Made by a program: the position numbers and the translations under genes. Positions 1-64,000 of a DNA stretch of 64,000 nucleotides are shown here, in pieces. Each line of letters begins with the position of its first letter. Positions within the stretch are counted from its first letter, which is position 1. Below the pieces are notes generated by a model. That model did no database searches. It was not told the DNA's origin and saw only the letters and a program-made list of their open reading frames with translations. The DNA is from Flavobacterium indicum GPTSA100-9 = DSM 17447 (GTDB lineage Bacteria; Bacteroidota; Bacteroidia; Flavobacteriales; Flavobacteriaceae): assembly GCF_000455605.1 (NCBI RefSeq), contig NC_017025.1, positions 1,798,001-1,862,000 of the forward strand. The letters are read 5' to 3'.

Positions 1-219
1 ACTGGTATTGTCTCTAGCTTCAGAATGCTTAACGCTTGATGCCCATTTGTAAGCATCTGCAAACTCTGGCCCAAGTACTTGCCAAGCTTTACTTATTGGT
101 GCGTTAATAATAAGTTCTTGTTTTACTACTGTTGGTGTTTTTTCTTTTGCAAAAGCAGAAGTACTAGACACAAATATTGCTAAAATAGCAATGCTTAAAA
201 TTTTGATTGTTGCTTTCAT
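1..219 (-). CDS. SRPBCC-family exported protein, N-terminal part only
   Basis: The gene starts at 219 and runs off the left edge, so only 73 residues are visible. They begin with a clear Sec signal peptide (MKATIKILSIAILAIFVSS, then a small-residue cleavage region ending in AFA). The mature part opens with VVKQELIINAPISKAWQVLG, the first strand and helix usual for SRPBCC/START-like ligand-binding domains. It lies 24 bases after the SDR gene and is probably its co-transcribed partner. The ligand is unknown. Family assignment rests on a short stretch and is moderate. Confidence 0.6.
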   Translation of the reverse strand, partial: MKATIKILSIAILAIFVSSTSAFAKEKTPTVVKQELIINAPISKAWQVLGPEFADAYKWASSVKHSEARDNTS

Positions 220-243
220 TTTTTATTTGTTTTAATTAATTTA

Positions 244-1041
244 TTATTTCATAGCTCTTGCCACTAAAAAGCCATACATATTTGTTAATATCCACCGTGG
301 CGTGGTAAATTTTCCCATTATGTCCATAAAGTTGTTCCAAGCACCTGGTATTACTGCTTGTTTACTACCTAAAGCATTGAGTGCAGTTTTTACAACTGGT
401 GTTACTTCTTGAAAAGTTACAGGCATTTTCTTAAAATCTACATCAGTCATACTGGCTATCATATCCGTTTTTGTTGGACCAGGAGAAAGCACCGTTACAT
501 CTACATTAAATTTCTTTAATTCGTAATTTAATGCTTGACCTAATGAAAGAATATAAGCTTTTGAAGCAGCATAATTAGCAAAGTACGGTACCGACTGATG
601 TCCAAAAGTGGAACTTAAAAATATGATGCCTCCACGTTTTCTTTGTTTCATTTTATTACCAAAATGATGCGCTAATTGTAAAGGTCTTGTTACATTAAGT
701 TTTACTAAATCTAATTCGCTTTGCAAATTGTTATTAGTAAAATCGCCGTGTACTTCTACAGCGGCGTTAAGAACAATTAGACCAACCTCAAGATTTTCTG
801 TTGCGTTAGTAATTTCGCTAATTGCATTGTCCGCAAGTAAATCTAATGCAAGGGTTTTTACTTTTATATTATGTTTAGCTTCAAGATTAGAAGCTAACTC
901 ACTTAACTTGTCAGCTCTTCTTGCAATTAGCACTAGATTTAATCCTTTGGTAGCTAGTTGCTCTGCAAATCCTTTCCCTATTCCGGCTGATGCACCAGTT
1001 ATTAGTGTATAATCCTTATATTTTTGTTTAAAATTTGTCAT
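244..1041 (-). CDS. short-chain dehydrogenase/reductase (SDR)
   Basis: A 265-residue classical SDR, expected to be a cytosolic NAD(P)-dependent oxidoreductase of unknown substrate. Seen: the Rossmann glycine motif TGASAGIG at residues 15-22, an NAAVEV element at the NNAG position, and the YAASK catalytic Tyr/Lys motif with an upstream Ser pair in the FLSSTFG strand. A longer frame opens at 1068, but that would overlap the upstream CMD gene. The ATG at 1041, eight bases after that gene's stop, fits the family's usual N-terminus. It lies between the CMD gene and the SRPBCC gene, so the three probably form one transcript. Confidence 0.85.
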   Translation of the reverse strand: MTNFKQKYKDYTLITGASAGIGKGFAEQLATKGLNLVLIARRADKLSELASNLEAKHNIKVKTLALDLLADNAISEITNATENLEVGLIVLNAAVEVHGDFTNNNLQSELDLVKLNVTRPLQLAHHFGNKMKQRKRGGIIFLSSTFGHQSVPYFANYAASKAYILSLGQALNYELKKFNVDVTVLSPGPTKTDMIASMTDVDFKKMPVTFQEVTPVVKTALNALGSKQAVIPGAWNNFMDIMGKFTTPRWILTNMYGFLVARAMK

Positions 1042-1049
1042 TTTATTTA

Positions 1050-1607
1050 TTAAATTCTTTTTTCCCATTTTCTACCTGCAAATGCAGCATCTACTTCTGG
1101 GTTTGTTAAATGATTAGAATAATTACTCAATGCTTTTACACCAATACCAGCAATTATTCCTAAAACGTGCGCTTCGGTATAACCAACTGCAATAAAATCG
1201 TCAATTTCTGTTTGTGAAGCCATACCACGATTAACCGTTAATGAACGTGTTAGCTTTGATAAAGCACCGAGTTTTAAGTCTGGAATTTGTTGATTGTTGC
1301 GTATTGCATCTGTAACTTCAGTAGGAACTTTGCTCATCATATCTGCTACAAAACTATGTGCAGCTACACAGTATTCGCAGTTGTTTTCAAAAGCGATAGA
1401 AAGAAAAATAACTTCCTGTTCTATGTAGTTAAAGCCAGAATTTGCTCTAAAACTATTATAAGAATAGGTGTAAGCGTCTAGTAAAGCAGGGTTATTTCCC
1501 ATTTTTACATACATATTGGGAGCAAACCCCAATTTTGATTTTGTTGCATCTAATATGCTGGAAGTGATAGAAGAAACAGTATTGTTCTCTAATTTTAAAT
1601 GTGCCAT
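1050..1607 (-). CDS. carboxymuconolactone decarboxylase (CMD/AhpD-like) family protein, copy 1
   Basis: A 185-residue AhpD-fold protein. The redox motif C77-x2-C80-x3-H84 (NNCEYCVAAH) is intact, as in alkylhydroperoxidase D-type proteins that reduce peroxides through a Cys pair. The true substrate is unknown. It is strikingly similar along its whole length to the protein at 7232-7783: the opening residues, the NMY..MGNNPALLDAYTYSYN block and the C-terminal SNYSNH region are shared. Both copies have an AraC-family regulator gene directly upstream on the same strand. Downstream are an SDR and an SRPBCC gene. Confidence 0.85.
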   Translation of the reverse strand: MAHLKLENNTVSSITSSILDATKSKLGFAPNMYVKMGNNPALLDAYTYSYNSFRANSGFNYIEQEVIFLSIAFENNCEYCVAAHSFVADMMSKVPTEVTDAIRNNQQIPDLKLGALSKLTRSLTVNRGMASQTEIDDFIAVGYTEAHVLGIIAGIGVKALSNYSNHLTNPEVDAAFAGRKWEKRI

Positions 1608-1626
1608 TTTTATATCTTTTTAATTG

Positions 1627-1640
1627 TTGTTATTTAACAA
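1627..1640. promoter_or_regulatory. short palindrome before CMD copy 1
   Basis: TTGTTA-TT-TAACAA is a perfect 6-bp inverted repeat about 20 bases before the start codon at 1607. It could be an operator for the adjacent AraC-type regulator. A different short palindrome occupies the same position before CMD copy 2. In AT-rich DNA this may be chance. Confidence 0.25.
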
Positions 1641-1697
1641 TACAAAGATGGTAATGACAATAAGGAGTTAATTTTCCTATTGGCTCAATAAATAGTC

Positions 1698-2534
1698 TTA
1701 TTGGCTCAAACGAAATTCAGATGGAGTTTTATTGAATTCTTTTTTGAAAGTTTTATTAAAGTGTGAAACAGTCTCAAAACCACAATCGTAGGCAATATCT
1801 GCAATTGGCATTGATTTTATTTGAAGAAGTTGTGTGGCTTTTTCTAATTTTTTGTGAGTGATGTATTTTGTTGGACTTTCTTTATAATGCTCTACAAATT
1901 TTCGTTTGAAAGTAGATAAGCTACAATTGCATAACATTGCTAAATCTGGAAGAGATAAATTAGCGAAAAGATTTTTTTGAATTATTTCATTAAAATTATA
2001 TTCATAAGGAACAAATAGTGAAGCCACAAAATCATTAATTGAATTTGAATTTTCACTTTTACTTAAAATTATGAGTAACTCTTTTAGTTTGTTTACTATT
2101 ATGTTATCATCAACAATGGCTTGGTTGTCTAATAAAAAATCGATACTATCTATAAACGATTTCATTAGAGGTTCAATATTTACTTTTATAACATCGAAGT
2201 TTTTATTGAAGTGTTTGATGGATAAATCGGTTTCAAAAAATTCTTTTACCATTTCAGGATAAAAGAAAGCTCCAATTGCAGCTAATTTATTATCTACTTC
2301 ATTTATTGAGATATCTTCTAAAAAATAGTTACCGCATTTTGCCAACATTGCTTCATTTTTACTGTATGACAATAAATTAGTGGGTGTTCTAAATTGAAAT
2401 GAACCTTCGGTAATAAACAAAAAACAAGCCTCATCTTCTGTGAAAAACTTTGGAGCTCTTTTAAAATCGGCAGTCATAACCAATTTTTCAAAAACTCTTT
2501 TGCCCTGATAATTTATCGTTTTAATCTCTAACAT
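1698..2534 (-). CDS. AraC-family transcriptional regulator, copy 1
   Basis: A 278-residue regulator with a variable N-terminal sensing half and a C-terminal pair of helix-turn-helix motifs. Seen: LSLPDLAMLCNCSLSTFKRK is the first HTH, and PIADIAYDCGFETVSHFNKT followed by KEFNKTPSEFR is the AraC signature. It is 90 bases upstream of CMD copy 1 on the same strand and eight bases downstream of a Crp/Fnr-type gene. It resembles the protein at 7868-8725 in layout and in both HTH blocks, which suggests a duplicated AraC-CMD module. The effector is unknown. Confidence 0.9.
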   Translation of the reverse strand: MLEIKTINYQGKRVFEKLVMTADFKRAPKFFTEDEACFLFITEGSFQFRTPTNLLSYSKNEAMLAKCGNYFLEDISINEVDNKLAAIGAFFYPEMVKEFFETDLSIKHFNKNFDVIKVNIEPLMKSFIDSIDFLLDNQAIVDDNIIVNKLKELLIILSKSENSNSINDFVASLFVPYEYNFNEIIQKNLFANLSLPDLAMLCNCSLSTFKRKFVEHYKESPTKYITHKKLEKATQLLQIKSMPIADIAYDCGFETVSHFNKTFKKEFNKTPSEFRLSQ

Positions 2535-2542
2535 TTCTATTC

Positions 2543-3124
2543 TTATTTTTTCAAAAACTCTTTTCTAATTCGGCTCAACGAAGTGTCTGTCATTCCAAGA
2601 AATGAAGCAATATGCTTGAGTTGAGCATATTGGAATATTTCTTTGTTAGTGGTAATTAGATTTGCATATCTTTCTTCGGCACTACGATTTATCATAGATA
2701 GTGTACGCTGCTTAAAGGCAGAAAATTCTTTTACTAAAACAGATCTTCCAAATTCTCTAAATTCTGGAATAGAATGAAACAATTTATTCAAATCTTCAAA
2801 CGAAATGGTATAACCAACGCAATCGGTTACTGCTTGTATGTTTTCTGTTGATGTGGTTCTCAAAAAAAATGATGAACACTCAAATACAAATCGGTTTGCT
2901 GAATAAAAAGCTGTTGTTACTTCATCACCTTCAATATCATAAGTAAACGAGCGCATAAAACCATTTGCTAAAAAGAAATAATCATTACTTATCTGACCTT
3001 CTTTCAGAAAATAATCATTTTTACTGAAAGTTCTTTCTTCAAAATGTTCAACAATTTCGTCAAGAGTTTTTCTTGAAGTTGGCAAATTGTTTTGAATGTA
3101 ATTTATGAGTAATTCTTTGCTCAT
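2543..3124 (-). CDS. Crp/Fnr-family transcriptional regulator
   Basis: A 193-residue cyclic-nucleotide-binding-domain protein. The N-terminal beta roll is visible around FLKEGQISNDYFFLANGFMR and the C-terminal helix-turn-helix is in HIASFLGMTDTSLSRIRKE. There is no cysteine set for an Fnr-type iron-sulfur cluster, so it is closer to the many small Crp-like regulators of Bacteroidota with unknown ligand. It ends eight bases before AraC copy 1 and is probably co-transcribed with it. Confidence 0.88.
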   Translation of the reverse strand: MSKELLINYIQNNLPTSRKTLDEIVEHFEERTFSKNDYFLKEGQISNDYFFLANGFMRSFTYDIEGDEVTTAFYSANRFVFECSSFFLRTTSTENIQAVTDCVGYTISFEDLNKLFHSIPEFREFGRSVLVKEFSAFKQRTLSMINRSAEERYANLITTNKEIFQYAQLKHIASFLGMTDTSLSRIRKEFLKK

Positions 3125-3194
3125 TTTTTTATGAAATTTTTGAATATAATTATTTGAAATTTATTTGATGATTTATAAACAGTTTAAAAAAAAT

Positions 3195-3587
3195 TTAAGA
3201 AATATTCTTGCTTAAAAATTTTTTAAATTGTTTTTGTCTAATAAAATAAGCGTTCCAAGAAAATTGAATTTTAAAATAAATTGCAATAAAGAAAATAATA
3301 ATTGCAATAAAAATTAATGTTTTTTCAGCATCAATTGGAATAATTTCGCAACCAACTAGTAAGGCATTTAAAACTAATAATCCTAGACTTAAATACATGA
3401 GTAATATTGAAATACTTAAACGTTTTAATTGTTTAATTTTTAATGGTAAGATTTCTGCATATTGTTCAACATTAGACAATAACCTTACGTTAATTTCGTC
3501 TGTTAATCCTAAAGCCATTCTATTTGCACTAGTCAAAATAACTGCTATGCTGGGGATTAAACTCAAATTTATTTGCCAAGTTTCCAT
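3195..3587 (-). CDS. small membrane protein, DUF2721-like
   Basis: A 130-residue integral membrane protein with three hydrophobic segments (about residues 8-25, 57-80 and 88-108). The opening IPSIAVILTSANRMALGLTD followed by a charged helix resembles DUF2721 proteins, but I rate this only moderate. It is the last gene of the tightly packed run that starts at the ECF-type promoter 7136-7163, separated from its upstream neighbour by 44 bases. No function is known. Confidence 0.6.
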   Translation of the reverse strand: METWQINLSLIPSIAVILTSANRMALGLTDEINVRLLSNVEQYAEILPLKIKQLKRLSISILLMYLSLGLLVLNALLVGCEIIPIDAEKTLIFIAIIIFFIAIYFKIQFSWNAYFIRQKQFKKFLSKNIS

Positions 3588-3631
3588 TAGGTATTTTCTT
3601 TGTAAATTATTGCATTATTGTTATTTGTGAT

Positions 3632-4306
3632 CTAAAGTGATAATCTTTGAAACTTTTTTTTTCTCCAAAATAATTTTCCAATCTGAATAACAGCCAAAGC
3701 CAAAAAAAGGATAGCAAAAATTGAGTTAAGGTAAGTACTTATTTCAATTTTACTTTCGACTAAAATATATTTACCGGAATGAGCAAAAATCAACATACCA
3801 AGTAATGTCCCAATCATTGCACCTATAATAAATAGACTATTATCATTACAACGAGGATCTAATTTTTCGGTTCGGAATAAATAAATATATATCCCTGACC
3901 AATAAGGCCATTGAATAAAATTTAAACTATTTAAAAGTAGACCTAAAATAAAAGGGAATTGTGCTAATTGAAGTTGCTTTAAACTAAAGTTTTTATCATT
4001 GTCAATGTTCATTATAAAATACATTGCAATTCCTAAAAAGAAAGCGATGGTAAAAACATCAATAAATAGTAATAATTTCTTTTGTTCAACTAGCCATTTC
4101 GCCCCAAAACTTACTGCTTTTAATACAAAAAACTCAATAAACACAATACCAGAAATGAAAGCTATTGTTGCCCAATTTCCTTGTTCTAATAAAATTTGTA
4201 AACTTATAACATTGATGTAACCCAAAGGTAAGGCACCCATTAAACTGATGACAAATCCTAAAAGGAAAGGATTATTTTTAGGCGCAAATTTTTCTACTAC
4301 TCTCAT
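3632..4306 (-). CDS. LysE-family-like exporter
   Basis: A 224-residue protein with about six membrane segments. The start GFVISLMGALPLGYINVISLQILLEQG matches the LysE/RhtB first helix (G-x3-PGP/LG-type turn). Members export amino acids or other small solutes. The substrate here is unknown. The start is one base after the stop of the ATP-grasp gene, showing translational coupling. Context (CMD, DinB, NRDE and ATP-grasp genes under the ECF-type promoter) would fit export of a small product made by the upstream enzymes, which is inference. Confidence 0.6.
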   Translation of the reverse strand: MRVVEKFAPKNNPFLLGFVISLMGALPLGYINVISLQILLEQGNWATIAFISGIVFIEFFVLKAVSFGAKWLVEQKKLLLFIDVFTIAFFLGIAMYFIMNIDNDKNFSLKQLQLAQFPFILGLLLNSLNFIQWPYWSGIYIYLFRTEKLDPRCNDNSLFIIGAMIGTLLGMLIFAHSGKYILVESKIEISTYLNSIFAILFLALAVIQIGKLFWRKKKFQRLSL

Positions 4307-4307
4307 T

Positions 4308-5354
4308 TTATGAAATCGATTTTAAATGATTGGTTAATTTTTTATTGTCGATTATTAATTGTCTAGATTGTTTCATATTCAAATAAGAATGTCCTTTTTT
4401 ATTATTAAAAGTGCTTATTTTATATAAAATATCATAGTGTCTTATAATCTCCTTCCAAGCAAAAAAGATAGAATGTTTTGGGTCATATATATGTGTTGGT
4501 TCACTTCCAGCTCCATTTAACTCAATGATGGAAAAGTTTTTTCCCTGTTCTAAATCTTCCTGAGATTTGAACATTATATCTAATCTTCCAAAATAGAAGT
4601 CGGGAATTTGCAAACAAACTTCATTAAATGTATTGGTCAATTTTTCATTAATCCAATGGCTTACATCAGTAAATTTACTACCTCTAACATGATTGCCAAA
4701 AGGCACTAAATTGAGCGCTTCCCCATTGAGTAAAACTGTATTTAATTTTTCTCCAAATTTTCGTTTTAAAGACTCCAATTGTAAGGCAAATCGAGGATTT
4801 TGCTCAATAAGTTCTTTTATAGTGTTTTTTCCGTTACCAATAACGATTAGAAATTCTTTATGAACAATTCCAGTAATTGTGCCTCTATTTTCGTTTGGCA
4901 TTCTGCAATAAAACAAACCTATTTCTTGGGGATAAGTAATACATTCTTGAATTAAGAAATCATAATCTATAAATTTGAAGTACTTTTTTAATTCTCCAAT
5001 AGAATTAATTTTTTCAACTCGTAAACCTTGTAATCCAACATCTGGCTTTATGATAAAAGGAAAATCTATTGTGGCATTTTCTAATACAGAAAGCAAATTA
5101 TCCCAAGTTGAATCCGCCTTAAAGAATAGAGTTTCAGGATAATATTGTTTAGGAATGAGATTGTAAATTTCTTTTTTGCTTTCTAAAGCAAAACCACCAT
5201 TTTTAATTCTGAAATTACTGGCATTAAAAAAACCTAAAGAACGGGCTTTGATACTTAAATAAATCCAATAGAAAAATATTGGAAAATAAACCACATTGGT
5301 ATTCCAATATTCCCAATTTAAGAGTTTATGAATACTGTTTTTAAACTTTCTCAA
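4308..5354 (-). CDS. ATP-grasp domain protein
   Basis: A 348-residue protein with an N-terminal hydrophobic stretch (about residues 20-36) and a C-terminal ATP-grasp fold. Seen: FPFIIKPDVGLQGLRV (lysine and glycine-rich loop of the nucleotide site), IGLFYCRMP, GRLDIMF and the acidic metal site SIIELNGAGSEP. The layout resembles D-alanine-D-alanine-ligase-like carboxylate-amine ligases. No acceptor can be named. It overlaps the NRDE gene by four bases and is followed by a LysE-type gene. The membrane-proximal N-terminus is unusual for a soluble ligase. Confidence 0.75.
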   Translation of the reverse strand: MRKFKNSIHKLLNWEYWNTNVVYFPIFFYWIYLSIKARSLGFFNASNFRIKNGGFALESKKEIYNLIPKQYYPETLFFKADSTWDNLLSVLENATIDFPFIIKPDVGLQGLRVEKINSIGELKKYFKFIDYDFLIQECITYPQEIGLFYCRMPNENRGTITGIVHKEFLIVIGNGKNTIKELIEQNPRFALQLESLKRKFGEKLNTVLLNGEALNLVPFGNHVRGSKFTDVSHWINEKLTNTFNEVCLQIPDFYFGRLDIMFKSQEDLEQGKNFSIIELNGAGSEPTHIYDPKHSIFFAWKEIIRHYDILYKISTFNNKKGHSYLNMKQSRQLIIDNKKLTNHLKSIS

Positions 5355-6052
5355 AACGTTATTTTTTCAATTATTGTATTGGTTAATCTATCAATATAAG
5401 TCATTTCAAGTTTGTTATTTTTTAACAACAATTGTGTAATACTTACTGTTCTAGTTTTATCTTCACGATTGATAACCAAACCATATTCAGTATTTGTTAT
5501 TTGAGTATTAGTGTGAAACGAAAGTACTTTATCTGTTGATAGTGGATTATTGTATTTGCAAAAATCTTCAAACCATTGTTTTCTCTTAATCTTTTGGTTG
5601 CGATTATATAAAGTAGCAGAGGACCAAATGTGTGGTTTTTTTATTGATTTATCAAAAGTGTGTTTTTCTAATCCATCCCATTTTACTTCTGTTAAAATTT
5701 TGTATTGAAAGATAACCAGTGTAAAGGGTTCTACATTGTCTAAATTCATCTCCAAAAAGTGAAGTAATGGAAATTTTGCTTGTATGATTTCCATTAAAAT
5801 GATACCTCTGCTTTTACTGTAATTTGTTTTTTTGTGGTGATTTACAAAAGCACCGTTAAGCAAAACAATTGTAACTCCATCTTCCCTTGCTACAATCCAA
5901 GATCCACCGGCTTTTTCATCTTTTGGATAAAGTAGTTTTATGCCATTTTCAGTAAATACTTGTGGGGCAGCTGTTTGACGGTAGATTTTTTCATCTCTAT
6001 TTGATGTTAAAATGTATCCATCCTTTAGTGGAATAAAACTTACTGTACACAT
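5351..6052 (-). CDS. NRDE (TANGO2-type) family protein
   Basis: A 233-residue protein with Cys2 directly after the initiator Met and the NRDE signature at residues 18-21 (ILTSNRDE), the hallmark of the NRDE/TANGO2 family. An N-terminal Cys suggests an Ntn-hydrolase-like fold. Biochemical role in bacteria is not established. It overlaps the DinB gene upstream (13 bases) and the ATP-grasp gene downstream (4 bases), so the three are one translationally coupled block. Confidence 0.85.
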   Translation of the reverse strand: MCTVSFIPLKDGYILTSNRDEKIYRQTAAPQVFTENGIKLLYPKDEKAGGSWIVAREDGVTIVLLNGAFVNHHKKTNYSKSRGIILMEIIQAKFPLLHFLEMNLDNVEPFTLVIFQYKILTEVKWDGLEKHTFDKSIKKPHIWSSATLYNRNQKIKRKQWFEDFCKYNNPLSTDKVLSFHTNTQITNTEYGLVINREDKTRTVSITQLLLKNNKLEMTYIDRLTNTIIEKITF

Positions 6053-6543
6053 TTTTTTCTAAATCGAATGGTTGCTGGTGCTAAGCCAAAGGTTTCATCT
6101 ATAAGAGATAAACAATTTAATTCAAGTAAACCAACTTTAATTAAAGCTTGATGGTGAATGCTATGTTCTAAGCAATAGGCTAATTCTCTAAAAAAAGAAG
6201 TTTGAATTCTCATTTCATTACCTTCCTTTGCACAAAAATTACCTTCTAAAACAAGAATTTCATCAGAACTATCAATTGCTAAACTGAAATTAATATCATT
6301 AATAACTTGAATAGCATAATTGCAGTCTGTTTCAATCAAAAGGTTTCTTTCTCGATTGTCATAGTTCACGATTTTAGTATCTAATCCATTAAAAACACTT
6401 TGGTAAAATTCGAGTATATGACGAACATGTTGTCCAATCGTTGCTCCAAAAAGTGTATTTGAAGGATTGGAGTATTGCTCATTAGTAAGTTGAACCAATA
6501 CACTTTTAATTTCGTTTAAATTTTCTTGACAGAAGGTTTTCAT
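6040..6543 (-). CDS. DinB/YfiT-like putative metal-dependent protein
   Basis: A 167-residue four-helix DinB-superfamily protein. Histidines of the expected metal site lie in IGQHVRHILEFY (first half) and LEHSIHHQALI (second half). Some DinB-fold enzymes are thiol transferases using bacillithiol or similar thiols. This one is unassigned. It begins 12 bases after the peroxidase-related gene and overlaps the NRDE gene by 13 bases. Position in the ECF-type transcription unit would fit a thiol or stress role, as inference. Confidence 0.75.
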   Translation of the reverse strand: MKTFCQENLNEIKSVLVQLTNEQYSNPSNTLFGATIGQHVRHILEFYQSVFNGLDTKIVNYDNRERNLLIETDCNYAIQVINDINFSLAIDSSDEILVLEGNFCAKEGNEMRIQTSFFRELAYCLEHSIHHQALIKVGLLELNCLSLIDETFGLAPATIRFRKKCVQ

Positions 6544-6555
6544 TTCTTATAAATA

Positions 6556-7116
6556 TTAATATTTGTAACCTGTTCCTTGATTATTCTCTAAATTAACACC
6601 TAAACTCAGGACAATTCTATTTACAAAATTGAAATAAGCAACAACTAAAGTAGCATCCAAAATGGCTTCATCTGACAACCCTGTTTTTTTTAAGTTATCA
6701 ATTATATCAGGCTCTTTAAAATCGTCTGGTTTAATAGTTAAATTCTCTGCAAATCGACAAAGCAAAAGTTCTCTATCAGATAAATTAGCATTAAAATAAT
6801 TATTTCGCAATTTCAGAAGTCGCTCTTCATCTTTCCAATAATTATTTAAAGCTTGCGAATGGTGAATTTGACAGTAATGACAATTATTGGAAACTGAAGT
6901 TACAATTGCCATCATTTCTCGTTCAGCTCTTGACAATTCTGATTTTGAAAACATAATTTCCATATATAAATCAATATGTTTTACAATGCTTTCTGGGCGT
7001 AAACTTTGAATTTTATGAACCTCAGCTAGTTGCCCTCTTTTTTGAATTAAATCATCATAGATTTCTTTTAATCTTCCAGTTGCCTCAATTTGATCAATAA
7101 CTTTAATGCGTGCCAT
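6556..7116 (-). CDS. peroxidase-related CMD-family protein
   Basis: A 186-residue AhpD-like protein of the peroxidase-related subgroup. The redox centre C79-x2-C82-x3-H86 (NNCHYCQIHH) is intact. The frame is open to 7164, but the ECF-type promoter occupies 7136-7163, so a start at 7164 would lie upstream of the likely transcription start. The ATG at 7116 gives the family's usual N-terminus (MARIKVID). It is the first gene of a six-gene run reaching 3195. It is distinct in sequence from the two paralogous CMD proteins at 1050 and 7232. Confidence 0.85.
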   Translation of the reverse strand: MARIKVIDQIEATGRLKEIYDDLIQKRGQLAEVHKIQSLRPESIVKHIDLYMEIMFSKSELSRAEREMMAIVTSVSNNCHYCQIHHSQALNNYWKDEERLLKLRNNYFNANLSDRELLLCRFAENLTIKPDDFKEPDIIDNLKKTGLSDEAILDATLVVAYFNFVNRIVLSLGVNLENNQGTGYKY

Positions 7117-7135
7117 TATATTTAATTTTAATTTA

Positions 7136-7163
7136 TAGACGAAAATCTTTTTTATTCCTGACA
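7136..7163 (-). promoter_or_regulatory. ECF-type promoter, site 1 (peroxidase-related CMD unit)
   Basis: On the minus strand TGTCAGGAAT (7154-7163), 12 bases, then CGTCTA (7136-7141). The same element with identical spacing occurs four more times in this window. Here the -10 is 19 bases before the start codon at 7116. It lies directly after the terminator of the preceding gene. Confidence 0.8.
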
Positions 7164-7175
7164 TACAAAAAGAAA

Positions 7176-7210
7176 AAAACCAACAAAGATTTTGATCGAT
7201 GTTGGCTTTT
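7176..7210 (-). terminator. intrinsic terminator after CMD copy 2
   Basis: Minus-strand stem AAAAGCCAACA ... TGTTGGTTTT with a following run of T. It separates CMD copy 2 from the next transcription unit, whose promoter follows at once. Confidence 0.7.
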
Positions 7211-7231
7211 GAAAAGTCTTTAACAAAGAAC

Positions 7232-7783
7232 CTATTTTTTCCATACTCTTCCAGCGAAAGCAGTATCGATTTCAGGATTAGTGATATGATTGGAATAATT
7301 ACTCAATGTTTTTGCACCAATCCCTGCAATAATACCTAAAACGTGAACTTCTGTATAACCTGCTGCCAAAAATTCTTCGACTTCAGATTGAGAAACATTG
7401 CCACGAGTGGCAGTAAGAGAACGTGTTAATTTTGATAGTGCCGCTAATTTTGCATCAGGAATTTGTTTGCCATCACGGATAGCATTTGTTACTTCGGCAG
7501 GAACTTTAGTCATCATATCGCCCACAAAACTATGTGCAGCCATACAATATTCGCAATTATTCTCATAAGCTACAGATAGGAAAACTACTTCTTGCTCAAC
7601 AGGAGAAAATCCAGAATTTGCTCTAAATGTGTTATAAGAATAAGTATAAGCGTCTAACAAAGCTGGATTGTTACCCATACTTTTATACATATTGGGTACA
7701 AATCCTAATCCTTTTTGGGTTTTATCAAAAAGTTCTTGCGATAGTGGAGAAACTGAGTTGTTCTCTAATTTTAAATGTGCCAT
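7232..7783 (-). CDS. carboxymuconolactone decarboxylase (CMD/AhpD-like) family protein, copy 2
   Basis: A 183-residue paralogue of the protein at 1050-1607. The motif C77-x2-C80-x3-H84 is intact (NNCEYCMAAH). The two differ mainly near residues 10-25 and at the C-terminus, which here ends in VWKK. Downstream is a terminator; upstream, 84 bases away, is AraC copy 2. Unlike copy 1 it is not followed by SDR and SRPBCC genes. Peroxide- or thiol-linked chemistry is likely from the family; the substrate is unknown. Confidence 0.85.
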   Translation of the reverse strand: MAHLKLENNSVSPLSQELFDKTQKGLGFVPNMYKSMGNNPALLDAYTYSYNTFRANSGFSPVEQEVVFLSVAYENNCEYCMAAHSFVGDMMTKVPAEVTNAIRDGKQIPDAKLAALSKLTRSLTATRGNVSQSEVEEFLAAGYTEVHVLGIIAGIGAKTLSNYSNHITNPEIDTAFAGRVWKK

Positions 7784-7800
7784 TTTAATTGTTTTTTTTA

Positions 7801-7820
7801 ATTAGTATTATATTACTAAT
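7801..7820. promoter_or_regulatory. inverted repeat before CMD copy 2
   Basis: ATTAGTA-N6-TACTAAT, a 7-bp inverted repeat starting 18 bases upstream of the start codon at 7783. Its position matches that of the palindrome at 1627-1640 before CMD copy 1, but the sequence differs. A possible regulator-binding site. Confidence 0.3.
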
Positions 7821-7867
7821 GCAAAGTTGGCAAGAATTAGAAAGACAAACTTTTGTAAATAGTTCAA

Positions 7868-8725
7868 CTATTTGGAGATTTGGTTCAAACGGAAATTTGA
7901 TGGTGTTTGATTGTATTTTTCATGAAATAGTGTAGAAAAATTAGCTAAGTCATTGAAACCACAATCAAAAGCAATGTCTGTAATACGTTCATTAGAAATT
8001 AATAAAAGCTCAGCTGCTTTTTCTAGTTTTTTATTTCTAAAATAATTCGCTGGACTGTCGTTGTAACTTTTTTTGAATTCTCTTTTGAAGGAGGAAAGGC
8101 TTAAATTGGCTATTTGTGCTAGTTCTTCAATAGTTATATGTTGGTAAAAATAACTTTCCACAATTTGTTTGAATGTAAAACTTGTTGGCGAAAAAAGTTG
8201 TGATAAAATTTGTTGAATAACCGGAGCATTTTTGGTTTGACACAATAAGAGAATAATTTCTTTTAACTTGATGACCAGTAAATCTTCATTAATCAGTGTT
8301 GGATTGTCAAAATAAAACAACAAACTTTCAATATATTTTTGGATTAAAAAATCATTATTGATTTGAGTTAAATCAAGTTCTAAATTAGGTACTTTTGAAG
8401 GTTTTTGAAAAATCTTTGGTAAATCTGTATCGTATATTTTTTTCAATATTTCGGGATGAAAATGAACGATAACTATCTGATTATTTTTTGAAAGTGTACT
8501 GCTTTTCATTTGGCTAAAATAATTACCACATTTAAGTAATACTGCTTCATTTACAGGTATAGAGATATTTTGCAGTTGTGTTTTGTAATCTATTTGTCCT
8601 TCAAGCATATATAAAAAACAAGCCTCATTAGGCATAGGATTTGGAATTTTGAAAGGAGCCTTTATAGTTACTTTTTCAAAAATTATTTTTCCGAATAGCT
8701 GGTATTGTTTTCTTTCTGAAATCAT
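7868..8725 (-). CDS. AraC-family transcriptional regulator, copy 2
   Basis: A 285-residue AraC-type regulator. The C-terminal DNA-binding part shows ITIEELAQIANLSLSSFKRE and RITDIAFDCGFNDLANFSTL followed by KYNQTPSNFR. The N-terminal half resembles AraC copy 1 (phrases such as EACFLYMLEG and KCGNYF are shared). It reads toward CMD copy 2. Upstream is the YceI gene and a terminator between them, so it likely has its own promoter. The effector is unknown. Confidence 0.9.
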   Translation of the reverse strand: MISERKQYQLFGKIIFEKVTIKAPFKIPNPMPNEACFLYMLEGQIDYKTQLQNISIPVNEAVLLKCGNYFSQMKSSTLSKNNQIVIVHFHPEILKKIYDTDLPKIFQKPSKVPNLELDLTQINNDFLIQKYIESLLFYFDNPTLINEDLLVIKLKEIILLLCQTKNAPVIQQILSQLFSPTSFTFKQIVESYFYQHITIEELAQIANLSLSSFKREFKKSYNDSPANYFRNKKLEKAAELLLISNERITDIAFDCGFNDLANFSTLFHEKYNQTPSNFRLNQISK

Positions 8726-8733
8726 AAAAAATG

Positions 8734-8784
8734 GAAAAAGCCATATATCATTCTCTTTATTAGAAAATGAAGTATAGCTTTTTC
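8734..8784 (-). terminator. terminator-like hairpin after the YceI gene
   Basis: GAAAAAGC at 8734-8741 pairs with GCTTTTTC at 8777-8784, with further pairing inside the loop (CATTCTC against GAAAATG). On the minus strand the stem ends in a T-rich tail. Confidence 0.55.
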
Positions 8785-8798
8785 AGGAGATATTAGAA

Positions 8799-9344
8799 TT
8801 AATAATTTGCTTCTACTGTAACTTCCACTGTTTTAGCAATATTAGTGGAAGGCTTTCCTTTAGTAAATGCTACTTTATAATCTGCAAGTGTAACATTAAA
8901 TTTTGAAGATAAACTAATTTTACCTGACTTAACTGTAAATGTAGCTTTCTCCTTAATATGATTAGTTACACCATTTATCGTTAATTCTCCTTCAACAACA
9001 GCAGTATAAGAACCATCTTTCTCAAAATTAATTTTATCAAGATTAGCAATTTTTCCCGTTAATTTTGCTTTTGGATTGGTTTTAGTATCCAAAAACTTTT
9101 TACTGTTAAAGTGTTCTTGCATTAAAGCTTTTTCGAATTCAAAACTTTGCATCGGTACCGAAAACACAATATCTCCAGTTTTTGTATCTAAAGTACTGAT
9201 TGATTTGTAGTTGTTTGCTTCAATGTTTTCTGCCGGTGTTGAAGAAAAGAATTTAATGTGTGTTTTTGAACTAGTTTGCTTTTGGGCAAAAGCCGTTAAT
9301 GAAACTGTTACTAATGCTACGATTGTTAAAAGAAATTTTTTCAT
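8799..9344 (-). CDS. YceI-family periplasmic protein
   Basis: A 181-residue exported protein: signal peptide MKKFLLTIVALVTVSLTAFA, then a YceI-type lipocalin-like beta barrel (FSVPMQSFEFEKALMQEHFN, AKLTGKI, VEGELTINGVT). YceI proteins bind polyisoprenoid or other amphiphilic molecules in the periplasm; the ligand here is unknown. It lies 31 bases after the OB-fold gene and is likely transcribed with it from ECF-type site 2. A polyisoprenoid link would be consistent with the lipid-carrier-type glycosyltransferases of the same putative regulon, as inference. Confidence 0.85.
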   Translation of the reverse strand: MKKFLLTIVALVTVSLTAFAQKQTSSKTHIKFFSSTPAENIEANNYKSISTLDTKTGDIVFSVPMQSFEFEKALMQEHFNSKKFLDTKTNPKAKLTGKIANLDKINFEKDGSYTAVVEGELTINGVTNHIKEKATFTVKSGKISLSSKFNVTLADYKVAFTKGKPSTNIAKTVEVTVEANY

Positions 9345-9375
9345 GATTTGAATTTTTAATTTATTGATTTATAAT

Positions 9376-9843
9376 TTAGTTTTTAGTAATAATATCTGAT
9401 TTATCAATGATGACATTTTCATACATTTCTAAATCTGCATCATAAGTAGCTCCTGATTGAATTACTCCCTTAATGGTTATTTTGTCACCAATTTTTACTT
9501 TTGAAGCATTAGCGTTTGTTTCCGTTGTAAACGTTGCGCTCACACCTGCTTTATCTGTTGCATTTTTTAATAATATAACTTTGTTATTATTAAAATCTTC
9601 ATCGATTTGTGCAACAGTTCCTGTAATTTCTAATATCTTAGAATTACCATTTTCATCAAGGTATTTTTCATTTGCTTTTTTAGCATTTGATAAATACTCA
9701 TTTACAATTTCACTTGAATTAAAAGTAAAATCTGTGTCAGTCGCTTGTACATCTCTAGCTGGTTTATTGAACATATATAGAACAACTCCAATTGCAATTG
9801 CAACTCCAACGATTAGTGTAATTAAAATTCTCTTTTTAGTCAT
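9376..9843 (-). CDS. membrane-anchored OB-fold (tRNA_anti-like) protein
   Basis: A 155-residue protein with one N-terminal membrane anchor (about residues 5-25) and an extracytoplasmic OB-fold-like region of the tRNA_anti-like type (ILEITGTVAQIDEDFNNNKVILLKN, KIGDKITIKGVIQSG). Bacteroidota often encode such anchored OB-fold proteins. No activity is known. It is the first gene after ECF-type promoter site 2, with YceI downstream. Confidence 0.7.
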   Translation of the reverse strand: MTKKRILITLIVGVAIAIGVVLYMFNKPARDVQATDTDFTFNSSEIVNEYLSNAKKANEKYLDENGNSKILEITGTVAQIDEDFNNNKVILLKNATDKAGVSATFTTETNANASKVKIGDKITIKGVIQSGATYDADLEMYENVIIDKSDIITKN

Positions 9844-9878
9844 TTATTTAAATTTTAAATTTTGTTTTATTGTTGGTA

Positions 9879-9906
9879 TAGACATCATTTTTTATCATTC
9901 CTGACA
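9879..9906 (-). promoter_or_regulatory. ECF-type promoter, site 2 (OB-fold/YceI unit)
   Basis: Minus strand TGTCAGGAAT (9897-9906), 12 bases, TGTCTA (9879-9884), 35 bases before the start at 9843. One base differs from the CGTCTA seen at three other sites. Confidence 0.78.
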
Positions 9907-9929
9907 TTTTATTTTTATTTTCATAAAAA

Positions 9930-9954
9930 AAGCACCACAAATCTTGTGATGCTT
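9930..9954 (-). terminator. intrinsic terminator of the sigma/anti-sigma operon
   Basis: On the minus strand AAGCATCACAA, a 3-base loop, TTGTGGTGCTT, then a T run. One G-U pair lies in an 11-bp stem. It ends the sigma operon just before promoter site 2. Confidence 0.8.
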
Positions 9955-9979
9955 AAATGAACTAATAAATAAAATTGAA

Positions 9980-10255
9980 TTATAACTTATTTATTTCTTC
10001 AATGATTTTAACCTTTTTTTCATTAGATAATTTAACTTTCTTACTAGAACTATCTTTATTAAACCAATTAGTTATTATTTTATCAATAAACTTAGATTGA
10101 TGTTCATAAGCATTACAAGTTTTACACATTGATTTGTGCATTTGTAATTGCATTTTTTCTTTTATAGATAAAGGCACTATTGACTGTTTGTCAATTAATT
10201 CTGTTGTCCTTTTACAAGAGTTTACTAATATATTCATTAATTTTTGTACTATCAT
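9980..10255 (-). CDS. small soluble zinc-binding anti-sigma factor candidate
   Basis: A 91-residue protein with no membrane segment. It carries H40-x3-C44-x2-C47 (MHKSMCKTC), the core of the zinc-binding anti-sigma (ZAS) motif, plus a single upstream Cys14. The spacing C14/H40/C44/C47 equals that recalled for the zinc ligands of the redox-sensing anti-sigma RsrA (C11/H37/C41/C44). It starts 18 bases after the ECF sigma gene. A cytosolic ZAS protein would fit sensing of thiol stress, oxidants or a thiophilic metalloid inside the cell. Function is inferred from motif and position, not shown. Confidence 0.72.
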   Translation of the reverse strand: MIVQKLMNILVNSCKRTTELIDKQSIVPLSIKEKMQLQMHKSMCKTCNAYEHQSKFIDKIITNWFNKDSSSKKVKLSNEKKVKIIEEINKL

Positions 10256-10273
10256 TTTAGGTAAATTATAGAC

Positions 10274-10858
10274 TTAAATCCATTTTAATTCCAAACATTT
10301 TTTCATAAGTAATTTTGACCTATGAACAATCTGCCAATAATTAGTCACTGATATATCCAAATCCTGACAAATTTCCTCAGCTTTTTTATTTGTTAAATAT
10401 TTGGAAGTGAATGCATTTTTCCATTTACTAGGTAAATCATCCATACACTCTTTAAGTACATGATTAAATTCAGGATTATCTAGCAACTCTTCTTCATCAT
10501 TATTCCAAATTGCGTTGATTTCATTTGACACCCAATTTTCATTTGTATTGAATAATCCGTCTGTTACTTCATTTCCAATATTTTCTGATAAAGAACGATT
10601 AAATTTAGAAGTTTTTGCATCTAATCTATAATAATCAATTATTTTATTCTTTAATATTGAAAAAAGCCAAGTCTTAGGTTGACTATCACCTTTAAAACTC
10701 TCAATTTTATGAAAAGCTGCTAAAAAAGTTTCCTGAACTAAATCTTCTGCTATTTCTTTTGAAGATGTTTTATATAAGGCCCAAGAAAAAAGCTCATCAC
10801 TAAATTTAGTAACCCAAATTTCAAATTCTTTTTGTCTATTTTGTTTTATGATCTCCAT
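10274..10858 (-). CDS. ECF-type RNA polymerase sigma factor
   Basis: A 194-residue sigma-70 family factor with region 2 (EIAEDLVQETFLAAFHKIES then PKTWLFSILKNKIIDYYR) and region 4 (DLPSKWKNAFTSKYLTNKKA, then EEICQDLDISVTNYWQIVHR), lacking regions 1 and 3, as in ECF factors. The linker between them is rather long. It is followed by the anti-sigma candidate and a terminator. Five copies of one ECF-like promoter lie within 20 kb, making this the obvious candidate to read them. No copy lies before its own start; a TAnnTTTG element (10883-10890) does, but without a well-spaced -33, suggesting housekeeping expression. Confidence 0.92.
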   Translation of the reverse strand: MEIIKQNRQKEFEIWVTKFSDELFSWALYKTSSKEIAEDLVQETFLAAFHKIESFKGDSQPKTWLFSILKNKIIDYYRLDAKTSKFNRSLSENIGNEVTDGLFNTNENWVSNEINAIWNNDEEELLDNPEFNHVLKECMDDLPSKWKNAFTSKYLTNKKAEEICQDLDISVTNYWQIVHRSKLLMKKCLELKWI

Positions 10859-10964
10859 AAATTTTTAAAAGTCTTATTTTTTCAAAAATACATTTTTTAA
10901 TTAAAAAAAGTAACATAATCAATCAAAAAAATATAAATTTAAAGGATAAAATCTTTAAAATACA

Positions 10965-10972
10965 TATATTTG
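10965..10972 (+). promoter_or_regulatory. Bacteroidota -7 element for the SulP transcript
   Basis: TATATTTG is an exact match to the TAnnTTTG -7 consensus. The start of transcription would fall at about 10978-10980, right at the leader-peptide ATG at 10981. No clear -33 TTG is seen. Confidence 0.5.
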
Positions 10973-10980
10973 TAATCATT

Positions 10981-11022
10981 ATGAAAAACATTACTTCTTT
11001 TATTAAAATTACTCCGCCTTGA
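10981..11022 (+). CDS. putative 13-residue leader peptide upstream of the SulP gene
   Basis: ATG followed by 12 codons and TGA encodes MKNITSFIKITPP. Ending on Pro-Pro just before the stop is a context known to slow ribosomes. The stop codon lies inside the 5' arm of the following hairpin (11017-11042), so translation or stalling would open or block that stem. This would fit attenuation of the SulP gene 100 bases downstream. Too short to be certain it is translated. Confidence 0.4.
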   Translation: MKNITSFIKITPP

Positions 11023-11042
11023 TTTAAAAATTTTAATCAAGG
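11017..11042 (+). promoter_or_regulatory. 5'-leader hairpin 1 of the SulP transcript
   Basis: CCTTGATT ... AATCAAGG is a perfect 8-bp stem, with extra A-T pairs after one mismatch, and it overlaps the leader-peptide stop codon. No T run follows, so it is not a simple terminator. Confidence 0.5.
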
Positions 11043-11075
11043 ATTCAACATTTAATTTTTATCGAAAAATAATTC

Positions 11076-11100
11076 GGTGAGTATTCATATAATACTTACC
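11076..11100 (+). promoter_or_regulatory. 5'-leader hairpin 2 / operator of the SulP gene
   Basis: GGTGAGTATT, loop CATAT, AATACTTACC: a 10-bp stem with one G-T pair, 21 bases before the SulP start at 11122. It may be an RNA hairpin controlling translation or a DNA operator. A GTG in the 5' arm opens a longer reading frame but is a poor start. Confidence 0.5.
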
Positions 11101-11121
11101 CAAACTAATATTTATATTATT

Positions 11122-12714
11122 ATGCAAAAAGTATTCAATTTATTTGATTTAAAACAAAAAGTAAATTACAAAACTGAAATATTATCTGGATTAACAGTCG
11201 CCTTAGCATTAGTTCCAGAAGCTATTGCTTTTGCAATGATAGCAGGATTTTCTCCACTTACAGGTTTGTATGCAGCTTTTGTTATGGGATTAGTAACTTC
11301 AATATTAGGAGGGAGGCCAGGTATGATTTCTGGAGCAACAGGAGCAGTAGCAGTAATTTTCGTGGGACTTATTTTAGAATTAAAAAGTACTTTTCCAGAA
11401 ATAAGTTCGGAAACAATTTTACATTATGTTTTTGCAACTGTTATAATTGGAGGATTGCTTCAAATTTTAGCTGGTGTCTTACGATTAGGCAAATTTATCC
11501 GATTAGTACCACATCCTGTTATGTTTGGTTTTGTTAACGGATTAGCGATTATAATTTTTATGGCGCAGTTTCCTAATTTTTATCAAAAAGGAACTTCAAA
11601 TTTACTAGAAGGTTCTTCTATGTTTATTATGTTAGTTTTAACATTACTTACAATGTTAATTATTTGGGGTTTACCAAAATTAACTAAAGTTGTGCCTTCA
11701 TCATTAGTAGCTATTATTACTGTTTCGGCAATTGTAATTGGATTTAATATTGATACTATGACGGTTGCTGATACACTAAATCAAGGTGAAACTATAAAAG
11801 GTGGTTTTCCACCATTTTCATTTCCATCAATACCTTTAACATTCGAAACATTCAAAATTATATTTCCATATGGAGCAATTGTTGCAGGTGTTGGTTTAAT
11901 TGAAAGCTTATTAACTTTAAATCTTATTGATGAAATTACTGAGACTCGTGGTAATGGTAACAGAGAGTGTATTGCTCAAGGAACTGCCAATATTGCTTCA
12001 GGATTATTATCTGGAATGGGTGGTTGCGCAATGATTGGCCAAAGTTTAATAAATACTTCAGCAGGTGCAAGAGCAAGATTATCAGGAATTGTTGCTTCAG
12101 TAATGTTGTTAGTTTTTATAATGTTTGGATCAAACTTAATTGAAAAATTACCAATGGCTGCTTTAGTTGGCTTAATGTTTATGGTTGCTATTGGAACTTT
12201 TGAGTGGGCAAGCTTTAAAACTTTCAGAAAAATGCCTTGGTCTGATGTAATTGTTATGGTCTTGGTAACGTTAATTACTGCAATTACTCACAATTTAGCT
12301 ATCGCAGTAATAATTGGTGTAGTTTTATCTGCTTTGGCTTATTCATGGGAAAATGCTAAAAGAATACGTGCAAGGAAATATGTGGACGAAAACGGTATTA
12401 AACATTATGAAATTTATGGACCTTTGTTTTTTGGTTCTGTACAAGGCTTTTCAGAAAAATTTGATATTATAAATGATCCAGAAGAAGTAATTATTGATTT
12501 TAAAGAAAGTCGTGTAGCTGACATGTCAGCTATAGAAGCATTAAACTCGATAACGCATCGTTATTTCAAACAAGGTAAAAAAGTACATTTACGCCATTTA
12601 AGTCAAGATTGTATAAATTTACTTAACAAAGCCGAAGCTATTATTGATGTAAATATTATAGAAGATCCAACATATAAACTAGCGATAGATGTAAATCAAA
12701 AAAAGCATAATTAA
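11122..12714 (+). CDS. SulP-family inorganic anion transporter with STAS domain
   Basis: A 530-residue inner-membrane protein with about 10-14 helices: the SulP signature is in [27 protein letters not shown], and NGLAIIIF and [11 protein letters not shown] are further conserved helices. A cytosolic STAS domain ends it ([20 protein letters not shown]). Likely substrates are sulfate, bicarbonate or another oxyanion. I choose ATG 11122 because the longer frame from a GTG at 11077 starts inside a hairpin and adds non-family residues. It is the only plus-strand gene in the first 39 kb and is divergent from the sigma gene. Confidence 0.92.
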
Positions 12715-12731
12715 TTTATGCTTTTTTTGAT
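12695..12731. terminator. bidirectional terminator across two convergent gene ends
   Basis: A perfect 16-bp stem (12695-12710 with 12716-12731) with a 5-base loop and seven T on either strand after GC. It contains the stop codons of both the SulP gene and the convergent mannosyltransferase-like gene, so it is itself coding at both ends. Confidence 0.85.
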
Positions 12732-14039
12732 AGTTCTAAAATCTAACATTATATAAATTAAAACTAACAAGTATTCCAAACCAATCAACCAATAGTTTTC
12801 TTTAAATACTGTATTTTGATATGCACTATAACTCAAAAATATGGCAAAGCTCCAAATATGTGCAAAATTGTATTTTGTAAATAATGCAACCAAAACCAAG
12901 TTGATAATATACCAAGGATGAACTGTTGTAGCGGTTAGAAAATAGGTAGTTAATATGATTAAAAAGCTGCTAAATAACTCTTTGATGGTTTTGTTTTTCT
13001 TGAAAAAGGTTTGAAACAAGACAAATAAAATGATAACTATCGGAATAATTTTTCCTGTGATATGAATGATATTATAACCTTTAATCCAAAAACCAATTTC
13101 ACGAATTAAATAGTAAATACTTGCATTAAATTCAAAATTTGTAAACCACAAACCAATGGTTTCGGTATATTTATTTACTAAATCTGTCGAAATAAAAGGC
13201 AAGAACAATAATGTATTTACTCCAATTACAATGCTGTAAAAACTGATGCTTTTTTTCCAACTCAGCTTCTGAAAAAATAGAGGTAACAACAGCAATGGAA
13301 GTAGTTTTACAGAAATAGAAATAGACAAAACAAGTGCGGCAAATATCCACTTTTTTTGTTGTAACAAATACATACTCCAAACAAAAAACAAAAGCATCAC
13401 ACCCTCAAAATGGAGGTTTCCTGTTAGTTCAATTATAACTAAAGGATTTAAAATATAGAAAAAAATACGTGATTTTTCAAAACCTAGATTTTTTAATAAT
13501 TTACTACCAAAATAATAAATTCCTATATCAGCAGCAATAATTATTAAACGAAAAATTATTACAGAACCCAAAATTGAATTGGAACTGAAAAACGCTGTAA
13601 TTGTAAATAAAAACTGGTTTACTGGTGGATAATTTGAATAGTGCGAGGCACTTAAACTTCCCATTCCTTGATATAATGTATCTGCTTGAGGTAAATTAAA
13701 ATTTGAATTTTGTATTAAATTATTAGGTAAATAAATGTACGGATTTAATCCTTCTAAAATTAATCTTCCATCCCAAATGAATCGAAAATAGTCTTGCGAT
13801 AAGTTGGGTAAACTAAATAAAAAAAGTATTCTAAATGTTATTGCAATTCCTATCAAAAAAGAAAAATTATTCTTTTCAAGCACAGTAATTTTGTAAAAAA
13901 ACATGAAAAGAAAAGTGAACAAAGTAAGTAATATATAAAAGTCACTTCGTTCAAAAAAATAAGCAAATAATGCATAAAAAATGATACTAAATAAGCTAAG
14001 TACTAACGTATATTTAGAATGTACATTCATTTTAAGCAT
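12711..14039 (-). CDS. polytopic membrane glycosyltransferase (GT87/DUF2029-like)
   Basis: A 442-residue protein with about 11 membrane helices. The motif [21 protein letters not shown] in the first large loop resembles the acidic-residue loop of GT-C enzymes that use polyprenyl-phosphate sugars (GT87, DUF2029). It overlaps the CesA-like gene by eight bases and is the last gene of the unit starting at ECF-type site 3. Start is either 14039 or the ATG nine bases later. With a dolichyl-phosphate-mannose-synthase-like enzyme two genes upstream, a lipid-linked sugar pathway is plausible. Confidence 0.7.
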
Positions 14040-15510
14040 CCTTTATTGATCTGAAAAAAACATAAGAATAGCCTATGATAAGCATCAAGTGCAAAGGAAA
14101 TAACCCAAAATCATTAATTTGAAAACCAGAATATAATCCAAAAAGAAAATACAAAATTAAGATTCCTTCAAAAAATATGTTTTTAGAAATTTTATCTGAA
14201 ATATATACATTCTGTCTCCATTTATCATTTAGTGTTTCCATATTAAATTTAGGTGTTCTAACGAACTCACTTTTTTTCCCAATAAAAGCTTCTAAAACAG
14301 CAATGGTATTGTGAAATGTAAATCCCAAGGCAATAGTATAGAAAGTAAAAAACATTCCTATATAGTTTATAAACTTTTTAAATCCACCACCATGTATGTT
14401 TTTATAAGTAAACCAATAGCTTACAAAAAATAACAATGTGGTTACAAAAAACAATAATAATACATCAAAAATATAGTACAAATTAGGGTTCTTATTTTTT
14501 ATAAATAGCATTGGCACACTTAATATTGACATAATAAAAATGCCCAAAAACATGGAACTATTTAAAAGATGCAATATGCCATGAATTTTCGTTTGTAATG
14601 AAATAGATTTTGAAAATAAAACTCTTGCACCCATTTTAATAAAATTTTCGGCACCGCCTTTATTCCATCTAAATTGTTGAGATCGAGCCGCACTTATAAT
14701 TACAGGTAGCTCGGCTGGAGTTTCTACATTTTCTAAATACTTGAATTTCCAATTTTTTAATTGTGCTCTGTAACTTAAATCTAAATCTTCGGTTAATGTA
14801 TCACTTTCCCAGTTTCCTGCATCAAGAATACAATCTTTTCTCCAAACTCCAGCAGTTCCATTAAAGTTGATAAAATGGGATTGTGAATTACGACCCACTT
14901 GCTCCAATGTAAAGTGAGCATCAAGAGCAAAGGCTTGTATTTTTGTTAGAATAGAATAATTTCTATTCATATGCCCCCAACGTGTTTGTACAACTCCAAT
15001 TCCATTATCTTTGAAATAAGGAATCGTTTGCAATAACCAATCCTTTTGCGGTACAAAATCAGCATCAAAAATGGCAATAAATTCTCCTTTGGCAACAGCT
15101 AAACCTTCTTTTAATGCTCCAGCTTTAAATCCAACTCTGTTACTTCTTGTAATATGTTTAATGTCTAAACCAGATTGATATAAATCAGAAATTATTTTTT
15201 TGGTTTCGATAACACTTTCATCGGTGCTATCATCTAAAACTTGAATTTCTAATTTGTCTTTTGGATATTCAAGTTCAGCAATAGTTAAAAGCAAACGTTT
15301 AACCACATATTTTTCGTTATAAATAGGTAATTGAACTGTAACTAATGGAATTTCATTTTCAAAATTAAAATCAAATTTTTCGTTGGTAGGAATTTGTTTT
15401 TTACTTTTTAAATAATTAATAAGTAAATTAAATTGAGCTAACCCATAGAAAAAGATTATTAAGATAGAGAGTGTGTATAAAAAAAGTATAATGTATGATA
15501 GTATTTCCAT
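14032..15510 (-). CDS. membrane glycosyltransferase family 2, cellulose-synthase-like
   Basis: A 492-residue processive-type GT2. One N-terminal helix, then the catalytic domain with [37 protein letters not shown] and the QQFRWNKG (Q-x-x-R-W) motif, then about four C-terminal helices. All catalytic motifs are present. It is similar in plan to cellulose-synthase/CESA-like proteins common in Bacteroidota, whose products are mostly unknown. It sits four bases after the GT2 gene upstream and overlaps the membrane GT downstream. Confidence 0.88.
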
Positions 15511-15514
15511 TAAA

Positions 15515-16204
15515 TTATTTAAAAGTATATTTAAAAATCCAACCTATAATTTTAATTCCTGCCATTATAGTTCCTTTTACTGTTCCAGAAACTTTAGAAA
15601 CCCCAATTCTGTTTTTATATTTCACAGGAATTTCTATATAAGTCATTTTTTGTTTTAGCGCTTTGAGCTGCATTTCTACTGTCCAACCGTATGTTTTGTC
15701 CTGCATTTTTAAAGCTAACAACTTTTCATATTTAATTGCTCTAAATGGCCCCAAATCGGTATATTTTGCATTAAAAAAAAGCTTCATTAAAAAAGTAGCT
15801 AACCAATTTCCGAAAATTTGTTGCGGAGTCATCGCACCTTTTTCTCTAAACTTATTAACTCTTGCTCCAATTACAAAATCAACATTATCGTTTAGAATAG
15901 GAGCTACTAATTTTGTTAATTCTTCAGGATAATCTGAATAATCACCATCTAGAAAAACTACAATATCAGGCTTAGTTTTCTGTTTTGAAATATAATCCAA
16001 TCCTTTGAGACAAGCGTATCCATATCCTCTTCTTTTTTCAGAAAGTACAATTGCCCCATTTGCAAAAGCTATTTGAGCAGTGTTATCAGTTGAATTGTTA
16101 TTAATGACTATTATTTTTGAAACTATTTTTGGGATTTCGGTTATTACATTTGAAATTGCTTTTTCTTCATTATATGCAGGAATTATTACATAAATTTTAG
16201 TCAT
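15515..16204 (-). CDS. glycosyltransferase family 2, polyprenyl-phosphate sugar synthase-like
   Basis: A 229-residue GT2 with IPAYNEEKAI at the N-terminus, VINNNSTDNT, and FLDGDYSDYP as the metal site. The layout resembles DPM1/UgtP-type synthases that load a sugar onto a polyprenyl phosphate. A C-terminal amphipathic or weakly hydrophobic end is seen but no clear transmembrane pair. Its ATG shares one base with the upstream stop. It probably feeds the GT-C-like enzyme at 12711-14039, as inference. Confidence 0.85.
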   Translation of the reverse strand: MTKIYVIIPAYNEEKAISNVITEIPKIVSKIIVINNNSTDNTAQIAFANGAIVLSEKRRGYGYACLKGLDYISKQKTKPDIVVFLDGDYSDYPEELTKLVAPILNDNVDFVIGARVNKFREKGAMTPQQIFGNWLATFLMKLFFNAKYTDLGPFRAIKYEKLLALKMQDKTYGWTVEMQLKALKQKMTYIEIPVKYKNRIGVSKVSGTVKGTIMAGIKIIGWIFKYTFK

Positions 16205-16608
16205 TAATTATCTTTTTTAAATTCTTCTAAAGTATTCCATTGTTTTATCTTAATACCAGAACTATATTTTTCAGCACTCACAATTTTACCCTTTTTGTAT
16301 ATAATTGTTAAACCATTCAATTCATCATTTTTATATTCACTTTTTTTTAAAACAACTTGTTTTTCATCATAGAATATCCACCATTTTATTTTTTTATTAT
16401 TAAAATAATGTCCTTCTTCTTTTTTATTTCCTTTTTCATAATAATAGTACCAATAATCAGTTTTTTTATTATTTTTTAACCATCCTTCCTCTTTTAATAT
16501 TCCATTTTCATAATACTGTTTAAAATAAATTTTGGAATCATTAGGAAGAAATGATAAAAACTGCAATGCATTTAATATAATTGACATAATTTTAAAAGAA
16601 TTAAGCAT
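16204..16608 (-). CDS. MORN-repeat (YwqK-like) protein
   Basis: A 134-residue protein of repeated MORN-like units: YYENGILKEEGWLKNNKKTD, then YYEKGNKKEEGHYFNNKK and EYKNDELNGLTIIYKKGK. The N-terminus has a short hydrophobic stretch that may be a weak signal peptide. Such repeats form beta-hairpin stacks; the YwqK label in databases does not imply an antitoxin role here. It sits inside the glycosyltransferase and redox operon, with no known function. Confidence 0.75.
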   Translation of the reverse strand: MLNSFKIMSIILNALQFLSFLPNDSKIYFKQYYENGILKEEGWLKNNKKTDYWYYYYEKGNKKEEGHYFNNKKIKWWIFYDEKQVVLKKSEYKNDELNGLTIIYKKGKIVSAEKYSSGIKIKQWNTLEEFKKDN

Positions 16609-16619
16609 AAATATTCATC

Positions 16620-17342
16620 CTATTTTTGGTTTAATGTCCAATCAAAATCATAATATTTTATTGTAAAGCCTTTATCGATTTTTTTATTCAAAAAAAGATT
16701 TAAAAAGTCAATTTCATCAAAATAGTTAGTCACAAAATCTTTTTTATACCAATCGAATATTTTTGACAATTCGATAGTTTTAGTATTTTTATTAACTCTT
16801 ACATATTGATCTTTGTTAATTAAAAATATTGCTTGCTTTTTAATTAATTCATCTACATTTGAGGGTAAATAAGCACCTTTTATAAAAGGAGAACCTCCAT
16901 TTGATGCACTAGATAATACAAAATGTATTCCCGGCTCAAAGAAAATTTCTCTTAAAATAACATTTTCAATATCATCTAAAGTAAGTTGTTGAGTGGCTAT
17001 TCTGTGTATGTTTTCATTAAAAAAGCCAGGTATATCGTTTACCGATTTTGTAGGATAATTATCTATTGCACTCTTTATTACAAGTAAATTATATGCGTTA
17101 ATCCAAAATGCTTTAGCAACATTTTTATTATCCATTGCAAGTACTTTTAACTTTGAAGCATTATCAAGTATATATATAAGTTCTCCTGGGCTTTTTTTAA
17201 TTGTTTTGTAATCAATTTTTCCGTCTTCGGAAACGTATTTTTTAAAAAATTCATTGGTTTGTTCAAAAAAGGCATCAATAGTTTGTGAGTTAGAAATAAA
17301 ACTAGAGAATAAAAAAGTAAATAGAATTATAGTTTTTTTCAT
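16620..17342 (-). CDS. DUF547 exported protein, copy B
   Basis: A 240-residue protein: signal peptide MKKTIILFTFLFSSFISNSQ, then DUF547 (KIDYKTIKKS, AFWINAYNLLVIKSAI, NYPTKSV, GIHFVLSSASNGGSP, KIFDWYKKDF). It is related along its length to the DUF547 lipoprotein at 21015-21770. In that paralogue the SNGGSP segment reads SFSCPN, so this copy lacks the two nearby Cys residues. DUF547 has no established activity. It lies 49 bases after the 4Fe-4S gene. Confidence 0.85.
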   Translation of the reverse strand: MKKTIILFTFLFSSFISNSQTIDAFFEQTNEFFKKYVSEDGKIDYKTIKKSPGELIYILDNASKLKVLAMDNKNVAKAFWINAYNLLVIKSAIDNYPTKSVNDIPGFFNENIHRIATQQLTLDDIENVILREIFFEPGIHFVLSSASNGGSPFIKGAYLPSNVDELIKKQAIFLINKDQYVRVNKNTKTIELSKIFDWYKKDFVTNYFDEIDFLNLFLNKKIDKGFTIKYYDFDWTLNQK

Positions 17343-17391
17343 AATTGCAAAATTTTGGGTTATAAATTATTGAGCTTGTATAATTTTAAAA

Positions 17392-18981
17392 TTATTTATT
17401 GTTTAGTAAATTCATTAAATCGATATCATTACCAAGTAAAATTTCATTACTTTTTATTCTATTTTTTTCTGAAGCATTTTCTAATTTTAAAACACCTCGT
17501 GGACAAACCGCAGAACAAATCCCACAACCAACACATGAAGAACGAACAATATTTTCTCCTTTTTGAGCATAGCTACGAACATCAATTCCCATTTCGCAAT
17601 GTGTGGTACAATTTCCACAAGAAATACATTGTCCTCCATTGGTAGTAATTCTAAATTTTGAAAACAATCTCTGTTGCAATCCTAGTATTGCAGCCATTGG
17701 ACAACCAAAACGGCACCAAACTCTATTACCTAATAATGGGTAAAATCCAACACCAATTACTCCGCTAAAAGCTGCTCCAATGCCAAATCCATACCATTTA
17801 CGAAGTTCGTAACTATCAAAAAAAAGTATATTTTGACTATTAGAAAAAAAGTTGATTAATAAAGAAATGAAAATAATTACAGATAATGAAACCATAGTAA
17901 AAATAGCATCAGTATCCATATCATCTCTTTTAAAAATGTATAAAGCCACTACGAAGATTATCAAAAAAGCTACAACACCATATATAAATTGGTCTTTTGT
18001 AATAAAACTCATTTGAGGATTATTAGAAAGAAAAGTAAAAATAACCGCAATAGTTGTAACAAAAACTAAAACCAAAACTGAGTGTATCATCCATCGCTCA
18101 ATTTTCCATGCTTTTTGAGTAGATATTGATAAATGACGGAAACTGTCTCCAGCGGTTTCTGCTAATCCACCACAGCCACAAACCCAAGAACAATACCAAC
18201 GTTTGCCATAAAAATAAGTAAGTATTGGAGAAATAATAAATATCATTGCAATCCCAAAAATCAACATAAACATACCTAAATTGCCTCCTTGAAGCATATT
18301 GGTTAAATGCCAATCTTCAAAGAAATAATAGTTTAGTGGCCACATATTTTTTAAATCTTTTGCAAAATAGGGAAGCTCTGGATTTAACTTGGTTAACATT
18401 TCTGGAATTAAAAAAGCAAATCCTAATTGAAAAAACATCACAGAAATTGTGCGCACAAATTGGTACTTATTATGACGATATTTTAAAATAAATTTATAAC
18501 CTAATCCAAGAATTGCAACTGTATAAAGCGTTCCATATACAAACCATTGACTGGCTGCATGTCCGTTTATTAAATAACTTAAGGGATCAAAAAAACCAAC
18601 AATTCCAGAATTTGCAGTGCCATTTTCACCTAAACCTAAATAAGAAGGAAACCAATATAATGCAACATAAAATGCAGTAAGCACAACACCAATTATCCAA
18701 GCAATAACACCTTTATTCGTTAATGATTTATGAAATAAGCCTGTATTACTAATCCCTTCTGGTTTGCTTAAATACGTAGCTCTCGCATAAATAATTGTAC
18801 CAACTAAAATAGAAACAATAGAAATGCTCAGCCAAATAGATTGATTAGGAAATGAAACATTGAAAAGAGTAAGTAACAAAATAAAAACACCAACAAATCC
18901 AACTGTTAAACCTAATTTTTGTAAACTATTTAACGTATTATTTTGATGTGAAGCAATTGATAAGTTATTAGACTTATTCAT
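17392..18981 (-). CDS. polytopic membrane 4Fe-4S protein (NapH/CcoG-like)
   Basis: A 529-residue inner-membrane protein with about ten helices and a cytosolic C-terminal ferredoxin domain with two [4Fe-4S] motifs, CISCGNCTTHCEMGI and CVGCGICSAVCPRG (about residues 450-500). A further cysteine cluster YCSWVCGCGG lies after a membrane helix, as in NapH/CcoG/NosR-type electron carriers. It starts two bases after the FAD oxidoreductase gene, so the pair probably moves electrons from NAD(P)H through flavin and FeS to a membrane or periplasmic acceptor. The acceptor is unknown. Confidence 0.85.
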   Translation of the reverse strand: MNKSNNLSIASHQNNTLNSLQKLGLTVGFVGVFILLLTLFNVSFPNQSIWLSISIVSILVGTIIYARATYLSKPEGISNTGLFHKSLTNKGVIAWIIGVVLTAFYVALYWFPSYLGLGENGTANSGIVGFFDPLSYLINGHAASQWFVYGTLYTVAILGLGYKFILKYRHNKYQFVRTISVMFFQLGFAFLIPEMLTKLNPELPYFAKDLKNMWPLNYYFFEDWHLTNMLQGGNLGMFMLIFGIAMIFIISPILTYFYGKRWYCSWVCGCGGLAETAGDSFRHLSISTQKAWKIERWMIHSVLVLVFVTTIAVIFTFLSNNPQMSFITKDQFIYGVVAFLIIFVVALYIFKRDDMDTDAIFTMVSLSVIIFISLLINFFSNSQNILFFDSYELRKWYGFGIGAAFSGVIGVGFYPLLGNRVWCRFGCPMAAILGLQQRLFSKFRITTNGGQCISCGNCTTHCEMGIDVRSYAQKGENIVRSSCVGCGICSAVCPRGVLKLENASEKNRIKSNEILLGNDIDLMNLLNNK

Positions 18982-18983
18982 AA

Positions 18984-20279
18984 CTAATTGGCTTTTAAAG
19001 TTGAAAATTGGTTGTTAAACGCATTTTGTATTTCGTCTTCATAAGAAGTAAAAAACTCTGGGTCAAAATTGGCTTGTTTCAAATTTTGAATTACAAAATC
19101 TATTGTTCGTTTTTCAGTTAGAACTTTATCAAAAAACTCGTGTCGCAATCTAATACCGAATGTATTTATGCCTAAAAAAATTCCTGTTTGCTTATCAAAT
19201 GAAATCCTAATTGCTTTTTTACCCAATTTATGTTCCCAATAAAATTGTTCTTCGTAGTCTTTTTTTACAGCCCAAACCCAACCATACGTTTGGTATTCAA
19301 TATCAAGAAATTTTGCTGAATTAAACCAATGTCCAGGATTGTATTGCGTTGGTTTTCCTGTTAATGTTTGAGCCAATGCTTCGCCCATCATTCTTCCAGT
19401 ATACCAAACTGCTTCTATTGGGCGACGTAAACCAATGTTTTCGTGTTGTTCGGCACAATCACCAATGGCATAAATATTTTTGATATTAGTTTCTAAAAAA
19501 CGATTTACTTTAACACCACGACCCAACTCGATCCCCGAGTTTTTAAGAAAGTCAATATTAGGTGAAACACCAGCTGTTAAACCAACAATCTGACATTCAA
19601 TAATTTCGTCTTTATCTGTTATTACCGCTTTGGCATATCCATTTTCATCAGAAATAATTTCTTTTAAACCGGTATCTAATCGTAAATCAATATGATGTTC
19701 TTTTATATGTTTGTTAATTAACACACTTTCACCTTCTGGCAGTACACCATTCCAAAAACTACTTTCTCGAACCAAAAAAGTAACACCAATATTTCTTGAA
19801 TGTAACATTTCCGCTAATTCAATTCCAATTAAACCTCCACCAACAATTACTGCATGTTTAGCATGAGTAGAAAGTGTTTCTAAGTTTTCTAAATCTTGTT
19901 TATGATATAAACCTGTTACACCTTTTAAATCTTGTCCTGGCCAGCCGAACTTATTAGGTTTAGATCCTGTGGCTATAACCAATTTATCAAAACGCAAAGT
20001 AGTATTGTCATTTAAAAGTAATGCTTTTTCTTTTACAAAAACCTCTTCTACCTTTTTGTTGAGTATATCAATCTTATTCTTTTCCCAAAAATTATCTTCA
20101 TAAGGCTGTATATGCTCAAATTTCATATGCCCCATAAAAACATACATTAAAGCCGTTCTTGAAAAGAAATATTTAGACTCTTCAGAAATAATAGTGATTT
20201 TATGATTGGATTTTTTTCGAATATGACGAGCCAAAGTAACTCCCGAAACTCCATTTCCTATTATAACAATATGTTCCAT
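18984..20279 (-). CDS. NAD(P)/FAD-dependent oxidoreductase
   Basis: A 431-residue two-dinucleotide-fold flavoprotein: FAD site IGNGVSGVTLARHI, NAD(P) site VIVGGGLIGIELAEML, and the second FAD motif IYAIGDCAE. Layout matches rubredoxin/ferredoxin reductases and nitrite-reductase N-terminal domains. There is no redox-active Cys pair of the disulfide-reductase type. It is first in the seven-gene unit behind ECF-type site 3 and is coupled to the 4Fe-4S membrane protein, its likely electron acceptor. Confidence 0.9.
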   Translation of the reverse strand: MEHIVIIGNGVSGVTLARHIRKKSNHKITIISEESKYFFSRTALMYVFMGHMKFEHIQPYEDNFWEKNKIDILNKKVEEVFVKEKALLLNDNTTLRFDKLVIATGSKPNKFGWPGQDLKGVTGLYHKQDLENLETLSTHAKHAVIVGGGLIGIELAEMLHSRNIGVTFLVRESSFWNGVLPEGESVLINKHIKEHHIDLRLDTGLKEIISDENGYAKAVITDKDEIIECQIVGLTAGVSPNIDFLKNSGIELGRGVKVNRFLETNIKNIYAIGDCAEQHENIGLRRPIEAVWYTGRMMGEALAQTLTGKPTQYNPGHWFNSAKFLDIEYQTYGWVWAVKKDYEEQFYWEHKLGKKAIRISFDKQTGIFLGINTFGIRLRHEFFDKVLTEKRTIDFVIQNLKQANFDPEFFTSYEDEIQNAFNNQFSTLKAN

Positions 20280-20299
20280 AAGTTAATCTGTTTAGTGTT

Positions 20300-20327
20300 T
20301 AGACGAAATAAAATGAAATTCCTGACA
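20300..20327 (-). promoter_or_regulatory. ECF-type promoter, site 3 (redox/glycosyltransferase unit)
   Basis: Minus strand TGTCAGGAAT (20318-20327), 12 bases, CGTCTA (20300-20305), 20 bases before the start at 20279. It fills the small gap between the TIGR04283-type gene and the oxidoreductase gene. Confidence 0.82.
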
Positions 20328-20329
20328 AT

Positions 20330-21022
20330 TTACTTTACGTTTTTACTGTAATAGTTCAATAAACTTTTTACGGAATGCCCTAACTTTCGTTTTAAATGAA
20401 TAATTGTAAAATGGTATTGTAACTTCCAAGCACCATTAATACGATACCTTCTTGCTGAAGTTATAAGATATTTAGGGATAACAACAAATTGTTTTTCTTG
20501 ATAGAGTCGCTTGATAATTTCATTGTCTTCATAAATAATATAGCTTTCATTAAAACCATCAATTTTATCAAATAAATACTTAGTAACAAATAAAGATTGA
20601 TCCCCACCACGACAAGAAATATGATTAAATCTTGTAAACCACTGCGATACTAAAAGTACTGGATGTTTGTAATCAAATTTCATACGAAAGCAACCTGCTA
20701 AATTACCTTTATCAACATGTTTTATTATTTCTAAATCAAAATCTTTAGGTGGAAAACTATCACAATGTAAAAAATATAGAATTGTTCCTTTTGCAATTTT
20801 TGCTCCGGCATTCATTTGTTTTGCTCTTCCTTTTTGAGCCTCTATTAAAATTACGTCTTGGAAGTCTTGAATTAATTCTTGTGAGCCATCAGAACTTCCA
20901 CCATCAACAACAATTACTTCATATGAATTATCTTTAGAAATAGTTTTTTCTATATGCAACAAAAGTCGATGTATTGCATCGACTTCATTAAGAATTGGAA
21001 TTATTATAGAAACTTTAATCAT
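20330..21022 (-). CDS. TIGR04283-type arsenosugar-associated glycosyltransferase
   Basis: A 230-residue soluble GT2: IPILNEVDAIHRLL, VDGGSSDGS, AKQMNAGA, and the metal site LHCDSFPP, with a C-terminal RRYRINGAW block. This short GT2 type, defined as a family that travels with radical SAM ArsS and a TIGR04282 partner, is recognised from memory of those families. Its acceptor is not known. It overlaps the DUF547 lipoprotein gene by eight bases and ends just before promoter site 3. Confidence 0.82.
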   Translation of the reverse strand: MIKVSIIIPILNEVDAIHRLLLHIEKTISKDNSYEVIVVDGGSSDGSQELIQDFQDVILIEAQKGRAKQMNAGAKIAKGTILYFLHCDSFPPKDFDLEIIKHVDKGNLAGCFRMKFDYKHPVLLVSQWFTRFNHISCRGGDQSLFVTKYLFDKIDGFNESYIIYEDNEIIKRLYQEKQFVVIPKYLITSARRYRINGAWKLQYHFTIIHLKRKLGHSVKSLLNYYSKNVK

Positions 21023-21770
21023 TTAAACTCCAGTTATATTCTTTGTATTTTACTTTTGCACTTTTATTGATTTTTATGGAACTATACTTATTTAAAAAAT
21101 CTATTATAGTTCCATTTGTTTTAAAATCTCCTGAAAACCAATCAAATATTTTTGATATTTCTACGGTATTAGCAGAAATTGTGTTTTTAGTTTTATCATT
21201 TACAAATGCTTTTGCTCCAGCCTCTAATTGAATTTCTAATTTAGCTTCTGTATAAGCTTGATTGGATAAGTTTGGACAAGAAAAAGAAGCACAGTTTATG
21301 GCAAAATGAATTCTTGGTTCATTCATTTTTCTTAATATTTCGTGCTCTATTTCTTCTAAGCTATACTTTTTTGTTCCTATTGTAAAATTTTTTTTACCCC
21401 AAGGATCTTTAATATCTTTTATACTTTTTACAGGATAATTATCTAAAATAAGTTTTACTGTAAACGCATTATATGTGTTTATCCAATAAGCTAAAATCGC
21501 ATTACGAGACCATGATTTTTGAGGTGCATTTGTGGTTAATTCATCTAAATAAACTTGTAATGCTTTTGCATCTTTCTTAAATCCTTTGTAATCTACATTC
21601 CCCTTGTCTGTAACATATTTTTGCAATAATGTGTTCCACTTTTGATGATCTAATGCTTTCGTTGAATTTTGATTTTCTACCGCATAAGCCATTTCAGGAA
21701 TACTATTTTCATTTGACTTTGCACACGACAAAAGAGGGAATAAGGCTATTATAAAAAATATTTTTCTCAT
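21015..21770 (-). CDS. DUF547 lipoprotein, copy A
   Basis: A 251-residue lipoprotein: signal peptide with lipobox LLSC, so Cys16 is the likely lipidated residue. DUF547 follows (VDYKGFKKDAKAL, ILAYWINTYNAFTVKLIL, NYPVKSIKDI, RIHFAINCASFSCPNLSN, KIFDWFSGDF). The cysteine pair in NCASFSCP is typical of one DUF547 branch and is absent from copy B. First gene of the two-gene unit behind ECF-type site 4, followed by the TIGR04283-type glycosyltransferase. Confidence 0.88.
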   Translation of the reverse strand: MRKIFFIIALFPLLSCAKSNENSIPEMAYAVENQNSTKALDHQKWNTLLQKYVTDKGNVDYKGFKKDAKALQVYLDELTTNAPQKSWSRNAILAYWINTYNAFTVKLILDNYPVKSIKDIKDPWGKKNFTIGTKKYSLEEIEHEILRKMNEPRIHFAINCASFSCPNLSNQAYTEAKLEIQLEAGAKAFVNDKTKNTISANTVEISKIFDWFSGDFKTNGTIIDFLNKYSSIKINKSAKVKYKEYNWSLND

Positions 21771-21794
21771 TTCTATTTTATTTAATTTTTAGAA

Positions 21795-21822
21795 TTGTCG
21801 AAACATTTATGAATTCCTGACA
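21795..21822 (-). promoter_or_regulatory. ECF-type promoter, site 4 (DUF547/TIGR04283 unit)
   Basis: Minus strand TGTCAGGAAT (21813-21822), 12 bases, CGACAA (21795-21800). The upstream box is identical to the other four sites, the spacing too, but the downstream box is the most divergent, which may make it weaker. Confidence 0.7.
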
Positions 21823-21824
21823 AA

Positions 21825-22700
21825 CTATTTTTTAAAAGGATAAAGTTCTTGTTCCAAAAAATCTTGAGGAAATTCATCTTCGTCTGAAAAACCTAATTCT
21901 ATATCTCTTCCATCTCTTGGTACATGATTGGTTTTGAATAAATAATCCCAAATACTCAATGAAATTCCGAAGTTAGCCCCATATTTAGAAGGTAAAGCTT
22001 TACTATGATGCCAAATATGCATTTTTGGGTTATTGAAAATATATTTTAAAAAACTGTAATCCCAACCAATATTAGCATGATTCAAATGACCAATGGCTAT
22101 AGCAATAAAATGCACAACAAATACATCTTCAAGAGCAAAACCACCAATTAATATTAATGGAATATATTGTATTGATTTGTACACCACCGCTTCTAACCAA
22201 TTGTATCGAAATTGAGTGGCAAAACCCATTTGCTTAGGCGAATGATGCGTTTTGTGAATTTGCCACAAAAACGGAACGCGATGCAATAATCGGTGTGTAT
22301 TCCATTGCACAAAATCACTTAAAATAAAGAATATTATTAATCCAAAAGGCTTTGGTAATTCTGATAAAGAAAAAAATTGAATTGAATTTATCTGAAAACC
22401 AAAAAGGTTTAAAAAGTCATTAAATAATGCTTCGGTTACGTTGGATAAAGCAATGAGTAAAAGCAAATTCAATAGGAAGAAATTGAAAAACATATAAAAC
22501 AAATCCAACCAAAAATCTTTTCTAAATATGGGTTGATTTTTTCGCCAAGAAAAGGCAATTTCTAATAGCCAAACTACTACTGATATAAATAGTAAACCAT
22601 AGAAATAGTTGTCCCATTTCCAATAAAGAATTTCATTTATCAAGTAGTTAAAATATCCACTATAAGAGTTTATTATAAGTTCTATATACTGATCTTTCAT
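21825..22700 (-). CDS. sterol desaturase / fatty acid hydroxylase superfamily protein
   Basis: A 291-residue membrane di-iron enzyme candidate. The histidine clusters are present: H136RLLH, H149KTHH, and a late cluster HLNHANIG ... HIWHHSK. About four or five helices surround them. Members use O2 to hydroxylate or desaturate lipids, or cleave ether lipids. The substrate cannot be read. It begins five bases after the PiT gene and is the last gene of the unit from site 5. In an arsenosugar setting, lipid modification (arsenolipid) is conceivable but unproven. Confidence 0.88.
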   Translation of the reverse strand: MKDQYIELIINSYSGYFNYLINEILYWKWDNYFYGLLFISVVVWLLEIAFSWRKNQPIFRKDFWLDLFYMFFNFFLLNLLLLIALSNVTEALFNDFLNLFGFQINSIQFFSLSELPKPFGLIIFFILSDFVQWNTHRLLHRVPFLWQIHKTHHSPKQMGFATQFRYNWLEAVVYKSIQYIPLILIGGFALEDVFVVHFIAIAIGHLNHANIGWDYSFLKYIFNNPKMHIWHHSKALPSKYGANFGISLSIWDYLFKTNHVPRDGRDIELGFSDEDEFPQDFLEQELYPFKK

Positions 22701-22705
22701 AGCAT

Positions 22706-23815
22706 TTATTTAAGAACGAAAAAAATAATTGCACTTATAATTGCAGCTATTGGTAATGTTAGTATCCAAGACAAAACTATTCTTAATATCATTTTGAAAT
22801 CTGCTGATTTATTTACTAATCCAATTCCAAAAATAGAACCTACAGAAACATGAGTAGTAGAAACAGGTAAATTATTAAAACTTGCCGTAGTAACTAATAT
22901 ACTTGTAACTAAATTTGCAGTAAATCCTTGTCCTGTATTCATTGTTGTAATTTTATTACTCATGGTATTTGCAACCTTTCTTGCATTTAGAATTCCTCCG
23001 ACAGCCATTGCAATGGCTACAACATAAAGGAAATAACTTGAATTAACAGAAGTAATTAATAATAATATTCCAGCGATTTTTGGTGTATCATTTAATCCTC
23101 TAGCAAATCCAACTGCACCTGCACTAATAAAATGAAAAAAATCAACAATTTTTTGACTTGAAATACCAAAAATACTTTTAGAATATATTTCTGAAGTTGA
23201 ATCACAAGATGATACAATTAGTTCATTTTCAATTTTAATTTCAGATACAAAATCATTATGAGTTACTTTGGCGTTATAATCCTCAATCAAGCAAATGCAA
23301 GATTGTTTTGTGATTCCAAGTTTTTTCCTAATTGAAGAAAATGAATAATAAAAAAACACAGCAAAAATTGAAGCTAAAAGAGGGCTTGCTAATAATGGAA
23401 CTACAAAGGCATCCGCAAGTTTCTGAAAATTAAATCCTAGTCCAACAGACAATATTCCAACTCCAAACAAACTTCCAACCAATGCATGTGTAGTAGATAC
23501 AGGCATTCCGATTTTAGTTGCAAAAAAAATTGTCAATGCAGCACCAATAACTACTGAAATTGCAAATATGGGATTTAATAATAGTTCATCAGGGACTAAT
23601 CCTTTACCTGAAAAATTTTTCAAAAGACTTTTAACTAAAAAAATAGAACAAATAGAACCTGAAATTGTAGTTAAAACAGCCCAAACAAGTGCACTTTTAT
23701 ATGATATAGTTTTACTGCTATAAAGAGTTGCTACACCTTTAAAAATGTCATTAGCACCATTATTAAATGATAAAAAAACTACTGCTAAAATTAAAATTAA
23801 ATTTGTCATATTCAT
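22706..23815 (-). CDS. PiT-family phosphate (arsenate) permease
   Basis: A 369-residue PiT transporter with about ten helices. The two repeated signature motifs are present: FNNGANDIFKG near the N-terminus and GFARGLNDTPKIAG in the second half, with PVSTTHA and PVSTTHV copies. PiT carriers take up phosphate with H+ or Na+ and usually do not discriminate well against arsenate. Placement directly after arsM suggests import of arsenate, or phosphate supply for the nucleoside phosphorylase step; both are inferences. Start could also be the ATG six bases later. Confidence 0.9.
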   Translation of the reverse strand: MNMTNLILILAVVFLSFNNGANDIFKGVATLYSSKTISYKSALVWAVLTTISGSICSIFLVKSLLKNFSGKGLVPDELLLNPIFAISVVIGAALTIFFATKIGMPVSTTHALVGSLFGVGILSVGLGFNFQKLADAFVVPLLASPLLASIFAVFFYYSFSSIRKKLGITKQSCICLIEDYNAKVTHNDFVSEIKIENELIVSSCDSTSEIYSKSIFGISSQKIVDFFHFISAGAVGFARGLNDTPKIAGILLLITSVNSSYFLYVVAIAMAVGGILNARKVANTMSNKITTMNTGQGFTANLVTSILVTTASFNNLPVSTTHVSVGSIFGIGLVNKSADFKMILRIVLSWILTLPIAAIISAIIFFVLK

Positions 23816-23818
23816 GAA

Positions 23819-24787
23819 TTAACAACATCCTCCTCCGTTATAATGATAGGTACTTTCACTAATGAAAATATCACTTCTATTTAATGATGCTATTGCAGTT
23901 GCTGTTTTATCGCAAATTGCTAATGGTTGATTTTTCATCAAGACATGACCTTTATCATCATCAAAATAATCTTCCTTACCAAAATAAATTGCAGCTTTAC
24001 CAGTAAAAACGCATGGACCATCTGCTGGCATAGGGTCTTTTATCGCACAAACCTCTATACTTTCAATATAAATTAATTCATCTGTTGGGTAATTTTCTGT
24101 ATCTAAAATTCTATAAGGTCTTCTACCTCTTATCTCAATAGTACCAAACCCAACATCCGTTAAAGCTTTAATATAATCAGCAATAGGAATACTACCACTT
24201 AAACATAATGCTCGTAAATGATCATCGTTTCTTAAAGTTTCGTTCATTTCTTGTTCGCATGTAGGATCACTCATAACTAAACGTCCGTGAGGCTTTAAAA
24301 CTCGATACATTTCCTGCAATGCTTTTTTTAAATCTTCGGCTTTAAAAATATTAAAAAGACAGTTTTGTGCAGCAACATCAATACTTTCATTTTCAATAGG
24401 TAAATTCAATGCATCGCCTTTTCTTAACTCAACAAATTCACTTTTAAACCATTCGTTCTCTTGTTCAGCAATAAGGAAGTTCTTTCTAGAAGCTTCTAAC
24501 ATCTCATCTACAACATCTACACCAATAACTCCTGCTTTTTGTCTAGAAAAATATGAGAATTGTAACAATTCCATTCCACCGCCAACACCTACATATAAAA
24601 TCTTTGGATTATTAATTAAATCTTGTGCCGAAATAGTACTACCACAACCATAATTCATTTCTTGCATAATTTTTGGAATTTCTAAACCAGGAAATTTCCA
24701 GATAGGTGTTGTTGTACAACATAAACCAACATCGGGTGTTAATGCGGCATTTTTATATAAATCGTTTGTTGCGTTTAAATAACTCAT
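23819..24787 (-). CDS. arsM: arsenite S-adenosylmethionine methyltransferase ArsM, arsenosugar-associated type
   Basis: A 322-residue class I methyltransferase. SAM site ILYVGVGGGMEL at about residues 63-74. Cysteines C143 (QNCLFN) and C195 (ALCLSGS) sit in contexts matching the two C-terminal arsenic-binding Cys of known ArsM proteins, and C23-C24 and C48 lie near the N-terminus. It ends in Gly-Gly-Gly-Cys-Cys, a likely extra metalloid site. ArsM adds methyl groups to As(III). With ArsS it supplies the methylated arsenic for arsenosugars. Twelve bases separate it from the phosphorylase gene. Confidence 0.88.
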   Translation of the reverse strand: MSYLNATNDLYKNAALTPDVGLCCTTTPIWKFPGLEIPKIMQEMNYGCGSTISAQDLINNPKILYVGVGGGMELLQFSYFSRQKAGVIGVDVVDEMLEASRKNFLIAEQENEWFKSEFVELRKGDALNLPIENESIDVAAQNCLFNIFKAEDLKKALQEMYRVLKPHGRLVMSDPTCEQEMNETLRNDDHLRALCLSGSIPIADYIKALTDVGFGTIEIRGRRPYRILDTENYPTDELIYIESIEVCAIKDPMPADGPCVFTGKAAIYFGKEDYFDDDKGHVLMKNQPLAICDKTATAIASLNRSDIFISESTYHYNGGGCC

Positions 24788-24799
24788 AGTAGTAAAATT

Positions 24800-25615
24800 T
24801 TAAATATTTTTAATTAATGCTTTAAATAGTGTAATCATTTTAGGTTCTGCTTCTCCAGCAATGGCTATAATTTCAGGAATGTTTACTGGTTTTAAATCAT
24901 CAGGATTACATTCATCAGTTAAAACTGAAACGGCCAAAACAGGCAGTTGTAAATGATTTGCAACGATTACTTCAGGAACTGTACTCATACCAACAGCATC
25001 TGCGCCAATAATTTTTAAATAGCGATATTCTGCTCTTGTTTCCAATTGTGGACCTACAACAGCAGCATAAACCCCTTTGCGAAGCACAATAGCATTCTGT
25101 TTTGCTATTGCTGTAATTTTGGTATTCATATCTTCATCATAGGGCGCACACATATCGGTAAATCGTTCCCCAAAATCAGAAACATTAGCAAATGCCAATG
25201 GTGAACCTCCTTGCAAATTAATATGATCATCAAGCAACATCAAATCGCCTTTTTTGTAATTCAAATTAATAGCTCCTGCTGCATTTGAAATTAGCAGTTT
25301 TTTTATACCTAAAGCACTCAATATTCGTATAGGAAAAGTTATTTCTTGCAAACTATACCCTTCATACAAGTGAAATCGTCCTTGCATTAAAATAACTTTT
25401 TTACCTTCTAGAGTTCCAAAAAGTAATTTCCCTGAGTGAAACTCTACAGTTGACAAAGGAAAATTTGGAATATCAGCATAATTTATTTCGCATTCAATGG
25501 TCAAATGATTTACTAATTGTCCAAGTCCTGTTCCTAATACAATACCAATTTCAGGATTAACAAAACCTTTCTCTTTAAGAAAACTTGTAGTTATTTCTAT
25601 TGTTTTTATATTCAT
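24800..25615 (-). CDS. purine nucleoside phosphorylase (PNP/MTAP family)
   Basis: A 271-residue trimeric-type PNP: GIVLGTGLGQL (phosphate loop), STVEFHSGKL, MQGRFHLYEGY, ISNAAGAIN, AVVGPQLETRAEYR, VGMSTVPEV. It splits purine nucleosides into base and pentose-1-phosphate. Its place between arsM and the TIGR04282 glycosyltransferase, within 12 and 2 bases, suggests a dedicated role: removing adenine from the arsenical adenosine made by ArsS so that the sugar can be handed on. That role is inference; ordinary purine salvage is the alternative. Confidence 0.9.
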   Translation of the reverse strand: MNIKTIEITTSFLKEKGFVNPEIGIVLGTGLGQLVNHLTIECEINYADIPNFPLSTVEFHSGKLLFGTLEGKKVILMQGRFHLYEGYSLQEITFPIRILSALGIKKLLISNAAGAINLNYKKGDLMLLDDHINLQGGSPLAFANVSDFGERFTDMCAPYDEDMNTKITAIAKQNAIVLRKGVYAAVVGPQLETRAEYRYLKIIGADAVGMSTVPEVIVANHLQLPVLAVSVLTDECNPDDLKPVNIPEIIAIAGEAEPKMITLFKALIKNI

Positions 25616-25617
25616 TT

Positions 25618-26217
25618 CTATAGATATTTTTGAAATTCTGGAATATTTTTAATGTCGTCGATGGTGTCGATATCGTTTTGCATTCTTAAAAATGCTGTAT
25701 TGATATTCGATAAATTGGTTAATGTATCTGATAAAACCGTGTTAGTTCCCCAATTTTTATTTTCGAATATCCCATTTGGAATTGTTTTCAAGCCTAATAG
25801 ATAATAGCCTCCATCTTCAGCAGGGCCGATAACAACTTCATTTTCATCTAATAGTTTAAAAGCATCTTCAATATCTTTTGATTCAAGAGTTGGCAAATCA
25901 GAACCTACAATAACAATTTTATCGAAACCATTTTTAAATCCTTTTTCAAAAGCATTTTTCATTCTCAATCCTAAATCGGTTCCTTGTTGAATATCTTTTT
26001 CAAAAGTAGCAGTGTCCCAAATATCATTTAAAACAATATCATTGGAATACAATACACGCTTAAAAGCATTTACTTGAGCGATACATTGTTTAGTATGAGC
26101 TAACAAATGAACATAAACTTTAAGAGCATTTTTTTTTCCAATTGTTACTGCTAATCGGGTTTTTACTTTTCCTAATTCAGGATTTCTAGTAAAAACTAAA
26201 ACTAATTTCTTTTCCAT
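25618..26217 (-). CDS. TIGR04282-type arsenosugar-associated glycosyltransferase
   Basis: A 199-residue nucleotidyltransferase/GT-A-fold protein: TRNPELGKVKTRLA at residues 8-21, VIVGSDLPTL, GPAEDGGYYLLG, and NWGTNTVL. This short type accompanies ArsS and the TIGR04283-type enzyme in arsenosugar loci. The frame is open to 26241, but that would overlap the arsS end. The ATG at 26217, two bases after the arsS stop, gives the usual family start MEKKLVLVF. The donor and acceptor are unknown. Confidence 0.85.
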   Translation of the reverse strand: MEKKLVLVFTRNPELGKVKTRLAVTIGKKNALKVYVHLLAHTKQCIAQVNAFKRVLYSNDIVLNDIWDTATFEKDIQQGTDLGLRMKNAFEKGFKNGFDKIVIVGSDLPTLESKDIEDAFKLLDENEVVIGPAEDGGYYLLGLKTIPNGIFENKNWGTNTVLSDTLTNLSNINTAFLRMQNDIDTIDDIKNIPEFQKYL

Positions 26218-26219
26218 AA

Positions 26220-27275
26220 TTAAGCTACCGTACCTTGACAACTACTTCCTGCTCCAGCAGTACATCCATAACAATGCTGAGAAATTACAATGTCTCGATC
26301 ATTTAAAGATTCTTCATTATATTCTGAAATATGTTTTTCTTTTGAAGCTACTTTTAGACCTAACATTTGATTAAAATCGCAGTCATACAGATAACCATCC
26401 CAACTAACAGAAATCGTGTTGGTACACATTACATTTGCAACTGCTTTTGGATTAAATGCTTCTACTAAAGCATACATATAATCTTCGTAATTATCTGAAG
26501 CAATTAAATAATCTAAAAATCTACTAATTGGAATATTAGTAATGGCAAATAAATTATTGAAATCAATATCAAAATCTTCCTTTAATGCTTTTTTGAAATC
26601 TTTTTCTAAAGCCATTTGATCAGTAGGAAGAAATGCTCCGGAAGGATTATATACTAAATCTAATTTAAGTGGACTTCCTTCTTTTCCATAACCAACATCA
26701 TTAAGCATTTGTAATGCTTTTATTGATTTATCAAAAACTCCATCACCTCTTTGCTTATCCGTTTTTTCCCTCTTGTAAAAGGGTAAGGAAGAAATGACAT
26801 GAATATTATGTTTAGCGAAAAAATCAGGTAAGTCATGGTATTTTTTATTCGCTAAAATAATTGTTAGGTTAGAACGTACTATAAAATCTTTTACGCCTAA
26901 TTTAGAAGCTTCTTCAACAAACCATCGAAAATTTGGATTCATTTCAGGAGCACCACCAGTTAAATCTAAAGTATGTACAGAGGTTGTTTTAAGAACATTT
27001 AAAATGTGCTCCATGGTGTCAACTGTCATGATTTCTTTTCTATCAGGGCCAGCATCTACATGACAATGTGCACAAACTTGATTGCACATGTACCCAACAT
27101 TAATTTGTAAAATTTCAATCTTCTTCGGGCGTAAAGGAAATTGATTTATTCCTTTAAGTTTATTGGCAAAAGTGGGTAAAGATCCGTCTTTAAAAAAACC
27201 ATTAGATAAAATTTCTAATTGTTTTTCCGTTTTTGAAAGCTCACTTTTTTTTGCTTGTAATGATTTTGCTAACAT
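26220..27275 (-). CDS. arsS: arsenosugar biosynthesis radical SAM protein ArsS
   Basis: A 351-residue radical SAM enzyme. Cluster motif C64-x3-C68-x2-C71 (MCNQVCAHC) with the GGAPEMN SAM site. The C-terminal Cys-rich domain ends in CYGCTAGAGSSCQG, the feature that marks ArsS. The protein joins a 5'-deoxyadenosyl group to dimethylarsenic, the first arsenosugar intermediate, according to work on this family. The context (arsM, PNP, two glycosyltransferases, CMD) confirms the call. It starts 14 bases after the peroxidase-like gene. Confidence 0.93.
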   Translation of the reverse strand: MLAKSLQAKKSELSKTEKQLEILSNGFFKDGSLPTFANKLKGINQFPLRPKKIEILQINVGYMCNQVCAHCHVDAGPDRKEIMTVDTMEHILNVLKTTSVHTLDLTGGAPEMNPNFRWFVEEASKLGVKDFIVRSNLTIILANKKYHDLPDFFAKHNIHVISSLPFYKREKTDKQRGDGVFDKSIKALQMLNDVGYGKEGSPLKLDLVYNPSGAFLPTDQMALEKDFKKALKEDFDIDFNNLFAITNIPISRFLDYLIASDNYEDYMYALVEAFNPKAVANVMCTNTISVSWDGYLYDCDFNQMLGLKVASKEKHISEYNEESLNDRDIVISQHCYGCTAGAGSSCQGTVA

Positions 27276-27289
27276 TCGCTCTAATTAAA

Positions 27290-27625
27290 TTACATTGATA
27301 ATTTGTCATATTTGTTCATCATTTGCACACCATGAACTAAAGATGCTCCACCTCTAATAGCAGCAGCTACATGCAAAGCTTCCATCATTTCTTCTTTAGT
27401 TATACCTCTTTTTAAGCCATCGCCCGTATAAGCATCTATACAATAAGGACATTGAACAGTATGAGCAACTGCCAATGCGATTAATGATTTTTCTCTTGCT
27501 GTTAAATTCCCTTCTTCAAAAACTTTTCCATAGTATTCGAAGAATTTTGAACCTAATTCCTCATTCCATTCTGATATTTTTCCAAATTTTTTCAAATCTG
27601 ATGGATCGTAGTATGTTTTTTCCAT
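27290..27625 (-). CDS. arsenosugar-associated peroxidase-like CMD protein
   Basis: A 111-residue AhpD-fold protein with C59-x2-C62 (QCPYCIDAY); the following His of the other CMD proteins is replaced by Tyr. Size and position directly before arsS match the peroxidase-like family recognised as part of arsenosugar loci. It may handle a redox step on arsenic or protect the radical SAM enzyme. That is not known. It begins 11 bases after the rhodanese gene. Confidence 0.88.
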   Translation of the reverse strand: MEKTYYDPSDLKKFGKISEWNEELGSKFFEYYGKVFEEGNLTAREKSLIALAVAHTVQCPYCIDAYTGDGLKRGITKEEMMEALHVAAAIRGGASLVHGVQMMNKYDKLSM

Positions 27626-27636
27626 GATGCTATATA

Positions 27637-28122
27637 TTAATAAGTTTGAATTCCTTTTTTTAGATATTTACTCCATTCTTTACTATACGTATGTATATAT
27701 TCTGTTTCTTGCTCTAAATGATTAAATACTTTATAACCATTATTTTTCCATTCAAAAATGCCTCCATAAAGATTAAAAACATTAGAATAACCTAACTTCA
27801 ATAATTTTTCTCCAATTTTTTCACTTCTTACTCCAATAGAACAATAAACTATAATTGTTGTATTCTTATCTTTTATTTTTTCTAAAACTAATTTTTGATT
27901 GAACTTGTTATAGCCTACATGTATAGCTCCCTTAATATGGCTCGTATTATACTCAATCAATTCTCTTGCATCTAAAAAGACTACAGGTGACTTAATCGAG
28001 GCTTGTTTAACATTTATATACGAAACACGCTCTGAATTGTATTTTTTTAATACTTCAGGAATAGAATTCTGGCCATAAATTATGGTAGAAAAAAGTAAAA
28101 GAATAAGGAAGAAATGTCGCAT
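27637..28122 (-). CDS. exported rhodanese-like protein
   Basis: A 161-residue protein with signal peptide MRHFFLILLLFSTIIYG and one rhodanese domain: FLDARELIEYNTSHIKGAIH and active-site loop VYCSIGVRS with Cys94. It can carry persulfide sulfur, or bind arsenic like Cdc25/ACR2-type arsenate reductases, but nothing here separates these. The frame is open to 28155, which would include the -10 of promoter site 5. ATG 28122 restores a clean signal peptide. First gene of the eight-gene arsenosugar operon. Confidence 0.85.
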   Translation of the reverse strand: MRHFFLILLLFSTIIYGQNSIPEVLKKYNSERVSYINVKQASIKSPVVFLDARELIEYNTSHIKGAIHVGYNKFNQKLVLEKIKDKNTTIIVYCSIGVRSEKIGEKLLKLGYSNVFNLYGGIFEWKNNGYKVFNHLEQETEYIHTYSKEWSKYLKKGIQTY

Positions 28123-28142
28123 AATTACATTTTTATCTAATA

Positions 28143-28170
28143 TAGACGAAAACATTTTGAATTCCTGACA
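28143..28170 (-). promoter_or_regulatory. ECF-type promoter, site 5 (arsenosugar operon)
   Basis: Minus strand TGTCAGGAAT (28161-28170), 12 bases, CGTCTA (28143-28148), 20 bases before the rhodanese start at 28122. Identical in both boxes to sites 1 and 3. Confidence 0.82.
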
Positions 28171-28252
28171 TTTTATTTTTCTAAATCGCTATTGAATTAA
28201 GCAACTATTAAACACAATCAAGTTAGCTTTTATGTGATTTAAATTTAAAATA

Positions 28253-29506
28253 TTAAGTGCCTGTAGCACTTGAATCATTTTTTGAATTTAAATAATTGCT
28301 AAATTTATTCCTTAAAATCTGCATATCCTCACTTACTTTTCTATCCAATACTTTTGCATAGTGTTGAGTCGTTCTCAAATTTTTATGACCTAACATTTTA
28401 CTCACACTTTCAATTGGAACTCCATTAGTAAGTGTTACTGTAGTTGCAAAAGTATGTCGGGCAATATGAAATGTTAGCTCTTTGTCTATTTTACAAACTC
28501 CTGCAATTTCTTTTAAATAAGCATTCATTTTTTGATTTGACAGAATTGGGAGCAGTTTATTTTCTCCGACGCATTGAGGATGATTTTCATATTTATCAAT
28601 TATCATTTGTGTAACTGGTAGTATTGGAATCTTTGAAGCACTTTCAGTTTTTTGACGATGGGTGAAAATCCATTTCTCACCATCAATTCCGATGCTTATG
28701 TGTGATTTTGTCAAGTTTTTGACATCAATGTACGCCAGTCCTGTAAAACAGCTAAAAAGAAATATATCACGAACATGTGAAAGTCTATGATTCTTTAAAT
28801 CTTTTTCAATTATATTCTGGACTTCTTCTTCAGTTAAATAAACACGTTCAACCTCTTTAACTTTTGCTTTGTAGTTTGCAAATGGGTTCTTCTCAAGCCA
28901 ATCATTAGCCAAACAAATTTTGATTATTTTACTGAAGTTCTTGATGTATTTAACAGCCGTATTATTAGAGCAGTTTCTAACGCTTCTTAAATAGAATTCG
29001 TAATCGGTAATAAAAGCATGGTTTATTTTAGAAATCTCAATATCTGAGACATTGTATTTCCATTCCAAGAATTCAATTGTATGCTTTAGGGAAGTGGTAT
29101 AACGTTCTAACGTTCCGTGAGCATATTCTTTTCCCACTAATTCTTTTATCTTATTGTTGTGGTCTTGGAAGATAGGAACGAGCATGCGCTGCTTTTCATC
29201 AGAGCCAAAAAGCAATTCTTTAAAGTTATCAATACTCAATTCTTGATTCTTATGAATTAATTCCATTTGAATATCTAATACTTTCGATTTTATTAAATCA
29301 AGATAACTATTTATTGAACGGGCTTCTTCTGTAGTGCCCTTCATTTTACCCACTTCCGATAACCATCGGTTAGGTTCTATGAACTTTTTAGTACTGTATT
29401 CTGTTCTAATTCCATTTACAGTAAGGCGAACATAAATTGGAAATTGCCCTTTGGAATTAGCTTTAGTTGATTTTGCATAGAAATGCAGGTTTACTTTCGC
29501 TTTCAT
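28253..29506 (-). CDS. tyrosine recombinase / integrase, Bacteroidota type
   Basis: A 417-residue site-specific recombinase: N-terminal arm-binding domain (INLINE-type start MKAKVNLHFYAKSTK), SAM-like core-binding domain, and catalytic domain with HIARHTFAT (H-x2-R), LGHKNLRTTQHYAKV (second His and the Tyr nucleophile). The first Arg motif reads CFTGLAYID, with Ala where classical enzymes have Arg, as in CTnDOT-type integrases. Intact and probably active. It stands between the arsenosugar operon and tRNA-Ser. No other mobility genes are seen nearby. Confidence 0.92.
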   Translation of the reverse strand: MKAKVNLHFYAKSTKANSKGQFPIYVRLTVNGIRTEYSTKKFIEPNRWLSEVGKMKGTTEEARSINSYLDLIKSKVLDIQMELIHKNQELSIDNFKELLFGSDEKQRMLVPIFQDHNNKIKELVGKEYAHGTLERYTTSLKHTIEFLEWKYNVSDIEISKINHAFITDYEFYLRSVRNCSNNTAVKYIKNFSKIIKICLANDWLEKNPFANYKAKVKEVERVYLTEEEVQNIIEKDLKNHRLSHVRDIFLFSCFTGLAYIDVKNLTKSHISIGIDGEKWIFTHRQKTESASKIPILPVTQMIIDKYENHPQCVGENKLLPILSNQKMNAYLKEIAGVCKIDKELTFHIARHTFATTVTLTNGVPIESVSKMLGHKNLRTTQHYAKVLDRKVSEDMQILRNKFSNYLNSKNDSSATGT

Positions 29507-29599
29507 TTTATTGACTGATTAATTATTTATCAATTTAAATTCTCAATCCAAGCCAAACAAGATGTTTAATGAGTGAACTAGCTATTTAATTCATCGTTG

Positions 29600-29620
29600 A
29601 ACCCTGTGTTTGCAAGGGTT
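29600..29620. repeat. inverted repeat near the integrase, possible att core
   Basis: AACCCT, 9-base loop GTGTTTGCA, AGGGTT. The loop holds TTTGC, a core seen in attachment sites of CTnDOT-type integrases. It is 94 bases before the integrase start. A second copy elsewhere in the window was not seen. Confidence 0.3.
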
Positions 29621-29632
29621 AAAGGATTTTAG

Positions 29633-29668
29633 CGAGACCCTAGATTTCTAGTTTTTTCTAGGGTCTCG
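29633..29668. repeat. strong 12-bp hairpin upstream of the integrase
   Basis: CGAGACCCTAGA, 12-base loop, TCTAGGGTCTCG: a perfect 12-bp inverted repeat, GC-rich for this genome, flanked by direct copies of TTTAGCGA (29628-29635 and 29678-29685). It may be a recombinase binding site, an operator or a terminator; no clear T run follows on either strand. Confidence 0.6.
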
Positions 29669-29723
29669 ATTTAGTCCCTTTAGCGATAAGATTCAATGAA
29701 TAATTTGATATATTGACAAAAGC

Positions 29724-29759
29724 AAAAAACCCCGAAAATCATAGGATTTCCGGGGTTTT
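29724..29759 (-). terminator. intrinsic terminator of tRNA-Ser
   Basis: Minus strand AAAACCCCG, imperfect inner stem, CGGGGTTTTTT. It lies 25 bases after the tRNA 3' end and reads as a terminator on the tRNA strand. Confidence 0.85.
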
Positions 29760-29783
29760 GACACCATTTAGGATTTTTTTCAG

Positions 29784-29868
29784 CGGAGAAAGAGGGATTC
29801 GAACCCCCGGACCTGTTACAGTCAACAGTTTTCAAGACTGCCGCATTCGACCACTCTGCCATTTCTCC
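29784..29868 (-). tRNA. tRNA-Ser (anticodon TGA)
   Basis: An 85-nt cloverleaf: acceptor arms GGAGAAA / TTTCTCC with discriminator G, D-loop region GGCAGAGTGGTCGAATGC, anticodon loop CTTGAAA with TGA, a long variable arm as expected for serine, and T-loop GGTTCGAATCCC. CCA is not encoded. A promoter lies upstream and a terminator downstream. It is the only tRNA in the window and adjoins the integrase gene. Confidence 0.96.
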
Positions 29869-29895
29869 TATAATCCGTTTCGATTATTACGGGTG

Positions 29896-29925
29896 CAAAT
29901 ATAGCCCCTTTTTTATAATCTCCAA
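29896..29925 (-). promoter_or_regulatory. housekeeping promoter of tRNA-Ser
   Basis: Minus strand TTG (29923-29925), 19 bases, TATATTTG (29896-29903): a full match to the Bacteroidota TTG / TAnnTTTG promoter, with the tRNA 5' end 28 bases on. Confidence 0.8.
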
Positions 29926-29997
29926 ACGAATTAAATAACTTTTTTTTGATTATTTTTTAATTCGTTGATAATCCAACTCTTATATTTTATTTATAAA

Positions 29998-31128
29998 TTA
30001 AAAACTAATATAATCTGTAATTTCTAGGCCATAACCTATCATTCCTACACGTTTACTTTGAAACGAATTTGTCATTAACTTAATACGTGTAATATCAATA
30101 TCATGTAAGATTTGAGCTCCAATTCCAAAGTCTTTGGTATCAATTTTAATTTTTGGTGCTTCAAAAACGCCTTCTTCTTGTAATTTTCTTAATTCAGAAA
30201 TACGGTCTAATAAATCGGTAGATTGTAATTCTTGATTAATAAACAAGATAGCTGCTTTATCGTATTCGTTTATTTTTTCAAATATATTTTCTAAATGTTT
30301 ATCTTCTTTTGAAGTTAAATTACCTAAAATATCATTTGTAATTTGAGTAGAATTGATTCGGGTTAAAATCTCCTCTCCTTTTTTCCAACTTCCTTTAGTT
30401 AAAGCGATATGTACTTTTTTATTAGTAACCTGCAAATAAGCACGTAATCTAAATGTACCAAATTTTGTTTTTATTTCGAAATCTTCTTTCTTTTTGATTA
30501 AACTATCGTGTTGCATACGGTAACGCACCAAATCTTCAATAGAAACTAATTTCAAATCAAATCTTTTTGCAACTTCTACTAATTGTGGTAAGCGTGCCAT
30601 TGTTCCGTCATCATTCATGATTTCACAAATTACTCCCGCTGGTGAAAATCCTGCCAAACGAGCAAAATCTATAGCTGCTTCTGTATGTCCGGTTCTTCTT
30701 AATACACCACCTTGTTTAGCAATTAAAGGAAAAATATGTCCAGGGCGCCCTAATTCATAGGGTTTTGTTTCTGGATTAACTAAGGCTTCAATAGTTTTAG
30801 AACGATCTGAGGCAGAAATACCAGTAGTAACGCCATTACCTTTCAAATCAACTGAAACTGTAAAAGCTGTTTCCATATTATCGGTATTGTTAGAAACCAT
30901 GGCGTAGAGTTCTAATTCTTTACATCGCGATTCGGTTAAAGGAGCACAAATTAATCCTTTTCCATGAGTAGCCATGAAATTAATCATCTCTGGGGTTACT
31001 TTATCTGCTGCTGCTAAGAAATCGCCTTCATTCTCCCTATCTTCATCATCAACTACTATAATAACTTTTCCTTGACGTATATCTTCAATTGCTTCTTCTA
31101 TAGTATTGAGTTGTATTGTTGTACTCAT
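29998..31128 (-). CDS. ribB: RibBA-type 3,4-dihydroxy-2-butanone-4-phosphate synthase with degenerate GTP cyclohydrolase II domain
   Basis: A 376-residue protein. Residues 1 to about 205 are a full DHBP synthase, with the acidic motif DDEDRENEGDF and the HTEAAIDFARLAG site, giving the four-carbon precursor of riboflavin. The C-terminal half has the fold outline of GTP cyclohydrolase II but no cysteine at all, so the three zinc ligands are missing and that half cannot be a normal cyclohydrolase. Flavobacteria commonly have such a protein beside a separate active enzyme. It ends the tpx-ftsK run. Confidence 0.9.
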   Translation of the reverse strand: MSTTIQLNTIEEAIEDIRQGKVIIVVDDEDRENEGDFLAAADKVTPEMINFMATHGKGLICAPLTESRCKELELYAMVSNNTDNMETAFTVSVDLKGNGVTTGISASDRSKTIEALVNPETKPYELGRPGHIFPLIAKQGGVLRRTGHTEAAIDFARLAGFSPAGVICEIMNDDGTMARLPQLVEVAKRFDLKLVSIEDLVRYRMQHDSLIKKKEDFEIKTKFGTFRLRAYLQVTNKKVHIALTKGSWKKGEEILTRINSTQITNDILGNLTSKEDKHLENIFEKINEYDKAAILFINQELQSTDLLDRISELRKLQEEGVFEAPKIKIDTKDFGIGAQILHDIDITRIKLMTNSFQSKRVGMIGYGLEITDYISF

Positions 31129-31156
31129 AATGGAATGTTGTGTGTTTGGGTTATGT

Positions 31157-33160
31157 TTATTTTTTGTATTCTGCTAAAATTTCTTTAATCTTTGATTGGT
31201 TATAAAAGTAAAAGAATATGTAAAAAGGAAAACCTCCTACTAAAGTCAATACCTTATTAATAAATGTATTTTTATTGTTTATTCTTTCAATTTCAGAGGC
31301 ATGCTCTGTAGATTTATAAATAAACAAATACGTCATTATCAATAAAATACCTGCCAATAAACCAAAGAATATTTTAACTTTAACTAAAACTGCGAATATA
31401 AAAGTTAGTATAAATAACAACAAGGCTACTTTGGAAGTTCTTTTATATTCTTGCGTTTGATAATAAATTTCAATGTATTCTAGATCAATTAAATTATTTT
31501 CTAACAACAATTCATCTTGAGTAATTCCTCTGGTTTCAAGAATTTTTAAAGCCTTTTTTCTATATAATTCTGGATATCCAAATTGCAAAGCATTTTTCAC
31601 AATTTCTATTAAAACATTGGTCTCTTTTTGAAGTAAGTCTTTGTAATCTATATCATCTGTATTAATACTCATGGCATCTAGTGATGCAATTGCATAGTTT
31701 GCTTTTAGATTGTCTAGGCTTGATTTTACAAACAAATTTTTAATTGGTTCAAATAACCAATCTAAATTAATAGTAACGTTTTGGTCGTTAGTGGCTCTTT
31801 TGGTTAAGAAAATAGCTAAAGGGGTTAAAATCAGTGAGCCAGCAGCCACTCCTAAAAAAGGATGAATTCCGTCTTGACCCGCTAGTTTTTTTCCAAAAGT
31901 ATTAGCAAAGTTAAACGTAATAAAAATTAATATTGCAAAAACAATTGGTAAACCTAATCCTCCTTTTCTAATAATTGCGCCTAATGGAGCCCCTATAAAA
32001 AACATTAATAAACACGCATAAGCAACAATGATTTTATCATAAAAGGAAATCCAATAATCATTAATAAAATTTCTTTTTGTTTGTAAATCAAACGAGTAGC
32101 CATCTAAAGTAAAAATTGCGTTATTTACCTGACTCATAGCAATGTCCTTAATTATTGGTTTTCGATCTGCAGAAAATAAGTCAAGTAAATTATTATCTTG
32201 TGTTTTATTTACAACTGTCTTTATCTTATTTAATTGATTATTAACAGGCTGATCGGAAAAAGGATTGGATTTAGAGTCTAAATTTTCGCTATATGAAATA
32301 ACATCTTTTTTAAAACTTTTTTCCATGGAATCAAGCATAATATTAAGCTCCGACATGGTCAACATGTTGTGTGCATTAATAATCTCTGCATTGTCAGAAC
32401 CTGCATTATTTAATTTAGCTAAATCAATATTAATTGTATATTTTTTAAAACTGCTTTTAGCAAAAGGCATTTTCTGTTTATCTTCTAGCTTTTGAGTTTG
32501 CACATCTTCATAATAATAACCATCCAATAAATCTAATTGCAATAGATTGGTAGTATCGTCACTTTTCAATACGCCTTTTTTTGCTCTAATAACAGTTGAA
32601 ACAGGAGCGTATTCATTTTTTTTAATATGCATGGTAACACCTTCTAAAAACTCTCCATTTTCACCAGATTTTTTTTCAACTTTAATGTTGAATGCAGAAC
32701 CTATTTTATTGAACTGGCCTTCACCAATTGCCATTGCAGGTTTTGTTTGTAAAATAGATTTACGAAGATTGATAAAACGATATTGTGCTTCAGGTATAAT
32801 GTTGTTTGAGAATAAAAAACCAATTAAACTCATAACCAAAGTACAATACACCAGAACTTTCATGGCTCTTTTTAATGAAATTCCACCCGATTTCATGGCA
32901 GCAAATTCATAGTTTTCAGCCATACTACCAAAAGTCATAATTGATGCCAATAAAATAGACAAAGGCAATACTAATGGAACCATAGTAGGCATGAAATACA
33001 AAATAAATTTAGATATTGTAATAAAATCTAAATCCTTACCTGCTAATTCAGCAATGAAAAGCCAAATACTTTGTAATACGAATATAAAAAAAAGGATTAC
33101 GAATACAGAAGCAAACGTAATCAAAAATGATTTTAATAAATATTTGTCAATTATCTTCAC
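31157..33160 (-). CDS. LptF/LptG (YjgP/YjgQ) family permease
   Basis: A 667-residue inner-membrane protein. N-terminal helices with the YjgP/YjgQ signature (MKIIDKYLLKSFLITFASVF, MPTMVPLVLPLSILLASIMT), a large periplasmic jellyroll-like region, then helices with FFIGAPLGAIIRKGGLGLPI. It moves lipopolysaccharide from the inner membrane to the Lpt bridge. It is longer than the usual 360-400 residues because of an added C-terminal part (about 170 residues) with extra helices, usual in Flavobacteria. It sits five bases after the lolA gene. Confidence 0.9.
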   Translation of the reverse strand: MKIIDKYLLKSFLITFASVFVILFFIFVLQSIWLFIAELAGKDLDFITISKFILYFMPTMVPLVLPLSILLASIMTFGSMAENYEFAAMKSGGISLKRAMKVLVYCTLVMSLIGFLFSNNIIPEAQYRFINLRKSILQTKPAMAIGEGQFNKIGSAFNIKVEKKSGENGEFLEGVTMHIKKNEYAPVSTVIRAKKGVLKSDDTTNLLQLDLLDGYYYEDVQTQKLEDKQKMPFAKSSFKKYTINIDLAKLNNAGSDNAEIINAHNMLTMSELNIMLDSMEKSFKKDVISYSENLDSKSNPFSDQPVNNQLNKIKTVVNKTQDNNLLDLFSADRKPIIKDIAMSQVNNAIFTLDGYSFDLQTKRNFINDYWISFYDKIIVAYACLLMFFIGAPLGAIIRKGGLGLPIVFAILIFITFNFANTFGKKLAGQDGIHPFLGVAAGSLILTPLAIFLTKRATNDQNVTINLDWLFEPIKNLFVKSSLDNLKANYAIASLDAMSINTDDIDYKDLLQKETNVLIEIVKNALQFGYPELYRKKALKILETRGITQDELLLENNLIDLEYIEIYYQTQEYKRTSKVALLLFILTFIFAVLVKVKIFFGLLAGILLIMTYLFIYKSTEHASEIERINNKNTFINKVLTLVGGFPFYIFFYFYNQSKIKEILAEYKK

Positions 33161-33165
33161 AGTAA

Positions 33166-33813
33166 TTAATCGGCTTTGTTGATATAATACTTAGGATATT
33201 TTGCTTTATCAAATGTGAAATGTGTTTTAGATAATGCTTGATTAAATTTAAAAGATGCTACGGTTAATGTAGTCTTTGTACCATTTTTTCCAACTTCAAT
33301 TAAATTGTAGATATGCTTTGTTTTGGTATCGATACCTATTAAAATTTCTTTACGTTGATCTTTACCATTAGTAGGCGTTAATTTAACATATTGAATGTTT
33401 TTTCCAGCTACTTTTTGCTTTATATCCATAGTATAACTAAATCCTTTTTGAAAAAAAGAAAATATCTTGTTAGGAGAAACCGAGTTAGCATCGGCTTCAT
33501 CATAATTAGAAATTGTAATTTCTTCATCTTCTGGAACAATCGTATATACTTTTTTTCCGTCAAATAGTTTTGTCATTCCCATGAAATTTAACACATATTT
33601 GTTTCCTTCCATAGCAACATTACCTTTGCTCTCTTGATTAATTTTTTCTTTAGCGTTATAAATCGAATATTTAAAGTCAATAACAATATTCTTATATGAT
33701 TTTGTTTTTGCTACTACTTGATCTAATAATGCTTTTGCTTTATTTTTTTCCTGTGCTTGTGTACTTACTACAAATAACAACAATAAAGCGGTAATCTTTA
33801 AAAAATTTTTCAT
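33166..33813 (-). CDS. lolA: outer-membrane lipoprotein carrier LolA
   Basis: A 215-residue periplasmic protein: signal peptide MKNFLKITALLLLFVVSTQA, then a LolA half-barrel (YKNIVIDFKYSIYNAKEKINQ, GKKVYTIVPEDEEI, SPNKIFSFFQKG). It carries lipoproteins through the periplasm to the outer membrane. Neighbours are ftsK upstream (7 bases) and the Lpt permease downstream (5 bases), a layout usual in Flavobacteria. Confidence 0.88.
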   Translation of the reverse strand: MKNFLKITALLLLFVVSTQAQEKNKAKALLDQVVAKTKSYKNIVIDFKYSIYNAKEKINQESKGNVAMEGNKYVLNFMGMTKLFDGKKVYTIVPEDEEITISNYDEADANSVSPNKIFSFFQKGFSYTMDIKQKVAGKNIQYVKLTPTNGKDQRKEILIGIDTKTKHIYNLIEVGKNGTKTTLTVASFKFNQALSKTHFTFDKAKYPKYYINKAD

Positions 33814-33820
33814 TTTTCTA

Positions 33821-36316
33821 TTATAAATTATTTTGTTCGTTATTCAAAAATTGTTCCAAAGAAACTAAATCAGGAATTAAAACAGCTCTTGCTTTACTTC
33901 CTTCAAAAGGACCTACAATTCCAGCTGCTTCTAACTGATCAATTAAACGTCCTGCTCTATTGTAACCTAATTTTAATTTTCTTTGAATTAAAGAAGCAGA
34001 TCCTTGTTGAGCTGTAACCACTACTTCAGCTGCATCTCTAAACAAAGCATCTCGATCGGCAATATCAATATCCAGATTAACACCATTTCCTTCTTCCCCA
34101 ACATATTCAGGTAATAAATAAGCATTTGGATAGGCTTTTTGAGAACCAATAAATTCACATATCTTTTCAACTTCAGGTGTATCAACAAAAGCACACTGTA
34201 CACGTGTTAAATCGTTTCCTTGTGTATATAACAAATCACCACGTCCAATTAATTGGTCGGCACCTTGACTATCTAAAATAGTTCTTGAATCTATTTTTGA
34301 TGTTACACGGAAGGCAATTCTTGCTGGGAAGTTTGCCTTAATAATACCCGTAATTACATTTACAGACGGTCGTTGTGTGGCAATAATTAAGTGAATTCCA
34401 ATAGCACGAGCTAATTGAGCCAAACGCGCAATAGGAGTTTCAACTTCTTTACCTGCCGTCATAATTAAATCGGCAAATTCATCCACAACCAAAACAATAT
34501 AAGGTAAAAATCGATGGCCGTTTTCTGGATTTAATCTTCTATTTTTAAATTTCTCGTTGTATTCTTTAATATTTCTTACCGAAGCATCTTTTAATAAATT
34601 GTAACGATTATCCATTTCCACACATAGTGAATTTAATGTATTGATAACCTTAGCATTATCTGTAATAATTGCATCAGAAGAATCAGGTAATTTAGCTAAA
34701 TAATGTCGTTCAATTTTATTGAATAAAGTCAATTCTACTTTCTTAGGATCAACCAAGACAAATTTAACTTCAGCCGGATGTTTTTTGTATAAAATAGAAG
34801 TCAAAACAGCATTTAAGCCTACAGATTTTCCTTGACCTGTAGCTCCAGCCATCAATAAGTGTGGCATTTTAGCTAAATCGACTACAAATGTTTCGTTAGA
34901 AATGGTTTTTCCTAATGCTATAGGTAATTCCATTTCGGCTTGTTGGAATTTAGGTGATGCAATAACACCTTTCATAGACACCATTGAAGGCGAAGCATTA
35001 GGCACTTCAATACCAATTGTTCCTTTCCCAGGAATTGGTGCAATAATACGTATTCCTAAAGCAGCCAATGATAAGGCAATATCATCTTCTAAACTTTTAA
35101 TTTTTGAAATTCGAATTCCAGCTTCCGGTACAATTTCATATAATGTAACTGTTGGTCCTACCGTAGCTTTAATTTGAGCAATATCGATTTTGTAATTACG
35201 TAAAGTATCTACAATTCTATTTTTATTTTCTTCTAATTCGTTTTGATTAATAGTAATACCACTTCCGCTATATTCCTTTAACAATTCAATAGACGGAAAT
35301 TTATAATTGGATAATTCAAGCGTTGGATCAAACTCTCCAAAATCTTGCACTAACTTTTGAGCTAAACTTTCTTCCACAATATCCTCTTCTTCTGGCTTTT
35401 CGATAACAAATGAAGAGTCTTCGGTTTCAATTATTTGCGGTTGCTTCACAACAGGGTCAAGCGGAAGTTCTTTTGGAATATGAATTTCAGATGCGTGTTG
35501 AATGGTAGGTTTTAATTCTTCTTTATTAATTTCAAATGAAGTTGTTTCAGGACGCTGAATAACTTTCATATCCTGCCATGAATCGTCATCTTCCTCCGCT
35601 TCAACTAGTATTGGGTTTGTAGTATTTATTGGGTTTGCAATTGGAACATTCTCATTGTCTTCAACGGGCTCTTCAACAATTGCTGCTTCGTTATTTATTT
35701 CATTTAGAATAACTTCTTCTTCGGTTGGCTGATTTTTTTTCTCCAAATAATCTTTCACCTTGTCAGGCGACATTTTAATTTTGAAAATTAAGAAAATAGT
35801 CAAATTAAAAATCAATAGTAAAATAGTTCCTATGGTACCTGTATAATCAGCAATAAAATTATGAATTTCATAGCCTACAATTCCAGATAAATGTGGAATA
35901 ATATTCCATATTAGTCCAAAAAATATTGCACAATTTACGGTTAAAAATAAATCCCAAAAAATTGTTTTCTTTAATTTTGACAATGGTAAATCTACAATTA
36001 AGTAGGCTCCTACCACAGCAATGATTTTTACAATAAAAAAAGAGGCAATACCAAAACCTTTATACAAGAATAAGTCAGCTAACCATGCTCCTGCTTTACC
36101 TAACCAATTTTCTACTTCTACAGTTCTATTGGCTAATTCACTAACTTGACTTTGATCATTTGAGCCAGAAATATAATAGGAGATAAAAGATAACAATAAA
36201 ACAACAGCTACTAAAATTAAAAAGACCCCAAAGACAAATTTTTGTGCCCTTGAAGTTTTTAATATTGACTGACCTGCTTTGGTTTCAGAGGTATTTTGAG
36301 TTTCTTTTTTAGCCAT
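33821..36316 (-). CDS. ftsK: DNA translocase FtsK
   Basis: An 831-residue FtsK/SpoIIIE translocase. Four N-terminal membrane helices (about residues 25-180), an acidic linker, then the motor: Walker A GATGQGKSVGLNAV, Walker B YIVLVVDEFADL, and the C-terminal gamma domain with LIQRKLKLGYNRAGRLIDQL. It moves chromosome termini through the division septum and activates XerCD. Middle of a tight run with the diacylglycerol kinase gene upstream. Confidence 0.96.
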   Translation of the reverse strand: MAKKETQNTSETKAGQSILKTSRAQKFVFGVFLILVAVVLLLSFISYYISGSNDQSQVSELANRTVEVENWLGKAGAWLADLFLYKGFGIASFFIVKIIAVVGAYLIVDLPLSKLKKTIFWDLFLTVNCAIFFGLIWNIIPHLSGIVGYEIHNFIADYTGTIGTILLLIFNLTIFLIFKIKMSPDKVKDYLEKKNQPTEEEVILNEINNEAAIVEEPVEDNENVPIANPINTTNPILVEAEEDDDSWQDMKVIQRPETTSFEINKEELKPTIQHASEIHIPKELPLDPVVKQPQIIETEDSSFVIEKPEEEDIVEESLAQKLVQDFGEFDPTLELSNYKFPSIELLKEYSGSGITINQNELEENKNRIVDTLRNYKIDIAQIKATVGPTVTLYEIVPEAGIRISKIKSLEDDIALSLAALGIRIIAPIPGKGTIGIEVPNASPSMVSMKGVIASPKFQQAEMELPIALGKTISNETFVVDLAKMPHLLMAGATGQGKSVGLNAVLTSILYKKHPAEVKFVLVDPKKVELTLFNKIERHYLAKLPDSSDAIITDNAKVINTLNSLCVEMDNRYNLLKDASVRNIKEYNEKFKNRRLNPENGHRFLPYIVLVVDEFADLIMTAGKEVETPIARLAQLARAIGIHLIIATQRPSVNVITGIIKANFPARIAFRVTSKIDSRTILDSQGADQLIGRGDLLYTQGNDLTRVQCAFVDTPEVEKICEFIGSQKAYPNAYLLPEYVGEEGNGVNLDIDIADRDALFRDAAEVVVTAQQGSASLIQRKLKLGYNRAGRLIDQLEAAGIVGPFEGSKARAVLIPDLVSLEQFLNNEQNNL

Positions 36317-36332
36317 TCAAAACAATTAGAAA

Positions 36333-36701
36333 TTATAATATTCTTGGTAAATATATTAATGTTCCTACAGCGATTGCACTCATTGCAGCAAACATTACCG
36401 CTCCTGCAGCAATATCTTTTATAAATCCTATTTTTTCATGATAATCTGGATGTATAAAATCTGCAATTTTTTCAACAGCAGTATTCAATCCTTCAATAGC
36501 AAGAACTAAGCCAAATACAAGGATTTGCATCATCCATTCTTCTCTTGAAATTTTAAAATAAAAACCTGCAATTGTCATTAATACAGCCAAAGAAGACTGC
36601 ACCATTACACTATGTTCGGTTGTTATTAATTTATAAGCTCCTAAAACAGCAAATTTTACACTTTTTATTCTTCCAGAAACGAATCCGTTTTCTTGTTTCA
36701 T
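36333..36701 (-). CDS. diacylglycerol/undecaprenol kinase family protein
   Basis: A 122-residue membrane protein with three helices. The catalytic stretch EGLNTAVEKIADFI and the early acidic residues of DgkA-type kinases are seen. It phosphorylates diacylglycerol or undecaprenol. Placed eight bases after tpx and 16 before ftsK. Confidence 0.9.
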   Translation of the reverse strand: MKQENGFVSGRIKSVKFAVLGAYKLITTEHSVMVQSSLAVLMTIAGFYFKISREEWMMQILVFGLVLAIEGLNTAVEKIADFIHPDYHEKIGFIKDIAAGAVMFAAMSAIAVGTLIYLPRIL

Positions 36702-36709
36702 TTTAAAAA

Positions 36710-37207
36710 TTATAGTGCTTGTAAAGCATTATCATAATTTGGTTCATTAGCAATTTCAGAAACTAACTCAGTATGTTTTACAACTCCATTAGCATCCACC
36801 ACTACAATAGCTCTAGCATGTAATCCATTTAAAGCACCATCTGTTAACAAAACACCATAATCTTTAGCGAATGAAGCATCTCTGAAATCAGATAAATTAA
36901 TAACATTTTCAATACCTTCAGCTCCACAAAAACGTTTTTGAGCAAAAGGCAAATCTCTTGAAATACATAATACTTTAGTATTAGGTAGTTCAGAAGCTAA
37001 TTTATTAAATGTTCTTACAGATGTTGCACAAGTAGCTGTATCAACACTTGGAAAAATATTTAAAATTACATTTTGTCCAGCGAAACTACCTAAAGTAATT
37101 TCTCCTAAATTAGCATCAACTAATTTAAATTCAGGTGCTTTAGAACCAATTGTTGGTAATTCACCATTTGTATGCGTTGGATTTCCTCCTAATGTTACTG
37201 TTGCCAT
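36710..37207 (-). CDS. tpx: thiol peroxidase Tpx
   Basis: A 165-residue atypical 2-Cys peroxiredoxin. Peroxidatic Cys60 in DTATCATSVRTFN and resolving Cys94 in RFCGAEG, one residue off the Escherichia coli enzyme's C61/C95. It reduces lipid and other peroxides with thioredoxin. First gene of the run leading through dgk, ftsK, lolA, the Lpt permease and ribB, with a full housekeeping promoter upstream. Confidence 0.96.
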   Translation of the reverse strand: MATVTLGGNPTHTNGELPTIGSKAPEFKLVDANLGEITLGSFAGQNVILNIFPSVDTATCATSVRTFNKLASELPNTKVLCISRDLPFAQKRFCGAEGIENVINLSDFRDASFAKDYGVLLTDGALNGLHARAIVVVDANGVVKHTELVSEIANEPNYDNALQAL

Positions 37208-37232
37208 ATCAATTTTTTTGTGGTCAAAAATA

Positions 37233-37260
37233 CAAAATTAAATTAGTTTACTCGTCACAA
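37233..37260 (-). promoter_or_regulatory. housekeeping promoter of tpx
   Basis: Minus strand TTG (37258-37260), 17 bases, TAATTTTG (37233-37240). A second -7 match, TATTTTTG, abuts it at 37225-37232 and might give an alternative start site. Confidence 0.6.
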
Positions 37261-37274
37261 TATTTTACTAAAAT

Positions 37275-37964
37275 TTACACTAATTTCCAAATTGTTTCCT
37301 CTGGAGTTGGCGCAATAAATTCTAAGTTTTCTTTGGTAACTGGATGAATAAGATTTAGTTTTCGAGCATGAAGATGGATTCCCCCGTCCGCGTTGCTTCT
37401 ATCAAACCCATATTTTAAATCTCCTTTAATTGGACAACCTATTGCTGCTAATTGCGCTCTAATTTGATGATGTCTCCCGGTATGTAAATCTACTTCTAAG
37501 GCATAATAATTATCTAATTTCTTGATAATCTTGTATGCTAAGCTTGCTTTTTTACTCTCTGGCACTTCATTTACGTGCGCTTTTGAAGTATTATTTTTGG
37601 GATTTCTTTTGATGTAATGAATTAATATATCCTCCGTTTGTGGGGGTTGATTTTTAACAATGGCCCAATAGGTTTTTTGTGTTTCTCTATTTTTAAAAGT
37701 TTCGTTTAAACGTGTTAATGCTTTTGACGTTTTGGCGAAAACTACAATACCTGTTGTAGGTCGGTCTAAACGATGTATAACGCCTAAAAAAACAGCACCA
37801 GGTTTGTTGTACTTCTCTTTGATATACGCTTTTACAATATCCGATAAGGGAACATCACCTGTTTTATCACCTTGTACAAGATCGCCCACGCGTTTATTAA
37901 TAACTATAATATGATTATCCTCAAATAAAACTTGAAGATTATCTTTATTTGAAACTAATTTCAT
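37275..37964 (-). CDS. RluA-family pseudouridine synthase
   Basis: A 229-residue RNA pseudouridine synthase with catalytic Asp in GVIHRLDRPTTGIVVFAKT and the DLHTGRHHQIRAQLA and LHARKL motifs. There is no N-terminal S4 domain, so it is like RluA/RluC-type minimal enzymes. Target base unknown. A 9-bp tandem repeat overlaps its start codon. Confidence 0.92.
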   Translation of the reverse strand: MKLVSNKDNLQVLFEDNHIIVINKRVGDLVQGDKTGDVPLSDIVKAYIKEKYNKPGAVFLGVIHRLDRPTTGIVVFAKTSKALTRLNETFKNRETQKTYWAIVKNQPPQTEDILIHYIKRNPKNNTSKAHVNEVPESKKASLAYKIIKKLDNYYALEVDLHTGRHHQIRAQLAAIGCPIKGDLKYGFDRSNADGGIHLHARKLNLIHPVTKENLEFIAPTPEETIWKLV

Positions 37965-37998
37965 TTAGATTATTTAGACAATTTAGATGTTTAGATTT
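37963..37998. repeat. 9-bp tandem repeat, four copies
   Basis: ATTTAGATT, ATTTAGACA, ATTTAGATG, TTTAGATTT in a row, overlapping the start codon of the RluA-type gene and reaching nearly to the four-helix-bundle gene. A related tract is at 43371-43400. Confidence 0.6.
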
Positions 37999-38006
37999 AT
38001 TATACA

Positions 38007-38369
38007 TTAAACATCATTTAATTTTAATGTAGAACGAAATCGTGAAATCATTTTTATTATTTCATTCAATTCATTCGTTAATTCGACAACTTTATCTTCA
38101 TTTAAAAATCCTAAATCATTGGAAATTAACAATTGTGTTTCAACTTCATATGCAGAACCAATTGCAATTTCTAAAAATCTTGAAAAATCTTTATTTGAAC
38201 TTCTTGAAGACCCTTCTGCTATATTTGATGCAATTGAAACCGACGCACGTCTTAACTGATTTGTCAAACCAAATTTTTCTTCTAGTGGAAAAATTGCTGT
38301 TTCTGAATATATTTTAGAACAATACAACCTACTTTTTTTCCAAATTTCAAGTTCTTTAAATTTATGCAT
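38007..38369 (-). CDS. four-helix-bundle protein (23S rRNA intervening-sequence type)
   Basis: A 120-residue protein matching the bundle family: FKELEIWKKSRLYCSKIYSE, FPLEEKFGLTNQLRRASVSI, NIAEGSSRSSNKDFSRFLEIA. The family was named from genes in 23S rRNA intervening sequences but is often found alone, as here between the RluA-type gene and panB. It is likely a small mobile or accessory gene. Function unknown. Confidence 0.88.
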   Translation of the reverse strand: MHKFKELEIWKKSRLYCSKIYSETAIFPLEEKFGLTNQLRRASVSIASNIAEGSSRSSNKDFSRFLEIAIGSAYEVETQLLISNDLGFLNEDKVVELTNELNEIIKMISRFRSTLKLNDV

Positions 38370-38433
38370 TTATTTCTTAAAAATTATATTTACTATATAA
38401 AATCTAATCAGTCTAAAAATCTATTATATCCAA

Positions 38434-39252
38434 TTAATATTGTTCGTTTGCATTTGGAAAATCTTTCGATTTAACATCTGCAGCATATTGTCCGATTGCC
38501 TTTGTCATATCTTCAAATAAATTCATGTAACGACGCAAAAAACGTGGACTAAACTCGTGTGTCATACCTACCATATCATGCAAAACCAATACTTGTCCAT
38601 CAACACCACCACCTGCTCCAATACCTATAACAGGAATTGAAATACTTTCGGCCACTCGTTGTGCTAATTTTGCCGGAATTTTTTCTAAAACCAAAGCAAA
38701 ACAACCCAATTTTTCTAATAATTGAGCGTCTTCAATTAATTTTTCGGCTTCAGCCTCTTCTTTTGCTCGAACGGTATAAGTACCAAATTTATAAATCGAT
38801 TGCGGCGTTAATCCTAAATGTCCCATAACAGGAATACCAGCTTGAAGAATTTTCTTGATTGATTCTTTAATTTCTTTTCCGCCTTCTAATTTAACGGCAT
38901 GTCCCCCACTTTCTTTCATCACTCGAATAGCCGATCGAAGCGCTTCTTTAGAATCCGATTGGTAACTACCAAATGGTAAATCTACCACTACCAAAGCTCT
39001 TTCTGCTGCACGCACCACTGAAGAGGCATGATAAATCATTTGGTCTAATGTTATAGGCAAAGTAGTTTCATGTCCGGCCATTACATTACTCGCAGAATCG
39101 CCCACTAAAATTACGTCAACACCTGCTGTATCAACAATTTTAGCCATAGTATAATCGTAAGCCGTTAACATTGATATTTTTTCCCCTTTGGCTTTCATAT
39201 CAATTAATGACTTGGTGGTAACTCTTTTATAATCGCTTTTTGCTACAGACAT
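38434..39252 (-). CDS. panB: 3-methyl-2-oxobutanoate hydroxymethyltransferase PanB
   Basis: A 272-residue TIM-barrel enzyme that makes ketopantoate from ketoisovalerate and methylene-tetrahydrofolate, for pantothenate. Seen: [47 protein letters not shown] and [18 protein letters not shown]. No other pan genes are adjacent. A full promoter is found upstream. Confidence 0.96.
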
Positions 39253-39317
39253 AATAATTTATTTTCTATATAGATGTAAAAGTCTTATGAAAATTTAAAT
39301 CTAAATAATTTGAACTA

Positions 39318-39348
39318 CAAAAGTACTAAAGTTATTTTCTTGTAACAA
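39318..39348 (-). promoter_or_regulatory. housekeeping promoter of panB
   Basis: Minus strand TTG (39346-39348), 20 bases, TACTTTTG (39318-39325). The 5' leader would be about 60 bases. Confidence 0.7.
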
Positions 39349-39388
39349 TTTTTATTTAACATCTACTTATAATCAAAGCAAATTGAAT

Positions 39389-39823
39389 ATGAAAAAAATT
39401 ATTTACTTCGTTATTTTTAGTTTTTCCTTATTTAGTAACGCGCAAGAAGCGGAGGCTAAAAAGGTAGTAGCAACTTTTTTTGAAGGATTTCATTCCAGAG
39501 ATACACTAAAAATAAAATCGGTTTGTCATGAAAAAATGCTTTTACAGTCTATTGCTGAAAGCAAAAAAGGAACCAAATTCAGTGAAGAATCAGCTAAAGA
39601 ATTCATTCAATCCTTTGCTAAGTTCCCAAAAGAGTTACAGTTTGAAGAACGCCTTTTAGACTACAAAATTCAAATTGATGGAGCCATGGCTCATGTTTGG
39701 ACACCTTATGAATTTTATGTCAATGGCAGTTTTAGTCATTCTGGTGTCAACTCATTTACTTTATTTTTTGAAAATAATCAATGGAAAATTGTACATTTGA
39801 TTGATACGAGAAGAAAGAAATAG
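39389..39823 (+). CDS. exported NTF2/SnoaL-like protein
   Basis: A 144-residue protein with signal peptide MKKIIYFVIFSFSLFSNAQ and an NTF2-like cone (KVVATFFEGFHSRDTLKIKS, GAMAHVWTPYEFYVNG, WKIVHLIDTRR). Such domains bind small hydrophobic ligands or act as enzymes; none can be named. The frame is open from a TTG at 39383, but ATG 39389 is the natural start. Its last base is the start of the porin gene. Confidence 0.8.
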   Translation: MKKIIYFVIFSFSLFSNAQEAEAKKVVATFFEGFHSRDTLKIKSVCHEKMLLQSIAESKKGTKFSEESAKEFIQSFAKFPKELQFEERLLDYKIQIDGAMAHVWTPYEFYVNGSFSHSGVNSFTLFFENNQWKIVHLIDTRRKK

Positions 39824-40881
39824 TGAAATCAAAACTCTTTTACCTAATTTTTTTTACACCTGTACTGCTTTTTGGACAAGACAGTATCTCTAAAGTTGCA
39901 ATTAATTTTTCTGGATACATTGATTCCTATTATTCATATGATTTTGACCAACCAGAGACGAATTACAAACAACCTTTTCAATACAATTACAACAGACAAA
40001 ACAGTTTTAATTTAAATATTGCTTTGTTAAGAGCCAATATTAGCTATGAGAATGTGTATGCAAAATTATCCGTTCATGCGGGTACTTATGTAGAAGATAA
40101 TTATGCTACAGAATCCATAAAATATATAAACGAAGCTTGTGTTGGAGTGTTTTTAGATAAAAATAAAAAAACGTCACTTGAAGCGGGTATCTTACCCAGT
40201 TATATTGGATTTGAATCCGCTACAACCCACAGTAATCTGACTTTAACACGTTCTATTTTGGCGGAAAACTCTCCCTATTACATGACTGGTGTTAAATTAA
40301 ATCATCAACTCAACAATCAATGGAGTATTGCAGGTTTAATAACTAACGGCTGGCAGCATATTGAAAAAGTAGCTGCTTCTATTCCACCAGCATTTGGAAC
40401 GCAAATTGTATACAAACCTAATGAAAACAATCTTTTAAATTGGAGTACCTTCATAGGAAAAGAGTATTATGGAACCGATTTAGGCTTTCGCTATTTCAGT
40501 AATTTCTATTGGGACAGCAAATGGCATCCTAAGTGGCATGCTGTTATCGGATTTGATTATGGATTACAAGATGTAGCTCCCAATGGTACAAAATTAGTCA
40601 ATTGGTTTAGTCCTGTACTAATTAACCAATACTCAATTCATTCTAAATGGCAAATAACACATCGGATTGAATATTATCAAGACACTCAAAATGTACTACT
40701 TACAAGCTATAACTTACCCTTTAAGACTATTGGTAATTCAATAAATTTTGATTTTCTAGTAAATTCAAAATTTAAATTGAGAACGGAAGGTAAATGGTAC
40801 CACGCTACCCAAAATATTTTTGATGAAAATACACAAAAAGATAATTTTTCTGTAACTTCGACTTTGAGTTTTGAATTCTAA
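39823..40881 (+). CDS. outer-membrane beta-barrel porin (OmpL-like)
   Basis: A 352-residue protein with signal peptide (KSKLFYLIFFTPVLLFGQ) and many amphipathic beta strands with alternating aromatic residues; SGYIDSYYSYDFDQP and SLEAGILPSYIGFES resemble the OmpL-like porin-2 family. It ends in a Phe (LSFEF), the Omp signal for barrel assembly. The start is GTG, overlapping the previous gene's stop. A DUF389 gene follows by two bases. Confidence 0.8.
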   Translation: MKSKLFYLIFFTPVLLFGQDSISKVAINFSGYIDSYYSYDFDQPETNYKQPFQYNYNRQNSFNLNIALLRANISYENVYAKLSVHAGTYVEDNYATESIKYINEACVGVFLDKNKKTSLEAGILPSYIGFESATTHSNLTLTRSILAENSPYYMTGVKLNHQLNNQWSIAGLITNGWQHIEKVAASIPPAFGTQIVYKPNENNLLNWSTFIGKEYYGTDLGFRYFSNFYWDSKWHPKWHAVIGFDYGLQDVAPNGTKLVNWFSPVLINQYSIHSKWQITHRIEYYQDTQNVLLTSYNLPFKTIGNSINFDFLVNSKFKLRTEGKWYHATQNIFDENTQKDNFSVTSTLSFEF

Positions 40882-40883
40882 CT

Positions 40884-41927
40884 ATGATTGCTAAAATAGC
40901 CCTATTTAAACGTTACATCCGACAATTATTTGACCTAAAATCTTCTCAGGAAGCTGAAGAAAAAACCTATCTTGAAATTAAAGAAGGGGTTGAATTTAGA
41001 GGTAAAAATTTATGGCTTTTAGCATTTGCTATTTTAATTGCCTGTATTGGTTTGAATATTAATTCAAAAAGTGCCGTTATTGGTGCCATGATACTTTCGC
41101 CTGTAATGGGACCTATTTTTGGTATTGGTTTTTCAGTAGGAACCGCTGATGTTGTCTTATTCAAAAACAGTTTGCAAAATGCCCTTAAAATTATCATTGT
41201 TAGTGTTTTCTTTTCTACTTTATATTATGTAGTTAATCCCTATTCTATAGAAACGGAAGAACTAATTAGTTTTTCTAAACCTACTTTTTTCGATGTATTA
41301 TTAGCCTTTATTGGCGGTTTAGCTGCTATGCTTGCTATTTCAAGAGAAAGTGGCACACAAGTTATTATTGCTGTGGCTGTGGCAACATCTTGTATTCCAC
41401 CGTTATGTACAGCAGGATTTGGTATTGCCAATTGGAATATAGAATATTTACTAGGCGGTCTGTATACCTATTCCATCAATTCTATTTTTATTGGTTTAGG
41501 AACCTTAATGATGACTAAATATTTAAAATTTAAACAACAGTCTGACAGATCCATTAAAAGTGTCAACGGATGGTTTGTGGTTCTAGGTTTACTTACCCTA
41601 CTTCCAGCGCTTTACTTTGCCTATGAATTAGCCATTCAAAATATGTTTCAATACCGTGTAGAACGAGTGATAAACGATAAAATTGAGCCGCATTTTCATG
41701 TTATTAATTATTCTATTGATTCAAAAAATAAAATAATTGAACTGGATGTTTCAACAACTTCATTCAACGGCAGTATAGATGCCCAAATAACCCAATATTT
41801 TATGCAAAACAACCTCAAATGTCATGATGTTGTTGTTCATCAAAACATAGAAGAAAATCTCGACTTGGTAAAAGAAATCAAGAAATTACAAGTAGAAATC
41901 AAACAATTGAAAAAGTCAAAAAATTAA
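40884..41927 (+). CDS. DUF389 membrane protein
   Basis: A 347-residue protein with six or so helices and the DUF389 core (GAMILSPVMGPIFGIGFSVG, AMLAISRESGTQVIIAVAVA). C-terminal soluble tail with a short charged coiled coil. Function is not established. It is co-transcribed with the porin gene, and its stop overlaps the convergent serine dehydratase stop by four bases. Confidence 0.88.
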   Translation: MIAKIALFKRYIRQLFDLKSSQEAEEKTYLEIKEGVEFRGKNLWLLAFAILIACIGLNINSKSAVIGAMILSPVMGPIFGIGFSVGTADVVLFKNSLQNALKIIIVSVFFSTLYYVVNPYSIETEELISFSKPTFFDVLLAFIGGLAAMLAISRESGTQVIIAVAVATSCIPPLCTAGFGIANWNIEYLLGGLYTYSINSIFIGLGTLMMTKYLKFKQQSDRSIKSVNGWFVVLGLLTLLPALYFAYELAIQNMFQYRVERVINDKIEPHFHVINYSIDSKNKIIELDVSTTSFNGSIDAQITQYFMQNNLKCHDVVVHQNIEENLDLVKEIKKLQVEIKQLKKSKN

Positions 41928-43339
41928 CAATCTGCTAATCCAACGGCAACCGCTAACCCTCCTTCAGATGTTTCTTTGTATTTGTTATTCATATCTTTTG
42001 CCGTTTCCCACATGGTATTTACCACTTTATCTAGAGGTACTTTAGCGTTTTTAGCATCGGTCTCTAAGGCCAATTCCGCCGCATTAATCGCTTTAATTGC
42101 GCCCATAGTATTTCTTTCAATACAAGGTACTTGAACTAATCCACCAATAGGATCACATGTTAAACCTAAATGATGTTCCATAGCAATTTCTGCCGCCATT
42201 AAAACTTGTTCTGGTGTTCCGCCCATCAATTCACATAAAGCACCAGCAGCCATTGCACTTGAAACTCCAATTTCAGCCTGACAACCACCCATAGCCGCAG
42301 AAATAGTTGCCCCTTTTTTAAAGATACTGCCAATTTCACCAGCCACCATCAAAAATTGTTTAATTTGATTCTCGTTTGCTTCGTGGTTTTCAATGACCAT
42401 ATAATACATTAGCACCGCAGGAATTACCCCTGCACTTCCGTTTGTAGGCGCCGTAACCACACGACCTAAAGACGCATTTACTTCATTCACAGCCAATGCA
42501 AAACAAGAAACCCATTTCAAAATTTGTCTAAATTTCACTTCCGTCTGACGAATAATTTGCAACCAAGAATAGGGGTTATCATAAGGCAACACCCCTATCA
42601 AATTTTTATGCATATCATAAGCACGACGTCTTACATTTAAACCTCCTGGCAACGTTCCTTCAGTATGACAACCAATGTACATACATTCCAACATAGTATC
42701 CCAAATACGAAGTAATTCGTTATGAATTTCTTCTTCAGAACGCATCGATTTTTCATTTTCAAAAACGATTTCTGAAATCTTTTTGTTTTCTTTTTGGCAA
42801 TATTCCAATAGTTCTGTAGCTTTATCTATAGGAAAAGGAAAAGCACATTTAATTTGACTTTTGTTAGAATCCTCTTCTTCCTTAACAACAAATCCACCAC
42901 CAATAGAATAAAAAGTAGAAGTATATTCAACCTTATCGGTATAGGCTGTAAAAGTTAATCCATTGGCATGAAAAGGTAAAAAATTACGATTGAATACGAT
43001 GTCTGTATTTACATGAAACGGAATTAAAATTTCGTTTCCAAGGAAGATTTCGTTTTTATTATTTATAGCCGAAATAATCACATCGATACTTTCTACTGGA
43101 ATGTACTCTGGATCAGCACCGCTTAAACCAAGCATTACTGCTAAATCGGTAGCGTGTCCTTTTCCAGTCAATGATAAAGAACCATATAAATCAACCTTAA
43201 CACGATTGATATTATCCATTAAATTTTTGCTTCTAACTTCTGCTAAAAATTTTTCTGCAGCACGCCAAGGTCCTAAAGTGTGTGAACTTGAAGGTCCAAC
43301 CCCTATTTTTAACATATCAAAAACTGAAATACATTCCAT
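41924..43339 (-). CDS. sdaA: L-serine dehydratase (iron-sulfur type)
   Basis: A 471-residue single-chain enzyme turning serine into pyruvate and ammonia. Beta domain at the N-terminus ([20 protein letters not shown]) and alpha domain with [14 protein letters not shown] and the cluster cysteines in [16 protein letters not shown] and the C-terminal Cys (VGLADC). The final cysteine as the last residue is characteristic. A TACCTTTG promoter element lies 20 bases upstream. Confidence 0.95.
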
Positions 43340-43359
43340 ATACTAAATCGTTAGAGTAG

Positions 43360-43367
43360 CAAAGGTA
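43360..43367 (-). promoter_or_regulatory. -7 element of sdaA
   Basis: Minus strand TACCTTTG, exact TAnnTTTG match, 20 bases before the start codon. Confidence 0.6.
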
Positions 43368-43370
43368 AAA

Positions 43371-43400
43371 TTTAGAATTTAGAATTCAGAATTTAGATGT
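43371..43400. repeat. degenerate TTTAGAATT tandem tract
   Basis: Units TTTAGAATT, TAGAATTCA, GAATTTAGATG in a row; shares AATTTAGATGT with the tract at 37963-37998. Confidence 0.45.
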
Positions 43401-43577
43401 GGAATTTTTAAGTGTAGAATGGAGAAATTTGTGAAAAAACAAAAAAACAACTTACTAAAACTGAAATTAATTCTTTCCAATTATTGCAATGAATAAATTT
43501 TATTTTCTTTAACAATCATAGTTTTTTTTACTTTCAATTGTTATACTGTTTCGGAAATAATAGAATACTTAAAACAC

Positions 43578-43614
43578 AAAAAAAGGAACAAATTCAACAC
43601 TGAACCTGTTCCTT
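43578..43614 (-). terminator. intrinsic terminator of the DEAD-box helicase gene
   Basis: Minus strand AAGGAACA, an inner TTCA/TGAA stem, TGTTCCTT, then seven T. It is 48 bases after the helicase stop. Confidence 0.8.
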
Positions 43615-43661
43615 CTAATATGATTATAAACTGTGGTATTTTTACTTCGCTCTTAAATCAA

Positions 43662-44957
43662 TTAATACCAACGTTTTTTGTTTTTCTTAGACGCATCGGA
43701 CTTTTTGGAATTAGAAGCTTTTTTAGCATTGCTTGTTCCTGCTGGTTTTTGTCCAGTATTTTGTTTTTTGGGATTTCTTCTATCGTTTTGCTTGGCTGTT
43801 TTTTCTTCTTCTGTATATTCTCTAAATGGAAAGGGATTGTCTTTAACTACTTTAATTTGTTGACGCGTTAATTTTTCGATGTCCTTCCAATAAGTAACTT
43901 CATCTTTTCCACAAAAAGAAATGGCCAATCCTTCGTTTCCTGCTCTACCTGTTCTTCCAATACGGTGAACGTACGTTTCAGGCACATTGGGAATATCAAA
44001 ATTAATCACGTAGGGTAACAAATCAATATCGATCCCTCGAGCAGCAATATCTGTGGCAACTAAAACCGATATTTTTTTATTTTTAAATTCATCCAACACA
44101 CGTAAACGAGCCGTCTGCGATTTATCCCCATGTATCGCTTCAGCTGTAATTTCATTCTTTTTTAATGCTTTAACCACATTATCTGCACTGTGTTTAGTTC
44201 GAACAAAAACCAACACATTCGATATTTTTTCCTCTTGAAGTAAATGAATCAACAGTTTTCGTTTATCTTCTTTTTGAACCATATAAACTTTCTGGTTCAC
44301 TTTTTCAGCCGTACTTGAAACTGGAGTAACTGAAACAAATTTTGGTTTTTTCAAAAACTGATCGGCTAATTCCCGAATAGCAGCAGGCATGGTTGCAGAA
44401 AACAATAGTGTCTGACGGTTATCTGGAGTAAGTTTAATTATTTTCTTTACATCATTTATAAAACCCATGTCTAACATTTGATCTGCTTCGTCGATTACCA
44501 AATGATGCAAATGATTTAAATCAATAAATCCTTGTTTGTGTAAATCCAATAATCGTCCTGGTGTAGCAATCAAAATATCTACTCCTTCTTTTATTTTATT
44601 TACTTGGGGTACCTGATTGACACCACCATATATCACCATAGCTTTTGTATTCATGTAACGACCATAAGTGTCAAAGCTATCTAAAATTTGATGAGCCAAT
44701 TCACGCGTTGGTGCAAGAACCAAGGTTCTAATGACTTTTCGTTTATTCTTTGATCCAACAATTGGATGCAAATAATTTAAAATAGGAATCGCAAATGCAG
44801 CGGTTTTACCTGTACCAGTTTGTGCACAACCCACCAAGTCATGTTCTTCTAATATGATAGGAATTGCTTGTTGTTGAATGGGTGTAGGCGCTACATAGTT
44901 TTCTTCTTTTAATACTTCTGTAATATTGCGATGTAATTTTAAATCTTCGAATGTCAT
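43662..44957 (-). CDS. DEAD-box RNA helicase, RhlE-like
   Basis: A 431-residue ATP-dependent RNA helicase with Q motif (PTPIQQQAIP), motif I AQTGTGKTAAF, DEAD in VIDEADQML, SAT in LLFSATMPA, and HRIGRTGRAG. The C-terminal 60 residues are basic and low in complexity (KNKKRWY end), as in RhlE-type proteins that bind RNA. Common in cold-adapted Flavobacteria. The start is well supported by a -7 element just upstream. Confidence 0.95.
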   Translation of the reverse strand: MTFEDLKLHRNITEVLKEENYVAPTPIQQQAIPIILEEHDLVGCAQTGTGKTAAFAIPILNYLHPIVGSKNKRKVIRTLVLAPTRELAHQILDSFDTYGRYMNTKAMVIYGGVNQVPQVNKIKEGVDILIATPGRLLDLHKQGFIDLNHLHHLVIDEADQMLDMGFINDVKKIIKLTPDNRQTLLFSATMPAAIRELADQFLKKPKFVSVTPVSSTAEKVNQKVYMVQKEDKRKLLIHLLQEEKISNVLVFVRTKHSADNVVKALKKNEITAEAIHGDKSQTARLRVLDEFKNKKISVLVATDIAARGIDIDLLPYVINFDIPNVPETYVHRIGRTGRAGNEGLAISFCGKDEVTYWKDIEKLTRQQIKVVKDNPFPFREYTEEEKTAKQNDRRNPKKQNTGQKPAGTSNAKKASNSKKSDASKKNKKRWY

Positions 44958-44974
44958 ATTTTAATTTTGTTGAG

Positions 44975-44982
44975 CAAAGATA
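44975..44982 (-). promoter_or_regulatory. -7 element of the helicase gene
   Basis: Minus strand TATCTTTG, 18 bases before the start at 44957. Confidence 0.6.
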
Positions 44983-45058
44983 ATCTATTTTTACTAGATG
45001 TGCATTTTTAACAAAAGATTGACATCGTCTACCCTAACTTTATTGGTAAATTAATAGC

Positions 45059-45066
45059 TATCTTTG
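45059..45066 (+). promoter_or_regulatory. -7 element of the rarD-like gene
   Basis: TATCTTTG, 13 bases before the ATG at 45080, implying a very short 5' leader. It is the same octamer as that of the divergent helicase gene. Confidence 0.6.
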
Positions 45067-45079
45067 CAAAAAAATAGCG

Positions 45080-45961
45080 ATGCAATTCAACAAATATTTC
45101 GTTTACGCCTTACTTTCATTTATTATATGGGGATTTTTCAGTTTAGCGTTAAAACCTTTACATGAATATGCTTCGCTTGATATTTTATTTTACAGGGTAT
45201 TTTTTTCGACTACTTTACTTCTGGTATTAAATTTTACACTTAGAAAAGATATAGTTTTAAACAGTTGGCAAGCTTATCTTTCCTTCACTAAAAAAGAAAA
45301 AAAACAGTTTTTAACCTTAACAATTGGAGGAGGCTTTTTATTGGTATTGAACTGGTTTTTATTTATGTATGCCGTAAATCATGTCAGTTTACAATCGGCT
45401 TCTTTTGCCTATTTAATTTGTCCAATTATTACGACCGTACTTGCTTTTTTCTTATTAAAAGAACGCTTAAAAAATTGGCAATGGGTTGCTGTTTTATTGT
45501 GTATAATCAGTTGTGCTATATTATCTTATGGTCATGTAAAAGATTTAATTTACAGTCTAATCATTGCCGTTTCATTTGCATTATACTTAATATCGCAACG
45601 TAAAAATGGTAATTTTGACAAGTTCATCATACTGACTATTCAATTGGTAATTGCATCTATTGTTTTATTGCCTTTTTATCCTGTATACGGTGGACCAATT
45701 CCTACTGAAACTTTGTTTTATACTATGATGAGTTTAATTGTGGTTTTGTTTACCATCATTCCATTGTATTTAAATTTATTTGCTTTAAAAGGGATGAATT
45801 CTTCTGCTGTGGGTATTTTGATGTATACCAATCCATTGATTCATTTCTTTTTAGCCTTATTTTATTTTAAAGAAGAAGTGCAAATTTCTCAATTGGTAGC
45901 TTATAGTTTAATTGCATTATCTATTGTTGTATTCAATTTTAGAAAGAGAAGTAATGTTTAA
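45080..45961 (+). CDS. rarD: EamA-family transporter RarD
   Basis: A 293-residue ten-helix permease. The first part (FVYALLSFIIWGFFSLALKP) and the motif AFFLLKERLKNWQW match the RarD branch of the drug/metabolite transporter superfamily. Substrate unknown. It overlaps the DUF2809 gene by eight bases. Confidence 0.85.
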   Translation: MQFNKYFVYALLSFIIWGFFSLALKPLHEYASLDILFYRVFFSTTLLLVLNFTLRKDIVLNSWQAYLSFTKKEKKQFLTLTIGGGFLLVLNWFLFMYAVNHVSLQSASFAYLICPIITTVLAFFLLKERLKNWQWVAVLLCIISCAILSYGHVKDLIYSLIIAVSFALYLISQRKNGNFDKFIILTIQLVIASIVLLPFYPVYGGPIPTETLFYTMMSLIVVLFTIIPLYLNLFALKGMNSSAVGILMYTNPLIHFFLALFYFKEEVQISQLVAYSLIALSIVVFNFRKRSNV

Positions 45962-46322
45962 CTACAACCACATTCATTTTTTCATTTTTTCTATTCTATT
46001 TATAACCGAAGTTGCTATTGCCTTATTTATTCATGACCAATTTATTAGACCCTATTTAGGTGATTATTTGGTTGTTTTTTTACTATATTATTTTACGGCA
46101 AGTTTTGTAAAAACAAAGCCAACCTATATCATTATTGGAATTCTGCTTTTCTCCTATTTAATCGAAATACTTCAATATTTGAATATTGTTGATTATTTTC
46201 AAATTAAAAATAAAATACTTCGAATAGTAATAGGAAACACTTTTTCTTATGAAGATTTGATTATTTATACTTTGGCCGGAATTTCGTTGTATTTAATTAA
46301 ATCTCGCTGTCATAAAAAATAA
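45954..46322 (+). CDS. DUF2809 membrane protein
   Basis: A 122-residue protein with four membrane segments and the DUF2809 pattern (FIRPYLGDYLVVFLLYYFTAS, LFSYLIEILQYLNI, FSYEDLIIYTLAG). The frame is open from 45912, but ATG 45954 overlaps the rarD stop in the usual eight-base coupling. Function unknown. Confidence 0.8.
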   Translation: MFNYNHIHFFIFSILFITEVAIALFIHDQFIRPYLGDYLVVFLLYYFTASFVKTKPTYIIIGILLFSYLIEILQYLNIVDYFQIKNKILRIVIGNTFSYEDLIIYTLAGISLYLIKSRCHKK

Positions 46323-46326
46323 AAAA

Positions 46327-46342
46327 TGTCAGTTTGTCAGTT
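46327..46342 (+). repeat. tandem TGTCAGTT upstream of dnaK
   Basis: TGTCAGTT occurs twice back to back, with an inverted TGACA at 46369-46373. These lie 51 to 66 bases before a sigma-54-like promoter and could be activator sites. Confidence 0.5.
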
Positions 46343-46392
46343 ATTTTTAAAACTAATTTATTAAAATATGACAATTTAAAGTTTTTTTTCAC

Positions 46393-46409
46393 TTGGCACA
46401 ACTATTGAC
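46393..46409 (+). promoter_or_regulatory. sigma-54-like promoter of dnaK
   Basis: TTGGCAC, five bases, TTGAC: the -24 box is intact with GG at 46395-46396, the -12 box has G at 46407 but A instead of C at 46408. Spacing between the two G positions is 12, as required. No TAnnTTTG element is better placed. Confidence 0.45.
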
Positions 46410-46465
46410 TATATCGAATCGTGCATCGCACAGTTCACTCCTAGAGGAACTATCAAAAAAGAATT

Positions 46466-46473
46466 AAAAGGAG
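46466..46473 (+). promoter_or_regulatory. Shine-Dalgarno-like site of dnaK
   Basis: AAAAGGAG lies eight bases before the ATG at 46482. Such sites are rare in Bacteroidota and are not seen before most genes here. Confidence 0.55.
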
Positions 46474-46481
46474 AAAATATT

Positions 46482-48368
46482 ATGAGTAAAATTATTGGAA
46501 TTGACTTAGGTACAACCAACTCATGTGTGGCAGTAATGGAAGGTGGAGAACCAGTAGTAATTGCCAACGCAGAAGGAAAACGTACAACACCATCAGTAAT
46601 CGCATTTGTTGAAGGTGGAGAAATTAAAGTAGGTGATCCTGCAAAAAGACAAGCAGTAACCAACCCTACAAAAACTATTGCTTCAATTAAACGTTTCATG
46701 GGTAACAAATACTCTGAAAGCGCGAAAGAAGCATCAACTGTTGCCTATAAAGTGGTAAAAGGTGACAACGATACACCAAGAGTAGATATCGATGGTCGTT
46801 TGTATACACCACAAGAATTATCAGCAATGACACTTCAAAAAATGAAGAAAACTGCTGAAGATTATTTAGGAACTACAGTAACACAAGCCGTTATTACTGT
46901 TCCGGCTTATTTTAATGACGCACAACGTCAGGCTACTAAAGAAGCAGGACAAATTGCAGGTTTAGAAGTAATGCGTATAATTAACGAACCTACAGCTGCT
47001 GCATTAGCTTATGGATTAGACAAAGCTGGTAAAGATCAAAAAATCGCAGTTTATGACTTAGGTGGTGGTACATTTGATATCTCTATCTTAGAATTAGGAG
47101 ACGGTGTATTTGAAGTATTATCAACTAACGGGGATACACACTTAGGAGGTGATGATTTTGACCAAGTGATAATTGATTGGTTGGCAAATGAATTCAATGC
47201 TGCTGAAGGTGTAGATTTACGTAAAGACCCAATGGCTTTACAACGTTTAAAAGAAGCTGCTGAAAAAGCTAAAATTGAGTTATCTTCTTCTGCTCAAACA
47301 GAAATTAACTTACCTTATGTAACAGCTACTGCTTCAGGTCCTAAACACTTAGTACAAACGTTAACTCGTTCTAAGTTTGAGCAATTAGCGCACGAATTAG
47401 TAAAACGTTCTATGGACCCTGTGGCTAAAGCATTAAAAGATGCTGGATTATCAACTTCAGATATTGATGAAGTAATCTTAGTGGGTGGTTCAACACGTAT
47501 TCCTGTAATTCAGGAAGAAGTTGAGAAATTCTTTGGAAAAAAACCATCAAAAGGAGTTAACCCTGATGAAGTAGTTGCTATTGGAGCTGCCATTCAAGGA
47601 GGTGTTTTAACAGGAGATGTAAAAGATGTATTATTATTAGACGTAACGCCTTTATCTTTAGGAATTGAAACTATGGGTGGTGTTATGACTAAATTAATCG
47701 AAGCTAATACAACGATTCCTACTAAAAAATCACAAGTATTCTCAACAGCTGCAGATAACCAGCCATCAGTAGAAATTCACGTGTTACAAGGAGAAAGACC
47801 TATGGCAAACGATAACAAAACAATTGGACGTTTCCATTTAGACGGTATTCCACCAGCACAAAGAGGAGTTCCTCAAATTGAAGTTACTTTTGATATTGAC
47901 GCTAACGGAATCATTAAAGTTTCGGCAACAGATAAAGGTACTGGAAAATCTCATGACATTAGAATTGAAGCTTCTTCTGGATTAACACAAGAAGAAATTG
48001 AAAAAATGAGAAAAGAAGCTGAGATGAATGCTGAAGCAGATAAAGCCGCTATGGAAAAAGCTTCTAAATTAAATGAAGCGGATAGCATGATTTTCCAAAC
48101 TGAAAAACAATTATCTGAATTTGGTGATAAATTATCAGAAGGTAATAAATCAAATATATCTGCTGCTTTAGAAGAATTGAAAAAAGCTTACGAAACAAAA
48201 GATGTGGCAACAATTCAACCAGCATTGGATAAAATCAATGAAGCTTGGAAAGCTGCATCTGAAGAAATGTATAAAGCACAAGCTGAAGGACAAGGTGCTC
48301 CTCAAGCAGAACCAACAAATGAAAGTGGAGACACTACACAAGATGTTGATTTTGAGGAAGTAAAATAA
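46482..48368 (+). CDS. dnaK: molecular chaperone DnaK (Hsp70)
   Basis: A 628-residue Hsp70 with nucleotide motif [19 protein letters not shown], phosphate 2 site [13 protein letters not shown], adenosine site [12 protein letters not shown], substrate domain, and helical lid; it ends in the usual acidic tail (DVDFEEVK). It folds proteins with DnaJ and GrpE, neither of which is adjacent. A strong terminator follows. Confidence 0.98.
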
Positions 48369-48390
48369 TATATCACAAAATATATTTCAA

Positions 48391-48421
48391 AAAACCGAGT
48401 TAAATTTTTTAACTCGGTTTT
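48391..48421 (+). terminator. intrinsic terminator of dnaK
   Basis: AAAACCGAGTTAAA, 3-base loop, TTTAACTCGGTTTT, with six T in all after GG. A perfect 14-bp stem. Confidence 0.92.
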
Positions 48422-48473
48422 TTATTTTAAAATAATTTGTATATTGAGAAACCAATTTACAACTATAAAAGAT

Positions 48474-49064
48474 ATGAAAAACCTAGTAATTGCATTACTA
48501 ATTGCATTAGTCTCTACTACAACTTTTGCACAAAAAGGAAAAACAGCTACTAGTTCTTCCTCTTTAGCTTCATTTGAAAATTTAAAAGCAGAAATAATAT
48601 CTGAAGGGGGAAAACAAAAATTAGCTATAATTATTGATAATGCAGGAAAAAAAGAAAATGTAATTCTTAAAGAGTTAACTACAAAAGATAAAGCCCAACA
48701 ACCCACTAATTTTAAAATCTCAAGTTTTACAGTGTCTGGTGTTAAATTGTATCATTTTACGTATACAGAAAACATTAAAACAGAAACCAAATTAAAAAAA
48801 GAGAATGCGTTAGTTACAACTAATGAAATTTGGGATTTTTCATCTACTAAAGTAAAAATATTAGGTAACATTCAAACAGTATCTAACATCAAAGAAATTA
48901 AACAATTAGGAAAATCTGCTGCTACAGAAACTGTTGAAAAAACAAGAAGAGAAGGTTTTGAATTTACATTAACTAAAGATTACGAGGTACATTTATCAAC
49001 AAAAAATCAATTAAATAAATATAAATTCAACCCTCAAACTAGAAGATACGACCCTAAAAAATAA
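48474..49064 (+). CDS. hypothetical exported protein
   Basis: A 196-residue protein with signal peptide MKNLVIALLIALVSTTTFA. The mature part is lysine-rich with a beta-like pattern and no motif I know; the last 15 residues (KYKFNPQTRRYDPKK) are basic. An upstream ATG at 48444 would add ten residues before the signal peptide and is less likely. It stands alone between two terminators. Confidence 0.7.
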   Translation: MKNLVIALLIALVSTTTFAQKGKTATSSSSLASFENLKAEIISEGGKQKLAIIIDNAGKKENVILKELTTKDKAQQPTNFKISSFTVSGVKLYHFTYTENIKTETKLKKENALVTTNEIWDFSSTKVKILGNIQTVSNIKEIKQLGKSAATETVEKTRREGFEFTLTKDYEVHLSTKNQLNKYKFNPQTRRYDPKK

Positions 49065-49086
49065 AACTTCATACTTAATTTTGAAA

Positions 49087-49119
49087 AAAGAGTAGCAAGT
49101 AATTGTTGCTCTTTTTTTT
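49087..49119 (+). terminator. intrinsic terminator
   Basis: AAAGAGTAGCAA, GTAA loop, TTGTTGCTCTTTTTTTT; 12-bp stem with two G-T pairs and a T run, 22 bases after the hypothetical gene. Confidence 0.8.
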
Positions 49120-49166
49120 ATGCATGCATAGTATTTTTTTTTATATTTGAGAAAATATTTAGAAAA

Positions 49167-50114
49167 ATGAAAAAAGCTACTTTAACTGAACTATTACAGA
49201 TAAAACATCCTATAATAATGGCTCCTATGTTTTTAGTTTCCAATACGAAAATGGTTATTGAAGGCATGAAGAATGGCGTTGCTGGTTGTATACCTGCCTT
49301 AAATTATAGAACAATTGAAGAACTTCAAATGGCTATTAAGGAATTAAAAGCGGCAAAAGTTGAGGGTGGCAGTTATGGATTTAATCTAATTGTAAACAAA
49401 TCAAACATAAAATACAAAGAGCAATTACGTGTTCTTTGTGAGGAAAAAGTAGATTTCATCATTACTTCACTTGGAAGTCCAGAAGAGACCATTAAAGAAG
49501 CTCATAAACATGGTGTAAAAGTTTTTTGTGATGTGACCGACTTAAATTTTGCTAAAAAAGTAGAAAGTTGTGGTGCTGATGCATTAATTGCAGTAAACAA
49601 TCAGGCTGGCGGGCACAGAGGGGAGATCGATCCAGAGCAATTAATTAAAATGTTAAATGAAGGTACTTCCCTACCTGTTATTTCAGCAGGTGGTGTTGGA
49701 AACAAAGCCGATATAGATAAAATGTTAAATTTTGGAGCTATTGGTGTTTCAGTAGGAAGTCCGTTTATTGCTTCGGAGGAATCTGGTGTCTCTAAAGAAT
49801 ACAAACAAGCTTGTGTAGATTATGGAGCAAAAGATATTGTCGTAACCGAACGCATTTCTGGCACTCCATGTACTGTGATTAACACTCCCTATGTTCAAAA
49901 AGTTGGGACGAAACAACCTTGGATTGAACGCATTCTAAACAAGAATAAGAAATTAAAAAAATGGGTTAAAATGTTTCGCTTTTATGTTGGTATGAAAGCC
50001 ACTGAAAAAGCCGCTACAGAAGTGACCTATAAAACGGTGTGGGTGGCCGGACCCAGTATTGAAACGACCCATGCAATAGAACCGATAGCAGAAATTATAA
50101 AAAAATTCATTTAA
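49167..50114 (+). CDS. nitronate monooxygenase family flavoprotein
   Basis: A 315-residue FMN TIM barrel of the 2-nitropropane dioxygenase type: IKHPIIMAPMFLVSNTK, VNNQAGGHRGEID, VISAGGVGNKADI, VGSPFIASEES. It oxidises nitronates or related compounds. True substrate unclear. It begins after a terminator and is followed by a TSUP gene on the same strand. Confidence 0.88.
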   Translation: MKKATLTELLQIKHPIIMAPMFLVSNTKMVIEGMKNGVAGCIPALNYRTIEELQMAIKELKAAKVEGGSYGFNLIVNKSNIKYKEQLRVLCEEKVDFIITSLGSPEETIKEAHKHGVKVFCDVTDLNFAKKVESCGADALIAVNNQAGGHRGEIDPEQLIKMLNEGTSLPVISAGGVGNKADIDKMLNFGAIGVSVGSPFIASEESGVSKEYKQACVDYGAKDIVVTERISGTPCTVINTPYVQKVGTKQPWIERILNKNKKLKKWVKMFRFYVGMKATEKAATEVTYKTVWVAGPSIETTHAIEPIAEIIKKFI

Positions 50115-50162
50115 AATATTCTTACTTATAACTATTCATTATATTTAGCCAAATTAGTTATA

Positions 50163-50891
50163 ATGGAATTTTTAATTTATTTTATTGTATTAGCCTTATT
50201 AGCAGAAATAATTGGAACGGTTGGTGGATTTGGTTCTTCCATGTTGTTTATTCCAATAGCTAGTTATTTTCTTGATTTTCATGTAGTTTTAGGCATAACG
50301 GCTATTTATCATGTTTCGAGTAATTTGTCAAAAATATATTTTTTCAAAGAAGGATTTGATAAAAAATTACTTTTAGAAGTAGGTATTCCCTCCGTTCTTT
50401 TTGTGTTGATTGGTGCCTTTTTAAGCAAATTTGTTTCTGGCAAAACCTTAGAATTTATTTTAGCCATTTTCCTCATTCTACTGAGTGTTTTGCTCTTAAT
50501 TTTCAAAAATTTCATCATAAAACCTACAACATCAAATTCAGTTATTGGTGGAGCTTTATCTGGATTTATTGCTGGATTATTGGGGACGGGTGGTGCAATT
50601 CGCGGAATTGTATTAAGTTCATATAGTTTAAAACCTAATTTATTTATCGCTACCTCAGCAATGATCGATTTAGGAATTGATGTAAGCCGAAGTATCGTTT
50701 ATACCTCAAATGGATTTTTACAAAAAAAATACATATATCTCATCCCAATTTTAATAGTTATCAGTATTGTTGGGACGTATATTGGAAAAAGAATTGTCAA
50801 TTTACTAACTGAAAAGCAATTTAAAACGACTGTCCTCTTTTTAATTTTAGCGACCGGAATTTTTACATTAATTAAAAGTTTTAATTCTTAG
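50163..50891 (+). CDS. TSUP/TauE-SafE family permease
   Basis: A 242-residue protein with about eight helices and the TSUP pattern (EIIGTVGGFGSSMLFIPIAS in the first repeat, GLLGTGGAIRGIVLSS in the second). Members move sulfite, sulfonates or related organic anions. Its end overlaps the convergent apbE end by 11 bases. Confidence 0.88.
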   Translation: MEFLIYFIVLALLAEIIGTVGGFGSSMLFIPIASYFLDFHVVLGITAIYHVSSNLSKIYFFKEGFDKKLLLEVGIPSVLFVLIGAFLSKFVSGKTLEFILAIFLILLSVLLLIFKNFIIKPTTSNSVIGGALSGFIAGLLGTGGAIRGIVLSSYSLKPNLFIATSAMIDLGIDVSRSIVYTSNGFLQKKYIYLIPILIVISIVGTYIGKRIVNLLTEKQFKTTVLFLILATGIFTLIKSFNS

Positions 50892-51867
50892 TAAATTTAC
50901 TTTTTTTAAAATTTTTAGAATAAATAATTTTTCCTTTATCCGTTATAATTAAGGCACAATACTCAGGATTTAATTCTAGTAATTTTAGTCCTTCCTCCAC
51001 GCCCAACACCATAATAGAAGTACTGTACCCATTGGCTATTTCAGCACTTGGACCAAAAACCGTGGCACTACAAATACCGGTCGAAGGATACCCTGTTTTG
51101 GGATTGATAATATGTGAATAACGCTGTCCGTTTATTTCGGCAAATTTCTCATAATTCCCTGAAGTAGTAACGGCATAGCGCTTTAATTTTACGATTTTTA
51201 CAAAATCTTCTGTTTCAAATGGATTCGTAATTCCGATAGTCCAATACGAATGATCGACTTGTTTTCCCCAAGTTGTTAAATCGCCCGAAGCATTTATGAT
51301 TCCGGCTTTAACTCCTTTTAATTCAAGTAATTTTCTGGCTTGATCTGCTGCATACCCTTTCCCTATTGAACCAAAACCAATTTTCATACCCGTTTTTTTC
51401 AAAAAAAGAGTTGAATTAATAGTATCAATCTCTATGTTTCTGTAATCTACTTTTTCAACAGACTTTTGTATTGCTTCTTCAGAAGGCAAAGCTGTCATTG
51501 TTCCGTCAAATTTCCAAATTTTATCCATAGCAACAATGCTAATATCAAAAGCCCCTTGCGTAATAGTTGAAAAATGCAGAGCCGATTGAGTCAATCGAAG
51601 CACTTCTTGGTCTACTTTAACTGGTTTAATTCCAGCATTTCGATTCACTTCTGAAATTTGTGTTTGTGGTCGCCATTCCGAAATTAAATTCTCAATTCGT
51701 TCAATCTCAGCAATTGCTTCATCAATATAATTTTCAGCACTTAATGAATCATTTGCAACAATAGTTATATCAAAACGACTTCCCATTAAAGTCACTGCGC
51801 GATGTCGTTGTACTTGTGCATTTACAGTAACAGAAAGTAACAACAAAAGAAATGAGAAATACTTCAT
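50881..51867 (-). CDS. apbE: FAD:protein FMN transferase ApbE
   Basis: A 328-residue exported flavin transferase: signal peptide MKYFSFLLLLLSVTVNA, then FDISIVAMDKIWKFDG, GFGSIGKGYAADQARKL and the ASGDLTTWG region. It links FMN covalently to Thr/Ser of target proteins outside the cytosol. The DUF2271 protein two genes upstream carries a fitting target site. The ATG at 51867 shares one base with the upstream stop; a longer frame to 51876 is unlikely. Confidence 0.94.
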   Translation of the reverse strand: MKYFSFLLLLLSVTVNAQVQRHRAVTLMGSRFDITIVANDSLSAENYIDEAIAEIERIENLISEWRPQTQISEVNRNAGIKPVKVDQEVLRLTQSALHFSTITQGAFDISIVAMDKIWKFDGTMTALPSEEAIQKSVEKVDYRNIEIDTINSTLFLKKTGMKIGFGSIGKGYAADQARKLLELKGVKAGIINASGDLTTWGKQVDHSYWTIGITNPFETEDFVKIVKLKRYAVTTSGNYEKFAEINGQRYSHIINPKTGYPSTGICSATVFGPSAEIANGYSTSIMVLGVEEGLKLLELNPEYCALIITDKGKIIYSKNFKKSKFTKN

Positions 51868-54062
51868 TAGTAACAATCGGTTAAAATTTGTCCCTTTTTT
51901 AAATAGAAATCAAAATTATGTTTTGTTCTCACTTCACAAATTTTCTTCAATTCCTCAAGTACATCATTTTGCATTGCAATTGAGCCACAAATCATGACAG
52001 TTCCTCCATTTTGTAGGGAAGTTGCAATTGTATTAGCTTCTTTTGCAACTAAGTGAGTAACGTAACACGAATTTCCTTCACGAGATAAGGCTAAATGAAA
52101 CTGACTTAAATAACCAAAAGAAATATAATCTCTTGCTTTAGCTTTAAACTCCGAAACTAAAGCGGTTTCTTTTCTATACCCAATAAATAAATGAATTGGT
52201 ATTTTTTTGCTATTAGAATGAATCAAACCTAAAAAAGGGGCAATTCCTGTTCCGTTTCCAATTAATATCAGTTCCTTATTTACAGGTGGATGAAACGTTT
52301 TATTTTCAATGATTCGTGCTTTAAAAACAGAACCGATATTTAAATCATACATAAATCCTGACCCCAATCCCTTTTCGTGTAACTTAATTACTAGTTGAAT
52401 GTTTTCATCAACTTTCCCAATAGAATACAAGCGTTCTTTACCTTCATTTCCTGGATAAATGGCTAATAAATCTCCCGATTGAAACTTAAGTTTCTTTTTC
52501 GGTTTTAAACTCAAAACATATGTTTGACAATCATCTAAAATGGTTGTTTTAGCAATAACACTAAATTCTTGTAATTCCTTAGGTTGATTGATATAGAGTG
52601 CTGGGGTGGTACTTATTTCCGATTGATTTATTGCATTATAAGCTTTTATCCAAGAAATAAAATCAGCAACTGATTTATCGTTTATGGTATGTAATTCAAC
52701 TAACGTTTCATTCCAAGATTGTTGTTTTACAAGCTTTTCCACTTTTTTGGCAAATCCACAAAAATCGGGATAATTGGTAGAACCAAATCCAACAACACAC
52801 GTTTGGACTTTATTATTAAAAGTCGTTTTTTGAATTAATTTTTCAAAATTAGAAGCATTTGAAGGCGCTTCACCTAAACCGTGGGTAGCTGTAAAAATTA
52901 CAATTTGTTCCGCTTTTGGAAAATGGTTCAATTGATTCATTTCGGTCAAGAATACTTTTTTACCTGATTGAATTAACTGTGTAAAAAAAGCATTGGCAAA
53001 TCCGAGTGTACTTCCATTTTCTGAACCAACAAGAATAATTATCGTACTTTCTTCCGCTTTAAACGTATTCTTAATTTTGTTCTTCATTCTTTTGAATGAC
53101 AAAGCAAAACCTGTATAAATAAAAATCAAAATACTGATGGAAGCAATTCCTAAAACTACAGCCCAAATGGCACTACTTCTACCCGTATGCAAATCTAAAC
53201 TTAAAATCTCTAAAAGTACCGTTTTTGGATAAGTAACTTCACTTAAAATTGTTCCATCGAATTGATTTACTAAAATTTCTTTAGTAGTTAATTTGACTTT
53301 ATAAAATTCTTCAACATCGTCTGTAAATGGAAACTCAATTTTTTGAACCTCACTAAGTTTAATGGATTGAAACGATTTAAAACTTTTAATTTCTTGTTGC
53401 TCGGGTGCTTCTTTTGGAAAGCTTAATTCTTGGTGATTGATTTTAAATTCATCGAACCATTTAAAACGATTTAAAGACAAATACGTTCCAGAAATGGCAA
53501 TGATAAAGATTGGAACCAACATCCATCTTCCTGTAAAGACATGAATAAATTGATTCCAACCTTCATTAGGAATTGTGGCAAAGAACCGTTTAATTCCATG
53601 TTGACGTTGCACCACTAAGAAAAAACCAGATATAGCAATTAATAGTAATAAAAATGCGTTTATCCCGATAAAAATTCGACCGGTATCATGTAAAAACAAG
53701 GAGCGATGCAGGGACGTGACCCATTGAATAAATTCACTTTCTTTTTCTGGTTTCCCAATCACTTTACCAGTGTTTGGATTGACAATAGCCACAATTTCAT
53801 CCCCATTTTCATCTAAACCTTTCACAATTACAAATTGGTTATGAGTAACTTGTAATTCAGAAATTTCTAAAAATGAATCCTTTACAACAGGAATAACATC
53901 AGAAAGTGTTAATTCTTCAAAATTTTCCACTTTATAAGTCGGTAATTTCTGCCCTACTGCATCGGTGGCTAGAATTATTCCTGTACCAGCTGCCAATACT
54001 AAAAATAGAGAAGAAACTACTGCCAATGTAAAGTGTGCGTAGCGCCAAATGGATAATGTCAT
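51867..54062 (-). CDS. PepSY-TM / flavodoxin / FNR fusion reductase
   Basis: A 731-residue fusion. N-terminal PepSY-TM part with about four helices and a periplasmic loop (residues 1 to about 330), a flavodoxin-like FMN domain (ILVGSENGSTLGFANAFF, TATHGLGEAP), and a ferredoxin-NADP-reductase module (RLYSIGK for FAD, IGNGTGIAPFLGL and MICGSIAMQNDVL for NADPH). It likely carries electrons from cytosolic NADPH across the membrane to a flavoprotein outside. apbE overlaps it by one base and DUF2271 precedes it by nine. Confidence 0.88.
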   Translation of the reverse strand: MTLSIWRYAHFTLAVVSSLFLVLAAGTGIILATDAVGQKLPTYKVENFEELTLSDVIPVVKDSFLEISELQVTHNQFVIVKGLDENGDEIVAIVNPNTGKVIGKPEKESEFIQWVTSLHRSLFLHDTGRIFIGINAFLLLLIAISGFFLVVQRQHGIKRFFATIPNEGWNQFIHVFTGRWMLVPIFIIAISGTYLSLNRFKWFDEFKINHQELSFPKEAPEQQEIKSFKSFQSIKLSEVQKIEFPFTDDVEEFYKVKLTTKEILVNQFDGTILSEVTYPKTVLLEILSLDLHTGRSSAIWAVVLGIASISILIFIYTGFALSFKRMKNKIKNTFKAEESTIIILVGSENGSTLGFANAFFTQLIQSGKKVFLTEMNQLNHFPKAEQIVIFTATHGLGEAPSNASNFEKLIQKTTFNNKVQTCVVGFGSTNYPDFCGFAKKVEKLVKQQSWNETLVELHTINDKSVADFISWIKAYNAINQSEISTTPALYINQPKELQEFSVIAKTTILDDCQTYVLSLKPKKKLKFQSGDLLAIYPGNEGKERLYSIGKVDENIQLVIKLHEKGLGSGFMYDLNIGSVFKARIIENKTFHPPVNKELILIGNGTGIAPFLGLIHSNSKKIPIHLFIGYRKETALVSEFKAKARDYISFGYLSQFHLALSREGNSCYVTHLVAKEANTIATSLQNGGTVMICGSIAMQNDVLEELKKICEVRTKHNFDFYLKKGQILTDCY

Positions 54063-54071
54063 GAATCCGAC

Positions 54072-54551
54072 TTACATTTTACTTAATTTCACAAATCGAA
54101 TATATCCTTTCCCTTCCGCTTTTTCTGCTAAACCTTCAGTTGTTAAAGGAATTTCAACATCCGTAACGTGGTATTTTTGGTTTTCCACGGCCGACTCAAA
54201 TCGGATTTTATAACCAGCATTTAGTTTACTATCATCAATTTCTAAAACCGTAACACTTCTATCACCACCTGCCACTGAAGCACCTGTTTTAGCATCAACT
54301 TTCTTCTTTTTATTGTAGAATTTATACCATTCTTTAATGTCTTTGTACCATTTTTTATCATCACCCATAACATACAACGTTTTTTCATATTGCCCTTTCG
54401 GATTGATTAATGATACTACTATATAAGCTCCTTCTCCCACATAATTTGACATTTGCAACATGCATTTGTATTTTGATGTTTGTGCTATGGCTTGGTTTGC
54501 AAATAGACCAAGAACTAGTACTAGTACTGTGTATTTTATATATTTTTTCAT
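54072..54551 (-). CDS. DUF2271 exported protein, probable covalent flavoprotein
   Basis: A 159-residue protein with signal peptide (MKKYIKYTVLVLVLGLFANQ then AIA). It contains D86-A-K-T89-G90-A91-S92, matching the D-x2-[ST]-G-A-[ST] motif modified by ApbE, so Ser92 is the predicted FMN site. With ApbE and the PepSY reductase in the same run, it is the likely periplasmic electron acceptor. The DUF2271 label is from recalled family features and is moderate to good. Confidence 0.8.
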   Translation of the reverse strand: MKKYIKYTVLVLVLGLFANQAIAQTSKYKCMLQMSNYVGEGAYIVVSLINPKGQYEKTLYVMGDDKKWYKDIKEWYKFYNKKKKVDAKTGASVAGGDRSVTVLEIDDSKLNAGYKIRFESAVENQKYHVTDVEIPLTTEGLAEKAEGKGYIRFVKLSKM

Positions 54552-54552
54552 G

Positions 54553-56031
54553 TTATTTTAAAAAGTCGATATTAATTTGATTTTTAGTTAAAACTTCATT
54601 CGCTTTGGCTAAATCATAAGCTGTTTCATCGAATTCTGTTTTTAATGTTTTATCCGCATTTAAAGTTAGTAAGTATTTTAAAACACTATCATCTTTGGCA
54701 ATCATCGCCGCTTTTTGTAAAGCCGTTAATCCTTCTGCATTTTTAGCATTGATATCAATTCCAAAACCTTCTAATTTTTTGATCAAATTTAAGTCATTTT
54801 TAATAACTGCAATATGATACAAAGTCGAACCATCTTGTTGTGGAACTTGTACTGCAATACCTTTTGCTTTTAACAAATTCATTTTATCAAGAAAATCATC
54901 ATTACCCCCTCTTGGAGTTCGATAATTTTGAACTAAATGATACGCTAAATTATGATTTTCTTTATCTTCAATTGAAATAGAAGCTCCTTTATTTATTAAT
55001 TCATTTATTACCTCAACTGAACTCGATTTAACCGCTTGAGTCAAAGCCGATTCGCCTTTAGCATTTACAGTATTTACTTTTGCTCCTAAATCAAGTAACA
55101 ATTTAATTAAAGAAATATCTCTTCCAGATGCTGCATTCATCAAAGCTGTATTTCCATCATTATCAGCACTATTTACATTCACTCCTTTAGAAATAAAATA
55201 CAAAACGATATCCGATTGATTTTCCTTTTTAGCTAATATATGTAAAACTGATTCTCCGTTTTTTGACAATTTTGTTGGTTTAATTTTTAATTCATCCACC
55301 AAATATTGATATACTTCAATAGTATTAGCCGTTCTTCTTGATGCTTCTGCAGCATTAATTAAAGAAATAGGTGTAAATTTTACTCCTTTAGAAAGTAATG
55401 TACGTAAATTAGAAACATTACCTGATCGAGCAGCATAATCAAAAACTGTATTCCCCTCTGCATCAACATCTTTTAACGAAAGCCCTTTAGTCACCAAATA
55501 ATTAGTTAAACTTAAATCTTTATCATTTGCAATAGCCAACATTAACAAAGTTGCATTGTTTTTATATTTTTTCTTCGGATCTAATCCCGATTTGAAAAAT
55601 AAATCATATAGTGCTGTGTTGTTTTGTCCTCCATTCGCAGCAAATACAAGCGGTGTTGCATCATGAGAATCTTCTAAATTTATATTTGCTCCTTTTTGAA
55701 TTAAATACTCTACCAATTCAACATTTCCTTTACTAGCAGCCCAGTGTAAATAGATACGACCATCATGCGTAATCTTATTTACATCATTATCATTTTGATC
55801 TAATAAAAATTTAATTACCTCATTTGAAGCATTGTTATTAATTGCCAAAACTGTTGGGTCAAAAGCCGAAGGATTAAGCTCGGCAGGATTATTTCCCTTT
55901 TCAATTTCTGCTTTAACTGAAGCCACATCCGGATTTTTTTTCCAAAATCCTTGATCCAATAAAGTATTCCCTTTTTGAGCAGAAAGCAAACCTGTAACCA
56001 CTAAAGAAAGTACCAAAGTTATATTTTTCAT
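54553..56031 (-). CDS. exported ankyrin-repeat protein
   Basis: A 492-residue protein with signal peptide (MKNITLVLSLVVTGLLSAQ) and about a dozen ankyrin-type repeats, for example GRIYLHWAASKGNVELVEYL, GNTALMNAASGRDISLIKLL and EGLTALQKAAMIAKDD. Likely a protein-binding scaffold in the periplasm. It ends one base before the DUF2271 gene start and is probably part of the flavin module. The start at 56073 is less likely because it places 14 residues before the signal peptide. Confidence 0.85.
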   Translation of the reverse strand: MKNITLVLSLVVTGLLSAQKGNTLLDQGFWKKNPDVASVKAEIEKGNNPAELNPSAFDPTVLAINNNASNEVIKFLLDQNDNDVNKITHDGRIYLHWAASKGNVELVEYLIQKGANINLEDSHDATPLVFAANGGQNNTALYDLFFKSGLDPKKKYKNNATLLMLAIANDKDLSLTNYLVTKGLSLKDVDAEGNTVFDYAARSGNVSNLRTLLSKGVKFTPISLINAAEASRRTANTIEVYQYLVDELKIKPTKLSKNGESVLHILAKKENQSDIVLYFISKGVNVNSADNDGNTALMNAASGRDISLIKLLLDLGAKVNTVNAKGESALTQAVKSSSVEVINELINKGASISIEDKENHNLAYHLVQNYRTPRGGNDDFLDKMNLLKAKGIAVQVPQQDGSTLYHIAVIKNDLNLIKKLEGFGIDINAKNAEGLTALQKAAMIAKDDSVLKYLLTLNADKTLKTEFDETAYDLAKANEVLTKNQINIDFLK

Positions 56032-56227
56032 TATTACGTTATTTTTATTTATATTAATTCTAAACAAGAGCAAAGGTATTAATAAAAATGACCTGATAAA
56101 ATGATTTAAGATTTTTTTTTATAAAAAAAGTAATAAAAGAATAAGAAATTTTACGATTTAAATTATAGGTATAATAGAATATAATCTTAAATTTGAAGAT
56201 ATGAATCTAGAATGAATTTAAAATCAT

Positions 56228-56929
56228 ATGATTACAATAGACAATTATTTAGATACGCATTACATACATAGAAGTAATTGGTTGCGTGCAGCAGTTTTAG
56301 GCGCAAATGATGGAATCATTTCAATATCAAGTTTAGCCATTGGAGTTGCAGCAGCAAGTTCAACAAGAGAACCAATTGTATTAGCTGCAGTTGCTGGTTT
56401 GGTTGCTGGTGCATTGTCTATGGCTGCAGGTGAATATGTATCGGTAAGTTCACAAACAGACACTGAGAAGGCTGATATTGCAAGAGAAAAACAAGAGTTA
56501 ATTGAAAATCCAGAAGGCGAATTGCAAATTTTAGCCCAAATCTATGAACGAAGGGGATTAAAAAAAGAAACAGCGTTACAAGTCGCACAAGAATTAACAG
56601 CACACGATGCATTAGGCGCACATATTCGAGATGAACTCGGACTTAATGAAATTTCACAAGCCAATCCCATTCAGGCAGCTCTTGCTTCGGGAGCAGCATT
56701 TACTGTTGGAGGCTTATTACCAATGTTAGTTACTTTATTTGCTCCGGTTAAACAAATGGAATATTTTCTTTATGGTTTTACCATTTTATCATTAATTGTG
56801 TTAGGAGGTGTTTCAGCAAAAACTGGAGGGGCAAGTATTTCCAAAGCCATTTTAAGAGTTACAATTTGGGGCACTTTGGCTATGGGATTATCTGCCTTTG
56901 TGGGGTATTTATTTGGTGTAAAAGTGTAG
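56228..56929 (+). CDS. VIT1/CCC1-family transporter
   Basis: A 233-residue membrane protein of the VIT (vacuolar iron transporter) type: LRAAVLGANDGIISISSLAIG, EYVSVSSQTDTEKADI, a cytosolic loop with paired acidic residues and histidines (ELTAHDALGAHIRDELGL), and GGLLPMLVTLF. It likely moves Fe(II) or Mn(II) out of the cytosol. A LytS/LytTR pair follows closely. Confidence 0.9.
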   Translation: MITIDNYLDTHYIHRSNWLRAAVLGANDGIISISSLAIGVAAASSTREPIVLAAVAGLVAGALSMAAGEYVSVSSQTDTEKADIAREKQELIENPEGELQILAQIYERRGLKKETALQVAQELTAHDALGAHIRDELGLNEISQANPIQAALASGAAFTVGGLLPMLVTLFAPVKQMEYFLYGFTILSLIVLGGVSAKTGGASISKAILRVTIWGTLAMGLSAFVGYLFGVKV

Positions 56930-56966
56930 TGTATTTTAATCGCTTTTGCTTCTATTAATTCGTATT

Positions 56967-57716
56967 ATGCATACAACTATTTTAATTTCAGCATTTATAG
57001 TTTGCTTCATTTTTATGTTGGTGGCCCTTTATTTTTATAATAAGTGGCAACAGGCAGAACTACGAAAAAAAAATATGGAAGAAAATTTCAACCGTTTAGA
57101 AAACAATATCAATACATTAAAACTTCAAAATTTAGAGTCGCGTTTAAATCCTCATTTATTTAAAAATACCTTAAATTCCATACAGTCACATGCGTACCAA
57201 ACGTATTATGCCTTAGATAAAATGTCAAATGTTTTGGATTATATTTTATATGAAAGTCATAATAAATTGGTAACTCCCAAACATGAAATTGAATTCGCAT
57301 TGAATTTAATAGAGATTTATAAAATTAAAATAAGTCCGTTGTTTGAATTAAAAGTAAAAACTAAAATTGACGAACAAGATTCGCTCTACCATCAGGAAAT
57401 ACTTGCGCCTTTAATTACCATTGATTTAATTGAAAATGCATTTAAACATGCTGATTTACAAAGTCCGGATGCTTTTATTTCAATCACTTTTGAATATAAA
57501 AACAACCAATTATCTTTGTCGGTCGCCAATAAAATTTCGGCCAAAACTCCTTTTAAAAAAGAGAAAAGCGGTATTGGTTCTGAAACTCTGGAACAACGTC
57601 TAAAAATCATTTATCCCAATTGTTTTAAATTGGATCGGTACATTGAAAACGATAATTATATTGCCCAACTAAAAATAGATTTACTTGAATACAAAACTAA
57701 AATGCTTGCTTCTTGA
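56967..57716 (+). CDS. LytS-type sensor histidine kinase
   Basis: A 249-residue kinase with one N-terminal membrane helix, a short coiled coil, then the His-kinase motif LESRLNPHLFKNTLNSI, and the ATPase motif TIDLIENAFKHADLQ. It has no sensory domain beyond the helix. The frame opens earlier with a TTG at 56946, but ATG 56967 is the natural start. It overlaps the next gene by 32 bases. Confidence 0.88.
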   Translation: MHTTILISAFIVCFIFMLVALYFYNKWQQAELRKKNMEENFNRLENNINTLKLQNLESRLNPHLFKNTLNSIQSHAYQTYYALDKMSNVLDYILYESHNKLVTPKHEIEFALNLIEIYKIKISPLFELKVKTKIDEQDSLYHQEILAPLITIDLIENAFKHADLQSPDAFISITFEYKNNQLSLSVANKISAKTPFKKEKSGIGSETLEQRLKIIYPNCFKLDRYIENDNYIAQLKIDLLEYKTKMLAS

Positions 57717-58404
57717 TGATGAAATTCCGGGATTAACTTACCTAAAAATGCTTTGTGAGCAAATTTCAGATGTTGAAGTTGTAAAAGCATTTAATAATCC
57801 GGAGTTATTTTTAAAAGAGAGTTCTTCTCTCGATTTTGATTTCTGTATAATGGATATTGAAATGCCTACAATGAATGGGCTTCAAGTAGCTAATCTTTTA
57901 CATGGAAAACCGGTGATTTTCACAACTGCTTATAAAGAATATGCAGCAGAAGCTTTTGATTTAAATGCGATTGACTATGTTCAAAAACCCATAAAAAGAG
58001 AACGTTTAGAACAGGCCATTGAAAAAGCTAAACTAAGATTAGGAACTCCTAAAGAAGAAAAAAACTTTGTTCAATTGAACACCGATAAAGGCAAATCATT
58101 ACTCTTTTTCGATGCAATTGATTACATAAAAATAGCAGAGGTTGATAGTCGTAATAAAATAGCATTTCTTAAAGATGGTATACAATTGACATTAAAAAAT
58201 ATTACTTTTGACAAATTATTGGAAATACTACCTTCTTCTAACTTTATTAGAGTAAATAAAAGAGAATTAATTTCAATAAAAATAGTACATGTTTTCACTT
58301 TTGATGAAATAACTTCGAACTTAAAAAATCAGAAAGGCGATCTTATCCGATTTCAATTGAGTGAGGCCTACAAACACGATTTTTTAAATAAGATCAATAC
58401 CTAA
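57685..58404 (+). CDS. LytTR-family response regulator
   Basis: A 239-residue regulator with a receiver domain (acidic pair D11-D12, phospho-acceptor D57 in CIMDIEMP, and the final Lys in YVQKPIKRE) and a C-terminal LytTR DNA-binding domain (IDYIKIAEVDSRNKIAFLKDG, FIRVNKRELISI). No in-frame ATG fits; the start is a TTG at 57685 within the kinase gene, so translation is coupled. It pairs with the kinase upstream. Confidence 0.85.
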   Translation: MNTKLKCLLLDDEIPGLTYLKMLCEQISDVEVVKAFNNPELFLKESSSLDFDFCIMDIEMPTMNGLQVANLLHGKPVIFTTAYKEYAAEAFDLNAIDYVQKPIKRERLEQAIEKAKLRLGTPKEEKNFVQLNTDKGKSLLFFDAIDYIKIAEVDSRNKIAFLKDGIQLTLKNITFDKLLEILPSSNFIRVNKRELISIKIVHVFTFDEITSNLKNQKGDLIRFQLSEAYKHDFLNKINT

Positions 58405-58520
58405 AAAATTTCATTACAAAGTTTTCAGGTCTTATTACATTAGACCGCTAATTAATTACGCCTTTGATTTTACTATACAAATTATATTCATTTTTACATT
58501 GAATTATAAATTATAGTACA

Positions 58521-60794
58521 ATGTTAAATTTTAAGAAAAGTGTATTTTACTTTGTTTTAGTAAGTTTTTTTTCTGCAATTATTTATTGGTATTTAACCAT
58601 TGGTGTTGCACTTGAAAAAGGTAGAAATATTATCCAACCAGAAAGTAAAAAATCCAATTTCATGGAATTTATCGATTCTATGATTCATAATTTAACCCAC
58701 CCTCTAGCCATTTTATTGGCGCAAATTGTTACCATTATTTTAGCCGCAAGAATATTTGGTTGGATCTGTAAAAAAATAGGGCAACCTTCAGTAATTGGAG
58801 AAATCCTTGCTGGAATTGTATTGGGTCCTTCAGTGATTGGTCTGTATTTTCCGGAATTTACCGCTACCCTATTTCCAGTAGAATCATTAGCAAATCTTCA
58901 ATTTTTAAGTCAAATAGGTTTAATTCTTTTCATGTTTGTAATCGGTATGGAACTCGATCTCAATGTCCTTAAAAATAAAGCTCACGATGCCGTTGTTATT
59001 AGTCATGCCAGTATTATTATACCATTCACATTAGGTATTGGATTAGCATACTATATTTATTTAAATTTTGCACCAGAAGGAGTTAAATTCACTTCCTTTG
59101 GCTTGTTTCTAGGAATTGCCATGAGTATTACTGCCTTTCCTGTTTTGGCCCGAATTGTTCAAGAACGCGGGTTACAGAAAACAAGATTAGGTACTATTGT
59201 AATTACCTGTGCCGCTGCTGATGACATTACTGCTTGGTGCATTTTGGCTGCTGTTATTGCTATTGTAAAAGCAGGTTCATTTACAAGTGCCTTGTACATT
59301 ATTGCCTTAGCGGCCCTTTATGTACTTTTCATGATTAAAATTGTAAAACCATTTTTGAAGCGCGTAGGTGATTTACATCAGACTAAAGAAAAAATTAGTA
59401 AACCCATTGTCGCTATTTTCTTTTTAACATTAATTATTTCTGCGTATATGACAGAAGTAATCGGAATTCATGCCTTATTTGGTGCGTTTATGGCAGGTGC
59501 AATTATGCCTGAAAATATTAGCTTTAGAAATATTTTTATTGAAAAAATTGAAGATGTCGCTTTAGTATTATTATTGCCTTTATTCTTTGTATTTACAGGA
59601 TTACGAACCGAAATTGGTTTATTAAATGATCCTTATCTATGGAAAGTGACCGGTTTAATTATATTGGTGGCTGTAACCGGAAAGTTCATCGGAAGCTCGT
59701 TAGCGGCAAAATTTGTTGGACAAAGTTGGAAAGACAGTTTAGTAATTGGCGCCCTCATGAATACTAGAGGTTTAATGGAATTGGTGGTACTTAATATTGG
59801 GTATGATCTGGGGGTTTTGAGTCCGAAAATTTTTGCTATGATGGTCATTATGGCGTTAGCAACAACGTTCATGACCGGACCTGCATTGGATTTAATCCAA
59901 TGGATTTTTAAAACAAAATCAACGGATTTACCTGTTGAAATTGCAAATGTGAGTAAATATAAAGTTTTAATTTCATTTGGTTCCCCGAATTTAGGGAAAT
60001 CATTACTAAAACTAACGCACAGCCTCACAAAGAAAATGAGTAATAATGCTGATATAACAGTAATGCATTTGGCACCAACAAATGAAATTCATCAATACAA
60101 TATTGAGCAATATGAACACGATAATTTTGCTCCACTTTTAGAAGAGTCTGAAAAAGAGAATCAAAAAATAACAACTTTCTTCAAGGCATCTAACGATATT
60201 GAAGGTGATATTATTGAAGTAGCCAACAGAGGCGAATATGATTTATTATTAATTGGAGTTGGACAATCTATTTTTGACGGAAGTTTATTGGGTAAAATAT
60301 TAGGTTTTACAACCCGAATAATCAATCCGGAAAAATTATTAAATCAAGTTACAGGTAAAGAAAACCTATTTGAGAATTCGCCCTTTGATGAACGTACTCA
60401 AGATATTATTGCCAAAAGTAAAGTACCTGTTGGAATATTAGTAGATAAAAATTTAGAAAAAACCGAATCTATATATATTCCTATTTTTAATCAAAATGAT
60501 GTATTTTTAATTCAATTTGCTCAAAAATTCATCAAAAACAATGATTCACAAGTAATTTTTCATGATATAGGCGGACATATTAAGAGTAATCCTCAAATAA
60601 AAGAACAAATCCGCTTGATAGAACAAATTGCACCCAATCATGTTGCTTTAATTGAAGACAAAACCATTGACAAAACCTTTTTAAAAAAACAAGATTTAAT
60701 GTTAATTGGAATTGAAAGTTGGAAAAACTTAATTGACACCAAAAGTCTTTGGTTATCCGATATCCCTTCAACATTAATTATAAAAAATGAGTAA
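58521..60794 (+). CDS. CPA2-family cation/proton antiporter
   Basis: A 757-residue antiporter: 12-13 helices with IGQPSVIGEILAGIVLGPSV and the GLFLGIAMSITAFPVLARI core, the paired acidic residues in CAAADDITAW, then a long C-terminal cytosolic part with USP-like folds (residues about 450-757). It exchanges Na+ or K+ for H+. It begins after the LytTR gene and ends at a shared terminator. Confidence 0.9.
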   Translation: MLNFKKSVFYFVLVSFFSAIIYWYLTIGVALEKGRNIIQPESKKSNFMEFIDSMIHNLTHPLAILLAQIVTIILAARIFGWICKKIGQPSVIGEILAGIVLGPSVIGLYFPEFTATLFPVESLANLQFLSQIGLILFMFVIGMELDLNVLKNKAHDAVVISHASIIIPFTLGIGLAYYIYLNFAPEGVKFTSFGLFLGIAMSITAFPVLARIVQERGLQKTRLGTIVITCAAADDITAWCILAAVIAIVKAGSFTSALYIIALAALYVLFMIKIVKPFLKRVGDLHQTKEKISKPIVAIFFLTLIISAYMTEVIGIHALFGAFMAGAIMPENISFRNIFIEKIEDVALVLLLPLFFVFTGLRTEIGLLNDPYLWKVTGLIILVAVTGKFIGSSLAAKFVGQSWKDSLVIGALMNTRGLMELVVLNIGYDLGVLSPKIFAMMVIMALATTFMTGPALDLIQWIFKTKSTDLPVEIANVSKYKVLISFGSPNLGKSLLKLTHSLTKKMSNNADITVMHLAPTNEIHQYNIEQYEHDNFAPLLEESEKENQKITTFFKASNDIEGDIIEVANRGEYDLLLIGVGQSIFDGSLLGKILGFTTRIINPEKLLNQVTGKENLFENSPFDERTQDIIAKSKVPVGILVDKNLEKTESIYIPIFNQNDVFLIQFAQKFIKNNDSQVIFHDIGGHIKSNPQIKEQIRLIEQIAPNHVALIEDKTIDKTFLKKQDLMLIGIESWKNLIDTKSLWLSDIPSTLIIKNE

Positions 60795-60826
60795 AAAAAA
60801 TCCCGAGATTACACTCGGGATTTTTT
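60795..60826. terminator. shared terminator between the antiporter gene and valS
   Basis: AAAAAATCCCGAG, 6-base loop, CTCGGGATTTTTT: a perfect 13-bp stem with T runs on both strands, between convergent genes. Confidence 0.92.
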
Positions 60827-60828
60827 AT

Positions 60829-63456
60829 TTATTGTAAACTTGCTAAACTTTGTTCTAGAGTGGCTATTTTAGCTAATGCATCAGCTTCTTTTTTACGCTC
60901 ATTTGCAATTACTTGCTCTGGAGCTCCGCTAACAAATTTTTCATTCGATAACTTTCCTTGAACTGAGCGTAAGAAACCTTTCGTATAATTTAATTCTTCC
61001 GTTAATTTAGCAATTTCAGCTTCTAAATCTACGTTTCCACCAACAGGAATAAAATATTCATTTGATTTTACACGATACGATAAAGCACCATTTACTTTTT
61101 CACCTACATATTCTAAATCAACAATATTTCCTAATTTCATAATTACTGCATCAAAATGAGTTGATGCTTTTTCATTATTAACTACTTTTAATTCAATAGT
61201 TTCTTTAAACGGAATATTTTTGTCTTTTCTTATAGTTCGAATTCCTGAAATTACTTCAGTTGCCAATTCAAAATCCGAAATTATTTTCTCATCAAAAGAT
61301 TTCATTTCAGGCCAAGAGGCTATAATTAAAGCTTCTTCTGGAGTTCTTTCGGCAATATACTGCCAAATTTCCTCCGTTAAGAACGGCATAAAAGGATGTA
61401 ATAATTTCAAATTAGCTTCTAACATTTCAATTGCTTTATTGAATGTTGTTGTATCAATAGGTTGTTGATATCCTGGCTTAATCATTTCTAAAAACCAAGA
61501 ACAGAAATCATCCCATACCAATTTATAAATTCCCATTAAAGCATCTGAAATTCGATATTTGTCAAAGTTATCTTCAATTTCAACTAACGTCTTTTGCAAT
61601 TTAGCTTCGTACCATTCAATGGCAACTTTAGAGGATTCTGGTTGCGCTATATCCGCTACTTCCCATCCTTTAATTAAACGGAAAGCATTCCAAATTTTAT
61701 TCGCAAAACCTTTACCTTGATTACATAATTCCTCATCAAATAAAATGTCATTTCCTGCAGATGAACTCAATAACAATCCAACACGAACTCCATCAGCACC
61801 AAACTTCTCAATTAATCCTAGTGGTTCTGGTGAATTTCCTAAGGATTTTGACATTTTACGGCCTTGTTTATCACGTACCAATCCAGTTAAATATACATTT
61901 GAAAACGGTTTTTCACCGGTATATTCATATCCTGCAATAATCATTCGGGCTACCCAGAAGAATAAAATATCCGGACCTGTAACCAAATCATTAGTTGGAT
62001 AATAATACTTGAATTCTTCATTTTCTGGATCCATCATACCTCCAAAAACAGAAATTGGCCATAACCAAGAGGAAAACCAAGTATCTAATGCATCTGGATC
62101 TTGTTTTAGGTTATTGGTTGTTAGTTCTTGGTTGTTCGTTTTTTCTTTAGCTAAAACCAAAGCGTCTTCAATAGTCTCAGCAACAACAAAATCTTCTTTT
62201 CCATCACCATAATAGTAAGCAGGAATTTGTTGGCCCCACCACAATTGACGAGAAATATTCCAATCGCGGATATTATTTAACCAATGTGCATAGGTGTTAT
62301 TGAAACGAGAGGGATGTAACTTAATCTCATCGGATTCTAAAACAGCTTTAATAGCAGGTTTCACTAACTCGTCCATTTTCAAGAACCATTGATCCGACAA
62401 TCTTGGTTCGATTACTGCTTTTGTTCTTTCAGACGTCCCCACATTGTTAGTATGCAATTCAACTTTTGCTAAAGCACCAATTGATTCTAATTCTTTTTCA
62501 ATGGCTGTACGAACTTCGAAACGATCTTTACCTTCATAATGCAAGCCGAATGAATTTAAAGTCGCGTCTTCATTGAAAATATCAATAATTTCTAATCCAT
62601 GTTTATCTCCTAGTGTTTTATCGTTTACATCATGAGCTGGTGTAACTTTTAAACAACCCGTACCAAATTCCCTATCCACATATTCGTCGAAAATAATAGG
62701 AATTACACGGTTACAAATAGGAACAATCGCTTTTTTCCCTTTTAAATGGAAATAACGTTCATCTTCAGGATGAATACAAATTGCAGTATCACCTAAAATA
62801 GTTTCAGGACGAGTAGTTGCGATGGTTACAAACTCTTCACTTCCATCGATTTGATACTTTAAATGGTATAATTTACCTTGTCTTTCTTCGTATATTACTT
62901 CTTCATCAGACAAAGTCGTTTTTGCTTCAGGATCCCAATTTACCATACGGTAACCGCGATAAATCATGCCTTTGTTATATAAATCAACGAACGATTTAAT
63001 AACAGAAGCCGACATATCGTCATCCATAGTAAATTTAGTTCTATCCCAATCGCAAGAACAACCCAATTGTTTTAATTGTTCTAAAATGGTTCCACCGTAT
63101 TTTTCGGTCCAATCAAACGCATGCTTTAAAAACTCCTCACGAGTTAAATCTGCTTTATTAATTCCTTCCGATTTTAATTTAGCTACTACTTTAGCCTCAG
63201 TTGCAATGGAAGCATGATCGGTTCCAGGCACCCAACAAGCGTTGAAGCCTTTTAAACGAGCACGACGTATTAATACATCTTGAATCGTATTATTTAACAT
63301 ATGCCCCATGTGTAACACTCCTGTTACGTTCGGTGGCGGAATTACTATAGTATAGGGAGTTCTATGATCTGGAGTTGAATGGAAATACTTGTTTTTCATC
63401 CAATAGTCATACCATTTTTTTTCTACTTGTTTGGCATCGAATTGTGCTGGTATCAT
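60829..63456 (-). CDS. valS: valyl-tRNA synthetase
   Basis: An 875-residue class I synthetase: [15 protein letters not shown] (HIGH variant), CP1 editing domain ([12 protein letters not shown]), the KMSKS motif in [13 protein letters not shown], anticodon domain and a C-terminal coiled coil. It charges tRNA-Val. Near residues 440-450 the codons read [10 protein letters not shown] and the DNA looks like a short tandem repeat (62107-62139), possibly a domesticated intergenic repeat. Confidence 0.97.
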
Positions 63457-63789
63457 ATAAAAGTTTGAAATTTGAAGTTAGAAGTTTAATTGTATTTTAA
63501 ACTCTAGTATGTTATTAAAAATGCTTACAAAAATTAACTTATCTACTTAAACGTAATAAGAGAAATCCATTCTAATCATTACAAAGCAAATAGATGGATT
63601 ACAAACAGACATTGTTGACTCGCTCTTGAAGAATCAAGAAAAAATTGCTTTTTATATGTCGATTACTTTGGTACACTTTTTGTATTTATTTATGCAAAAG
63701 TAGTTATATCAACAGAATAAAAAAAATGAATTTAGGTTTTGTTGGTAACTCAAAAAAAATTATTTTTACCAAACTCAAATTAACAAAAA
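63457..63789. other. 333-base intergenic region between valS and the DUF1573 gene
   Basis: Divergent promoters are expected. Seen: an inverted repeat AATCCAT ... ATGGATT (63564-63600), a TACTTTTG -7 match on the minus strand at 63695-63702 that would give valS a leader of about 230 bases, and AT-rich sequence otherwise. A frame at 63645-63866 has no coding features. No RNA gene is recognised. Confidence 0.5.
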
Positions 63790-64000
63790 ATGAAAAAAAA
63801 TATACTTTTATTAATTTTCTTCATCACTGGAATGCTTTCTTTTGCGCAAAATGGAGCAAAAATTGAATTTAAGGAAGAAACTATTAATTATGGAACCGTA
63901 GTTAAAGGAGAAGACAGTGGAAAACGTATTTTTGAATTTACAAATACAGGCAATGAACCTTTGGTTATAAAAGATGCTAAAAGTAGTTGCGGATGTACTG
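63790..64000 (+). CDS. DUF1573 exported protein, N-terminal part only
   Basis: The gene starts at ATG 63790 and runs off the right edge, with 70 residues visible: signal peptide MKKNILLLIFFITGMLSFA, then the DUF1573 beta-sandwich opening (NYGTVVKGEDSGKRIFEFTN) and the NEPLVIKDAKSSCGCT motif that marks the family. Function unknown; often a small secreted protein in Bacteroidota. Confidence 0.88.
   Translation, partial: MKKNILLLIFFITGMLSFAQNGAKIEFKEETINYGTVVKGEDSGKRIFEFTNTGNEPLVIKDAKSSCGCT

Follow-up and report, generated by a model that had tools for sequence, protein, structure and literature searches.

SigR-RsrA and SigE-ChrR are soluble zinc anti-sigma systems. Promoters embedded in coding sequences are known from other organisms. 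Promoter P3 of Mycobacterium tuberculosis sigE lies inside the sigma coding region and the anti-sigma gene is transcribed apart from the sigma gene (PMC10027907). In contrast to the locus described below, P3 is recognized by SigH and transcribes sigE, whereas the rseA promoter is intergenic (PMC10027907). In Caulobacter cabp-sigV a promoter is located within the 3' end of the upstream coding sequence, and transcription from it begins 87 nt ahead of the following start codon, but the embedding gene does not encode a sigma factor and the promoter drives sigV (PMC13171946). Within the genus, Flavobacterium psychrophilum SM6 has ECF-type promoters whose -10 box contains a conserved CGT; they serve type IX secretion and further genes, and the string TGTC was not found in the text of PMC9723704, figure logos aside.

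The locus analyzed here is part of a stretch of 64,000 nucleotides from Flavobacterium indicum GPTSA100-9 (the window). It has in common with SigR-RsrA and SigE-ChrR an ECF sigma gene followed by a gene for a small, presumed HxxxCxxC anti-sigma protein, as well as predicted targets of redox or metal type. It differs from them in the sigma family, in the compact anti-sigma protein of 91 aa, which lacks a sensor domain, and in a putative anti-sigma promoter inside sigma codons. The regulatory features are as follows.

10274..10858, minus strand: ECF sigma factor, 194 aa, regions 2 and 4 (PF04542, 2.1e-16; PF08281, 3.1e-6)
9980..10255, minus strand: presumed zinc anti-sigma factor, 91 aa, C14...H40xxxC44xxC47 (by motif and position after sigma)
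10342..10369, minus strand: element TGTCAGGATT-N12-TGACTA inside the sigma gene, coding for CQDLDISVTN of region 4.2
10883..10890, minus strand: TATTTTTG, fitting the TAnnTTTG box of the flavobacterial primary sigma factor, just upstream of the sigma start
7136..7163, minus strand: putative promoter element TGTCAGGAAT-N12-CGTCTA (motif scan)
9879..9906, minus strand: putative promoter element TGTCAGGAAT-N12-TGTCTA (motif scan)
20300..20327, minus strand: putative promoter element TGTCAGGAAT-N12-CGTCTA (motif scan)
21795..21822, minus strand: putative promoter element TGTCAGGAAT-N12-CGACAA (motif scan)
28143..28170, minus strand: putative promoter element TGTCAGGAAT-N12-CGTCTA, before the rhodanese/ArsS/ArsM operon (genome motif scan)

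The sigma protein belongs to the ECF (group IV) factors, with 59.9 bits for PF04542 (cut-off 24), 27.2 bits for PF08281 (cut-off 25.7) and a length of 194 aa. TIGR02943 was the best-scoring family, but the score of 144.2 bits is under the curated cut-off of 162.2, and the protein is therefore classed only as a TIGR02943 relative. Plasmid records contained 66 relatives, every one below 60% identity. The TIGR02943/proteobacterial pairs (L176-L178) are similar in having a related sigma factor (about 29-34% identical) and a small HxxxCxxC ORF downstream, but their three sigma genes match only 8-11 of 16 positions of the internal element, which is not kept there.

An ORF with C...HxxxCxxC follows the sigma gene in all 77 testable loci. 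In an alignment of 40 anti-sigma sequences, comprising every second of the 77 and the window's own, C14, H40, C44 and C47 are invariant. The HxxxCxxC motif, the upstream cysteine ligand and the position beside the sigma gene are the sequence features of a zinc anti-sigma (ZAS) protein. Matches to zf-HC2 were weak (15/40 at E 0.1, best 2e-4, the window's own unmatched), and the comparison with solved structures by sequence gave three chains only, at E 0.2-0.9, none of them convincing. The invariant motif suggests that the product of 9980-10255 may act as a zinc-thiolate switch. The repeated element was absent from the 260 nt upstream of the sigma gene in all 77 loci. The consensus of the flavobacterial primary sigma box is TAnnTTTG (PMC9723704), and TATTTTTG, which lies in AT-rich DNA, hints faintly at such a box for the sigma gene.

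The five intergenic sites had been proposed by the sequence-only reading, and all were recovered on the minus strand with the box TGTCAGGAAT, 12 bases, and CGTCTA (three), TGTCTA (one) or CGACAA (one). Their reported location before the first gene of a unit holds, as the -10 end is 19, 35, 20, 24 and 20 nt from the first ATG at sites 7163, 9906, 20327, 21822 and 28170, respectively; the nearest start codons are at 28122 for site 28170 and at 7116 for site 7163. The five elements have just the two boxes in common, while the 12-nt spacers and the flanks differ. Allowing one mismatch, TGTCAGGAAT by itself occurs 12 times in the window, including the five exact copies, versus 4.5 expected.

The whole genome was scanned, as had been suggested, with TGTCAGG-N15-CGWCTA at up to one mismatch. 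This gave 11 matches versus one for the reversed control, and ten of them are clustered at 1782506-1826170 (44 kb), all on one strand; the element is not abundant at unrelated positions, the outcome that would have counted against the sequence-only reading. Nine of the ten are intergenic and located 17-35 nt upstream of an ATG. The tenth falls within the coding sequence of the ECF sigma factor (10274-10858) and precedes the presumed anti-sigma gene by 86 nt. Four intergenic elements (1782506, 1785739, 1786712 and 1790665; 17-32 nt upstream of ATG) are located left of the window, so that the set spans 44 kb and not the 21 kb initially given. The stricter pattern TGTCAGGAAT-N11-13-YGTCTA, which leaves out the CGACAA site, has four exact matches in the genome, all in the window, and none for the reversed control. 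The eleventh match, at 652640, was discarded as a regulon site as it lies within an unrelated 458-aa ORF on the same strand, which by eye, without a family search, reads as a RarA-like ATPase. A site at 310241 (two mismatches) was discarded as well, as it lies within a 358-aa ORF on the opposite strand. At three mismatches the genome gives 20 matches versus 17 for the reversed control, mostly by chance.

The element and the sigma gene occur together in other genomes. Among 150 Flavobacterium genomes, 24 exact matches were present in 11 genomes (reversed control: three in two), and all 11 are among the 12 genomes with the sigma gene; none of the 138 without it had a match. Outside the sigma gene the element was found in 8/12 sigma-bearing genomes versus 0/138 others (Fisher p 9e-11). 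One of the four sigma-positive genomes without an exact match outside the gene is 79% complete. The counts come from separate 150-genome scans taken as the same set, and the 32 genomes listed agree. In 87 stretches around sigma homologues, 94 matches outside sigma genes were located in 54 stretches, whereas 12 permuted motifs gave 0-2 matches each and five in total, with the first four bases kept exact for motif and controls alike. Many of the 33 stretches without a match are short contigs. An ATG ORF lies within 150 nt of 81 of the 94 matches. As L109 is contained in L057 and L058, four of the 94 matches and two of the 81 first genes appear twice in these counts. Box spacing was 12 in 19/20 matches at Flavobacterium loci and 11 in 39/74 elsewhere. 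The first genes (n=81) included tRNA_anti-like (17), DUF547 (11), CMD (4), DinB (4), thioredoxin (4) and DFP (2), and the element thus recurs before gene families of the window in other Bacteroidota, at loci that carry the sigma gene.

ECF-dependent promoters characteristically have two conserved boxes a constant distance apart, lie just upstream of genes and are co-inherited with a sigma gene. The ECF promoter proposed by the sequence-only reading is supported as the best reading of the repeated element, because the box spacing is fixed, the distance to the start codon is short and fixed, the element is nearly absent elsewhere in the genome, it co-occurs with the sigma gene and it precedes the same gene families. 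No description of the element was found in the open-licence papers searched.

The units behind the elements of the window contain the following genes.

27637..28122, minus strand: rhodanese-like protein, first gene of the arsenosugar operon (PF00581)
27290..27625, minus strand: arsenosugar-associated peroxidase-like CMD protein (TIGR04169)
26220..27275, minus strand: ArsS radical SAM protein (TIGR04167)
25618..26241, minus strand: arsenosugar glycosyltransferase (TIGR04282)
24800..25615, minus strand: purine nucleoside phosphorylase (profile search)
23819..24787, minus strand: ArsM, arsenosugar type (NF038099)
22706..23815, minus strand: PHO4-family phosphate transporter (profile search)
21825..22700, minus strand: fatty acid hydroxylase family (profile search)
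20330..21770, minus strand: DUF547 protein and TIGR04283 glycosyltransferase (profile search)
12711..20279, minus strand: seven-gene unit (profile search)
8799..9843, minus strand: tRNA_anti-like protein and YceI (profile search)
3632..7116, minus strand: five-gene unit with CMD, DinB-like, TANGO2/NRDE, 348-aa and 224-aa proteins (profile search)

The seven-gene unit encodes a pyridine nucleotide oxidoreductase, an Fe-S (ferredoxin-domain) protein, a DUF547 protein, a 134-aa protein, two GT2 proteins and a GT87-like protein just below the Pfam cut-off. In the five-gene unit the DinB-like protein is under the cut-off and the 348-aa and 224-aa proteins are without a Pfam match; the former label ATP-grasp for ORF 4308-5354 was dropped, as no Pfam family matched at E 0.01. 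The arsenosugar assignment is based on 568 bits for NF038099 (cut-off 400) and 451 bits for TIGR04167 (cut-off 300). The element was present upstream of the arsenosugar operon in 5/6 sigma-positive versus 0/6 sigma-negative ArsS genomes. The orthologous operons of G368 and G444 are preceded by a near-identical element, G349 carries it before CMD-ArsS at a distance of 931 kb from the sigma gene, and G422 has the sigma gene and an ArsS operon without an upstream element. A general requirement of arsenosugar genes for this sigma factor is ruled out, as 6/12 ArsS genomes lack the sigma gene; among these 12, G461 is a broken match under the cut-off. Six of the 12 sigma genomes lack ArsS; the two genes are still associated (Fisher p 5e-5).

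At the right end of this region, an integrase gene adjoins a tRNA gene.

28253..29506, minus strand: tyrosine integrase, right end of the probable island (PF00589, PF13102)
29783..29868, minus strand: tRNA-Ser(TGA), presumed integration site, with its last 15 nt (29783-29797) repeated outside the window

The 3' end of the tRNA-Ser gene is directly repeated over 15 bp at genome positions 1757701-1757715 and 1827783-1827797. An integrase beside a tRNA gene whose 3' end is repeated at the far end is the structure of a tRNA-integrated island, and all ten clustered elements are probably located on one 70-kb tRNA-Ser island, which is presumably mobile and had been missed by the sequence-only reading. 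When the joined flanks were compared with 39 other genomes, alignments ended at or shortly past tRNA-Ser or were absent; the flank is not conserved.

With a probability of roughly 0.87, the element is the promoter of the cluster-encoded ECF sigma factor, which is held by the downstream anti-sigma factor, the internal copy is predicted to drive the anti-sigma gene, and the system resides on a probable island. The sigma factor (10274-10858) would recognize the repeated element and start transcription from it, and the anti-sigma factor (9980-10255) would bind the sigma factor and carry zinc. Judging from the gene content, a thiol-reactive signal such as arsenite, mercury or an oxidant may free the sigma factor, which would then start transcription at about nine intergenic island promoters. 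The predicted targets are arsenosugar synthesis, CMD proteins, rhodanese, thioredoxin, OsmC, MerT-like transport, YceI, DUF547, glycosyltransferases and redox proteins. The tenth copy, within the codons of region 4.2, would drive the anti-sigma gene and thereby provide negative feedback. Upstream of the sigma gene itself there is no copy of the element but a possible box of the primary-sigma type.

It is very unlikely that a different regulator, such as an AraC-family protein of the island, binds the element in place of a sigma factor. AraC-family genes do occur there (7868-8725 in the cluster, and another at L021 14072-14761), but relatives of the cluster gene were found in only 4/80 sigma loci, compared with the 54/87 stretches that have the element outside the sigma gene. 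Moreover, the element keeps its fixed position 17-35 nt from starts, and the sigma-internal copy is conserved where the AraC gene of the cluster is absent. The TGTC and CGTC boxes resemble known ECF promoters. As the genome holds ten places with sigma-70 region 2, another sigma-70-type protein might recognize the element, with an accidental link to the cluster sigma. This is highly improbable, as the presence of the element tracks the cluster sigma across 150 genomes of one genus; presumably most of the 138 sigma-negative genomes carry further ECF sigma factors. The restriction of 10/11 genome copies to one island and one strand would also fit a repeat or the remains of a transposon that spread within the island and has no regulatory role. 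However, the five window copies share nothing beyond the boxes, positions relative to start codons are fixed, and orthologous genes of other lineages have the element in front of them, in one case far from the sigma gene, which leaves this explanation a negligible chance.

The copy at 10342..10369, which reads as a putative internal sigma-dependent promoter of the anti-sigma gene, adds to the sequence-only reading. The window's copy has three mismatches to the consensus, and the element is kept at the nucleotide level across 81 sigma genes from Bacteroidota and related groups, with a spacing constant at 12, unlike many elements outside the sigma genes at loci beyond Flavobacterium. In these genes it scores 13.85/16 versus 11.67 (sd 0.14) after synonymous-codon shuffling. 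The third bases of codons 171, 165, 164 and 172, the four that carry TGTCAG and GTCT, hold excess-conservation ranks 1, 2, 4 and 5 in the 81 genes, and the same third bases rank 1, 2, 3 and 5 in 27 sequences under 60% identity. At codon 171 the third base is G in 64/81 genes despite 12 different residues (27% expected); the remaining 17 lack it, and many Bacteroidales have a weaker internal -10. At codon 165, 80/81 genes have CAG or AAG. As the copy encodes the well conserved ICQELxITxSNYW and the codons alone yield 11.67 of 16, conserved amino acids and codon bias could coincide without forming a promoter. This is unlikely, as codons 171 and 165 stand out both after shuffling and after thinning to the 27 divergent sequences. 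The dual use of region 4.2 codons as a target promoter of the encoded sigma factor is well supported, and probably extends, together with control of the anti-sigma gene, across Bacteroidota. As codon 165 also belongs to the -35 box, one base change may alter both the sigma factor (Q165K) and the promoter. TGTA instead of TGTC was found at 4/7 other sites in lysine-165 loci versus 1/53 with glutamine, and this coupling rests on those seven sites in five loci.

Bacterial arsenosugar synthesis would thereby gain a testable regulator and a precise promoter. The whole regulon, with sigma factor, inhibitor, about ten promoters and an estimated 35 genes, appears to reside on a single, probably mobile island, and a complete stress response could be transferred in this way. 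The promoter-like element is under selection inside the codons of its presumed reader in many lineages of the phylum; these overlapping codes make the evolution of sigma specificity and feedback directly testable.

Twenty-six loci (L028-L053) with paralogous sigma genes at about 35% identity were also inspected. TGTAAK-N16-CGTCWA was rejected as their element, since six of their genomes gave 19 matches, six of which coincide in position with the copies inside the sigma genes, versus 11 for the reversed control. NCG-TC occurs at the same codons in 23/26 of these genes, and an HxxxCxxC ORF is located downstream in 21/26 loci.

The sequence-only reading had described five minus-strand copies of a two-box element in the window (7136-7163, 9879-9906, 20300-20327, 21795-21822 and 28143-28170) as a non-random ECF-type promoter. 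All five are present as described, and in the 2,993,089-base genome the element is almost restricted to this part. A whole-genome scan for TGTCAGG-N15-CGWCTA with at most one mismatch gave 11 matches, compared with one for the reversed pattern. Ten of these are located between 1782506 and 1826170, all on the minus strand, and the remaining match (652640) lies within an ORF outside the region. Of the ten regional copies, nine are positioned 17-35 nt upstream of an ATG; five of these are inside the window and the other four left of it. The copies and the genes behind them, together with the right end of the surrounding island, are as follows.

Element copies, the units behind them and island-end features
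1782533, minus strand: element preceding OsmC (unit: OsmC, thioredoxin)
1785766, minus strand: element preceding an outer-membrane protein (1038-aa beta-barrel)
1786739, minus strand: element preceding a MerT-HMA protein (unit: MerT-HMA, 71-aa ORF)
1790692, minus strand: element preceding a patatin-like protein (unit: patatin, M43, DUF547, DFP, 247-aa protein)
Window, arsenosugar unit: rhodanese, TIGR04169 CMD protein, ArsS, TIGR04282, purine nucleoside phosphorylase, arsenosugar-type ArsM, PHO4 transporter, fatty acid hydroxylase
Window, unit: DUF547, TIGR04283
Window, unit: pyridine nucleotide oxidoreductase, Fe-S protein, DUF547, 134-aa protein, two GT2, GT87-like protein
Window, unit: tRNA_anti-like, YceI
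Window, unit: CMD, DinB-like, TANGO2, two proteins without Pfam match
Window 10369-10342, minus strand: tenth element copy, within the sigma gene, next ORF 86 nt downstream
Window 28253-29506: tyrosine integrase adjoining tRNA-Ser(TGA)
Window 29783-29868: tRNA-Ser(TGA), right end of the probable island

Judged from strand and spacing, the regulon would comprise some 24 window genes, some 10 genes beyond the window and the presumed anti-sigma gene; the label "ATP-grasp" previously given to one member could not be confirmed. Further CMD/AhpD-like proteins are encoded on the island (window 1050-1607 and 7232-7783, and 17385-17918 of L021, a stretch of the island), two of them closely alike by eye, and none of the three genes has the element immediately upstream.

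The last 15 nt of tRNA-Ser(TGA) are repeated at 1757701-1757715, next to a second gene of this tandem tRNA-Ser(TGA) pair. Because of this repeat, 1757701-1827797 is probably a genomic island of about 70.1 kb with 15-bp end repeats. It contains the sigma gene, the anti-sigma gene and all ten elements, and only its right 30 kb (1-29797) falls within the window. A query with the joined flanks revealed no intact empty integration site in 39 other genomes, in which the flank itself is not conserved. Ten ORFs scanned in the left part include an ArdC-like protein and, by Pfam domains, an OLD-family nuclease adjoining a UvrD-like helicase (L055, 1690-5792), a pair that we take to resemble the Gabija defence pair.

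The distribution of the element was compared with that of the sigma factor in 150 Flavobacterium genomes, using the exact pattern TGTCAGGWW-N13-CGWCTA and a sigma threshold of E <=1e-45. The element gave 24 matches in 11 genomes, whereas the reversed control gave three in two. The sigma factor is present in 12 genomes, which include all 11 with the element; none of the other 138 carries it. Three of the 11 genomes have no match apart from the copy within the sigma gene. With such internal matches excluded, the element occurs in 8/12 sigma genomes versus 0/138 (Fisher p 9e-11). Among the 12 genomes with an ArsS match, the element precedes the ArsS operon in five of six that are sigma-positive (13 to 16 of 16 positions), the exception being G422 (best match 11 of 16), and in none of six that are sigma-negative (at most 11 of 16; one of these six, G461, has only a broken ArsS match). 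In G349 the CMD-ArsS genes are located 931 kb from sigma, yet the element is found about 126 nt upstream of where CMD begins. The sigma of G368 is only about 50% identical to that of the window; nine matched genes of its two arsenosugar units show 84-98% identity. The element is retained before each unit, and one of these elements differs from that of the window by a single spacer base.

A public-genome scan with an alignment of four sigmas provided 80 loci, the best 80 of at least 382 confirmed, from Flavobacterium, Mariniflexile, Lutibacter, Maribacter, Cyclobacterium, Cytophaga, Bacteroidales and an Ignavibacteria bin, among others. In 87 stretches (these loci plus seven stretches from three further genomes), TGTCAGGAWT-N11/12-CGTCTA with at most two mismatches had 94 matches outside sigma genes, four of them duplicates from one contig present twice, in 54 stretches. 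Control scans with 12 permuted motifs yielded five matches in total (0-2 per motif). For 81 matches, an ORF of 60 aa or more with an ATG start begins within 150 nt (median 35 nt). The first genes encode tRNA_anti-like (17), DUF547 (11), FMN reductase (5), pyridine nucleotide oxidoreductase (5), CMD (4), DinB (4), thioredoxin (4) and DFP (2) proteins, families also found in the window except FMN reductase and some others. A spacing of 12 is seen in 19/20 matches from Flavobacterium loci, and one of 11 in 39/74 from other loci. Five loci have ArsS, ArsM and the CMD partner no more than 10 kb from sigma; the element was seen before the arsenosugar operon in three of them (L068, L081, L097), and was not seen there in L119 and L124.

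The sigma ORF (10274-10858, minus strand) encodes an ECF sigma factor with PF04542 and PF08281; its closest family is TIGR02943, with a score below the cut-off. A C...HxxxCxxC ORF lies downstream of sigma in all 77 loci with enough sequence (three of 80 were cut off). Residues C14, H40, C44 and C47 of the window's 91-aa ORF, the presumed anti-sigma, are invariant in an alignment of 40 sequences, this one and 39 of the 77 relatives. Zinc anti-sigma factors are well known. No element precedes the window sigma gene, nor was one found within 260 nt upstream of sigma in the 77 loci. Instead, TATTTTTG is located there and fits TAnnTTTG, the box of the flavobacterial primary sigma according to PMC9723704; in such AT-rich DNA this hints only faintly at a primary-sigma promoter. 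A proteobacterial sigma relative on a Moraxella plasmid (L178, 686-1405) is preceded by a "putative DNA-binding domain" gene, an order that hints at a link of that branch to metal-buffering operons.

The tenth copy lies in region 4.2, where most homologues encode ICQELxITxSNYW as TGT CAG GAA ... NNG TCT AAT. Across 81 sigma genes the match to TGTCAGGAAT-N12-CGTCTA averages 13.85 of 16, compared with 11.67 (sd 0.14; maximum 12.07 in 2000) after shuffling synonymous codons within genes. The four codons bearing TGTCAG and GTCT rank 1, 2, 4 and 5 in excess third-base conservation: residue 171 (G in 64/81 despite 12 different residues), 165 (G in 80/81), 164 (T in 81/81) and 172 (T in 57/81). Residue 77, which is not part of the element, takes rank 3. 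In 27 sequences below 60% identity the four codons rank 1, 2, 3 and 5. As the homologues were collected by region 2 peptide patterns, this conservation is not a product of their selection. The -10 part is often missing in Bacteroidales, and three proteobacterial relatives match only 8-11 of 16 positions. Sequence and spacing agree with the intergenic promoters, and a C...HxxxCxxC ORF lies downstream. The internal copy is therefore most simply read as a promoter for the anti-sigma gene, whose expression would then exert negative feedback on sigma. Promoters within sigma or neighbouring genes have precedents (PMC10027907, PMC13171946). In the literature searched, mostly open-licence, neither a sigma regulon for arsenosugar genes nor a promoter conserved within codons of region 4.2 was found described. 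Paralogous sigma loci of about 35% identity (L028-L053) retain NCG-TC at codons 164-173 in 23/26, and therefore an internal promoter may predate this sigma branch; no target promoters of the paralogues were found in a scan of six of their genomes.

Codon 165 is AAG (lysine) in 12 loci. Seven other sites in five of these read TGTA (four) or TGTC (three), whereas those of the 67 glutamine loci read TGTC (50), TGTA (1) or TGTT (2); for C versus A, Fisher p is 4e-4, a statistic that ignores relatedness. For two of the four TGTA sites, no ORF begins in the adjoining 120 nt. Codon 165 (AAG or CAG) is thus possibly coupled to the promoter base (TGTA or TGTC). In L081, L097, L115, L135 and L139, which carry AAG for CAG, some neighbouring promoters read TGTA, not TGTC.
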